37,304 nucleotides of DNA from an uncultured Bacteroidales bacterium. GTDB taxonomy: Bacteria > Bacteroidota > Bacteroidia > Bacteroidales > WCHB1-69. The notes beneath the pieces are model-generated. The model saw only the letters and a program-made list of their open reading frames with translations. It was not told the origin of the DNA and made no database searches. Positions 1 to 37,304 of this stretch are shown here, one piece after another. The DNA lies in assembly GCA_946186495.1 (NCBI GenBank), contig CAMHNQ010000027.1, positions 1 through 37,304 of the forward strand, written 5' to 3'. Position 1 is the first letter of the stretch. Each line of letters begins with the position of its first letter. The position numbers were made by a program, and so were the translations under genes.

Positions 1-37
1 AAGTTGTTAATTTACAGAGAATTACAAAAAAAAGCAA

Positions 38-90
38 ACGGTAGTTTAGGCCGCAGCCTAAAATCGCGGGTTCGAACCCCGTCTACCGCT
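38..90 (+). pseudogene. tRNA-like remnant lacking an anticodon arm
   Basis: Bases 66-82 form a textbook T arm (5-bp stem, loop TTCGAAC), and 83-89 (CTACCGC) is an acceptor 3' strand. Bases 39-44 (CGGTAG) pair with 83-88, so an acceptor stem can form. Only one hairpin lies between (45-50 with 57-62), too little for both D and anticodon arms. The 3' half resembles Gly-type tRNAs. No CCA is encoded. It is probably a tRNA gene that lost its anticodon arm, or an integration scar at a tRNA 3' end; no integrase is visible nearby. Confidence 0.5.
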
Positions 91-114
91 CAAACGTTCC
101 AAAAATAATCAGTG

Positions 115-147
115 TCAGCAACTTACAACGGTAGGTTGCTGATTTCT
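115..147 (+). terminator. Hairpin after the tRNA remnant, possible terminator
   Basis: TCAGCAAC (115-122) pairs perfectly with GTTGCTGA (135-142), followed by a weak T-rich stretch. Its place just downstream of the tRNA-like remnant fits a terminator. The T tract is interrupted by C, so strength is doubtful. Confidence 0.4.
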
Positions 148-179
148 TGTTTAAAATCGGGACAGAAACGGGACAAACA

Positions 180-362
180 TCATTTTGAGGACTTGTCCTT
201 GAGCGTGTCGGTGGACTTCTTATAGACATCCACCATCTTGCCGATGGCCAGTGTCGCGTCATCACCGAGAACGTCCCCCATGGAGACGTTGAGCATGCCC
301 GCCGCCTCCACGAACTGCTGCACCTTGTTGTACATTTCCGACCACGCGGAGGCGGAATGCAA
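180..362 (-). CDS. Small hypothetical protein or gene tail, 60 aa
   Basis: This is a short, polar open frame with no recognised family. It begins MHSASAWSEMYNK and ends in a lysine-rich tail (TLKDKSSK). The composition looks protein-like (helical, few rare residues), but the 5' side runs straight into GC-rich repeat sequence at 394-440. It may therefore be the C-terminal remnant of a longer gene. It lies between the tRNA-like scar and an IS3 remnant, a typical site for leftover mobile DNA. Function unknown. Confidence 0.3.
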   Translation of the reverse strand: MHSASAWSEMYNKVQQFVEAAGMLNVSMGDVLGDDATLAIGKMVDVYKKSTDTLKDKSSK

Positions 363-393
363 TTAGTAATGAGACACCGCGCGTCGCGCAAGG

Positions 394-440
394 AATCTCC
401 GCGTATCTCCGCGTATCTCGCGTATCCGCGCGGAGCATTT
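394..440. repeat. GC-rich short tandem repeat
   Basis: The unit TCTCCGCGTA is repeated about three times with drift (AATCTCC-GCGTATCTCC-GCGTATCTCG-CGTATCCGCG). The flank up to about 475 continues with related CTGCGG words. Similar TCTGCG words form the perfect palindrome at 23578-23622, so both may belong to one REP-like family. Confidence 0.5.
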
Positions 441-493
441 CTGCGGAAATCTGCACGGTCTGCGGGAGACATGGGCTATATGACGGAATCGGT

Positions 494-757
494 CTAATCG
501 CCTTTTGCGTACGAAAACACAAAATAATCCTCCGCGACCAGTGCGCACCACCCAGCTTCCATCGTATTGGAGACGCACCAACCCTTTATGCGGCGTCTGA
601 ACACGTCGATGATGACAGCAAGACACAAGAATCCATGGCGCATAGGGACATAGGTGACGCCCATCTCCCACACTTGGTTCGGACGGACTGTGTCCAGTCC
701 GCACAGCAGGTACGGGTACTTCCTGCACCCCGGCGGTACGACGGTCGTTATCAACAA
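494..757 (-). pseudogene. IS3-family transposase OrfB fragment, dead
   Basis: The translated fragment has the start of an IS3 OrfB rve integrase core: an RPNQVWEMGVTYVPMRHGF block, then AVIIDVFRRRIKGW and SNTMEAGWC. In active members the first block reads roughly NQVWATDITYIPM, where D is the first catalytic aspartate; here that position is G. Only about 70 of roughly 280 residues remain, and the frame is lost after the TMEAGWC block. It is a decayed insertion-sequence scrap upstream of dnaB. Family assignment is firm; the exact IS group cannot be told. Confidence 0.75.
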
Positions 758-796
758 TTGTTAACATCCGGCCGTTATGAAATGTTGATAAATCGG

Positions 797-828
797 TTGA
801 GACGGAGGCATTATTTTTCGGATATTTG
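797..828 (+). promoter_or_regulatory. Candidate Bacteroidetes promoter for dnaB
   Basis: TTG at 797-799 and GATATTTG at 821-828 are separated by 21 bases, close to the TTTG-N19-21-TAnnTTTG consensus. The first base pair of the -7 box is off-consensus (GA for TA). It lies 37 bases before the dnaB ATG. Confidence 0.4.
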
Positions 829-865
829 CCGTCCCGTAAAAATCATTGACCAATTATCGTAATTT

Positions 866-2443
866 ATGGAAAACGAAACGGTTACAACAAACAGAACGAA
901 CCGAACTTTGTCATACAACCGCATCGACACGCTGTTGGGTTCCACCGGCAAGCTGACTCCGCAAGCCGTGGAATTCGAGGAGGCGGTTTTGGGTGCCTTG
1001 ATGATTGACGACAACGCCGTGACAGAGGTCCTCGCCATCCTAAAGCCTGAAATGTTCTACGTGGAGGCCAACCAACATATCTTCAGTGCCATAAGGACCC
1101 TATTCTCGGCTTCCCAGCCCATCGACGTCCTGACAGTCACAAACCAGCTGAAAAAGAACAAGCAACTTGAGCTGTCGGGCGGAGCGTCCTACGTGGCTGG
1201 ACTGACCAGCCGACTGAACTCCTCCGCGAACGTGGAGTTCCACGCCCGCATCGTGATGGAGAAGTTCATCCTGCGCGAGCTCATCCGCCATTGCAACAGC
1301 ATCATCAACGACGCTTATGACGACAGCAACGACGTCCTTGAGATGCTTGACGATGCCGAATCGAAGATATTCTCCATTGTGGAGAGCAACCTGAAGCGCG
1401 ACAGCAAGGAGTTGGGAGATGTGGTGAGCACGGCCCTCAACGAATTGACGGAAATCCGCGACTCGCAGGACGAGCTCCAGGGGGTACCGTGCGGCATACG
1501 CGCCATCGACGAAAAAACCGGCGGCTGGCAAAAATCCGACCTGGTGATTCTCGCCGCCCGTCCCGGCATGGGCAAGACCTCCTTCGTCCTCTCCATCGCC
1601 CGCAATGCCGCCATCGACTTCAACGAGCCCATCGCCTTCTTCTCGCTGGAAATGTCCGCCACCCAGCTGGTCCACCGCCTCTTCTCCATCGAGTCGGGCA
1701 TTCCCTCCGACCACATCTCCAAAGGCACACTCTCGGATGTGGAGTGGTCGAAACTGTGGGAGAACGTCAGCCGCCTCAACAGCGCGAACCTCATCATCGA
1801 CGACACGCCAGCGCTTTCGGTCTTCGACCTCCGCGCCAAATGCCGCCGACTGAAGCACAAATACAACATCCAGATGATCATCATCGACTACCTGCAGCTG
1901 ATGCAGGCAGGCACCGACAGCTCAAAGCACGGCGGCAACCGCGAGCAGGAAATCAGTTACATCTCCCGTTCTCTCAAAGCGTTGGCCAAGGAATTGAACG
2001 TCCCTGTCATTGCGCTGTCGCAGCTGAGCCGGGCCGTCGAAACCCGAGGCGGCTCCAAACGCCCGCAACTCTCCGACCTCCGCGAGTCCGGTTCTATCGA
2101 ACAAGACGCCGACATGGTGCTGTTCATCTATCGCCCCGAATATTACCACCTTGACACTTTTGAAGACAACACCCCTGCCGACGGCATGGCCGAAATCATG
2201 TTCGAGAAAAACCGACATGGCAGCACCGGGAACGTGAAGGTCCGTTTCCAGAGCCAGTTCACGAAGTTCTGCGATGTCAGTGAGGGCAGTTTCGGTGAAA
2301 ACGGCTCTTACAGCTCCCCATCGGCAGGCATCAGCCCAAACGAGAGCTTCGGCTATTTCGACAGCGCGGCAAACAACGACAGCGGCGGCGAGTTCGGAGG
2401 CGACCCATCCCTGCAAGGATATGAGAACGAATACGCGTTCTGA
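866..2443 (+). CDS. dnaB: Replicative DNA helicase DnaB
   Basis: This is the hexameric 5'-3' helicase that unwinds DNA at the replication fork and recruits primase. The 525-residue protein has the usual two parts: an N-terminal DnaB domain (about residues 30-135, PQAVEFEEAVLGALMID) and a RecA-like ATPase domain. Walker A is RPGMGKTS (K237), Walker B is IIIDYLQLM, and SQLSRAVETR and the arginine-finger region EKNRHGSTG are present. The C-terminal 60 residues are Gly/Ser/Asn-rich and probably disordered, as in other Bacteroidetes DnaB. No intein is seen. The ATG at 866 follows a plausible promoter and opens exactly where homology begins. The gene appears intact and monocistronic. Confidence 0.96.
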   Translation: MENETVTTNRTNRTLSYNRIDTLLGSTGKLTPQAVEFEEAVLGALMIDDNAVTEVLAILKPEMFYVEANQHIFSAIRTLFSASQPIDVLTVTNQLKKNKQLELSGGASYVAGLTSRLNSSANVEFHARIVMEKFILRELIRHCNSIINDAYDDSNDVLEMLDDAESKIFSIVESNLKRDSKELGDVVSTALNELTEIRDSQDELQGVPCGIRAIDEKTGGWQKSDLVILAARPGMGKTSFVLSIARNAAIDFNEPIAFFSLEMSATQLVHRLFSIESGIPSDHISKGTLSDVEWSKLWENVSRLNSANLIIDDTPALSVFDLRAKCRRLKHKYNIQMIIIDYLQLMQAGTDSSKHGGNREQEISYISRSLKALAKELNVPVIALSQLSRAVETRGGSKRPQLSDLRESGSIEQDADMVLFIYRPEYYHLDTFEDNTPADGMAEIMFEKNRHGSTGNVKVRFQSQFTKFCDVSEGSFGENGSYSSPSAGISPNESFGYFDSAANNDSGGEFGGDPSLQGYENEYAF

Positions 2444-2593
2444 CGACACATGGGCGACGTTCTGCCCCTGCGAGAACGAATGCCCATCTGAACAACTTCC
2501 AAAAAGGGCTGCAAACCCGGCGCGCGCCAAAAACGCCCTCCGGACCCTAACTGCAGGGAGAGCGAAACGAGTCCTGGGACAATAAAAACGACA

Positions 2594-3130
2594 ATGAAGA
2601 AACTATCAATGGAAGAACTGGGGCGCGTGACCCCCGAAGAGTTCAAACGGCAGACAAAACTGCCAGTGGTACTGGTACTTGACAACATCCGCAGCATGCA
2701 TAATGTTGGATCGGCGTTCCGCACCTGCGACGCATTCAACGTGTCGAAACTCTACCTGTGCGGCATCACCGCAACACCCCCGCAGAAAGAGATTGCAAAA
2801 ACGGCACTCGGCGCAACCGAAAGTGTGGAATGGGAATACCGGAAGTCCGCGGCGGAAGTCCTGGCTACCCTTAAGGAAGAAGGCTACTCGATTGTGGCCG
2901 TGGAGCAGACTGACCAATCCATCCTCCTGCAGGAGTTCGATTTCGGGAAACACGAGAAGATCGCCCTAATCGTGGGCAACGAGGTTTTCGGAGTCTCCGA
3001 CGAATTGCTGCCACTTTGCGACGCTGCGGTGGAAATCCCCCAATTCGGGACAAAGCACTCCCTGAACGTCGCTGTCGCCACGGGCATCGCACTGTGGGAA
3101 CTCGTGCGGCGCGTACACACACAGCGATAG
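2594..3130 (+). CDS. SpoU/TrmH-family RNA 2'-O-methyltransferase
   Basis: This is a SAM-dependent SPOUT methyltransferase, expected to 2'-O-methylate a ribose in tRNA or rRNA. The 178-residue protein shows the three SpoU motifs: motif 1 LDNIRSMHNVGSAFRTCDAF (near residue 30), motif 2 IALIVGNEVFGVS (near 120) and motif 3 IPQFGTKHSLNVAVATGIAL (near 150), which contains the knot and SAM-binding residues. It lacks the N-terminal substrate-binding domain of RlmB, so the target RNA cannot be named. The start at 2594 (ATGAAGAAACTATC) follows an A-rich leader. It lies 150 bases after dnaB and may be read from its own promoter. Confidence 0.9.
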   Translation: MKKLSMEELGRVTPEEFKRQTKLPVVLVLDNIRSMHNVGSAFRTCDAFNVSKLYLCGITATPPQKEIAKTALGATESVEWEYRKSAAEVLATLKEEGYSIVAVEQTDQSILLQEFDFGKHEKIALIVGNEVFGVSDELLPLCDAAVEIPQFGTKHSLNVAVATGIALWELVRRVHTQR

Positions 3131-3241
3131 TCTCCAACAGCCGGGATTCCCTTTTCTTCGCGGAAACATCACCGCCTTTTGGACAGTATTCCCGCCTTCT
3201 TCTAATCACAATAACATTTTGCAACCAAAAACCCAAAACAC

Positions 3242-3793
3242 ATGAGCGAAACCATCTCCTTTTTTGGCAAATCTTTCATAAAATACATCCTCTCCGAACA
3301 GATTGACACGGAAATCGGACGCCTGGCCGCCGAAATCAGCGAGGAATATCGCAATGACGACCCTATCCTGCTAATCACGCTCAACGGGGCTATCATTTTC
3401 GCCGTCGACCTACTGAAACGCCTGGACTTCCCCTGCCGCATCTCCTGCGTGAAGGTCTCCTCCTACTGCGGGACAGAATCCACCGGCTCCGTCAAAGGCC
3501 TGATTGGGCTGAACGAAGATGTGCGAGGACACCGCGTACTCATCCTGGAAGACATCGTCGACACAGGACGCACCTATCAGCACCTGCATCGGATGCTGAC
3601 GGATGCCGGAGCAAGAGACATCCGCATCGCCACGCTGACCTTGAAGCCTGACGCCTACAAAAACGACCTTCCCGTACATTATGTCGGCTTCCGCATCCCC
3701 AACAAGTTCGTCATCGGCCGCGGACTTGATATCGACGGATACGGCCGCAACCTTAACGACATCTATCAATTAGCAACCAGTAACGAACAGTAA
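3242..3793 (+). CDS. hpt: Hypoxanthine phosphoribosyltransferase
   Basis: This cytoplasmic purine-salvage enzyme converts hypoxanthine (and usually guanine) plus PRPP to IMP or GMP. The 183-residue protein is of normal length. The PRPP-binding motif VLILEDIVDTGRTYQ lies at about residues 99-113. The flexible-loop region SYCGTESTGSV and the C-terminal purine-site segment KFVIGRGLDIDGYGRNL (RGLDIDGYGR) are all present, so activity is expected. The ATG at 3242 gives a start matching the family. It lies 111 bases after the methyltransferase gene, same strand. Confidence 0.94.
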   Translation: MSETISFFGKSFIKYILSEQIDTEIGRLAAEISEEYRNDDPILLITLNGAIIFAVDLLKRLDFPCRISCVKVSSYCGTESTGSVKGLIGLNEDVRGHRVLILEDIVDTGRTYQHLHRMLTDAGARDIRIATLTLKPDAYKNDLPVHYVGFRIPNKFVIGRGLDIDGYGRNLNDIYQLATSNEQ

Positions 3794-3842
3794 CACAAAT
3801 AGTTAATAGCGAAATTCAGAAAAAAAGAGCCTCATCAAAAAA

Positions 3843-3898
3843 ATATCGTCCGCGATATAAATATTTTTTGTATTTTTGCATCGTGAACGATATAAATA
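3843..3898 (+). promoter_or_regulatory. Promoter with two palindromic operators for the OhrR-type regulator
   Basis: Two related dyads flank a -7 box. Site 1 is ATATCG-TCCG-CGATAT (3843-3858); site 2 is ATCGT-GA-ACGAT (3880-3891). Each is followed by ATAAATA, so they form a 19-base direct repeat with three mismatches, 35 bases apart. The -7 box TATTTTTG (3871-3878) sits between them, so a repressor bound to both would cover the promoter. Self-control by the adjacent MarR/OhrR protein is inferred. Confidence 0.75.
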
Positions 3899-3906
3899 CA
3901 CAAGTA

Positions 3907-4365
3907 ATGGTATACGAGCAACTTAAGCTAAATAACCAACTCTGTTTCCGGCTCTACACGGCGGCACGGCTGACCGTGAGTGCGTATCATCCGTACCTTG
4001 ACCCGTTGGGCATCACCTACCCGCAGTATCTCGTGCTGCTTGTCTTGTGGGAGCAGGACCGCCAGCCGGTGTGCGACATTGCCAAGCGGCTGATGCTCGA
4101 CACCAACACCGTCACTCCCCTACTCCAACGCATGGAGAAGTCGGGGCTGCTCATGCGCACGAAAGGGAAAACGGACACACGTCAGCGCATCGTGTCGCTG
4201 ACCGAAAAGGGAACCGCCCTGCGCGAGCAGGCGAAGCACATCCCCGAATGCCTGAGTGCAAGCATCATAGAGAAAACGGGGTCTGTGGAAGAGTTGGCAA
4301 CGATGGCACCCGCCCTCGACAAACTTATCGAAGGTTTAAGTGAACGGCAAATCGGTTTCCCCTAA
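3907..4365 (+). CDS. MarR-family peroxide-sensing regulator, OhrR-type
   Basis: This is a winged-helix repressor of 152 residues. The N-terminal block LKLNNQLCFRLYTAAR carries C13 at the place of the redox cysteine of OhrR proteins, which is oxidised by organic hydroperoxides and releases DNA. The block LDPLGITYPQYLVLLVLWE and wing motif GLLMRTKGKTDTRQR are OhrR hallmarks. The frame is open from 3868, but that point lies inside the promoter; the ATG at 3907 (MVYEQLKL) is downstream of the -7 box and of the second operator, so it is chosen. Two operator-like palindromes lie upstream. A glutathione peroxidase follows on the same strand, the likely regulated target. Confidence 0.9.
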   Translation: MVYEQLKLNNQLCFRLYTAARLTVSAYHPYLDPLGITYPQYLVLLVLWEQDRQPVCDIAKRLMLDTNTVTPLLQRMEKSGLLMRTKGKTDTRQRIVSLTEKGTALREQAKHIPECLSASIIEKTGSVEELATMAPALDKLIEGLSERQIGFP

Positions 4366-4374
4366 AAAAGTCTC

Positions 4375-4430
4375 AAATCACAATCCACAAATCACAAATC
4401 ACTATTCACAAATCACTATTCACTATTCAC
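4375..4430. repeat. Heptamer tandem repeat, 8 x 7 bases
   Basis: Eight consecutive 7-base units fill the gap between the regulator and glutathione peroxidase: AAATCAC, AATCCAC, AAATCAC, AAATCAC, TATTCAC, AAATCAC, TATTCAC, TATTCAC. The phase is exact over 56 bases. It is one of several heptamer arrays in the window. Confidence 0.85.
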
Positions 4431-4475
4431 AAACAAGTCAAATAAGTTAAATTTATCACTTAAAACAATAAAAAA

Positions 4476-5024
4476 ATGGCTACTATTTATGATTTCAAGG
4501 CCCAGAACAACAAGGGCGAAGAGGTGGACATGGCGCAATACCGCGGCAAAGTCCTCATGATTGTCAACACCGCTTCCAAATGCGGTTTCACCCCCCAATA
4601 CGACGGCTTGGAGGCACTGTACAAGAAGTACAAAGACCAAGGTCTCGTGATTCTCGGTTTCCCGTGCGACCAATTCAAGCACCAGGAACCCGGCTCTGAC
4701 GCGGAAATTGCAGAGTTCTGCCGCCTCAACCACGGCGTAACTTTCCCGCTAATGAAAAAGATCGACGTTTTTGGCGAGAATGCCCACCCGATTTTCAAAT
4801 ATTTGACCCAAACAGTGCCCACCGAGGAGGTGAAAGGACTCAAAAACAAGGCCACGATGGCTCTTGTAGATGGTCTGAGCAAGTCCGAAGGCCGCGAGGA
4901 AGGCGGAGTGCGCTGGAATTTCACCAAGTTCCTCATCTCGAAAGACGGCAGCATCGTCAAACGCTTCCCGCCCGTGGCCACGCCCGAGGATATGGAGGCT
5001 GATGTTGAGGCTATGTTGAAGTAA
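4476..5024 (+). CDS. Glutathione peroxidase family protein, cytoplasmic
   Basis: This thiol peroxidase reduces hydrogen peroxide or organic hydroperoxides, in bacteria usually with thioredoxin as the electron donor. The 182-residue protein has the peroxidatic-cysteine motif NTASKCGFTPQY (C36, Cys-type, not selenocysteine), the glutamine-bearing motif GFPCDQF and the tryptophan motif VRWNFTKFLI. There is no signal peptide, so it acts in the cytoplasm. It follows the OhrR-type regulator by 110 bases, with the heptamer array between, and is probably co-transcribed or co-regulated with it. A paralogue with a signal peptide lies at 6161. Confidence 0.93.
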   Translation: MATIYDFKAQNNKGEEVDMAQYRGKVLMIVNTASKCGFTPQYDGLEALYKKYKDQGLVILGFPCDQFKHQEPGSDAEIAEFCRLNHGVTFPLMKKIDVFGENAHPIFKYLTQTVPTEEVKGLKNKATMALVDGLSKSEGREEGGVRWNFTKFLISKDGSIVKRFPPVATPEDMEADVEAMLK

Positions 5025-5036
5025 AACGTCAGAATT

Positions 5037-5237
5037 ATGGCACACGCTTGCGAAAACTGCAAGATTCGCGCTCACTACGACGCGAAACCGAAATCACTGA
5101 TGGGCCGCTTCTGGCGCTGGCACATCAATTTCTGTCCGGGTTGGAAATCCTACTTCATTTCGCAGTCGCCCGAGAAACAGGCCGAGCTGCGGGATAAATA
5201 CCAATTCACCAAATACCAGACGGAAAAACACGATTAA
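5037..5237 (+). CDS. Small conserved-looking protein, 66 aa, Cys-containing
   Basis: This short basic protein starts MAHACENCKIRAHYDAKPKS and contains a CxxC pair (residues 5 and 8), followed by an aromatic stretch GRFWRWHINFCPGWKSYF. The CxxC and a third cysteine could bind a metal or take part in thiol exchange; this is inference. It starts 12 bases after the glutathione peroxidase stop and is followed by a terminator, so it is the last gene of that operon. I have the impression of related small proteins in other anaerobes but cannot name a family. Confidence 0.7.
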   Translation: MAHACENCKIRAHYDAKPKSLMGRFWRWHINFCPGWKSYFISQSPEKQAELRDKYQFTKYQTEKHD

Positions 5238-5253
5238 TGTGTATAAGTATGTT

Positions 5254-5302
5254 GGCAGTGAACCTTTTCGCTTGAATGCGAGTGGTTTACTGCCACCTTT
5301 TT
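5254..5302 (+). terminator. Rho-independent terminator
   Basis: GGCAGTGAACC (5254-5264) pairs with GGTTTACTGCC (5284-5294), 11 bp with one G-T pair, and an inner TCGC/GCGA stem is possible. A T run follows at 5298-5302. It ends the peroxidase operon. Confidence 0.75.
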
Positions 5303-5340
5303 CCCTAAACACGGACAAGGAATTGTCAAACAATTATTTG

Positions 5341-5348
5341 TATTTTTG
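5341..5348 (+). promoter_or_regulatory. -7 box for the EFR1 operon
   Basis: TATTTTTG matches TAnnTTTG, 27 bases before the ATG at 5375 and just after a terminator. A TTG at 5323-5325 is only 15 bases upstream, so the -33 element is uncertain. Confidence 0.5.
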
Positions 5349-5374
5349 CAGCATAATTTACAATAGTCAATACT

Positions 5375-6148
5375 ATGATCCTCTACTTCTCTGGCACGGG
5401 TAACAGCTTAGCCATCAGCCGCCACATCGCGGAGAAACTCAACGAAACAGTGATGCCGCTCAGCCAGGCGGTACACCAGGATTTGTCGCAAGAGCGACGC
5501 ATCGGGCTGGTCTATCCCAGCTACTGGTTCAACGCGCCTCGGGCGGTGACGGAGTTGCTGCCGCGACTGCAGCTGCCCAAGGAGGCGTACGTCTTCATTG
5601 TCATCCCCTGCGGCGCACAGGCCGGAAACTCCATCCACACAGTTCAGAAACTGCTGGCCGACAAAGGGTTGTCATTGGCATACAGTCAGAAGATCCGCGT
5701 GCCCGACAACAGTGCTGTCGGCTTCGGGCGCAACCCCAACCAACAAGTCTGGAAGTTCGAGAAGTATGCCGATCGGTTGGAGCGCATCACCGAGGAGGTT
5801 GCCGCCGGCACGCACCGCCTGCACTACGCTTGGTGGGGGCCCATCGGCGCGTTGTGCGCCCGTCCCGGGGTGCAGCGCCGGACATTGCCGATGCTCACAC
5901 CCGCCGTCAACGCCGCCCTCTGTGTGGGTTGCGGCATCTGCGCCGGAGTGTGCCCGCAAGGGAACATCACCCTCGCCGACGGCAAAGCCCACTGCGGCGA
6001 CAACTGCACGCAGTGCCTCGCCTGCGTCCACTTCTGCCCACAACAGGCCGTCGAGCTCAATCGCAAGCCCACGCCCAAGGCGCACCAGTACCACCATCCG
6101 AAGGTTACGGCGGGGGATATGAAAAAGAATGTATCTTTGCAATCCTAA
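5375..6148 (+). CDS. EFR1-family flavodoxin-ferredoxin fusion
   Basis: This electron-transfer protein joins an N-terminal flavodoxin-like FMN domain to a C-terminal 2x[4Fe-4S] ferredoxin. The FMN phosphate loop is YFSGTGNSLAIS (residues 4-15), and YPSYWFNAPRAV marks a second flavin contact. Two cluster motifs lie near residue 190, CVGCGICAGVCPQGNI and CTQCLACVHFCP. The length (257 aa) fits the family. The partner reductase and substrate are unknown. It is the first gene of an operon with a secreted glutathione peroxidase (12 bases on) and a transporter remnant, so it may feed reducing power in a stress setting; that is inference. Confidence 0.9.
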   Translation: MILYFSGTGNSLAISRHIAEKLNETVMPLSQAVHQDLSQERRIGLVYPSYWFNAPRAVTELLPRLQLPKEAYVFIVIPCGAQAGNSIHTVQKLLADKGLSLAYSQKIRVPDNSAVGFGRNPNQQVWKFEKYADRLERITEEVAAGTHRLHYAWWGPIGALCARPGVQRRTLPMLTPAVNAALCVGCGICAGVCPQGNITLADGKAHCGDNCTQCLACVHFCPQQAVELNRKPTPKAHQYHHPKVTAGDMKKNVSLQS

Positions 6149-6160
6149 AAAACAAGAATT

Positions 6161-6805
6161 ATGAAACATTTAAGCTATCGCCTCACGATCCTCGCCATAG
6201 CACTTTGTGTCAGCTGCTTTGGCCAAAAAAACATCGCCGACAAAGCGGCGAAAGACATCTACAGCTTCAACGTCAAGGACATCAAAGGCAACGATGTCTC
6301 ATTAGCCGATTACAAAGGGAAAGTGCTGCTCATCGTCAACGTGGCCAGCAAATGCGGCCTCACCCCGCAGTATGAAGGTCTCGAAGCCCTTTATCAGAAA
6401 TACAAGGGCCAAGGACTCGAGATTCTGGCGTTCCCCTGCAACCAGTTCCTCGAACAGGAACCCGGCACGAACGAAGAAATCTTGGACTTCTGCTCCGTGA
6501 ACTACAACATCACATTCCCGATGTTCGACAAGATCGACGTCAACGGCAAAGAGGAGAGCCCGCTATACACGTTCCTGAAATCCAAGGCCCCGTTCAAAGG
6601 CTATCCGGAAGGATACGAGCAATTCGCCTCCCAGCTCACTGCGATTCACCAGAAAACCGGCAGTGGTTTCGAGAAAGGCGACGCCATCAAGTGGAACTTC
6701 GGCAAGTTCTTGGTCTCCAAAGACGGCAAAACCATCCTGCGCTTCGAGCCGATGGTGTCGCCGGAAAACATGGATGCGGACATCCAGCGTATGCTGGGAG
6801 AGTAG
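6161..6805 (+). CDS. Glutathione peroxidase family protein, exported
   Basis: This 214-residue paralogue of the cytoplasmic enzyme carries an N-terminal hydrophobic signal (YRLTILAIALCVSC, residues 6-19). Cys19 could be lipidated, but the position -3 residue is Cys rather than Leu, so simple cleavage is also possible. The peroxidatic motif is NVASKCGLTPQY (C65). The GFPCDQ-like motif is AFPCNQF and the Trp motif is IKWNFGKFLV. A periplasmic or outer-leaflet peroxidase is expected. It is spaced 12 bases after the EFR1 gene and 15 bases before the transporter remnant, same operon. An insertion near residues 145-165 distinguishes it from the first copy. Confidence 0.92.
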   Translation: MKHLSYRLTILAIALCVSCFGQKNIADKAAKDIYSFNVKDIKGNDVSLADYKGKVLLIVNVASKCGLTPQYEGLEALYQKYKGQGLEILAFPCNQFLEQEPGTNEEILDFCSVNYNITFPMFDKIDVNGKEESPLYTFLKSKAPFKGYPEGYEQFASQLTAIHQKTGSGFEKGDAIKWNFGKFLVSKDGKTILRFEPMVSPENMDADIQRMLGE

Positions 6806-6820
6806 GGAAACTCCATAGGT

Positions 6821-7636
6821 ATGGTCCGTGCTTTGAGACTGAAAAAAATATCCCTTACCGCTCAAATCGGTATCGCTCTATTGCTGGCGGTGTTGGCCGG
6901 CGTGCTGCTCCACAACCAGGCCGAGTTCGTCAACACCTACATCAAACCCATCGGGGTCATCTTCCTCAACTTGCTGAAATTCATCGTGGTTCCGCTGGTC
7001 CTCTTCTCCATCATGGCGGGAATTCTCTCGATGAACGACATCTCGAGGGTGAGCAAGTTGGGACTCCGCGCCCTGCCCTATTTTATGACGACAACACTCT
7101 TCGCCGTGACACTGGGATTGCTTGTCCCCACTCTCCTCAAAGGTGTTCTGCCGACCATACACATCAGTACACATGCCGTCGCAGAGGTTGTTGAAACACC
7201 ACATTTTTCGGTGATGGATCAAATAGTGAACATGTTTCCGAGCTACATCCTTGAGCCGGTGAGTTCGATGGCGATGATGCAGGTCATCGTGATCGCCCTG
7301 TTTTTCGGCATCGCGATGGTGCACGTGGGCGAGAAGGGCGAGATGGCCCGCAAGGTGACACTCAGTTTCAACGAGGTGGTGTGCAAGATTCTGGAGTACA
7401 TTATGGCATTGGCCCCCATCGGCGTGTTCTGTATGCTGACCCCTGTGGTGGTGGAAAACGGTCCGTCAGTACTGGGCTCGTATGTCGCGCTGCTAGGTCT
7501 GGCCTACCTCTGCTTCGTCATTCACGCCGGCTTGGTCTATTCCTCGGCAGTGGGGTTGCTCGGCGACCTCCTCGAACCGTTCCTGACCCAAGCCGGCAAG
7601 TGGCTGGTGAACGTCGGGCACGTGGCGGAGAATTAA
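6821..7636 (+). pseudogene. Truncated dicarboxylate/amino-acid:cation symporter
   Basis: The N-terminal two-thirds of a GltP/DctA-type symporter is recognisable: TAQIGIALLLAVLAGVLL (TM1), YIKPIGVIFLNLLKFIVVPL, then further helices ending near HAGLVYSSAVGLLGDLL. Family members are about 400 residues; this one stops at 271. The whole C-terminal transport core (the two re-entrant hairpins and the NMDGT-like motif) is missing. The stop codon runs directly into a heptamer repeat, then a terminator. Transport is therefore unlikely. The 5' end is intact and well spaced in the operon, so truncation looks recent. A functional shorter protein is possible but not favoured. Confidence 0.8.
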
Positions 7637-7662
7637 TTCATAATTCATGATTCATAATTCAT
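7635..7662. repeat. Heptamer tandem repeat, 4 units
   Basis: The units AATTCAT, AATTCAT, GATTCAT, AATTCAT follow in exact phase, with a fifth decayed unit AATTTCT. The array begins within the stop codon of the truncated symporter. Confidence 0.8.
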
Positions 7663-7669
7663 AATTTCT

Positions 7670-7694
7670 GGGGGACATGTTGTCTCCCTTTTTT
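7670..7694 (+). terminator. Rho-independent terminator
   Basis: GGGGGACA (7670-7677) pairs with TGTCTCCC (7681-7688) with one G-T pair, followed by six T residues (7689-7694). It closes the EFR1-peroxidase-symporter operon before rex. Confidence 0.8.
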
Positions 7695-7720
7695 ATTGTG
7701 ATTTTTTTTTCAACAGGCCA

Positions 7721-7749
7721 TTGCCGTTTCAAAAAAAATTCTATTTTTG
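7721..7749 (+). promoter_or_regulatory. Candidate promoter of rex-adhE
   Basis: The -7 box TATTTTTG is at 7742-7749 and TTG at 7721-7723, with an 18-base spacer. It lies 33 bases before the rex ATG. Just upstream, TTGTGA (7696-7701) and TTCAACA (7709-7715) give only a poor match to a Rex palindrome, so autoregulation is unproven. Confidence 0.5.
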
Positions 7750-7781
7750 CCGCGGATTTCAATAGATAAAAAAGTAGCGAT

Positions 7782-8465
7782 ATGTCCAAACAGAATACAC
7801 CCACTTTAGTGGTCATGAAATCGACCTTGAGCCGGCTGCCGTTGTACTACAGCTACATCAGCAGACTACAGGCTGAAGGGGTGGAATCTGTCTCTTCTGC
7901 ACTGCTTGCAGGGCATCTGAACCTCAACCCGGTATTGGTTCGCAAGGATCTTGCGCAGGTGAGCAGTGTGGCTGGTCATCCCCGAACCGGTTTTGAAGTG
8001 AAGCAACTGCTTGAGGACATGAGTGAATATTTGGGTTACAACAAAATGGACGAAGCCATTTTGGTTGGGGTCGGCAGCATGGGACGCACCCTCCTTACCA
8101 ATACCAAATTCGAAAAGTTCGGGTTGAACATTGTGGTGGGCTTCGACAAAGACCCCTATTTGTGCGGACTTCAGCTTGATGGCAAACACATCCTTCCTAT
8201 GGAAAAGATGCCAAGCCTCGTACAGCGCATGGGGATTCGTATTGGCATCATTACGGTTCCCGATGACCAAGCACAAAGTGTGTGCGACCAAATGGTGAAG
8301 GCCGGCATCAAGGCCATCTGGAATTTCGCCTTTGTGCCGCTGAAAGTTCCCGAAGACGTGCTTGTGAAAAACGAGAATCTGCCCTCTTCGTTAGCCGTTC
8401 TCGCACACAAGCTGGCTATGAAGTCATCTGCGCCTATCGAAATAAAAGTAATAAAGGAAAATTAG
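7782..8465 (+). CDS. rex: Redox-sensing transcriptional repressor Rex
   Basis: Rex binds DNA when NADH/NAD+ is low and leaves it when NADH rises, derepressing fermentation genes. The 227-residue protein has an N-terminal winged helix (residues 10-80: LSRLPLYYSYISRL, then NLNPVLVRKDLAQ, the Rex recognition helix). A Rossmann NAD(H) domain follows, with glycine motif VGVGSMGRTLL (about residue 100) and VGFDKDP. The C-terminal swapped helix (SSLAVLAHKLAMK) is present, so the protein is complete. It lies 23 bases upstream of adhE, a classic Rex target. Co-transcription with its target gives feedback control. Confidence 0.95.
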   Translation: MSKQNTPTLVVMKSTLSRLPLYYSYISRLQAEGVESVSSALLAGHLNLNPVLVRKDLAQVSSVAGHPRTGFEVKQLLEDMSEYLGYNKMDEAILVGVGSMGRTLLTNTKFEKFGLNIVVGFDKDPYLCGLQLDGKHILPMEKMPSLVQRMGIRIGIITVPDDQAQSVCDQMVKAGIKAIWNFAFVPLKVPEDVLVKNENLPSSLAVLAHKLAMKSSAPIEIKVIKEN

Positions 8466-8488
8466 ATAACTTATATATTTTTTACAGT

Positions 8489-11107
8489 ATGAAAAAAGAA
8501 AGTGTAAAATTAGATGAAAAAACCGATAAAAATTTATCGGTTGAAAGTGAGATTGATGTGTTGGTCCGGAATGCGGAGGAAGCGTTGAAAACATACGTTG
8601 ACTTCAATCAGGAGCAGGTGGACAAGATTGTCTATGCGATGGCATTGGCCGGTTTGGAGCACCATCGCGAGCTCGCGCGCCTGGCTGTTGATGAGACACA
8701 CCGTGGGGTTTACGAGGACAAGATCATCAAGAATATTTTTGCTACAGAATATATTTGGAATTCCATCAAAAACGAGAAAACGGTTGGCGTTGTGGAGGAC
8801 AATGAGATGGAGGGTTATGTGGAAGTGGCGGAACCTGTAGGTATTGTGGCTGGCGTGACGCCGGTGACGAACCCGACATCCACCACCATGTTCAAGTCGT
8901 TGATTTGCGCAAAAGCCCGCAACCCGATCATCTTCGGATTCCATCCGTCCGCACAGCAGTCGTCAGTGGCGGCTGCCAAGATTTTGCGTGACGCGGCCGT
9001 GGCGGCAGGAGCTCCTGCGGCATGTATCCAATGGATCGAACATCCTTCTGTGGAGGCTACTATGGCTTTGATGAACCATCCAAAGGTCTCGTTGATTCTG
9101 GCTACTGGCGGTGCCGGCATGGTACGCTCGGCCTACAGCTGCGGCAAACCCGCCCTCGGCGTCGGACCCGGCAACGCTCCTTGCTACATTGAGACTTCCG
9201 CCAACGTGAAACGCGCCTGCACCGACCTCATGATGTCGAAGACTTTCGACAACGGCATGATTTGCGCTTCCGAGCAAGCGGTCATCGTGGACAAAGTGAT
9301 TTCCAATCTGTTCGAATCCTACATGAAGGAGAACGGTTGCTATTTCTTGAACGAGGAGGAAATCAAGAAGGTATCCGATTTCGTCATCAACTCAGAGAAA
9401 GGTGCGGTCAATCCCGACGTGGTGGGCAAATCGCCCTACTGGATTGCGCAACAATCGGGTGTGACGGTTCCCGAGAGAACCAAGATTCTCATTGCGCGGC
9501 TGAAGGATGTGGGTCCGGAATACCCGCTTTCCCGCGAGAAACTGTCGCCGGTGCTGGCCTACTACGTGGTGAACAACCATGTGGAAGGTTTTGAGATGTG
9601 CCGCAAGATGCTCGATATGGGCGGTCTCGGCCACACGGCCATCATCCACAGCACCAACAGCGACCTGATCGAAAAGTTCGGCAAAGCCATGAAAGTGGGC
9701 CGTATCATCGTCAACTCCCCGTCATCGCAAGGCGCCATCGGAGACATCTACAACACCAACACCCCGTCGTTGACCCTCGGCTGCGGCTCATACGGTCACA
9801 ACAGCACGACAGCCAACGTCTCCACCGTAAACCTTATCAACAAAAAGAAAATCGCAAAAAGAAGAGTCAATATGCAATGGTTCAAGATTCCGCCGAAAGT
9901 TTATTTCGAGTACGGTTCAGTGCAATATCTGGAGCACATGGAAGGCTTCAGCAAGGCGTTCATCGTGAGCGACCCGATGATGGTGCAGCTCGGCTATGTC
10001 GATAAAGTCACCTATTATCTCAACAAGCGCAGCGAGCCTTGTCATTACCGGATTTTCTCCGATGTGGAGCCGGATCCGGATGTGGAGACCATCATGCGCG
10101 GCGTGGCTGAGATGCGTTCGTTCCAGCCAGACGTGATCATCGCGTTGGGCGGCGGTAGCGCCATGGACGCGGCCAAGGGAATGTGGCTCTTCTACGAGCA
10201 TCCCGAGACCTCTTTCGACGGCTTGCGCCAGAAGTTCATGGACATTCGCAAGCGTGTGGTGAAATTCCCGCACTTGGGCAACCAGTGCAAGATGGTCGCC
10301 ATCCCGACCACTTCCGGCACCGGCAGCGAAGTGACGGCCTTCACGGTCATCACCGACAAGAAGCGCGGTATCAAGTATCCGCTGGCCGACTACGCCGTGA
10401 CGCCCAACGTGGCCATCATCGACCCGCAGTTCGTCGTTTCTTTGCCGAAGCGTGCCACTGCGGACACCGGCATGGATGTACTGACCCACGCCATCGAGGC
10501 CTACATCTCCAACATGGCCAATGACTACACCGACGGTTTGGCTCTGCAGGCGATGGATCTCGTTTTCAGCTATTTGAAACGTGCATACGAAAACGGTCAG
10601 TTCGACTTGAGGGCCCGTGAAAAGATGCACAACGCCTCCTGTATCGCCGGTATGGCCTTCACCAACGCCTTCCTCGGTCTCAACCACAGCATGGCCCACA
10701 AGTTAGGCGGCGACTACCATATCCCGCACGGCCGTGCCAACGCCATCCTGTTGCCCTACGTTGTGAAGTATAACTCACTGAAACCGAATAAATTCGTTCC
10801 ATTTCCGAAATATGATCATTTCATCGCGGATGAGAAATTGGCCAAAGCCGCCCGTTTCCTCGGGTTCGGAGGCAAGGACAACGAAGAGAGCATTGACAAT
10901 CTCATCAAGGCCATCCGCCAGTTGATGAAGGACATGCACATGCCGATGAGCATCAAGGAAGAGGGTGTGGATGAGAAATTGTTCATGGAGAATGTCGCTG
11001 CGCTGTCCGAGAAGGCACACGACGACCAGTGTACCGGCGCCAACCCGAAATATCCCCTTGTCAGTGAAATTATCGACATATACAAACAAGCCTATTATGG
11101 TGAATAA
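8489..11107 (+). CDS. adhE: Bifunctional acetaldehyde-CoA/alcohol dehydrogenase AdhE
   Basis: AdhE reduces acetyl-CoA to acetaldehyde and then ethanol, using two NADH, and forms spirosome filaments. The frame is open from 8282, inside rex; the ATG at 8489 (MKKESVKL) is the first after the rex stop and gives the family N terminus, an 872-residue protein. The N-terminal aldehyde dehydrogenase domain has the catalytic cysteine C259 (FDNGMICASEQ). The C-terminal iron-ADH domain has Fe ligands D663, H667, H733 and H747, whose spacing equals that of E. coli AdhE. The NAD motif GGGSAMDAAKG is present. The second gene of a rex-adhE operon, it is an NADH sink for fermentation. Confidence 0.95.
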   Translation: MKKESVKLDEKTDKNLSVESEIDVLVRNAEEALKTYVDFNQEQVDKIVYAMALAGLEHHRELARLAVDETHRGVYEDKIIKNIFATEYIWNSIKNEKTVGVVEDNEMEGYVEVAEPVGIVAGVTPVTNPTSTTMFKSLICAKARNPIIFGFHPSAQQSSVAAAKILRDAAVAAGAPAACIQWIEHPSVEATMALMNHPKVSLILATGGAGMVRSAYSCGKPALGVGPGNAPCYIETSANVKRACTDLMMSKTFDNGMICASEQAVIVDKVISNLFESYMKENGCYFLNEEEIKKVSDFVINSEKGAVNPDVVGKSPYWIAQQSGVTVPERTKILIARLKDVGPEYPLSREKLSPVLAYYVVNNHVEGFEMCRKMLDMGGLGHTAIIHSTNSDLIEKFGKAMKVGRIIVNSPSSQGAIGDIYNTNTPSLTLGCGSYGHNSTTANVSTVNLINKKKIAKRRVNMQWFKIPPKVYFEYGSVQYLEHMEGFSKAFIVSDPMMVQLGYVDKVTYYLNKRSEPCHYRIFSDVEPDPDVETIMRGVAEMRSFQPDVIIALGGGSAMDAAKGMWLFYEHPETSFDGLRQKFMDIRKRVVKFPHLGNQCKMVAIPTTSGTGSEVTAFTVITDKKRGIKYPLADYAVTPNVAIIDPQFVVSLPKRATADTGMDVLTHAIEAYISNMANDYTDGLALQAMDLVFSYLKRAYENGQFDLRAREKMHNASCIAGMAFTNAFLGLNHSMAHKLGGDYHIPHGRANAILLPYVVKYNSLKPNKFVPFPKYDHFIADEKLAKAARFLGFGGKDNEESIDNLIKAIRQLMKDMHMPMSIKEEGVDEKLFMENVAALSEKAHDDQCTGANPKYPLVSEIIDIYKQAYYGE

Positions 11108-11116
11108 TAAAATGGG

Positions 11117-11194
11117 GGGTCACTCGTTTCAAAAGGTTAGTTTTGAGTGAATCGTGTTTTGAAGCAGGTGGCCTCGTGTAAACGGGGCGCCTGC
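11117..11194 (+). promoter_or_regulatory. Structured leader before the hydrogenase cluster
   Basis: Two hairpins follow each other. The first pairs CAAAA with TTTTG and TCACT with AGTGA around 11119-11149. The second is strong: GCAGGTG (11164-11170) with CGCCTGC (11188-11194), and CCTCGT (11172-11177) with ACGGGG (11182-11187), closed by a GTAA loop of GNRA type. There is no T run after it, so it is not a simple terminator. A -7-like box TAGTTTTG lies at 11138-11145. It could be a cis-regulatory RNA or RNA-stability element for the hydrogenase mRNA; no known riboswitch class was recognised. Confidence 0.45.
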
Positions 11195-11252
11195 GTACAA
11201 AGCCGACAGAGAGGACAACAATCAATTTTAGAAAAATATTAAAACAAAAACA

Positions 11253-11555
11253 ATGATGAATATTAAAGTTTGTGTTGGCAGCTCCTGCCATTTGAAAGGT
11301 TCTTACGATGTCATCCAATCCTTAAAAGACATCTTGAAAAAATACGATGTGGAAGATCTGGTGGAATTGCAGGCCAGCTTCTGTCTGGGACATTGCGCCA
11401 AAGGTGTGAATGTCAGAGCAGACGGTCTTTCCGACAGCATGAAGCAGAAAGCCACCACGCTCGAAGAAGACGGCAGCATCATTCTCCACAACGTTACCAA
11501 GGAGAATGTGGAAGAGATATTTGTGAAAGAAGTCTATCCTTTAATCGAATTATAA
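11253..11555 (+). CDS. Thioredoxin-like [2Fe-2S] ferredoxin, HndA/NuoE-like
   Basis: This 100-residue protein has the fold signature of the NuoE C-terminal domain: VCVGSSCHLKGSYDV supplies two cysteines and ASFCLGHCAKGV supplies the other pair, together binding one [2Fe-2S] cluster. It lacks the N-terminal helical part of full NuoE/HndA. Such small subunits pass electrons to or from [FeFe]-hydrogenases. It ends nine bases before the sensory hydrogenase gene and is the first gene of this cluster. The start is either ATG at 11253 or the adjacent one at 11256; the upstream A-rich tract gives no clear choice. Confidence 0.87.
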   Translation: MMNIKVCVGSSCHLKGSYDVIQSLKDILKKYDVEDLVELQASFCLGHCAKGVNVRADGLSDSMKQKATTLEEDGSIILHNVTKENVEEIFVKEVYPLIEL

Positions 11556-11564
11556 GCCGGGGAG

Positions 11565-13274
11565 ATGTCATTATATTTGGAATTTCGCAATGCGAAATGT
11601 AAAGACTGCTACAAATGCCTGCGCGAATGTCCGGTGAAAGCCATTGACATCAAAGGACATCAGGCGGAGATTATCGAAGACAGATGCATCTTGTGCGGCC
11701 ACTGCATGCTTGTGTGCCCGCAGAACGCGAAGGTGGTGCACAGTGAGATCAACGAGGTGCGCGCCCTGCTGGCGGGTCCCGACAAAGTGATTGCCAGTGT
11801 CGCCCCCTCGTTCATTTCCAGTTTTGGACTTTCCGACTTCGGAGTGATGAAATTGGCGCTTGCCAAACTGGGCTTTTTTGATGCGGAAGAGACGGCTGTC
11901 GGCGCACAGGCGGTAACCCAAGAGTACGCCAACCTTCTGAAATCCGGACAGTTCAAAAACTTCATAACGTCCGCTTGTCCGGCCGTATGCCGAATGATTC
12001 AAGAGTATTATCCGATGGCGCTCAAGTATTTGGCGCCTGTCGATTCCCCTATGGTGGCTCACGCCAAAATTCTCAAGAAACAGCATCCGGAGGCCAAGAT
12101 CGTCTTTGTTGGCCCCTGCATCGCCAAAAAGCGCGAAGCGGAGGAATGCCACCTCATTGACAATGTCCTGACTTTCGAGGATGTGGTGGAACTTTTCAAG
12201 GAAAAAGGGGTGCAGATTGACGAAATCACCAACGTCATGTTGCAGAAACGGAACGGAATGCCGAACCTGGCGAAGGAATACCCCATTCCTCAGGGCATCA
12301 TCCACTCTTTCCCGGAACTGCCGGAGGGCTATGACTATATCGCCATCGACGGCCCGATGAAGTGTGTCAAGGCGTTGCAAAACATCGAACACATGGATCA
12401 TGTGGTGCTCGAGATGAACCTTTGTGAGGATGCCTGCGTGAACGGACCCTGTTCGTTGGAGAAGAATGGCGGTTCCGTCAAGGCCATGTCGGACATCCGC
12501 AAGTATGTCACTGCCGAGAAACGCCAACTTACCGCCGCACAGACGCCGGTGCAAGTGGAAGTTCCGCTCGCCACGGCTCATCCGAGAATCCGCAGCCACA
12601 GTATGCCCGCCCCCGAACGCGAAATCGAAGCCATCCTGCACAAGACCGGCAAGTTCAAACCGGAAGACGAACTCGACTGCGGTTCCTGCGGCTACGCCAC
12701 TTGCCGCGAGAAAGCATGGGCGGTCTATAATGGCTATGCCGACATCGACATCTGCCTGCCTTACATGCGCCAGCGCGCCGAGTCTTTCTCCGTGGAGGTG
12801 ATCCAAAACAGCCCAGAAGGTATCGTGGTGCTCGACCCGGACATGAACATCCTGGAAATCAACCGCCGCGGACGCGAACTGTTAGGCATTGAGGATCCCA
12901 ACGCCAAAGGGCATCCCGCCATCGACTACTTCAACCCCATCGACTTCTGCAACGCCTACGCCCAGAAGAAGAACATCGAGCTGAAGAAGGAACTTGTCAC
13001 GAGCACAGGCAAGTATGTGGACTTGTCCATTAACTATCTGGCCAACCAGAACCTCATCTTCGGCATTATGAAGGATGTCACAGACACCGTTGACTATGAG
13101 AAGCGGATCATGAAGGTGAAGATGGAGACGCTGACCACGACCGACGATGTGATTAAGAAGCAAATGCGTGTGGCTCAGGAGATTGCGTCGCTGTTGGGCG
13201 AGACGACTGCCGAGACCAAGGTGGCCCTGTTGAAGCTGAAGAAAACGTTAACCGAAGAAAAAGTCTCTGAGTGA
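11565..13274 (+). CDS. Sensory-type [FeFe]-hydrogenase with PAS domain (HydS-like)
   Basis: Domains in order of the 569-residue protein: two [4Fe-4S] motifs (CKDCYKCLRECPVKAI, CILCGHCMLVCPQ), the H-cluster domain (about 75-330), a Fe-S domain with C372, C375, C380 and C397, then a PAS domain (about 410-520) and a helical tail. H-cluster ligands C138 (TSACPAV), C185 (GPCIAKKRE), C287 and C291 (CEDAC) are kept. The proton-relay cysteine preceding C138 is Ala137, and the methionine of the L2 motif is Gly183. These changes are known from putative sensory group C hydrogenases such as Thermotoga HydS. A sensor of H2 or redox state is likely, rather than a bulk H2 producer. The stop overlaps the next gene's ATG. 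Confidence 0.88.
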   Translation: MSLYLEFRNAKCKDCYKCLRECPVKAIDIKGHQAEIIEDRCILCGHCMLVCPQNAKVVHSEINEVRALLAGPDKVIASVAPSFISSFGLSDFGVMKLALAKLGFFDAEETAVGAQAVTQEYANLLKSGQFKNFITSACPAVCRMIQEYYPMALKYLAPVDSPMVAHAKILKKQHPEAKIVFVGPCIAKKREAEECHLIDNVLTFEDVVELFKEKGVQIDEITNVMLQKRNGMPNLAKEYPIPQGIIHSFPELPEGYDYIAIDGPMKCVKALQNIEHMDHVVLEMNLCEDACVNGPCSLEKNGGSVKAMSDIRKYVTAEKRQLTAAQTPVQVEVPLATAHPRIRSHSMPAPEREIEAILHKTGKFKPEDELDCGSCGYATCREKAWAVYNGYADIDICLPYMRQRAESFSVEVIQNSPEGIVVLDPDMNILEINRRGRELLGIEDPNAKGHPAIDYFNPIDFCNAYAQKKNIELKKELVTSTGKYVDLSINYLANQNLIFGIMKDVTDTVDYEKRIMKVKMETLTTTDDVIKKQMRVAQEIASLLGETTAETKVALLKLKKTLTEEKVSE

Positions 13275-14434
13275 TGGAACTTTGCTTAGAAACAGGATGC
13301 ACTTCGCTGAACCATTACGGCGAAGAACTGTGCGGCGACAACGTGGCCTGCACGGTAAACGGCGACTACACCACGTTAGTGCTGGCTGACGGTTTAGGGA
13401 GCGGCGTGAAGGCGAACATTCTTTCCACGCTTACCTCCAAGATTTTGTGTACCATGGCCGCCAACGAAATCGACATTTACGAATGCGTGGAGACTATCAT
13501 CCAGACGCTGCCCGTGTGTGCGGAGCGTGGGGTGGCGTATTCCACGTTCTCCATCATCCACGTCAACAAAGAGGGCAAGGGAGAACTGTTCGAGTTTGAC
13601 AATCCGGAAGCCATCTATTACCATAACGGCAAATGCCAGAACTTCGAGCGCGAAGAGCTGAATGTCTGTGGCAAGCGTGTTTATCGTTCTGAACTCAATC
13701 TCGAAGAGAACGACATCATCATCGTCATGTCCGACGGCACCATTCACGCCGGCATCGGTATGATCCTCAACTTCGGATGGGAGCGGCCTCAGATCATGGA
13801 GCATCTCGACAACAACATCAAGCCCGAGATGTCCGCCCGCGCGGTGGCCTGCATGCTCGCCGCCGCCTGCAACGACCTCTATGCCGACAAACCCGGCGAC
13901 GACACCACCGTGGCCGCCGTCAGGATTCGTCAGCGTCTGGATGTCAACATCATGGTGGGACCGCCCGTGGATAAAGAGAAAGACGACTACTACATCAAGA
14001 ACTTTTTGGAGGGACATTCCAAGAAGATTGTCTGCGGCGGCACCAGCTCCACCATTGTGGCAAGGTACCTGAAAACGGAGCTCAAAACCAGCTTCGACTT
14101 CCCCGACAAGGAGGTTCCGCCCATCGGATACATCAAAGGCATTGACCTTACCACCGAGGGCGTGCTCACCCTGCGCAAACTGCTGCAACTCTCGGAAAAA
14201 TACGTTTCCATCGATGACCTTACCCCGAAGACCTTCACCAAGCAGGACGGCGCCTCGCTTTTGGCGGACTTCCTCTTTGAGAAGGCCACACATATCACCT
14301 TCTTCGTCGGACAAAGCGTCAACGTGGCGCACCAGGGTTTGCCCATCGACACCACGATGAAGCTGAAACTGGTGGAGAAGATTACCGAAAATTTGCGCAA
14401 GATGGGTAAAATCGTTGAACTCAATTATTATTAA
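13274..14434 (+). CDS. SpoIIE/PP2C-type protein phosphatase linked to the hydrogenase
   Basis: This is a metal-dependent Ser/Thr phosphatase of the SpoIIE class. The PP2C metal motifs are seen in order: LVLADGLGSGVKAN (near residue 36), IIVMSDGTIHAG (near 150) and KPGDDTTVAAV (near 207). Residues about 220-386 form an extra domain of unknown role, beginning DVNIMVGPPVDKEKDDYY. The ATG at 13274 overlaps the TGA of the sensory hydrogenase; a GTG one codon earlier is also possible. Overlap implies coupled translation and a shared function: the hydrogenase/PAS protein may control phosphatase activity. The phosphoprotein target is not in the window. No kinase is adjacent. Confidence 0.87.
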   Translation: MELCLETGCTSLNHYGEELCGDNVACTVNGDYTTLVLADGLGSGVKANILSTLTSKILCTMAANEIDIYECVETIIQTLPVCAERGVAYSTFSIIHVNKEGKGELFEFDNPEAIYYHNGKCQNFEREELNVCGKRVYRSELNLEENDIIIVMSDGTIHAGIGMILNFGWERPQIMEHLDNNIKPEMSARAVACMLAAACNDLYADKPGDDTTVAAVRIRQRLDVNIMVGPPVDKEKDDYYIKNFLEGHSKKIVCGGTSSTIVARYLKTELKTSFDFPDKEVPPIGYIKGIDLTTEGVLTLRKLLQLSEKYVSIDDLTPKTFTKQDGASLLADFLFEKATHITFFVGQSVNVAHQGLPIDTTMKLKLVEKITENLRKMGKIVELNYY

Positions 14435-14457
14435 CCCTCAACAAAACAACAATCAAT

Positions 14458-15888
14458 ATGAATTCAAATCGGATATTTGACACTGATGTACAGTTAGTTA
14501 AATATAAAGTCCTGAAGGAGGTTATCCGCCGTGCCTACGAGGGTGGCTTGGAGGACGCTTACATGGAAGTCCCCAAGCTTCTCAGTCCCGGCCCGAAAGC
14601 GGAGACCCGCTGCTGCATCTACAAGGAACGCGCCATTTTGCAGGACCGGATCAAGATGGCGATGGGCGGCGACAAGGAAAACCCCAACGTGATTGAGGTC
14701 ATCGATAGCGCCTGCGACGAGTGCCCCATCGACGGAATCTATGTGACTCCGGCCTGTCGCGGATGCATGGTACACAGCTGCAAGGAGGTTTGCCCGAAAG
14801 ACGCCATCACCATTGTGAACCACAGGGCTACGGTGGATAAAGACAAATGTATCGAATGTGGCAAATGCACGCAAGCGTGTCCCTATTCGGCCATCATCCT
14901 CCAGCACCGTCCCTGCATGGTGAGTTGCCCGGTGAAGGCGATTTCGATAGATGAGAACCGGAAGGCCGCCATTGACAACAACAAGTGCATCTCCTGCGGG
15001 GCCTGCGTCTATAAATGCCCGTTCGGTGCCATTTCCGACAAATCGCTGGTGTTGGACATCATTGACATCCTGAAAAAATCGGAGAACAACACGAAATACA
15101 AGGTTTATGCGGTCATTGCGCCCGCCATCGTGAGCCAGTGCCGTTTCGGACGGGTCACGCAGGTGGTCACGGCCATCCGCAAATTAGGTTTCCATCATGT
15201 GGTGGAGGCCGCTCTCGGCGCGGACATCACGCTTTACCGCGAGGCCAAGGAGTGGGAGGAGAAGAAACTGCTCACCACATCGTGCTGTCCGTCGTTCGTT
15301 TCCTTCGTGGAGAAAAATTTCCCCGAATTGACCCAGTACATCTCCAGCTCAGTGTCGCCCATGGTGGAAACGGCACGTCTGATCAAACGTTCCGACCCCA
15401 CGGCGAAGATCGTCTTCATCGGACCGTGTACCTCCAAGAAGTTGGAGTACCGGCTGGAAAAGACCGGCGGGGCCATCGACAGTGTGATGTCGTTTGAGGA
15501 GTTGCAGGCCTTTTTGGATGCACGCGGCATCGACACCACCCAGATGGAGGATTCGGAGCTGAACAACGCTTCCTACTACGGCCGTATCTTCGCCAAATCG
15601 GGCGGTATCGCCCACGGCGTCGCCGATGTGGCGGAGGCGATGGGCGTGCAAGGCGTGAAACCGATTGCCATGAACGGCATCGCGGAATGCAAGGCCGCGC
15701 TGACCCGGCTGAAGTTCAACAAAGCCACCGAAAACTTCTTCGAAGGGATGGCCTGCAACGGCGGATGCCTCAACGGCCCCGTCTGCATCACCCACAGCCC
15801 GCGCAACATCGTGGATGTCGATAAATACGGCAACGAGGCGCGCGAGAAGACCATTTTCAACTCCGTGAAGCTGCTCGAAAATTTCTGA
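14458..15888 (+). CDS. [FeFe]-hydrogenase, group B-like, catalytic
   Basis: This 476-residue hydrogenase has N-terminal [4Fe-4S] motifs (ACRGCMVHSCKEVCP, CIECGKCTQACP, CISCGACVYKCP) followed by the H-cluster domain. L1 is TTSCCPSF with C276 (proton relay) and C277 (cluster ligand); L2 is GPCTSKKLE (C324); L3 is GMACNGGCLNGP (C433, C437). All ligands and the relay cysteine are present, so H2 production or uptake is expected, probably with ferredoxin. Gly in place of Met in L2 and the CNGGCLNGP motif fit group B. It lies 23 bases after the phosphatase gene and is followed by a strong terminator, so it ends the operon. Maturases HydE, HydF and HydG are not in the window. Confidence 0.9.
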   Translation: MNSNRIFDTDVQLVKYKVLKEVIRRAYEGGLEDAYMEVPKLLSPGPKAETRCCIYKERAILQDRIKMAMGGDKENPNVIEVIDSACDECPIDGIYVTPACRGCMVHSCKEVCPKDAITIVNHRATVDKDKCIECGKCTQACPYSAIILQHRPCMVSCPVKAISIDENRKAAIDNNKCISCGACVYKCPFGAISDKSLVLDIIDILKKSENNTKYKVYAVIAPAIVSQCRFGRVTQVVTAIRKLGFHHVVEAALGADITLYREAKEWEEKKLLTTSCCPSFVSFVEKNFPELTQYISSSVSPMVETARLIKRSDPTAKIVFIGPCTSKKLEYRLEKTGGAIDSVMSFEELQAFLDARGIDTTQMEDSELNNASYYGRIFAKSGGIAHGVADVAEAMGVQGVKPIAMNGIAECKAALTRLKFNKATENFFEGMACNGGCLNGPVCITHSPRNIVDVDKYGNEAREKTIFNSVKLLENF

Positions 15889-15934
15889 TTATAATCACGT
15901 CCTGAAGGATAGTATAAAATCCGATTGATAAAAG

Positions 15935-15969
15935 AAAAGCGCGGGAACTCCAAAAGTTTCCGCGCTTTT
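15935..15969. terminator. Strong bidirectional terminator
   Basis: A 14-bp stem (15935-15948 with 15956-15969) has one G-T pair and a 7-base loop, with A's on the left and T's on the right. It serves both the hydrogenase operon (+) and the converging peptidase gene (-). Confidence 0.85.
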
Positions 15970-15996
15970 CTGCATTTCCGCAAAAGTTTCCGCAAT

Positions 15997-16733
15997 CTAT
16001 TTCAGATTCGTGTCGAACCAATCGATGAAATTGCGATGCCAGAGGAGACTGTTCTGCGGTTTCAGCACCCAGTGGGTCTCGTCCGGGAAGTAGAGGTAAC
16101 GGCTCGGGATGTGGCGCATCTGCGCGGCGTTGTAGGCCGCCATACCCTCGGAAGCCACGATACGGAAGTCGAACTCGCTGTGGATCACGCAAATCGGGGT
16201 GTTCCATTTATCCACAAACAGGTGCGGGGAGTTGGCGTAGCTCTTCTTGACCTGCGGGTTGTTCCAATCCCAGTAAGGACCGCCGATGTCCCAGTTGTCG
16301 AACCACATCTCTTCCGTCTCTAAATATTGCTGTTCGAAGTTGAACATGCCGTTGTGCGCCAGGAAGGCCTTGAAACGACGACCGTCGTTGTAGCCCTTCA
16401 CGTCGTGGTTGTGACCGGCGAGCCAATAGGCGCTGTAGCCGCCGAAGCTGGCGCCGCATGCGCCAAGTCGCTCTTTGTCAATCTGTTTCACACTGTCGGC
16501 GAAGAAGTCCGCTGCACGCATATAGTCCTGCATGCAGAGTCCGCCGTAGTCGCCACTGATCTCCTCGGTCCACGCTTGGCCGAAGCCCACATCACCTCGG
16601 GGGTGAATCGGCCATCTTGGACCTGGATTTCGGGTTTTCCGATGACCTTGTCACCGGATTGCTCCTATTTCTTCGTGCAGTCGCAAACCAATGCCAGCAG
16701 CGCGATTGCGATAAAAAGTTTCTTTATATTCAA
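15997..16733 (-). pseudogene. S9 prolyl-oligopeptidase family peptidase, internally deleted
   Basis: The 3' part encodes about 197 residues of an S9 catalytic domain with nucleophile motif GACGASFGGYS, acid region HSEFDFRI and histidine DETHWV. On the same strand immediately upstream, 16733-16598 encodes a lipoprotein-like start (NIKKLFIAIALLALVCDC) followed by a TAG stop and then the segment GDKVIGKPEIQVQDGRFTPE, typical of a mature N terminus. The two parts are in different frames. The middle, roughly 450 residues of the propeller domain in full-length relatives, is missing. The gene therefore has a deletion, a frame change and a nonsense codon, yet keeps its promoter. Its start appears to be TTG at 16733. 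Confidence 0.85.
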
Positions 16734-16761
16734 TAAAATTTGATGTCAGAAAACGAAAGCG

Positions 16762-16793
16762 CAAAAGTAATATTTTTTTGGGCAATAGACAAA
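16762..16793 (-). promoter_or_regulatory. Promoter of the broken S9 peptidase gene
   Basis: On the minus strand TTTG (16793-16790) and TACTTTTG (16769-16762) are separated by 20 bases, a full match to the Bacteroidetes consensus. It lies about 30 bases before the remnant's start codon. Confidence 0.75.
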
Positions 16794-16825
16794 GGACAAC
16801 AGGCAACAGAGATTGAGAAAAAAAC

Positions 16826-16833
16826 TATTTTTG
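16826..16833 (+). promoter_or_regulatory. -7 box, possible distal promoter of the alcohol dehydrogenase operon
   Basis: TATTTTTG followed by CAGCGG matches the -7 consensus. It would give a leader of about 150 bases carrying the long hairpin at 16851-16887. No well-spaced -33 element is seen. Confidence 0.35.
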
Positions 16834-16850
16834 CAGCGGCTTAGGATTTG

Positions 16851-16887
16851 CGTCATTCCTGCCGCGAAAAGGTCGCCAGGAATGACG
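16851..16887. repeat. REP-like palindrome in the ADH leader
   Basis: CGTCATTCCTG (16851-16861) pairs with CAGGAATGACG (16877-16887), 11 perfect bp. An inner GCGA/TCGC stem (16864-16867, 16873-16876) extends it, with loop AAAGG. It looks like a short extragenic palindrome; no T run follows. Confidence 0.65.
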
Positions 16888-16984
16888 ACACTCCTGCAAA
16901 CAAACGAAACAACAGTTGTTATATAGAAGTCCAAAACAAGTAAGACAATAGAGAACACAATGATTTCAATTAAACAATAAAAAT

Positions 16985-18157
16985 ATGTTAGGAAATTTCT
17001 CGTACCACAATCCCACCAAATTGTACTTTGGTGATGAATCTTTGAACTATCTCAAGGACGAATTGAAGAACTACGGACCTGTTGTGCTGCTGAACTACGG
17101 TAGCGGCAGCGTGAAGAAGAACGGCATCTATGACGAGGTGGTGGCCATCCTGAAGGCGGCCGGCAAAACCATCGTGGAGAACCCCGGCGTGATGAGCAAC
17201 CCCACGTTGGAGAAGCTGCACGAAGGCGTCAAAATCGCCCGCGAACACAATGTCGATATGATCCTCTCCCTCGGCGGCGGCAGCGTCTGCGACTACTCCA
17301 AGGGCGTGGCTGCCTCGGTGTTCTATGACGGCGACTATTGGGACAGATTCTGGCTGCAGGGCAAACATCCTGACGCGGGCCAACGTATCCTGCCCATCGG
17401 TTGCATCCTCACGATGGCGGGCACCGGCTCGGAAATGAACGGTGGCTCGGTGATTACCGACGCTGAGCATAAATTCAAGGTGGGACACGTGTTCGACGCT
17501 CGTCTGATGCCGAAATTTTCCATCCTCAACCCGAAATACACGATGACAGTACCCGACGAACAGATGAAGGCGGGCATCTACGACATCATGAACCACATCT
17601 TCGAGCAGTATTTCTCCGATTTCGACGACAACACCAGCGACTACCTTTCCGAAGGGCTGATGCGCAGTCTCATTGTCTCCTCACGCGCGGCGGTGAAGAA
17701 CCCACAGGACTACGAAGCCCGCTCCAACATCATGTGGACGGCCACCTGGGCACTCAACACGCTGCTCAAATGCGGCAAAACGCAAGATTGGATGGTGCAC
17801 ATGATCGGTCACAGCGTGGGCGCATGGACGCACGCTCCGCACGGTTTCTGCCTGGCCGCCGTCTCGATGGCCTACTACAAGCGTGCCATGAAGCCCGGTC
17901 TGGCCAAGTTCGTACGTTTCGCCAAGAATGTCTGGAACGTCTGCCCTGATGGAAAGACCGATGAACAGATTGCCGAAGCCGGTCTCGAAGCCTTGAAGAA
18001 CTGGATGCTGGAAATCGGTCTGCCGCTGACCATCAGCGAGCTCGGCGCCACTGAAGAGATGATCCCCGGCATCACCCAAGGCACCATCTGCTATCCGGCC
18101 GGCTATATGGATTTGAAACCCGCAGATGTCACGGAGATACTGAAGGAGAGTATGTAA
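16985..18157 (+). CDS. Iron-containing alcohol dehydrogenase, butanol dehydrogenase-like
   Basis: This group III, metal-dependent NAD(P)H alcohol dehydrogenase has 390 residues. It has a nucleotide motif SLGGGSVCDYSKG (near residue 97), GTGSEMNGGSVIT, and metal ligands in IYDIMNHIFEQYF (Asp and His) and MIGHSVGAWTHAPHG (two His). Similarity is to BdhA/YqhD-type enzymes that reduce aldehydes with NADPH. The ATG at 16985 gives the family start FSYHNPTKLYFG. It heads an operon with a cupin (one-base overlap) and a nitroreductase, and lies next to the fermentation block, suggesting reduced-cofactor disposal or aldehyde detoxification. The substrate cannot be fixed from sequence. Confidence 0.92.
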   Translation: MLGNFSYHNPTKLYFGDESLNYLKDELKNYGPVVLLNYGSGSVKKNGIYDEVVAILKAAGKTIVENPGVMSNPTLEKLHEGVKIAREHNVDMILSLGGGSVCDYSKGVAASVFYDGDYWDRFWLQGKHPDAGQRILPIGCILTMAGTGSEMNGGSVITDAEHKFKVGHVFDARLMPKFSILNPKYTMTVPDEQMKAGIYDIMNHIFEQYFSDFDDNTSDYLSEGLMRSLIVSSRAAVKNPQDYEARSNIMWTATWALNTLLKCGKTQDWMVHMIGHSVGAWTHAPHGFCLAAVSMAYYKRAMKPGLAKFVRFAKNVWNVCPDGKTDEQIAEAGLEALKNWMLEIGLPLTISELGATEEMIPGITQGTICYPAGYMDLKPADVTEILKESM

Positions 18158-18612
18158 TGGACGCAACGGAATACATCCATAAACTGGGTCTCGTTCCACA
18201 TCCGGAAGGAGGTTATTACCGCCAGCTGTTCGGCAATGACGAGACGGGTGAAAAGCCCGTCTCCACCATCTATTACATGCTGACCGCCAACGACATGTCG
18301 GCGTTCCACCGTCTGCACAACATGGTGGAAATCTGGTATTTCCATGCGGGCGAACCGCTCAATATCTATGTAATTGATCCCGACGGAACCTTGGCCGTCC
18401 ATCGGCTTTCCGAGCAAGACGAAATGCAGGTGGTCATCCAGCCGGAGCAGTGGTTTGCCGCCGAGATTCCCTCCAAACGCGGCTTCTGCCTCGTCGGATG
18501 TGCCGTCGGTCCGGCCTTCCGATTCGAGAACTTCGAGTTGGCCAAGAAGGAGGGGTTGCTGAAGCTGTACCCGCAGCATAAGGCGTTGATAGAACGAATG
18601 TGTAAAGAATAA
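18157..18612 (+). CDS. DUF985 (YML079-like) cupin protein
   Basis: This 151-residue single-domain cupin has the DUF985 signature: LGLVPHPEGGYYRQLF at the N terminus, TIYYMLTANDMSAFHRL, EIWYFHAGEPLNIY, and the C-terminal VGPAFRFENFEL. Function is not established for the family; a small sugar or nucleotide-sugar ligand is likely. The ATG overlaps the TAA of the alcohol dehydrogenase by one base. A second, internally deleted copy lies at 21194 and a third 3' scrap at 27610, so the gene has been duplicated locally. Confidence 0.88.
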   Translation: MDATEYIHKLGLVPHPEGGYYRQLFGNDETGEKPVSTIYYMLTANDMSAFHRLHNMVEIWYFHAGEPLNIYVIDPDGTLAVHRLSEQDEMQVVIQPEQWFAAEIPSKRGFCLVGCAVGPAFRFENFELAKKEGLLKLYPQHKALIERMCKE

Positions 18613-18630
18613 CCATAAAATAGACCCATT

Positions 18631-19320
18631 ATGACCTTACAAGAAGCCATCGTTGCCCGCCACAGCGTGCGGCAATACATCGAAAAGCCCATCGAGGCGG
18701 AGAAGGTCCAGCAATTGCAAACCCTCATCGACGAGTGCAACCGCGAGGGCGGGCTGCATATACAGTTAGTGACAGAGGAACCCAACGCCTTTGCCGGCGG
18801 GATGGCCAAGTATGGCAAGTTTCGCGGCGTGCGCAACTACATCGCCATGATCTGCAAGAAGGGCGACGATGTGAAACTCGGCTACTACGGTGAGAAGGTG
18901 ATCCTGTTGGCGCAAACGCTCGGACTGAACACCTGCTGGGTGGGACTCTCCTTCCGCAAACAACCCGACCAGTACAAGGTGGACGACGGCGAGACGCTCG
19001 TCTGCGTGGTGTCGCTCGGCTACGGGGCCACGCAAGGCGTGCAGCACCCGCAGAAGCGGACCAGAGCCGACGTGACGGAAGACCAGCGCACCGCCGACCA
19101 CGGGAAGCCTTTCCCCGCGTGGTTCGGGCGTGGCGTGGAGGCTGCATTATTGGCGCCCACGGCCGTCAACCAGCAGAAGTTCGTGTTTGTCCTGCACGAC
19201 GACAACCGTGTGGAGGCCAAGGCGAAGTTCTCCCTCATCGGCTATGCCAAACTCGACCTCGGCATCGCCAAATGCCACTTCGAGGTGGGCGCGGGGAAGG
19301 AGAATTTCGAATGGGTGTAA
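18631..19320 (+). CDS. Nitroreductase family protein (TM1586-like)
   Basis: This FMN-dependent oxidoreductase has 229 residues. The N-terminal block ARHSVRQYIEKPIEAEKV contains the usual RxSxR FMN phosphate motif; KLGYYGEKVILLAQTLGLNTCWVG is the second domain signature; the C-terminal half repeats the fold (VEAALLAPTAVNQQKFVF), as in TM1586-type tandem nitroreductases. The natural substrate is unknown. It follows the cupin by 18 bases and closes the operon. After it begins a decayed region with no clear terminator. Confidence 0.85.
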   Translation: MTLQEAIVARHSVRQYIEKPIEAEKVQQLQTLIDECNREGGLHIQLVTEEPNAFAGGMAKYGKFRGVRNYIAMICKKGDDVKLGYYGEKVILLAQTLGLNTCWVGLSFRKQPDQYKVDDGETLVCVVSLGYGATQGVQHPQKRTRADVTEDQRTADHGKPFPAWFGRGVEAALLAPTAVNQQKFVFVLHDDNRVEAKAKFSLIGYAKLDLGIAKCHFEVGAGKENFEWV

Positions 19321-19339
19321 ATCAAGTGTCTCCATAACA

Positions 19340-19609
19340 TTGCACGACGATGTGACTTCGGTGGCGAATCAGATTGAATGGCATTCAAGAGATGTATGTA
19401 GGTACAGCGAACCTGGTCATTTCAGAGGCAATTACATACTTGAGCTAAAGATCATTCATCATCCGGGCAGCGACCATGCCGCCAATGCCAGTGCCGCATT
19501 GGCAAACTTGCGCGATTGGGGTTACATCGAAATTGACACCACCGATTGGCAGAAAGTCATCATCGTTCGCAAAGGAACACGCCCAGAAGACTACACTATA
19601 AAAAAATAG
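19340..19609 (+). CDS. Hypothetical protein or gene tail, about 85-89 aa
   Basis: The open frame ends KGTRPEDYTIKK and has a good coding look (NQIEWHSRDVCRYSEPGHFR, ANLRDWGYIEIDTTDW). Possible starts are TTG at 19340 or GTG at 19352; no ATG exists in frame, so it may be the 3' part of a truncated gene. The stop codon runs into a -7-like box (19610-19617). No family was recognised. Confidence 0.4.
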   Translation: MHDDVTSVANQIEWHSRDVCRYSEPGHFRGNYILELKIIHHPGSDHAANASAALANLRDWGYIEIDTTDWQKVIIVRKGTRPEDYTIKK

Positions 19610-19621
19610 TATTTTTGCAAC

Positions 19622-19700
19622 GAGGTTGAAACTTCGGTTTCAGCTGTCGAGTCTGCGGGCTCGACGATTCAGGTGGCAGGACGAAAATCCTGCTATTCTG
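19622..19700 (+). ncRNA. Candidate structured small RNA, three hairpins
   Basis: Immediately after a -7-type box (TATTTTTG, 19610-19617) come three closely packed 8-bp hairpins. HP1: 19625-19632 with 19637-19644, closed by C(TTCG)G, the ultra-stable tetraloop. HP2: 19646-19653 with 19658-19665, loop TGCG. HP3: 19674-19681 with 19688-19695, loop CGAAAA. G-T pairs occur in all three. No open frame is favoured across it. The end has only a weak T tract (CTTT). It could be an independent small RNA, a leader remnant or a mobile-element RNA. Confidence 0.45.
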
Positions 19701-19702
19701 CT

Positions 19703-19998
19703 TTAAAGAGAAGCCGGATGTCGCACCCCATCCACTTGCAAATCCGGGCATTTGCCATAGTATGCGGTGTCTTTCAACGTACCATATATTTGGTCGTATG
19801 CGGGGTTCTTATAAGGCACGTCCAATTTTGGGGCAAGATAACCGTTTTACCTTGGTGAGCAAAGAATTTGGCACAATCGAAAACACGCCTAAAATCGCCA
19901 GTACTTCTATCAATACTATTGTAAACCAACACTTTTCCTCCATTTGGATAGTGTGCCAAAATTTTCATGGTCATATTTGTTGGATGTCGTTCTGCCAT
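19703..19998 (-). pseudogene. Frameshifted CdiA-C/EndoU-like small nuclease-family remnant (tentative)
   Basis: The segment MTMKILAHYPNGGKVLVYNS, then VFDCAKFFAHQGKTVILPQ, is followed in another frame by TAYYGKCPDLQVDGV. This order (AK.FA..GK, then T.YYGKCPDL..DG) resembles small Bacteroidetes proteins related to contact-dependent-inhibition tRNase or phage nuclease domains. A one-base frame change at about 19774 splits it, and the 3' end stops soon after the DGV motif. The start is either ATG at 19998 or a Met eight codons later. Family naming is from memory and is tentative; that it is frameshifted is clear if the family is right. Confidence 0.45.
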
Positions 19999-20176
19999 AC
20001 AATATTTCGTTGTCAAAAAATCAGGCGGCAAAGACAAGAAAAATCGCAATATACTAATTATAAGCGTGTTAATTAACAAATAATTGTAAAAAACTCATTT
20101 GTGATAATGTGCGATAGAACAATAGATATTACATATGCTCTTCGTCCTGCAAATATACCAGAAAACTGATTTTTTG

Positions 20177-20184
20177 TATTTTTG
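20177..20184 (+). promoter_or_regulatory. -7 box of the carbonic anhydrase gene
   Basis: TATTTTTG followed by C, 23 bases before the GTG start. No clear -33 element. Confidence 0.5.
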
Positions 20185-20207
20185 CGCCCATATTAAATTG
20201 ACTAATT

Positions 20208-20759
20208 GTGATCGACCAGATTATCGAATACAACAAAACTTTCGTGGCGCAGAAGGGCTACGAACAATACCTCACCGACAAGTACCCCGACAAGAAGTTG
20301 GCGGTACTGTCGTGTATGGACACGCGGCTGACGGAGCTGCTGCCCGCCGCGCTCGGGCTGAAGAACGGCGATGCGAAGATCATCAAGAACGCGGGCGGGC
20401 TGGTGATTTCCGCCTTCGACTCGGCGATGCGCAGCCTGATTGTGGCCATCTACGAGCTCGGGGTGGAGGAGATCATGGTGGTGGCGCACTCGCACTGCGG
20501 GGCCTGCCACATGAGCTACGACCACTTCCACCACGAGATGATCACCCGCGGCGTGACAGACGAGACGCTCGACACCATCCGCCAATGCGGCATCGACCTG
20601 AACCACTGGTTAGAGGGCTTCAAGGACACCCCGACCTCCGTCCGCAAAACCGTCGAGACCATCAAGACGCACCCGCTCGTACCAAAGGACATCGTGGTGC
20701 GAGGCTTCATCATCGATTCGGAGACGGGGAAGTTGGAGGAGATTGAGGGATTGTGCTGA
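20208..20759 (+). CDS. Beta-class carbonic anhydrase
   Basis: The zinc enzyme interconverts CO2 and bicarbonate. The 183-residue protein shows the zinc-site motifs LSCMDTRL (Cys, Asp, Arg) and AHSHCGACHM (His, Cys), with NAGG in between (KNAGGLVISAFDSAMRSL). It is the short, cytoplasmic form. The start is GTG at 20208; a related copy at 25313 uses ATG at the same position, supporting this choice. The CDS overlaps the next gene by seven bases. The same gene appears as an internally deleted copy at 25313-25456 and as a 5' scrap at 27572, so this is the surviving member of a locally duplicated family. Confidence 0.92.
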   Translation: MIDQIIEYNKTFVAQKGYEQYLTDKYPDKKLAVLSCMDTRLTELLPAALGLKNGDAKIIKNAGGLVISAFDSAMRSLIVAIYELGVEEIMVVAHSHCGACHMSYDHFHHEMITRGVTDETLDTIRQCGIDLNHWLEGFKDTPTSVRKTVETIKTHPLVPKDIVVRGFIIDSETGKLEEIEGLC

Positions 20760-21190
20760 TCGTCCGCCATATCCGCCATTGGTACGAGCCGAAGCTGCCA
20801 CACGCGGTCTTCATCAACGGTTTTTTCGCCGGGATGATGAGGGACCACGATCTGCGCATTGAGGCACCGCCCGGAAAATACAGCCTCCGGGTGCAGTTCG
20901 GCGGCCCCCTGCGGTTGGGCAAAAGCGGCAAGAGCATCGACCTGTCGCTGTCATCCACCACAGAGGTGGAGATACCGCAAAACGGGGAGGTACTCTGCAC
21001 GTTCCACGACCGCGAACGCCTCTGGAACGTCCTGTTCGACATCGACCTCGTCCTGTGGATCGTCTCCTGGTTCGTCACCATGCCCCCGCTCTACAAGATT
21101 CTTTCCAATGTCTTCTTCGCGATTTGGCTGGTGCGGTTAGTGGTGATACGGAAGCGGTATTATAAAATATGTTGTACGAATCCAAAATAA
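20753..21190 (+). CDS. Hypothetical protein with C-terminal membrane segments
   Basis: This 145-residue protein has a soluble N-terminal part with beta-rich character (AVFINGFFAGMMRDHDLRIE, PPGKYSLRVQF), resembling small PEGA-like beta domains, then two hydrophobic stretches (LVLWIVSWFVTMPPLY and VFFAIWLVRLVVI). A role at the inner membrane is likely; the function is unknown. The GTG at 20753 overlaps the carbonic anhydrase stop by seven bases, so the two are translationally coupled. It is followed almost directly by a cupin remnant, suggesting an ancestral carbonic anhydrase-membrane protein-cupin cassette. Confidence 0.65.
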   Translation: MLIVRHIRHWYEPKLPHAVFINGFFAGMMRDHDLRIEAPPGKYSLRVQFGGPLRLGKSGKSIDLSLSSTTEVEIPQNGEVLCTFHDRERLWNVLFDIDLVLWIVSWFVTMPPLYKILSNVFFAIWLVRLVVIRKRYYKICCTNPK

Positions 21191-21193
21191 ATT

Positions 21194-21341
21194 ATGAACG
21201 CTACAGAATACATACAGAAACTTGGCCTTGAGCCACATCCCGAGGGAGGCTATTACCGACAGCCGTCCGGCCTTCCGTTTCGAGAATTTCGAGTTAGCCA
21301 AGAGGGACGAGTTGTCGGGGCTGTTGGCGTGTTTTCGTGAT
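21194..21341 (+). pseudogene. DUF985 cupin remnant with internal deletion
   Basis: The first 24 codons encode MNATEYIQKLGLEPHPEGGY and YRQ, matching the N terminus of the intact cupin at 18157. They are joined directly to the cupin's C-terminal region (GPAFRFENFELAK in the intact gene; here PAFRFENFELAKRDEL in a shifted frame). About 85 codons between are missing, with a CCG shared at the junction. It begins only four bases after the preceding stop codon, so it sat in one operon with carbonic anhydrase. Confidence 0.85.
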
Positions 21342-21349
21342 TTTCCGAT

Positions 21350-21421
21350 GGAGATTCCGCTCGCTCACTGCGTTCGCGGCGGAATGGTGCGCCAGTGACG
21401 ATAGGAACTGACGGAATCTCC
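21350..21421. repeat. Nested palindromic element
   Basis: GGAGATTCCG (21350-21359) is the perfect inverse of CGGAATCTCC (21412-21421). Inside, TCACTG (21365-21370) is the inverse of CAGTGA (21393-21398), around a GC-rich core with GTTCGCGG. It looks like a REP/BIME-type mobile palindrome lying beside the cupin remnant. Confidence 0.6.
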
Positions 21422-21538
21422 CCCGTTCAAAGACAAATTTCCTCAAACAGTCTGAGACATACTTGCGAAATTTGAATAATATTTTTTTCCGACAATGCGC
21501 AAGGATATCGCAACAGTCTGTGGCAGCTCTAAAAAGTC

Positions 21539-22723
21539 TCATTCCACCGCCCGTATCCTCACCGTGTCGCGCACATCGCGGTCGAGGTAGTAAATCTCCA
21601 CCGCCTGGCCATTTCCGAGGGATTCCTTGGAAAAGAGATAGGGCTCCAGCTGCAAATTAAAGGTGTCTGTGACAAAACGCTGGCCGGAGGGAGTCATCAG
21701 CATCGCCAACAAACAGGAATCTTCTTTTTCGCAGATGAAGCGGTATATTCGCCGGCCATCGAACTCCACTAAGGCCACCTCTTTGAAACAGGCGGCGGTG
21801 TCGGGCACCACGATGGTGTCGCAGCGGCCCTCCCAATTGGCTGCCAGCATTTTGCATTGGTCATCCAACACGGTGAACGGAAGCCCGGCCTCTTGCAGAT
21901 ATTGATTGTTATACATTTTGTGACCTAACAACAACCTCTCATATTTTATTTTTGGAGCGGGCGGGAAAGACAACGTTTTCCACAGATTGTCAGTGAAATA
22001 TCCATATTTCTCGGACTCCACGCTGCAGGCGCAACGGGCCATCACCGGACGGTCGGGAAAGACGGTATGATAGAGTATCAGCCTGTCCTCCAGGCATATC
22101 GGGGCAAGCGGGTCCCGATCCCCGTTGAGGCGCATTCCGATCACCATGGCGGGGTCGTGCAACGGCGGACGCCAGCCGTCATACGGGCACGCCCGAGTGT
22201 GATAGCGGAAATGCATCCCTAAAATCCGTTCCGTCATCGGGTTGCGCTTGTCGTACTCGCCACTGCGCACCCCGTTCGCCGCCGAACGGAAGGTCAGACC
22301 GCTCCACAGCACAAAAACGACACACATCGCCAAACCTGCCGCATACCAAAGCCGCACCTTCTTGTTGACGGGATGCACCAGATTGCACCATATCAACACA
22401 AACAGGAACCATTGCGGTATAGGCAGGATGATGTTGTCGGGAAAGGTGAAACAGAACCAATAGAGAAACACGCCCGTGCTGATGCCGCACATCAGGGCAT
22501 TGGGCCGCCACAACGGCGTGCGCTCCAACCAAGTGAACAGGATGATGTTCAGGAAGCTCAGTACCTGCACGACCGCGGCCCACACCACGAACACGCAGAA
22601 GCCGCCGTTGAAGCGGTGGTTCAACGCCACAGAGACGATGACAAAAAACAGGTTTAGGAACGGCATCGCCTTGTATCTCAACTGCTTGCCGTGATTCGAA
22701 AGAAAATAAGCGATATGACCCAT
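21539..22723 (-). CDS. Hypothetical polytopic membrane protein
   Basis: The frame is open from 22795, but the ATG at 22723 (MGHIAYFLSNHGKQLRYKAM) gives a natural start, about 394 residues. Five hydrophobic segments fill the N-terminal half (MPFLNLFFVIVSVAL, FVVWAAVVQVLSFL, ISTGVFLYWFCFTF, WFLFVLIWCNLV, LAMCVVFVLWSGL). A soluble C-terminal domain of about 220 residues with CACS and several tryptophans follows. This topology resembles Bacteroidales DUF-type membrane proteins of unknown role; no catalytic motif is seen. The gene faces the cupin remnant tail-on and is divergent from higB. Confidence 0.65.
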   Translation of the reverse strand: MGHIAYFLSNHGKQLRYKAMPFLNLFFVIVSVALNHRFNGGFCVFVVWAAVVQVLSFLNIILFTWLERTPLWRPNALMCGISTGVFLYWFCFTFPDNIILPIPQWFLFVLIWCNLVHPVNKKVRLWYAAGLAMCVVFVLWSGLTFRSAANGVRSGEYDKRNPMTERILGMHFRYHTRACPYDGWRPPLHDPAMVIGMRLNGDRDPLAPICLEDRLILYHTVFPDRPVMARCACSVESEKYGYFTDNLWKTLSFPPAPKIKYERLLLGHKMYNNQYLQEAGLPFTVLDDQCKMLAANWEGRCDTIVVPDTAACFKEVALVEFDGRRIYRFICEKEDSCLLAMLMTPSGQRFVTDTFNLQLEPYLFSKESLGNGQAVEIYYLDRDVRDTVRIRAVE

Positions 22724-22831
22724 ATTGATTGAAAGATGGTGAGGAAGATACAACGGAGGAGCGTGCTGAATATTATCTTGGAAAATCTTTTGCACTTAGC
22801 TCACAACCGTATTGAAATCATATTCGCTTTT

Positions 22832-22888
22832 TTTGCGAACTTTGAAAAAAAATTATATCTTTGCGGCCTGAAATCATACCAAGGTATG
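22832..22888 (+). promoter_or_regulatory. higBA promoter with operator palindrome
   Basis: TTTG (22832-22835), 20 bases, then TATCTTTG (22856-22863): a full match to the Bacteroidetes promoter. CATACC-AA-GGTATG (22875-22888) is a perfect palindrome that includes the higB ATG, a likely binding site for the antitoxin HigA. Confidence 0.7.
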
Positions 22889-23194
22889 GAAGTGAAATTT
22901 GAGAAAGAATACTTGCGAGAACCGTTCTACTATGGGGAAACTAAAGACAAACAACATCGCTATCAGCCTCATATTGTTAGAAGATATGTTCGTGTGGTCA
23001 ATATTCTCGATTCGGTGGAAAAAGTGATAGATCTGTATAGATATAGGGCTCTTCATTACGAGAAATTGGTGGGTGATAAAGCAGGTTTGGAATCTGTACG
23101 AGTCAATGACCAATATCGGATTGAATTTAAGGCGTCAGCTAACGATGGTATTACCATTTGTAATATCATAGAATTGTCTAATCATTATAAATAA
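22886..23194 (+). CDS. higB: HigB-like toxin of a type II toxin-antitoxin pair
   Basis: This 102-residue RelE-superfamily toxin is expected to cleave mRNA on the ribosome. The C-terminal block GLESVRVNDQYRIEFKASAN and NIIELSNHYK are HigB signatures; the core LYRYRALHYEKLVGDKAGL is the basic helix region. The longer open frame from 22736 covers the promoter, so the ATG at 22886 is chosen. The toxin precedes the antitoxin, the inverted gene order typical of HigBA, with a 14-base gap. A palindrome overlapping the start suggests autorepression. Confidence 0.85.
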   Translation: MEVKFEKEYLREPFYYGETKDKQHRYQPHIVRRYVRVVNILDSVEKVIDLYRYRALHYEKLVGDKAGLESVRVNDQYRIEFKASANDGITICNIIELSNHYK

Positions 23195-23208
23195 CAGGAA
23201 AATTAGAT

Positions 23209-23520
23209 ATGGGAAATTTAGGTTACGGAGCTTATCCAACACACCCGGGCGAAGTTCTCAAGGACGAAATTGAAGAACGCGGTATCAGTCAGCGCCAGTT
23301 GGCCGAAAGTATGGGGTTGACCTATTCAGTAGTCAACGAAATCCTTAATGCCAAACGTCCGTTGACCGCCAAAACGGCACTGATGTTTGAGGCCGCTCTT
23401 GACGTGCCAGCCGACTCGCTCATGTATCTTCAGATGAAATATAATATGCAGACAGCGCGGAAGGATTCTTCCATACTGGATATGCTGAAAAACATCAGAA
23501 AAGTGGCTGCCGTGCTATAA
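23209..23520 (+). CDS. higA: HigA-like antitoxin, XRE/HTH family
   Basis: This 103-residue DNA-binding antitoxin starts GAYPTHPGEVLKDEIEERG, the classic HigA N terminus (HPGEVL). The HTH is ISQRQLAESMGLTYSVVNEI with the recognition helix at about residues 40-50, then NAKRPLTAKTALMFEAALD. It neutralises HigB and represses the operon. It appears intact. Confidence 0.9.
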   Translation: MGNLGYGAYPTHPGEVLKDEIEERGISQRQLAESMGLTYSVVNEILNAKRPLTAKTALMFEAALDVPADSLMYLQMKYNMQTARKDSSILDMLKNIRKVAAVL

Positions 23521-23577
23521 AAAAGAGCAGAATTATCCCTTTAGGTCTTGCAAAAACAGTGTGACAATCTGCGCTAA

Positions 23578-23622
23578 TCTGCGAGTTCTGCGGGACAATT
23601 ATATGCCCGCAGAACTCGCAGA
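23578..23622. repeat. Perfect 17-bp palindrome
   Basis: Bases 23578-23594 are the exact inverse of 23606-23622 (arm TCTGCGAGTTCTGCGGG), with an 11-base loop. The word CTGCG repeats within it and on both flanks (23569-23573, 23625). No T run follows, so it is more like a REP element than a terminator. Similar TCTGCGG words occur at 430-470. Confidence 0.8.
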
Positions 23623-23708
23623 AAAACGCAGACAGGACATTTACAAAATTCAAGGGGATAATTCAGAAAAAGAATGCATCTTATAAATTGTTTCAAATGC
23701 ACTGAAAG

Positions 23709-24281
23709 ATGGGGCACAACAGAAAAGACGGCAAGCCGCCGCTTTACCGAAAAGTGAACAAGCGGACGCACAACGGGTATTGGCATTACGTTAGCACACC
23801 TAAGTTGAAATACCGCTATGAGCGAGGTAAAAAGCAAGATGTATTTCCCGAACATTTGCCCATTAAGCGGCATAACTCAAGCTACCAGACAGGTTACGAT
23901 TACACGCCGCTAATAAAATTTCTGCACGCACATGTTGGGCAGGAATGGAACGCAGTATATCAGGAGTGTGTTTCCCGGTTGGACAGCCCGAAACCATTAA
24001 CGTGGATGGTCGTGAATGTCAACGAACGAGGAGTTGTGGTGGACAACTATCCTGGCAGGGATCTGCCGGATTATGTTTGTAGGAGTCTTGGAGAAGAGAG
24101 CTATTGGTCTGCTTTATGGGTAGATGCTGATGGATTGTTACAGTTTGTGGATAAAAACGACAAGTGGATTGATGAGTTCGTGAAATACATGACAGATAAT
24201 TACTATGGAGAGATGTGGACGGTTTCGTGTAACGGCAAAGTAGTGTGGCCGGAGAGTGCTGTGAAGCAGGATGAAGAGTGA
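23709..24281 (+). CDS. Hypothetical protein, 190 aa
   Basis: The N terminus is basic and tyrosine-rich (MGHNRKDGKPPLYRKVNKRT, KLKYRYERGKKQ); the middle has HVGQEWNAVYQECVSRLD, the C terminus DNYYGEMWTVSCNGKVVWPE. The EWNxVYxE-type motif recurs in proteins of phage and mobile elements of Bacteroidetes, but I cannot assign a family. Its place between two toxin-antitoxin-like pairs, next to a palindrome, suggests an accessory or defence role; this is inference. ATG at 23709 lies 87 bases after the palindrome. Confidence 0.6.
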   Translation: MGHNRKDGKPPLYRKVNKRTHNGYWHYVSTPKLKYRYERGKKQDVFPEHLPIKRHNSSYQTGYDYTPLIKFLHAHVGQEWNAVYQECVSRLDSPKPLTWMVVNVNERGVVVDNYPGRDLPDYVCRSLGEESYWSALWVDADGLLQFVDKNDKWIDEFVKYMTDNYYGEMWTVSCNGKVVWPESAVKQDEE

Positions 24282-24340
24282 TTTGTCATCGTTGTGACCA
24301 TCACGACTCTGTGTGTTTGCGGGAAGTTGTACCCCGAATT

Positions 24341-24655
24341 TTACGCAAACTCATACTGCAAGATGGCAATGTTCAGCGCGTCTTCTAACTTGCAGATTGT
24401 TTCCAGGGAGAGATTTTCCTCTCCTTTCAACAACTTGGAAATGTACTGAGGCGAGCATCCCATTCTGTCAGCAACGTCTTGTCGGGAAAGGCCTTGCCGC
24501 TTCATTGACACAGCCACTTTAATGGCTATCTTGCGAGAATATTGCAACCAGCCTTTGCTTTTGGCGTAGCGGATTTTCTCTTCTTCCACCTGCCACTCCG
24601 ACGGTTTCTCGGTCTGGTAACGGCTTAGCCGTGCGATAGCTTGTTCTTGTGTCAT
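24341..24655 (-). CDS. XRE-family HTH protein, candidate antitoxin
   Basis: The 104-residue protein has an HTH at residues about 52-80 (KRQGLSRQDVADRMGCSPQY, then ISKLLKGEENLSLETICKLE). Its start overlaps the stop of the upstream gene by four bases (ATGA-type), implying coupled translation and a two-protein unit. It is the downstream gene, as in HigBA-like pairs with toxin first. Likely roles are neutralising the partner and repressing the operon through the palindrome at 25226. Confidence 0.75.
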   Translation of the reverse strand: MTQEQAIARLSRYQTEKPSEWQVEEEKIRYAKSKGWLQYSRKIAIKVAVSMKRQGLSRQDVADRMGCSPQYISKLLKGEENLSLETICKLEDALNIAILQYEFA

Positions 24656-25194
24656 AATTCCACCTCCTGTTGATAATCTGTGAAACTGTCCTCGTCAAAT
24701 ACATGTTCCCGAATCAGAAAGTTCCTCACTTTCTCCATCTTTTCCAATTCTTGCAAAGTGTGTTCCCGCTCTTGCATTGTTCTTGTCAATTTGATGGCAC
24801 CACCTGTGATGATATAAATGCCCACGCTCAATTTGATGGCATACAAACGCAACCAACTTCTGCGATGAGGGCGTCCTTTTTCTTTCCCAAGTATCATTTC
24901 ACTTAACCGATTGTTTTCAAGTGGACGGAAAAAGCGGTCTAGATTGGCATCCGGGGAAATATCCATAATGATGCAAGCCAACTCATCCCTGTCTTCCATA
25001 GTCTGATAAATGGCATCTTCAATGTTTGTAATCCTGAAATAAGAAATCAGGTCATCAAGGTTTTGCGTGAAAAAATCAGCCAACCATTCAGCATCACGCC
25101 ATTGATTCAACACTTTATGCAAGGCATTCTGATTGTCTTTGTCAAAGCGGACGGCCCATAATCGTCCGTCATCAATGATTTTGTCAAACGTCAT
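24652..25194 (-). CDS. Candidate RelE-like toxin partner of an XRE protein
   Basis: This 180-residue protein has no certain family. The C-terminal half (RSWLRLYAIKLSVGIYIITG, then GAIKLTRTMQEREHTLQELE) has the ordering of Bacteroidetes proteins paired with XRE antitoxins, which often show a RelE-like beta-sheet core. The N terminus (DGRLWAVRFDKDNQNALHKV) and a Asp/Glu-rich middle (MEDRDELACIIMDISPDAN) are extra. Position upstream of an HTH gene, four-base overlap and an operator palindrome overlapping its promoter make a toxin-antitoxin pair the best reading, still unproven. Confidence 0.55.
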   Translation of the reverse strand: MTFDKIIDDGRLWAVRFDKDNQNALHKVLNQWRDAEWLADFFTQNLDDLISYFRITNIEDAIYQTMEDRDELACIIMDISPDANLDRFFRPLENNRLSEMILGKEKGRPHRRSWLRLYAIKLSVGIYIITGGAIKLTRTMQEREHTLQELEKMEKVRNFLIREHVFDEDSFTDYQQEVEL

Positions 25195-25220
25195 CTTCTT
25201 CAGATTTTTGAATAGTGCTG

Positions 25221-25241
25221 CAAAGATACAATTTTTTGTAT
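25221..25241 (-). promoter_or_regulatory. -7 box and operator palindrome for the second TA-like pair
   Basis: On the minus strand TATCTTTG (25228-25221) is a consensus -7 box. Perfect dyad ATACAA-TTTT-TTGTAT (25226-25241) overlaps its upstream edge. It is a likely antitoxin-binding site; no well-spaced -33 element is seen. Confidence 0.6.
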
Positions 25242-25279
25242 TTGCAACTTATAGGTTTCAGTTTTCGCTTGTTTTTTTC

Positions 25280-25287
25280 TATTTTTG
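25280..25287 (+). promoter_or_regulatory. -7 box of the carbonic anhydrase mini-gene
   Basis: TATTTTTG followed by C, 25 bases before the ATG at 25313, the same position as in the intact gene. Promoter upstream of a gutted gene. Confidence 0.45.
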
Positions 25288-25312
25288 CGGAGAATTTGAA
25301 GAACGACTAATT

Positions 25313-25456
25313 ATGATCGACCAAATTATCGAATACAACAAAACCTTCGTGGCACAGAAGGGCTGTGAGACCCACCCGCTCGTACCAAAGGACATCATGG
25401 TGCGAGGCTTCATCATCGATTCGGAGACGGGGAAGCTGGAGGAGGTTAAAGGATAA
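25313..25456 (+). pseudogene. Carbonic anhydrase mini-gene, middle deleted in frame
   Basis: Forty-seven codons fuse the first 17 codons of the carbonic anhydrase (MIDQIIEYNKTFVAQKG) to its last 28 (THPLVPKDIMVRGFIIDSET and GKLEE). About 135 codons, including all zinc ligands, are missing, yet the frame is intact and the start is a better ATG. The nucleotide match to 20208-20759 is very high at both ends, so the copy or deletion is recent. Catalysis is impossible; a small peptide may still be made. Confidence 0.88.
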
Positions 25457-25466
25457 TGCGATGCGA

Positions 25467-25589
25467 AACTCAGGTGCGGGAACCATATCAAAATATGCTG
25501 TTTCCGCACTTGATTTTAGCCATTTTGTTGTATTTTCGTAAAACTCGGGTGCGGAAACCCATAAAAAAAACAGTGTTTCCGCACGTGAG
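25467..25589. repeat. Two tandem inverted repeats
   Basis: Copy 1: GTGCGGGAAC (25474-25483) with GTTTCCGCAC (25500-25509), inner CATAT/ATATG. Copy 2: GTGCGGAAAC (25549-25558) with GTTTCCGCAC (25575-25584), flanked by AACTC and GAGTT. Both share the left flank AACTC. The pair looks like two copies of one REP-type element 75 bases apart. Confidence 0.7.
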
Positions 25590-25598
25590 TTTGATATG

Positions 25599-25606
25599 AT
25601 ATTTTT
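25599..25606 (+). promoter_or_regulatory. -7 box of the AAA ATPase gene
   Basis: TATTTTTG followed by C, 31 bases before the ATG at 25637; a second near-match TATTTTTG-like word precedes it by ten bases. Confidence 0.4.
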
Positions 25607-25636
25607 GCTATTTTTGCACCCGGAAAAACAGTCGTT

Positions 25637-27070
25637 ATGGACAAGAACCTCTTTATCGGGCGCGAGTATGAAATCCGCCAGTTGGAAAAATACCGCAACT
25701 CCAAGGAATCGGAGTTCGTCATCGTCTATGGTCGACGCCGCGTCGGGAAGACCTTCCTTGTCAAGGAGTTCTTCGACGACACGTACGATTTCAAGGTTAC
25801 GGGACTTTACAAGAAACCCAAGAAGACGCAACTCAAGAACTTCTGTCTCGCCCTGCAGGAATACGGCGCCGACGTGAAGAAGGAGCCGTCGGATTGGCTG
25901 GAGGCTTTTGCCGAGCTGAAGAAACTCTTGAAAAAAATTAACGAAGACAGGAAGAAAATCGTCTTTATTGACGAACTACCGTGGTTGGACACCCGGCAGA
26001 GCGAGTTCCTGGCGGCTTTCGAGTCTTTCTGGAACGGCTGGGGTGCCCAACAAAACGACATTATGCTGGTGGTGTGCGGCTCCGCTACCACGTGGATTAC
26101 CAAAAAAATCCTGTCCGACAAGGGAGGCTTGTTCAACCGTGCCGCACGACGGCTCTACCTGATGCCATTCACTCTCCAGGAGACGGAAAGGTATCTGGTC
26201 TCGCGGGGCATCCACTGGAGCCGCTACGACATCGTGGAGTGCTACATGACGATGGGTGGCATCCCATACTATCTGAAACTTCTCGACAACGAACTCTCTT
26301 ATCTCGCCAACATCGATGCGGTGTTCTTCAAGCCTAAAGGCCCGCTGTGGGATGAGTTCGACCACCTTTACGAAACCCTGTTCGGTTCTTCGAAAGGATA
26401 CCTGAAAATCATTGAGGCATTGGCTGCGAGGAAATCGGGCCTCACCCGGAAAGAAATCATCGACGAAACGCATTTAGAAGACAACGGACTTCTCACAGAA
26501 ATGCTGAAAAACCTGTCGGACAGTCAGTTCGCAAGAACATATAACACCTTTGGATACAATGAAAAAAAAGTGGTGTACCAGCTCTCCGACTATTACACGC
26601 TGTTTTACCTTCGCTTCTTGAAAGGGAAGCAAAATCCCGACGAACATTTTTGGAGCCACTTTCTCGACAACCCGGCAAAAAGCAGCTGGGCGGGGCAGAC
26701 CTTCGAGCAAGTATGCAAAGACCATATCAGCCAAATCAAGAAAGCCATCGGAATCAGCGCATTGTTGACGGACATTTCCACTTGGCATGGTTCTTCGGAA
26801 AGCGGGAAGGCGCAGATTGACCTCATCATCGACCGTCGCGACCGTACGATCAACATTGGCGAAATCAAGTTCTCCGTGGATGAATTTGCCATTGACAAGG
26901 ATTATGAGGAGAGGCTCAGAAAAAAACTTCAGGTGTTCCGCGAAGCCACTCACACGCGCAAAGCCTTGCAGTTGGTCATGATCACCACCTACGGAGTCCG
27001 ACAGAACGCCCACAGCGGCATTGTACAGACGCAGGTGAGGATGGACGACTTGTTTGTGAAAGAAGCGTGA
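25637..27070 (+). CDS. Archaeal-type AAA ATPase with DUF234 domain
   Basis: This 477-residue ATP-binding protein has an N-terminal P-loop ATPase (PF01637 type): Walker A VYGRRRVGKTFL (K38), Walker B IVFIDELPWLD, and sensor region VVCGSATTWITKKIL. A winged-helix-like middle (AARKSGLTRKEIIDE) and a C-terminal DUF234 domain follow, with a nuclease-like core (QIDLIIDRRD then NIGEIKFS, a D-ExK arrangement). The D...ExK pattern suggests a PD-(D/E)XK fold; activity is not known. The family is common in Bacteroidetes in many copies, and is suspected to be mobile. It is intact and carries its own promoter. Confidence 0.88.
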   Translation: MDKNLFIGREYEIRQLEKYRNSKESEFVIVYGRRRVGKTFLVKEFFDDTYDFKVTGLYKKPKKTQLKNFCLALQEYGADVKKEPSDWLEAFAELKKLLKKINEDRKKIVFIDELPWLDTRQSEFLAAFESFWNGWGAQQNDIMLVVCGSATTWITKKILSDKGGLFNRAARRLYLMPFTLQETERYLVSRGIHWSRYDIVECYMTMGGIPYYLKLLDNELSYLANIDAVFFKPKGPLWDEFDHLYETLFGSSKGYLKIIEALAARKSGLTRKEIIDETHLEDNGLLTEMLKNLSDSQFARTYNTFGYNEKKVVYQLSDYYTLFYLRFLKGKQNPDEHFWSHFLDNPAKSSWAGQTFEQVCKDHISQIKKAIGISALLTDISTWHGSSESGKAQIDLIIDRRDRTINIGEIKFSVDEFAIDKDYEERLRKKLQVFREATHTRKALQLVMITTYGVRQNAHSGIVQTQVRMDDLFVKEA

Positions 27071-27106
27071 TTTTACTTGAACTGTAGAAATAATATTGTT
27101 AAAAAC

Positions 27107-27484
27107 ATGGAAATCACCCTTCTTTTGGAATACGCCGACCGTGCGCAGCTCCGGCAGTGGCTCACGGACAACCACCTGACAGCCAAGGAGTGCTGGGTGG
27201 CGACATACCGCGGCAAAGCACCGTTGCCCGGCCCCTGCCTGCCATACCTCGACGTGGTGGAGGAAGCCCTCTGCTTCGGCTGGATCGACAGCACCTGCAA
27301 ACGCCTGCCCGACGGCCGCTTGGCGCAACGCCTCTCGCCGCGCCGCAAGAACAGCCACTGGACGGACTTGAACAGGCAGCGCTGCGCCGACCTCGAACGC
27401 CGCGGCCTGATGACGGAGGCGGGGAAAATGTGTGTTCGCGAATTCAGCGAGTTTTTATCAAAGCCCTATTGCAACCCGCGATAG
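27107..27484 (+). pseudogene. Truncated YdeI/OmdA-family protein
   Basis: The N-terminal two-thirds of a YdeI-like (bacteriocin-protection) protein is clear: HLTAKECWVATYRGK, then YLDVVEEALCFGWIDSTCKR, RLSPRRKNSHWTDLN and RRGLMTEAGK. Relatives are about 190 residues; this stops at 125 just after EAGK, with an unrelated tail (EFSEFLSKPYCNPR). The ATG at 27107 gives the family start. The lost C-terminal third makes function doubtful. It follows the ATPase gene and precedes a mixed carbonic anhydrase/cupin scrap. Confidence 0.7.
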
Positions 27485-27571
27485 AGTTCATAATAAAAAT
27501 GCTGCGCACAAACAACATTTTTTTTGAAAACTGTTGCCTGTGCGCAACAAATTCTTGATCTTGCCGCCTAA

Positions 27572-27651
27572 ATTATCGCTTCCAACAAGCCGTTCGTGGC
27601 GCAGGAGGACTGCGCAGCGCCAGGCGTTAGTCGAAAGGATGTGCAAAAAGT
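27572..27651 (+). pseudogene. Chimeric scrap: carbonic anhydrase 5' end fused to cupin 3' end
   Basis: 27572-27613 aligns with the 5' end of the carbonic anhydrase gene (33 of 42 bases identical by eye; IIASNKPFVAQ against IIEYNKTFVAQ). It runs directly into sequence matching the end of the DUF985 cupin (QALVERMCKK against KALIERMCKE, about 27 of 38 bases). Gene order agrees with the carbonic anhydrase-membrane protein-cupin order at 20208-21341, so one large deletion in a third copy of that cassette explains it. Confidence 0.65.
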
Positions 27652-27682
27652 GCTCAGGCGACAATAGAACCGGATTTTTTTG

Positions 27683-27690
27683 TACTTTTG
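27683..27690 (+). promoter_or_regulatory. -7 box of the helicase gene
   Basis: TACTTTTG followed by C matches TAnnTTTG, 24 bases before the ATG at 27715. Confidence 0.45.
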
Positions 27691-27714
27691 CCCTTTGGTT
27701 TTTAGCAGAACAAC

Positions 27715-30462
27715 ATGGGGGACAAAGCGATACTGCATTTCAACGGGACCTGGAGAAGCTACCAGCAGCGGATCTTGGACAACCTCGACTATCACGTGCG
27801 CGACAAGAAGCTCCATGTGGTGGCCGCCCCTGGCGCGGGAAAGACCACCCTCGGCATCGAGGTCATCGCGCGGCTGCGGCGCCCTACCTTGATACTCTGT
27901 CCCACCAACACCATCAAAAACCAATGGCGGGACCGTATCCGCTCCTCCTTCCTCCAAAAGAAAGACTACGGCATCGTCTCCACCGTGATACGGAAGCCCG
28001 GCCTCCTGACAGTGACGACCTACCAGGCGCTGTTGGCCGCTTTCTGCGGACGTTCGGAAGAGGGGGAGGACTCGGAAGAAAATGCAGAACACGAAGAGAC
28101 AGAAACCGCTACCGACTCCATCGCGTCATCCGCCCGATTCAAGAAGGAAAAAGCCGACGAGGTCATCGCCATCCTGAAAGCCGCTGAGGTTTCCATGCTT
28201 TGCTTCGACGAGGCGCACCACCTGCGGAAAGAATGGTGGAAAGCCCTGACCTACCTCAACGAGCACCTGAAGCCGAAGCAGACCTTGGCCCTGACGGCCA
28301 CGCCTCCCTACGACGCGGACTACGCCGAATGGAAACGCTACCAGGACCTCTGCGGCGAAATCGACGAGGTCATCTCCATCCCGGAACTGGTGAAAAACGG
28401 CGACCTGTGCCCCCATCAGGACTTTGTCTGGTTCTCGCCCCTCAAGCAAAACGAGCGGGAATTGCTGAAAAAGCACAACCAGAATGTCGGGATTTTCGTC
28501 GAGATGCTCCAAAACGACACGGAGCTGCTGGACAGCCTGTCGGGGATGGCGTTCTTCGAGGCGCGGGAATCCGACATCGAGATGCTTCTCGAATCGCCGA
28601 CATTTTATGTGGCCATAGCCTCCTTGCTGAACGCCAAAGGCTATCGGATTTCAGAAAGCTTTTTGGAATTGTTCGACGCGAGCCAGGCGGACCTGCCGAA
28701 ATTCAATCTCCAGCAGGCCTCGGCGTTCCTCAACGGCTTTTTCGGAAACGAGGCCGAATGGCTCAAGCCTTTGGATCCGAAAAAAGAGCACTATTTCGAG
28801 ATTGCCAAGAGAATGGGGCTTGTGGTCAACAAGAAGGTCGTGCTCAACGAAAGCCTCAAAATCCGGAGGTTGATTGCCGGCAGTGTCGGAAAGCTGGACT
28901 CCATCGTCGAGATTGTCCGGCTGGAACATGCCCAGCTGAAAGAACGGTTGCGCATGGTGATTCTGACAGACCATATCAAGATGACCGACACCGCCTGCCA
29001 AAGTATGGGGGTGGTGCCGATTTGGAGAAAGCTCAAGGGGGCTGTCGAAAAGGACATCGCCATTGGCGTGTTGTGCGGTTCGCTGATCCTGTTGCCGGAG
29101 CATATCATCGGGAAGCTGTATAAAGCATTGGCAGACAACAATATCCCGAACGATTCCTTCAAAATCAGCCGCTTCGAGAACGACACCGGCTATATTCGGA
29201 TCATCCCCAAGATGGGCATCCGCAACCATATTGTCGGCATGATAACGGAGATGTTTTGCGCCGGCGACCTGCAAATTCTGGTCGGCACGCAGGCGCTGCT
29301 CGGCGAGGGCTGGGACGCGCCCGCCATCAACTCGCTGATCCTCTCCAGCACGGTGAGTTCCTACATGCTCTCCAACCAGATGCGGGGACGCGCCATCCGA
29401 ATCGACAAAGACCATCCGGACAAGGTCTCGAACATCTGGCACCTTGCCTCCATCGATTTCCCCGAAAAGGAAGATTCTTCTTTGTCAGGGACCTTTTCGG
29501 ACAATGATATGGAGAATATCTGTCTCTACACTTACGACCTCATACAACTCTCCGCCAGATTCCAGGGGTTCGAGGCGCCGGCCTACTATAGCAAGCACGA
29601 GATAACCTCGGGGATAGAGCGCATTTTGGAAGCGCCCAGTGCCAATCCGATGATTGAAACCCCGCTGAAGAACAAGGTGAAAGGTCTCAAAGACCTCACC
29701 AAGAAACTCGCCCCCAACCGGGAGCAGACACGGCAGTGGTGGAAAGACGCATTGTATCTCGGTTATGGACACACCAGGCAGAGGAGCCTCTCCACAGGTG
29801 TCAAAACCCCGAAAATGACCACCAGGTTTTTGATGTACAAAGGGTACAAGTTCATTGTCTCCTCGTTCTTGGCATCCGTTCTCGTGACATACTTGATTCT
29901 TTTAAGGGTATTTCCGCCCATTCATCTCTCTGTTCTCACGGCGGCAGCTGTAGGCATATTCTTTGGAGTGGTTGGTATGAAATACCTCAAGACGGGGACG
30001 GTGGAGGGTGTTTTGAAGCAAGTGGCCATCACCGTATTGGAGACATTGTCATCGCAGGGGTTGATAAAAACGTCCATCAAGAATGTCGGGCTGCACGTCT
30101 CCGAGGATGACGGCGCGCTCTTTGTCTGTTGTTCCAACCTGCCCGCCCAGGAGAACAACCTGTTCATACAGTCCCTGCAGGAGTTCCTCGACCCGGTGGA
30201 CAACCCCCGCTACCTCCTCGTCAAACGGGACAAAATCTTCGGGAAAATCAGGCAAACCGACTATTTCTCCGTCCCTGCAATCCTGACGGCCAAAAAGAGC
30301 GTTGTCGAGACATTCAGGCAATTGTGGGAGAACCATATCGGGGAGTGCGAGATTGTCTATACCCGCAACCTCGAAGGCCGGAAGCTGCTGCTGAAGGCGC
30401 GCAAGGACGCCTCGTCGGCAATCTCTCGCCGAAAATCCAAACGGCTCTCGAAATGGCAGTGA
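27715..30462 (+). CDS. SF2 (DEAH) helicase with predicted membrane segments
   Basis: This 915-residue protein has the helicase motifs in order: Q-like ILDNL, Walker A APGAGKTTLG (K43), CPTNTIKNQW, Walker B CFDEAHH (D165-H168), motif III LTATPP, then in the second lobe GTQALLGEGWDAPAIN and motif VI NQMRGRAIR. A linker with many acidic residues (near 100-125) separates motifs Ib and II. Between about 713 and 761 are two hydrophobic segments (FIVSSFLASVLVTYLILL; SVLTAAAVGIFFGVVGM), unusual for a helicase, then a soluble C-terminal domain of about 150 residues with no match I know. Membrane-linked nucleic acid handling, perhaps defence or DNA uptake, is inferred. Confidence 0.8.
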   Translation: MGDKAILHFNGTWRSYQQRILDNLDYHVRDKKLHVVAAPGAGKTTLGIEVIARLRRPTLILCPTNTIKNQWRDRIRSSFLQKKDYGIVSTVIRKPGLLTVTTYQALLAAFCGRSEEGEDSEENAEHEETETATDSIASSARFKKEKADEVIAILKAAEVSMLCFDEAHHLRKEWWKALTYLNEHLKPKQTLALTATPPYDADYAEWKRYQDLCGEIDEVISIPELVKNGDLCPHQDFVWFSPLKQNERELLKKHNQNVGIFVEMLQNDTELLDSLSGMAFFEARESDIEMLLESPTFYVAIASLLNAKGYRISESFLELFDASQADLPKFNLQQASAFLNGFFGNEAEWLKPLDPKKEHYFEIAKRMGLVVNKKVVLNESLKIRRLIAGSVGKLDSIVEIVRLEHAQLKERLRMVILTDHIKMTDTACQSMGVVPIWRKLKGAVEKDIAIGVLCGSLILLPEHIIGKLYKALADNNIPNDSFKISRFENDTGYIRIIPKMGIRNHIVGMITEMFCAGDLQILVGTQALLGEGWDAPAINSLILSSTVSSYMLSNQMRGRAIRIDKDHPDKVSNIWHLASIDFPEKEDSSLSGTFSDNDMENICLYTYDLIQLSARFQGFEAPAYYSKHEITSGIERILEAPSANPMIETPLKNKVKGLKDLTKKLAPNREQTRQWWKDALYLGYGHTRQRSLSTGVKTPKMTTRFLMYKGYKFIVSSFLASVLVTYLILLRVFPPIHLSVLTAAAVGIFFGVVGMKYLKTGTVEGVLKQVAITVLETLSSQGLIKTSIKNVGLHVSEDDGALFVCCSNLPAQENNLFIQSLQEFLDPVDNPRYLLVKRDKIFGKIRQTDYFSVPAILTAKKSVVETFRQLWENHIGECEIVYTRNLEGRKLLLKARKDASSAISRRKSKRLSKWQ

Positions 30463-30667
30463 ACGGTCGGACGGCGACAGGCTGACAGGGCTTACGCACC
30501 AACTCTTCCGAACGACTGAGCTGCGATGCATGCAGAAAGCCCGGGCGAAAGGGAAACTCAGGATGTTAGCGGGGAATGGCTTGGGCAAGCCGGCTCACCC
30601 AAACAAAAAACCAAATGAGTAAACTCCGCAAAAACAAAAACGGGATATTGCATTATTGTAACTTTTG

Positions 30668-30675
30668 TATCTTTG
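30668..30675 (+). promoter_or_regulatory. -7 box of glmS
   Basis: TATCTTTG followed by CAGCC, 36 bases before the glmS ATG; TTG at 30648-30650 is 17 bases upstream. Confidence 0.5.
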
Positions 30676-30711
30676 CAGCCGAAAAAAAAACATCTTCGAA
30701 AAAATATCAAT

Positions 30712-32556
30712 ATGTGCGGAATTGTAGCATACGTGGGCTATCAAGAGGCCTACCCTATTCTTATCGAGGGCCTGAAACGGCTTGAATATCGCGGTTATGA
30801 CAGTGCAGGCGTGGCTTTGCTGAACGCAGCCGACCAGCTGAACGTGTACAAGGCCAAGGGCAAGGTCTCCGATTTGGAAGCCAAGACAGCGGGCCAAGAC
30901 CTCAGCGGCCACATCGGCATCGCCCACACCCGTTGGGCCACCCATGGGGAGCCGAACGAGACCAACGCCCACCCGCATCTTTCCAAGTCAGGAAGCATCG
31001 CGTTGATACACAACGGCATCATCGAGAACTACCTGAGCCTCCGCAAAGAGTTGGAAAAGCGCGGATTTGTCTTCCGCTCCTCCACAGACACGGAAGTGCT
31101 CACCAACCTCATCGAGGACGTGCAGCAGAGCGAGCATGTCGATCTCTTCGAGGCCGTCCGTATCGCCCTGAACCACGTGGTCGGCGCATACGCCATCGCC
31201 ATCGTGGAGAAGGGCCACCCCGATGAACTGATTGCCGCCCGAAAGGGCAGTCCTATGGTCATCGGCATCGGCGACGGCGAATACTTCGTCGCATCCGACG
31301 CCACCCCCATCGTGGGCCGCACCCAGAAAGTGGTTTACCTCGAGGACGAGCAGGTGGTGCGCATCAAGTTGGGCGAAGAGCTGCATATCAAGACTATCCA
31401 GGACGTGGAGGCCATCCCATACGTGCAAGAGCTGAAGATGAACCTCGACAGTATCGAGAAGGCAGGCTTTGACCATTTCATGATGAAGGAGATTTTCGAG
31501 CAGCCGGCCATCGTCCGCGACACCATGCGCGGGCGGCTGCACCCCGAGACCAATTCGGTGAGCTTGGGCGGCATCCTCCAATATGAGAAACAGCTCGTAT
31601 ATGCCGACAACATCATCTTCGTGGCTTGCGGAACCTCCTGGCATGCCAGCCTGGTGGGCAGCTACATGATCGAGAACATAGCCAAGATCCCCGTCAAGGT
31701 GGAATATGCCTCCGAGTTCCGATACCGCAACCCCGTGGTCACCCCGCACGACGTGGTAATCGCCGTTTCCCAATCGGGCGAGACCGCCGACACCCTGGCC
31801 GCCATCAACCTGGCCAAGGAGAAAGGCGCCGTCGTGCTGGGCATCTGCAATGTCATCGGCTCCTCGATCTCCCGGGCGACCGACGCCGGCATATACACCC
31901 ACGCTGGCCCCGAAATCGGCGTGGCCTCCACCAAGGCTTTCACCTCACAGGTCACCGTGATGGCCATGCTCGCCTTGCGATTGGCCGAACTCAACGGCGC
32001 GATAAAAGACGAGGAACGCGCCGCTTTCATCAAGGAGTTGGACACCATCCCCGAGAAAATCCAATGGACCCTCGACCATAGCGGTCATGTGAAAGAAATC
32101 GCCGCCAGATACAAGGACGTACGCAACATGCTGTATTTAGGCCGTTTGCAGAACTACCCCGTAGCTTTGGAAGGGGCCTTGAAACTGAAGGAAATATCAT
32201 ACATCCACGCCGAAGGGTATCCGGCCGCCGAAATGAAACACGGCCCCATTGCATTGATCGACAAAGACATGCCGGTAGTTTTCATTGCCACGAACCACAG
32301 CACCTACGAGAAAGTGCTCAGCAACATCCAAGAGGTGAAGGCCCGAGACGGCAAGATTATCGCCATCGTCAGCGAGAAAGACGTGCTGGCCCGCAAGATG
32401 GCCGACTACGTGATCGAGATCCCCGAAACGGAATGCCTCTATTCCCCGCTGTTGGCCACCGTCCCCTTGCAAATCCTCGCCTACCACATCGCCGTGATGC
32501 GCGGCTGCAACGTGGACCAACCCAGGAACCTGGCCAAATCGGTGACGGTCGAATAA
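30712..32556 (+). CDS. glmS: Glutamine-fructose-6-phosphate aminotransferase (isomerizing)
   Basis: GlmS makes glucosamine-6-phosphate from fructose-6-phosphate and glutamine, the first step toward UDP-GlcNAc for peptidoglycan and LPS. The frame is open from 30673, but the catalytic Cys must be residue 2 after Met removal, so the ATG at 30712 (MCGIVAYVGYQEAYPILIEG) is the true start, giving 614 residues. The glutaminase domain (HTRWATHGEPNETNAHPH) and both SIS domains (ACGTSWHASLVG; LGRLQNYPVALEGALKLKE) are present, and the C-terminal PRNLAKSVTVE is the standard end. No glmS ribozyme is recognised upstream. Confidence 0.97.
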   Translation: MCGIVAYVGYQEAYPILIEGLKRLEYRGYDSAGVALLNAADQLNVYKAKGKVSDLEAKTAGQDLSGHIGIAHTRWATHGEPNETNAHPHLSKSGSIALIHNGIIENYLSLRKELEKRGFVFRSSTDTEVLTNLIEDVQQSEHVDLFEAVRIALNHVVGAYAIAIVEKGHPDELIAARKGSPMVIGIGDGEYFVASDATPIVGRTQKVVYLEDEQVVRIKLGEELHIKTIQDVEAIPYVQELKMNLDSIEKAGFDHFMMKEIFEQPAIVRDTMRGRLHPETNSVSLGGILQYEKQLVYADNIIFVACGTSWHASLVGSYMIENIAKIPVKVEYASEFRYRNPVVTPHDVVIAVSQSGETADTLAAINLAKEKGAVVLGICNVIGSSISRATDAGIYTHAGPEIGVASTKAFTSQVTVMAMLALRLAELNGAIKDEERAAFIKELDTIPEKIQWTLDHSGHVKEIAARYKDVRNMLYLGRLQNYPVALEGALKLKEISYIHAEGYPAAEMKHGPIALIDKDMPVVFIATNHSTYEKVLSNIQEVKARDGKIIAIVSEKDVLARKMADYVIEIPETECLYSPLLATVPLQILAYHIAVMRGCNVDQPRNLAKSVTVE

Positions 32557-32650
32557 CCGGTCTATAGACACGTACACCTTGCCCTTGCCACCTCACAGCG
32601 CGGCGATGCCAATCAGCATCCTCGCCTCATAGACATCGTCCTCCTCCCTC

Positions 32651-32932
32651 TCACTCGGGACAGTTGAAGAGATCTCCATACTCCTCCAGCGCGTGCTTCG
32701 GGTCGTATTGATTCTTCCTCCTATACTGATCCATCATTCCCAGCAGTGCTTCAAACTGCGCTCTCCTCTCCTCCTTCATCTCCCCGGAATTATACATTTT
32801 CCTGTTATACTTCAGCCAGTTACAGTATAACCCTCTTTCCTCCGCGTCATGCTTCGACGGATTGCGCTGTTTCTGTTTTATGAACTCCACAATTTCGTCA
32901 TACTTCGCTTTCCATAGCTCATCCTGCTTCAT
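32651..32932 (-). CDS. Helicase-associated-domain protein, 93 aa
   Basis: The small protein MKQDELWKAKYDEIVEFIKQ, then NPSKHDAEERGLYCNWLKYN, then KMYNSGEMKEERRAQFEALL, fits one helicase-associated (HA) repeat: W...Y..I..F...., then L..W....R..Y..G.L...R...L. HA repeats normally occur in tandem at the C terminus of helicases and bind nucleic acid. Here a single repeat stands alone, so it is either a stand-alone DNA-binding protein or a leftover from a larger gene. It has a normal ATG and stop. It lies in the decayed right-hand region. Confidence 0.6.
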   Translation of the reverse strand: MKQDELWKAKYDEIVEFIKQKQRNPSKHDAEERGLYCNWLKYNRKMYNSGEMKEERRAQFEALLGMMDQYRRKNQYDPKHALEEYGDLFNCPE

Positions 32933-32959
32933 ATTAACAAGTATTAAATGGGTGTTTGA

Positions 32960-33229
32960 TTATTGGTATCCGGTAAAACTGGACAGCTGGCGCATTCCGG
33001 TGCCTCTCTCCAGACAACGGACGATTATTTCGTTACGCTTTTCCTTGTCCATTTCCTGCACCTTGACAGAGTCCGTAATGCCATAACTATCCAACAGGTA
33101 TTGACGTATTTCGCGGTCACCCACACTAATCCTTACGCCCTCATCAAGGTCAAGACATTGCACATCGTCATCAAGCGGCACCTCAGAGAGGCGGCAGACG
33201 GTTGCCCTGGTCATCATACTGTTGTTCAA
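32960..33229 (-). pseudogene. C-terminal fragment of a RayT/Y1-type REP-associated transposase (tentative)
   Basis: The C-terminal part of RayT-like Y1 transposases has a DNA-binding tail with the pattern D..IR..L...YGI....E.Q..DKEKRNEII..L...G.G.RQLS..TG. This 89-residue frame has EIRQYLLDSYGITDSVKVQE then DKEKRNEIIVRCLERGTGMR then QLSSFTGYQ, a good match, but it stops at TGYQ where relatives continue. The catalytic HUH domain is absent. The palindromic repeats elsewhere in the window would suit such an enzyme as substrate; the link is inference. Confidence 0.5.
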
Positions 33230-33548
33230 GCATCTGCCCCATCTACTGTCTCCCTGACCACAAAATTCCTCATTCTTCCATGCTCAAGCAGGAAGGCCCT
33301 CAGAGCAACAACAGCCCACAACTGTCTGAAAACCAAAATCTTCTGAACCCCAAAAGCCATACTTGGATTTCCCCTATTCTTATCTCGACTTTTCCGCTGC
33401 AAATTTACATAAATTTCTTAATACAATTGAAATGAAATCACTTTCCTTTTTTATTTTTTCCTCTCCCCCACCCTATCTCCACCAACCTCGGTTAATCCCG
33501 GGCGGATTGACACGCAGGTTACAGGTTTTCAGGCTCAGGAACTTAGTG

Positions 33549-33604
33549 AAACCTGAATCCTGAAACCCTCAACCCTCAACCTTAAACCTTAAACCTTAAA
33601 CCTT
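33549..33604. repeat. Heptamer tandem repeat, 8 x 7 bases
   Basis: Eight units in exact phase: AAACCTG, AATCCTG, AAACCCT, CAACCCT, CAACCTT, then AAACCTT three times. The length is 56 bases, as at 4375-4430. Confidence 0.85.
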
Positions 33605-33826
33605 AAATCAATAACGGGTAATAGTGTCTGTCTGATGGTAAAAGCAGGTACTTAAATTGATCTGTCAATACGTCAAAGAACGCCCGAAACCATTTCGTGA
33701 TTGATTTCTACGGCAAAAATACCACCCCGGGGACCCTGAAACCAAGGAAGAAACTTCGCAACAACTTTCTTTCACCTTTCACCCTTGTAGATCAATAACT
33801 TATAACCCATAAAAAGAACGCTCTCT

Positions 33827-33875
33827 CAACCCTCAACCATAAACCATAAACCATAAACCTTAAACCTTGAACCCT
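33827..33875. repeat. Heptamer tandem repeat, 7 units
   Basis: Units CAACCCT, CAACCAT, AAACCAT, AAACCAT, AAACCTT, AAACCTT, GAACCCT in exact phase. Sequence is close to the array 220 bases upstream. Confidence 0.85.
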
Positions 33876-33954
33876 AAACTACACGAAGTGGCCAATATCA
33901 TCCACTGTCTTGGCTCTATTCCCTCAAACGCCATTTTTATTCCCTCACCCATAC

Positions 33955-33991
33955 AAAAAAAAGGGCCGACCAGCACCCTGCCAGTCAGCCC
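33955..33991 (-). terminator. Rho-independent terminator of the AbiE-like operon
   Basis: On the minus strand GGGCTGAC (33991-33984) pairs with GTCGGCCC (33970-33963) with one G-T pair, followed by eight T's (33962-33955). It terminates minus-strand transcription from the AbiE-like pair. Confidence 0.7.
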
Positions 33992-33994
33992 CAC

Positions 33995-34015
33995 TGTAAG
34001 CTGTAAGCCGTAAGC
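33995..34015. repeat. Short heptamer repeat, 3 units
   Basis: Units TGTAAGC, TGTAAGC, CGTAAGC. The same GTAAGC core recurs at 35749-35776. Confidence 0.6.
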
Positions 34016-34056
34016 TACTCACCACCTTTTCACCTTAATCACCGCCACCAGCAGTC

Positions 34057-34558
34057 TCAGAGTCCGAACAGCTGCTTTATCAACTCCGTAAACTCTGCCA
34101 TACCCATGGTTGGAATCCCTTGGCCGCGCATCATGTTCTTCCCGTCAACCGGACTCTTTTCCACTTCGCTGACAAACGCCCGCAAACGTTCCTTAATGCT
34201 GTCATTCACCTCAAACCGCTCGCTCCCGTCAAACACGTATGCCAGCCGGTAGATATCTTTCTTATGCTTGTCAATGTCTTTCTGGTCAACATCACCACCC
34301 TGTTCCTTCCGTCGCAGGTTTTCCAAGAAAGCCACAGCCTTCAGCACAATCAGCGCCTCCGGCCTTGATAAACTCCCAGAAACGTTTCATGTAGAACTTC
34401 GACTCCGGCTGACAGATGACAATCATGTCCACATCCTTAGTGGCCCGGGCAGGCAGTCCTCTGTCTTCCAGCGTCAGTACCGTTGCCAGGCCGCCAATCA
34501 CCACATAGTGCGAGCGGAAGCCACCCATATATTCCCTGAATTTATCTAAGCCTTGCAT
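34057..34558 (-). pseudogene. AbiEii-like nucleotidyltransferase toxin, internally deleted
   Basis: The 5' part (MQGLDKFREYMGGFRSHYVV, IGGLATVLTLEDRGLPARAT, KDVDMIVI) carries the nucleotidyltransferase core GG(L)AT...R.T.DVD. It is joined at FIKAGG to the 3' part, read in a different frame, ALIVLKAVAFLENLRRKEQG then DIDKHKKDIYRLAYVF, typical of the same family's C-terminal half. Relatives have roughly 70-90 more residues between. The frame change at about 34345-34365 and the missing middle inactivate it. It overlaps the stop of the upstream regulator by 13 bases. Confidence 0.8.
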
Positions 34559-35544
34559 ATCCTTTTCACCAAATTATCCAGTTCTCCAATAACCCTCTCA
34601 TCGTCGCTATCTTTATAGCATAAAGCCAACGACAAGGCATCAACAACGCCCCCCTTGGCCAGTAATGCCGGCTTATATTTCCACAGTTCAACCCTGTATT
34701 TGCCTTCTACAACATTGAACGTACCGTTATTCTTCAATCGCTTGATGGCATCATCATTCTTGAATACGGCATAAGCCTCACCCGAGAAGTCGGCCATAAA
34801 GGTATATTCCGCCAGCGCCTTGTCGTAAGTCACAAAACGAAGTGCTTCTGGAATCAGCTCCAGGCTGTCACAATACAACACCTCCTGAACGGGGGTTGTC
34901 AGCCAAGGATAAGCTGTCTCCCAAATCTCCTTTCTGACCATAAAATGCAGATACTTTCCACTGTTATCACCCTCAGTCGTGCATACCCCAGCTTGTTCCA
35001 GCTCTTTTACAGCTCCGGAAACCGTCTTAACGCTATAAGGAAACTCTTTGGCTATCTCAGAGATAATCCGTCCGTCCAAAGACACCCTCTGCAGATGCGT
35101 CAACAGCAGCAGCTGTGCGGCAGGAGAGAACGTCTGTTTTGCAGCCACTGAGGGATTATCCAACCCTCTCTCCGTCAGCAATGTCCCCATAGCGGGAAGA
35201 TACACCTGCTTACCTGGAACCACAAAACTGATTCTGTTAGCAATCAACACGCGACGCCTTACGGCATCTATGTTCTCCATAACAAGAACCACCATGGTCT
35301 CGGTGATGCGGTTGATTTCGCATACCCTCTTAGTCAGTGTTGCGCCATCCGGGAGTTCATCCGTAACCATCAGCAAGCACTTCCGGCCTTCTATGAGGCA
35401 CTCCACAAACAGATTCCCGGCTTTCAAGTAATATGGCAACTTGATCTTCTGACCGCCATCTTCCGCAATTTCGCATGCGAGGCCAAGGACAGCCTGTAAG
35501 TAATCTGCTGTCTTGTCCACGAGTATATGTCCATTTCTCTTCAT
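34546..35544 (-). CDS. AbiEi-like winged-helix antitoxin
   Basis: The 332-residue protein precedes a nucleotidyltransferase toxin gene, the arrangement of AbiE-type pairs. The middle contains a winged-helix segment (QLLLLTHLQRVSLDGRIISE, then IAKEFPYSVKTVSGAVKELE and QAGVCTTEGDNSGKYLHF). The N-terminal part (residues 1-140) is a nuclease-like-fold domain in related proteins, and the C-terminal part recalls AbiEi. Expected role: repress the operon and neutralise the toxin. The toxin is now broken, so the antitoxin may be a relic or may regulate other genes. The ATG at 35544 is preceded by an operator array. Confidence 0.65.
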   Translation of the reverse strand: MKRNGHILVDKTADYLQAVLGLACEIAEDGGQKIKLPYYLKAGNLFVECLIEGRKCLLMVTDELPDGATLTKRVCEINRITETMVVLVMENIDAVRRRVLIANRISFVVPGKQVYLPAMGTLLTERGLDNPSVAAKQTFSPAAQLLLLTHLQRVSLDGRIISEIAKEFPYSVKTVSGAVKELEQAGVCTTEGDNSGKYLHFMVRKEIWETAYPWLTTPVQEVLYCDSLELIPEALRFVTYDKALAEYTFMADFSGEAYAVFKNDDAIKRLKNNGTFNVVEGKYRVELWKYKPALLAKGGVVDALSLALCYKDSDDERVIGELDNLVKRICKA

Positions 35545-35565
35545 AAGCCAATCAAGATTTCCGGC

Positions 35566-35662
35566 GGTAAAATTACAAAATAAAACTAATATAAACGATG
35601 TTTTACCAAAAAATTTTTCGTTTTACCATAAAAAGGTAAATCTTAAACCAATTAGGTAAAAC
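35566..35662. promoter_or_regulatory. Symmetrical operator array upstream of the AbiEi-like gene
   Basis: GTTTTACC occurs at 35600-35607 and 35620-35627, and its inverse at 35635-35642 (GGTAAATC) and 35655-35662 (GGTAAAAC). The layout is GTTTTACC-N12-GTTTTACC-N7-GGTAAATC-N12-GGTAAAAC, with 20-base repeats on each side of one dyad axis, about two helical turns. A further half-site GGTAAAAT lies at 35566-35573. It is a strong candidate for cooperative binding by the adjacent AbiEi-like regulator. Confidence 0.7.
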
Positions 35663-35717
35663 ATAATTCCCATCGATTTCTTCCCTCACCCACAAAAAAG
35701 GTTTACGGCTTAAAAGC

Positions 35718-36008
35718 TTACAGCTTAAAAGTTCGTAAAGCCGAAACCGGTAAGCAGTAAGCCGTAAGCCGTAAGCCAACCGGCGCAATATCAGCGGCCT
35801 CGCCGCGAAGATGCTGAGAAGCCGGAACTCCTCCCACCGCCGCATTATGTTTGGCACACCTATAACCACTGTTTACAGAAACCGGCCCGCCGAATTGCTC
35901 GCGAGCCGGATCCAGCACGTTGTCCACCAAGGCCTCATTCGCCCTGGCCAAAGGCGGGAGTCCGCCGCAACACCGGCAGCGGAACTCCTCAAATTTAAAA
36001 TGCTTCAT
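35718..36008 (-). pseudogene. Truncated M15-type D-Ala-D-Ala peptidase
   Basis: The first 75 residues match M15/YcbK peptidases: FKFEEFRCRCCGG, ALVDNVLDPAREQFGGPVSV, NSGYRCAKHNAAVGGVPASQ and HLRGEAADI, in which His and Asp bind zinc. The second zinc histidine, normally about 50 residues later, is missing, because the frame runs into the heptamer repeat at 35776-35749 and encodes LRLTAYCLP. A good Shine-Dalgarno (AGGAGG, minus strand, 36021-36016) precedes the ATG. Such genes are common in Bacteroidetes prophages and conjugative elements. Truncated, probably inactive. Confidence 0.75.
35749..35776. repeat. Heptamer tandem repeat, 4 units
   Basis: Units GGTAAGC, AGTAAGC, CGTAAGC, CGTAAGC in exact phase. 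The array replaces the lost 3' end of the M15 peptidase gene. Confidence 0.8.
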
Positions 36009-36312
36009 CTCACTAACCTCCTATATTTTAACTATTCATTCCTAACTCTCAACACACTGTGCCCGACGGTTTCCTCGTCAGGGCAACCCAAAAGGCCGGC
36101 GCACTCAGCACCAGCCCCCGTTCCAGGCACAGTGTCGCTTTCGCGCCACAGAGCCTTCCGCTCCCCGAACAGACCAGCCGCCCGCCAGAGGCGGTCGCCT
36201 CGTCTGTCTATCCTACCGCACTGTCATCTTTGGGACGCCTCTGCGACACAAACACATACGAGCAAAACTCCTAAATTCCTTCAAGAATTCTATAACCCAT
36301 AACCAATAACCT
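36009..36312. other. GC-rich spacer, possibly a conserved non-coding element
   Basis: On the plus strand 36059-36274 is an open frame (MPDGFLVRATQKAGALSTSP, RSRHSVAFAPQSLP) of low-complexity, Ser/Pro/Ala-rich type that I recall seeing as a recurring spurious ORF in Bacteroidetes genomes. It may be a repeated non-coding element read by chance. The minus-strand leader of the M15 gene lies at 36009-36040. Nothing else is seen. Confidence 0.3.
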
Positions 36313-36319
36313 CTAACCT
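36292..36319. repeat. Heptamer tandem repeat, 4 units
   Basis: Units ATAACCC, ATAACCA, ATAACCT, CTAACCT in exact phase; the last overlaps the stop codon of the cupin gene at 36313. Confidence 0.7.
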
Positions 36320-36717
36320 TTCAAAGAAAGTATCCCTTCCACCTCATGCTCCACAAACGGCCCCTCCTTGCACTCAAAGATAACACTCCCTGACTCTAAC
36401 GACTCCAGCTTATGCCACACATTCTTAGGGATGTCAACCCCATAGTTGCCACTCTCTTGACTCAGCACCACATCTTCTATGATAGAGCCATCATCATTGT
36501 GAGTAGTCACCCTAACCTTGCCTCGCAGGATAACGAAAGACTCATCCTTCGTCGGATGCCGATGGATGGGCACCTGCGTCCCCGGCTCCACAGCATTGAG
36601 CATACGGTGGCACTTGTCCTCCAGCGACCCGTGGAAGTTATAGTTCATCCGCAGCCGCTCCGACGCCTTCGCCTGGGCAGATACCCGATTCAGCAATTCT
36701 ACGTCAATGGTCTTCAT
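36313..36717 (-). CDS. WbuC-like cupin metalloprotein
   Basis: This 134-residue single-domain cupin has the N-terminal helix (LLNRVSAQAKASERLRMNYN) then FHGSLEDKCHRMLNAVEPGT and the metal motif VPIHRHPTKDESFVILRGKV (His, His, Glu), and ends with KNVWHKLESLESGSVIFECK. WbuC-type proteins lie in O-antigen or capsule clusters in many genomes; their reaction is not established. It appears complete. Its start overlaps the end of the next upstream frame by 14 bases, but there is no sugar gene in the window to give context. Confidence 0.82.
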   Translation of the reverse strand: MKTIDVELLNRVSAQAKASERLRMNYNFHGSLEDKCHRMLNAVEPGTQVPIHRHPTKDESFVILRGKVRVTTHNDDGSIIEDVVLSQESGNYGVDIPKNVWHKLESLESGSVIFECKEGPFVEHEVEGILSLKG

Positions 36718-37048
36718 GCCAGTCCGTCATTGTTCTTACGCAATTCCACAAGCCCTTGCTCAAAATGATTTCCTGAGCTTGAACTCCAGGTGTTGTAGTA
36801 ATAAAAGCCAGCACATCCTTCTGCTTACTATTTAATGTGCCGTTTAATGTGCCGTTTACACCCTCATTTACACCCTCATTTCCTGTTACTTGACCTGTTA
36901 CTTGGTTACTACTTGTCTCCGTTCCAGCCACTTCCTTCCTCCACAGCGTCACCATAAAGTCCTCATCCTGCCTAAACTCCGGCTTCCTCAGTCCTATCTC
37001 CACACACCTGTCTATCACATCGTTGGTACCCGTACCATTCCTGAGCCA
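36704..37048 (-). pseudogene. C-terminal fragment of an AlbA/RecG-like ATP-binding protein
   Basis: The frame opens at 37048, after a stop codon, and reads NGTGTNDVIDRCVEIGLRKP then EFRQDEDFMVTLWRKE, then repeats VTGQVTG and GVNEGVNGTLNGTLN and QKDVLAFITTTPGV. This is the end of Schlafen/AlbA-domain, RecG-C-like proteins: G(S/N)GT.D....C...GL..PEF...F..T.WR, a Q/VTGQVTG linker, then a winged helix. The winged helix is cut (ends WNCVRTMTDWHEDH) and the whole N-terminal half is absent. A decayed regulator remnant. Confidence 0.65.
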
Positions 37049-37185
37049 TTAGTGATGCAATTCAAAAACAAACCCATTCAATGTATTTCATTCTGAATAC
37101 CAATGACTTACAGCCTAGCCCTTAACCTCTAAACCCTGAATCCTTAACCCATCAATGATGCAATTGTGAGCCATTAGTGAGCCAT
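37049..37185. other. Spacer with direct and heptamer repeats
   Basis: The 14-base word TGAGCCATTAGTGA occurs at 37042-37055 and again at 37167-37180, each next to TGATGCAATT-type sequence. Decayed heptamers (CTTAACC, TCTAAAC, CCTGAAT, CCTTAAC) lie at 37121-37148. No gene is seen. Confidence 0.5.
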
Positions 37186-37248
37186 TTAATAGTTGCGTAT
37201 CCTATAGTAACCGCCAGCCATCTCATACTCAAGCTCTGGATTAGTCAT
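37186..37248 (-). CDS. Tiny ORF, 20 aa, overlapping the upstream stop
   Basis: ATG at 37248 overlaps the TGA of the upstream frame (ATGA), then MTNPELEYEMAGGYYRIRNY and a stop. It could be the start of a gene cut off by the spacer repeats. Very low confidence. Confidence 0.2.
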   Translation of the reverse strand: MTNPELEYEMAGGYYRIRNY

Positions 37249-37304
37249 GACTTTTTCCTGACTTCGTCATTGGGACACCCAAAAATTTTCGTCAAAGAGT
37301 TTTT
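37245..37304 (-). CDS. Partial gene at the window edge
   Basis: The last 19 codons (KNSLTKIFGCPNDEVRKKS) of a frame entering from beyond the window, ending with a TGA that overlaps the next ATG. Not recognised. Confidence 0.25.
   Translation of the reverse strand, partial: KNSLTKIFGCPNDEVRKKS

Follow-up and report, generated by a model that had tools for sequence, protein, structure and literature searches.

The question raised by this locus is whether genes that retain both of their ends and lack the middle have decayed in the ordinary way or have been shaped by a process of their own. In a stretch of 37,304 nucleotides from an uncultured Bacteroidales bacterium (the window; its genome is designated G000), an earlier note had picked out four such genes, encoding an S9 peptidase, a cupin, a carbonic anhydrase (CA) and an AbiEii-like protein, and had named deletion between short repeats or a mechanism copying gene ends as possible causes. 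Comparison with relatives bore out the description, in that each of the four lacks one internal block, and a fifth case was added (Table 1). The list of four is itself a selection, because not every remnant in the window is of the joined-end type: one comprises a middle part only and another a 5′-part only. No Pfam family was matched at 0.01 by the 177-aa ORF underlying the fifth case, by the 285-aa ORF underlying the middle-only remnant or by gene X, the ORF that overlaps the end of the intact CA gene. The tRNA-like piece, suggested earlier as another gene of joined ends, was dismissed: it is just the 3′-end of tRNA-Gly(CCC) with its conserved flank, which at window positions 64–177 shows 94% identity to the intact tRNA-Gly loci of relatives. 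ARAGORN detected zero tRNAs in the window, a search of the window with Rfam at gathering scores yielded nothing, and the sequence of the piece looks like an attachment-site remnant.

Table 1. Remnants and associated intact genes in the window (positions of the whole stretch).
Feature	Position	Strand	Description
tRNA-like piece	38–90		last 31 bp of tRNA-Gly(CCC) and conserved downstream flank
S9 peptidase remnant	16733..15997	−	Peptidase_S9 profile match; 1375 bp (about 65%) gone
Middle-only remnant	19331..19603		about residues 90–180 of a 285-aa mechanical ORF of G013
Fifth joined-end remnant	19693..20033	−	177-aa ORF (uninterrupted in G014) with 194 bp gone; absent from the earlier note
Intact beta-CA, 183 aa	20208..20759	+	Pro_CA 5.5e-18; PDB 6y04 8.9e-33
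Gene X, 145 aa	20753..21190	+	ORF; relatives have joined-end forms
Cupin remnant	21194..21341	+	281 bp gone; 4-bp CGGC at junction near 21267–21271
Short CA form J1, 47-aa open frame	25313..25456	+	402-bp in-frame deletion
5′-part-only remnant	27077..27484		190-aa YdeI/OmdA-like gene
AbiEii-like remnant	34558..34057	−	about 260 bp of the middle gone, frameshift
Intact 332-aa gene, AbiEi-like position	34546..35544	−	precedes and overlaps the AbiEii-like remnant

The junctions were compared with intact relatives where these were available. The S9 remnant aligns with residues 1–57 and 504–703 of a 703-aa homologue, and its junction, at approximately 16575–16590, carries the 7-bp motif GCCCACA within an imperfect 16-bp repeat; in the comparison genome, G020, GCCCACA is present at both breakpoints. 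In the 177-aa ORF of G014, the 194 bp absent from the window are flanked by the 9-bp repeat CACCCCATT, of which the window keeps 8 of 9 positions. When the direct repeats were evaluated against 200,000 random breakpoint pairs within the same genes, those of the 177-aa ORF (9 bp, P = 0.00017), S9 (7 bp, P = 0.0015) and cupin (4 bp, P = 0.018) exceeded chance, and that of CA (at most 1 bp, P = 0.45) was the exception among the four junctions comparable with intact relatives. Deletion between short repeats is accordingly favoured for S9 and the 177-aa ORF, weakly favoured for cupin and disfavoured for CA. At the AbiEii-like junction, for which a search for a close intact relative found none to compare, as many as 8 bp (CCGGAGGC) could be shared. 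Intact relatives within the same genome exist for three of the four genes listed in the earlier note, namely S9 (a 714-aa gene at G000:C1, 86% to the 3′-part of the remnant), CA (Table 1) and cupin (a Cupin_5 paralogue at 18157–18612 in the window); hence, the damage was probably tolerated.

That the short CA is decay private to this genome was ruled out, since the identical 402-bp in-frame deletion is found in 8 of 40 genus genomes. The J1 joint is present there in 10 copies (G000, G002 twice, G006, G010 twice, G014, G015, G050 and G052), with slightly different joint codons in G052 and in one of the G010 copies, and a further, 5′-eroded J1 copy, additional to these 10, is located in the same genome as the window at G000:C28. 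Two other CA joints, each different, were identified in G051 and G043, and one-sided CA remnants were identified in G012, in G006 and in G055, the last of these being no more than a 34-nt match. A decayed CA start was also observed at window positions 27565–27614. Recurrence of an identical short layout across several species, which the earlier note had named as evidence that would tell against its reading, was thus found for CA and extends, for cupin, to one further species (G019, which shares the remnant at 97% identity); it was not found for S9, the middle of which is retained by all seven relatives checked. In a weakly supported tree based on 132 nt, in which the row for G052 is misaligned, the short CA copies are not united in a single clade apart from the intact ones, and in G000 and G015 the ends of the short copy are closer to that genome's intact copy than to other short copies. 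At its 3′-end, the J1 copy of the window shares changes with the intact CA gene nearby; its joint codons are those of most other short copies, and it differs from the nearby intact gene at several coding sites. Such sequence patterns suggest that J1 is a single deletion allele, old and in frame, which may have moved between species and undergone recombination with intact alleles.

Joined-end forms also recur in gene X (in G010 and G014, in G046 and G009, at a second G046 locus and in G015), together with one one-sided form (G045), and in the AbiEii-like family. The AbiEii-like remnant consists of a 69-aa start and a 100-aa end in two different frames, full relatives being 253–262 aa long; a DNA search of the 40 genus genomes found it in G000 only, and a plasmid search with the region gave no match. 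A search of 393 genomes of the order located the neighbouring 332-aa gene in 28, among them G000, and two loci carrying it came from further genome contigs. A full matching second ORF (253–262 aa) is present at 18 of the 31 neighbour-gene loci examined. Internal deletions were identified in the window, in L194 (a rumen Prevotella assembly in which the joint is a different one) and in G049; a shorter in-frame form of 228 aa occurs in G327, and one-sided losses occur in L195, L216 and L217. The second ORF of L211 is 206 aa long, that of L212 (254 aa) shows no match to the family, a second gene was not found in L198 and L221, and L222 and L223 are weak partial matches to the neighbour gene. The second gene of the window pair is presumably nucleotidyltransferase-like, as judged by motif; the AbiE name given to the pair reflects only its arrangement and this motif, and toxicity and neutralisation are putative. 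Like the AbiE toxin-antitoxin pairs (PMC3985639), the window pair comprises two overlapping genes; unlike them, the window pieces and the neighbour gene have no match at 0.01 to AbiE models in Pfam, NCBIfam or PADLOC, and a full-length homologue pair in L203 likewise has no AbiE match in Pfam. Repeated loss of a possible toxin with retention of its partner would be expected if the toxin is costly.

The placement of deletions was surveyed in 837,304 bases of G000 (40 stretches of 20 kb and the window), which were compared with two references, G021 and G014, at 800,000 bases each; the two references were also compared with each other. Indels of 60–4000 bp with collinear flanks were collected (40 raw rows), mechanical ORFs of at least 80 aa served as genes, gains and losses were not polarised by an outgroup, and the expectation was obtained by placing equal lengths randomly nearby. 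At the mean identity of about 79–80% between G000 and the references, only S9 and CA of the five cases in the window were within reach. After merging, 34 indels remained, of which 12 lie in one ORF, 6 cross one gene end, 6 join two genes, 7 cover a whole gene and 3 are intergenic; the in-gene count is 12 observed vs. 16.3 expected, and in the relatives it is 5 of 18 vs. 8.8 expected. The six rows left out by merging comprise three internal events (the window CA, one true duplicate and an alternative of an event kept as two-gene), one whole-gene, one two-gene and one one-end event. With the window CA restored, 13 of 35 indels of at least 60 bp are in-gene (16.7 expected), as are 8 of 17 G000 losses (7.9 expected), and 8 of 24 indels of at least 200 bp (7.4 expected). 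The earlier statement that ordinary decay does not give such remnants is therefore not borne out: in-gene deletions show no clear excess in the genome sample, although G000 losses of at least 200 bp lean the opposite way (6 of 12 vs. 3.7 expected, P = 0.10); these six include S9 and CA of the window, the two cases that prompted the question. The families followed because of the finding, an ascertained sample, contain about 14 separate joined-end events, 9 one-sided events and 1 middle-only event, a tally that excludes the G002:C144 start and G002:C58 (contig-end cuts), L211, L198, L221, L222, L223 and window 27565–27614; here, the joined-end share is perhaps above the prediction from length only.

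These results favour, with a probability of roughly 0.82, the view that the joined-end remnants are ordinary pseudogenes produced by illegitimate internal deletion of dispensable genes, together with one old CA deletion allele that recombination has spread. Genes that are dispensable because they are duplicated, acquired or toxin-like would have lost their middle through slipped mispairing or end joining at short repeats, and selection would remove any deletion that extended into a needed neighbour, so that gene ends would tend to persist. The survey, with no clear excess in the genome sample, points to ordinary deletion in spare genes rather than to a special mechanism.

An alternative that is unlikely, yet deserves some weight, is that the ends themselves are kept by selection: the promoter and start at one end, the overlap or translational coupling of the next gene at the other, with the short CA acting as a leader for gene X or its replacement. 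The 3′-end of the intact CA gene and the start of gene X do overlap by 7 bp (20753–20759), gene X begins immediately after J1 in 7 of the 10 copies (one of these X genes being a short form itself), and the start of the next gene overlaps the end of the short CA in G043 and follows it within about 15 bp in G050; moreover, all three separate CA joints found (J1, G051 and G043) are in frame, and 8 of the 10 J1 copies are open through to the normal end. However, three in-frame joints of three have a chance of 1 in 27 and were spotted post hoc, neither the window J1 copy nor the G052 copy has gene X directly after it, the short CA of G051 has no overlapping next gene, and the frame is shifted by the losses in cupin (281 bp), S9 (1375 bp) and the 177-aa ORF (194 bp), at the AbiEii-like junction and in two forms of gene X. 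A related proposal, that the end-joined CA genes of this genus have been maintained as mini-proteins, 36 to 58 residues long (the N-terminal arm joined to the C-terminal end), with at least three in-frame origins and a modulating role in CA assembly or in translation of the next gene, is quite improbable. The mean dN of 0.058 and dS of 0.485 among short copies (8 of 9 aligned copies, 27 of 28 pairs), compared with 0.035 and 0.818 for the matching ends of 12 intact copies, suggest constraint weaker than that on the intact ends, and recombination with intact copies would yield the same values. The short CA of the window is probably dead, given its coding differences from the intact neighbour and the absence of gene X directly after it.

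That this genus has a dedicated process for joining or copying gene ends is extremely improbable. The recurrence of joined-end CA, gene X and AbiEii-like forms across several species, as well as the in-gene count among the larger G000 losses noted above, would suit it; nevertheless, the genome sample shows no overall excess, joints differ within one family, one-sided losses occur in the same families, and the four junctions compared have no sequence in common, which leaves the copying mechanism proposed in the earlier note unsupported. Errors of assembly at the junctions are highly improbable. The genome consists of 130 contigs with an estimated contamination of 3%, and the S9, AbiEii-like and 177-aa ORF junctions were observed in G000 only; on the other side, the CA joint recurs in eight genomes and the cupin joint in two, and junction repeats of 7–9 bp are shorter than the usual assembly words.

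Illegitimate internal deletion, the preferred reading, has counterparts in systems described elsewhere. A strong deletional bias has been reported for Salmonella, where few pseudogenes had lost over 20% of their length (Kuo and Ochman, 2010; PMC2916853). The remnants of the window resemble those pseudogenes as unselected genes that are inactivated and eroded mainly by deletions, but their losses are larger (34–73%), and this difference is the main point against regarding them as wholly typical. The persistence of both ends resembles border-induced selection, a model applied to human introns (Loewenthal et al., 2022; PMC9748784), in which a neutral stretch lies between conserved borders; deletions crossing a border would be removed and inner ones would stay. 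That model concerns human introns, and bacterial genes are likened to them here by analogy. The locus illustrates that a striking pattern repeated within one window can be ordinary: when set against a random control, the retention of both gene ends can arise without any special process. If the CA mini-forms prove to be maintained, they would exemplify, in bacteria, the origin of mini-proteins through internal deletions that preserve the reading frame.

The 7564–16590 region shows 95–96% identity across most of its length to its counterparts in three relatives (G014, G021 and G006), which exceeds the mean identity of about 79–80% between the sampled 20-kb stretches of the source genome, G000, and G014 and G021. 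This high identity may reflect either a recent transfer or a mis-binned contig.

Further features of the window
Feature	Window position	Remark
tRNA-Gly(CCC) 3′-end and conserved flank	64–177	contig start
Iron-only hydrogenase and alcohol dehydrogenase genes	7564–16590
Dispersed palindromic repeat	21312–21480	many matches in relatives
YdeI/OmdA-like gene, 3′-end cut off, then decayed start of the beta-carbonic anhydrase (CA) gene	27077–27614

The tRNA-Gly piece and its flank are likely an attachment-site remnant. The window copy of the palindromic repeat lacks its inner part, which was lost within the hairpin, and the joint of this loss shares about 3 bp. For a 285-aa ORF of the relative G013, the middle alone survives (window 19331–19603), the opposite of the joined-end pattern, in which both gene ends are kept.

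The decayed CA start behind the truncated YdeI/OmdA-like gene covers 50 bp at 76% identity; in G006, a CA start leads into an apparent counterpart of that YdeI/OmdA-like gene. The short CA body, found at window 25313 and at loci L034–L040 in relatives, is preceded by about four distinct upstream regions, with the switch point near the start codon, and the regions upstream of gene X, a 145-aa ORF adjoining the intact CA copy, likewise differ and switch near the start codon. On these sequence comparisons, genes at the CA/gene X locus seem to have been reshuffled close to their boundaries.
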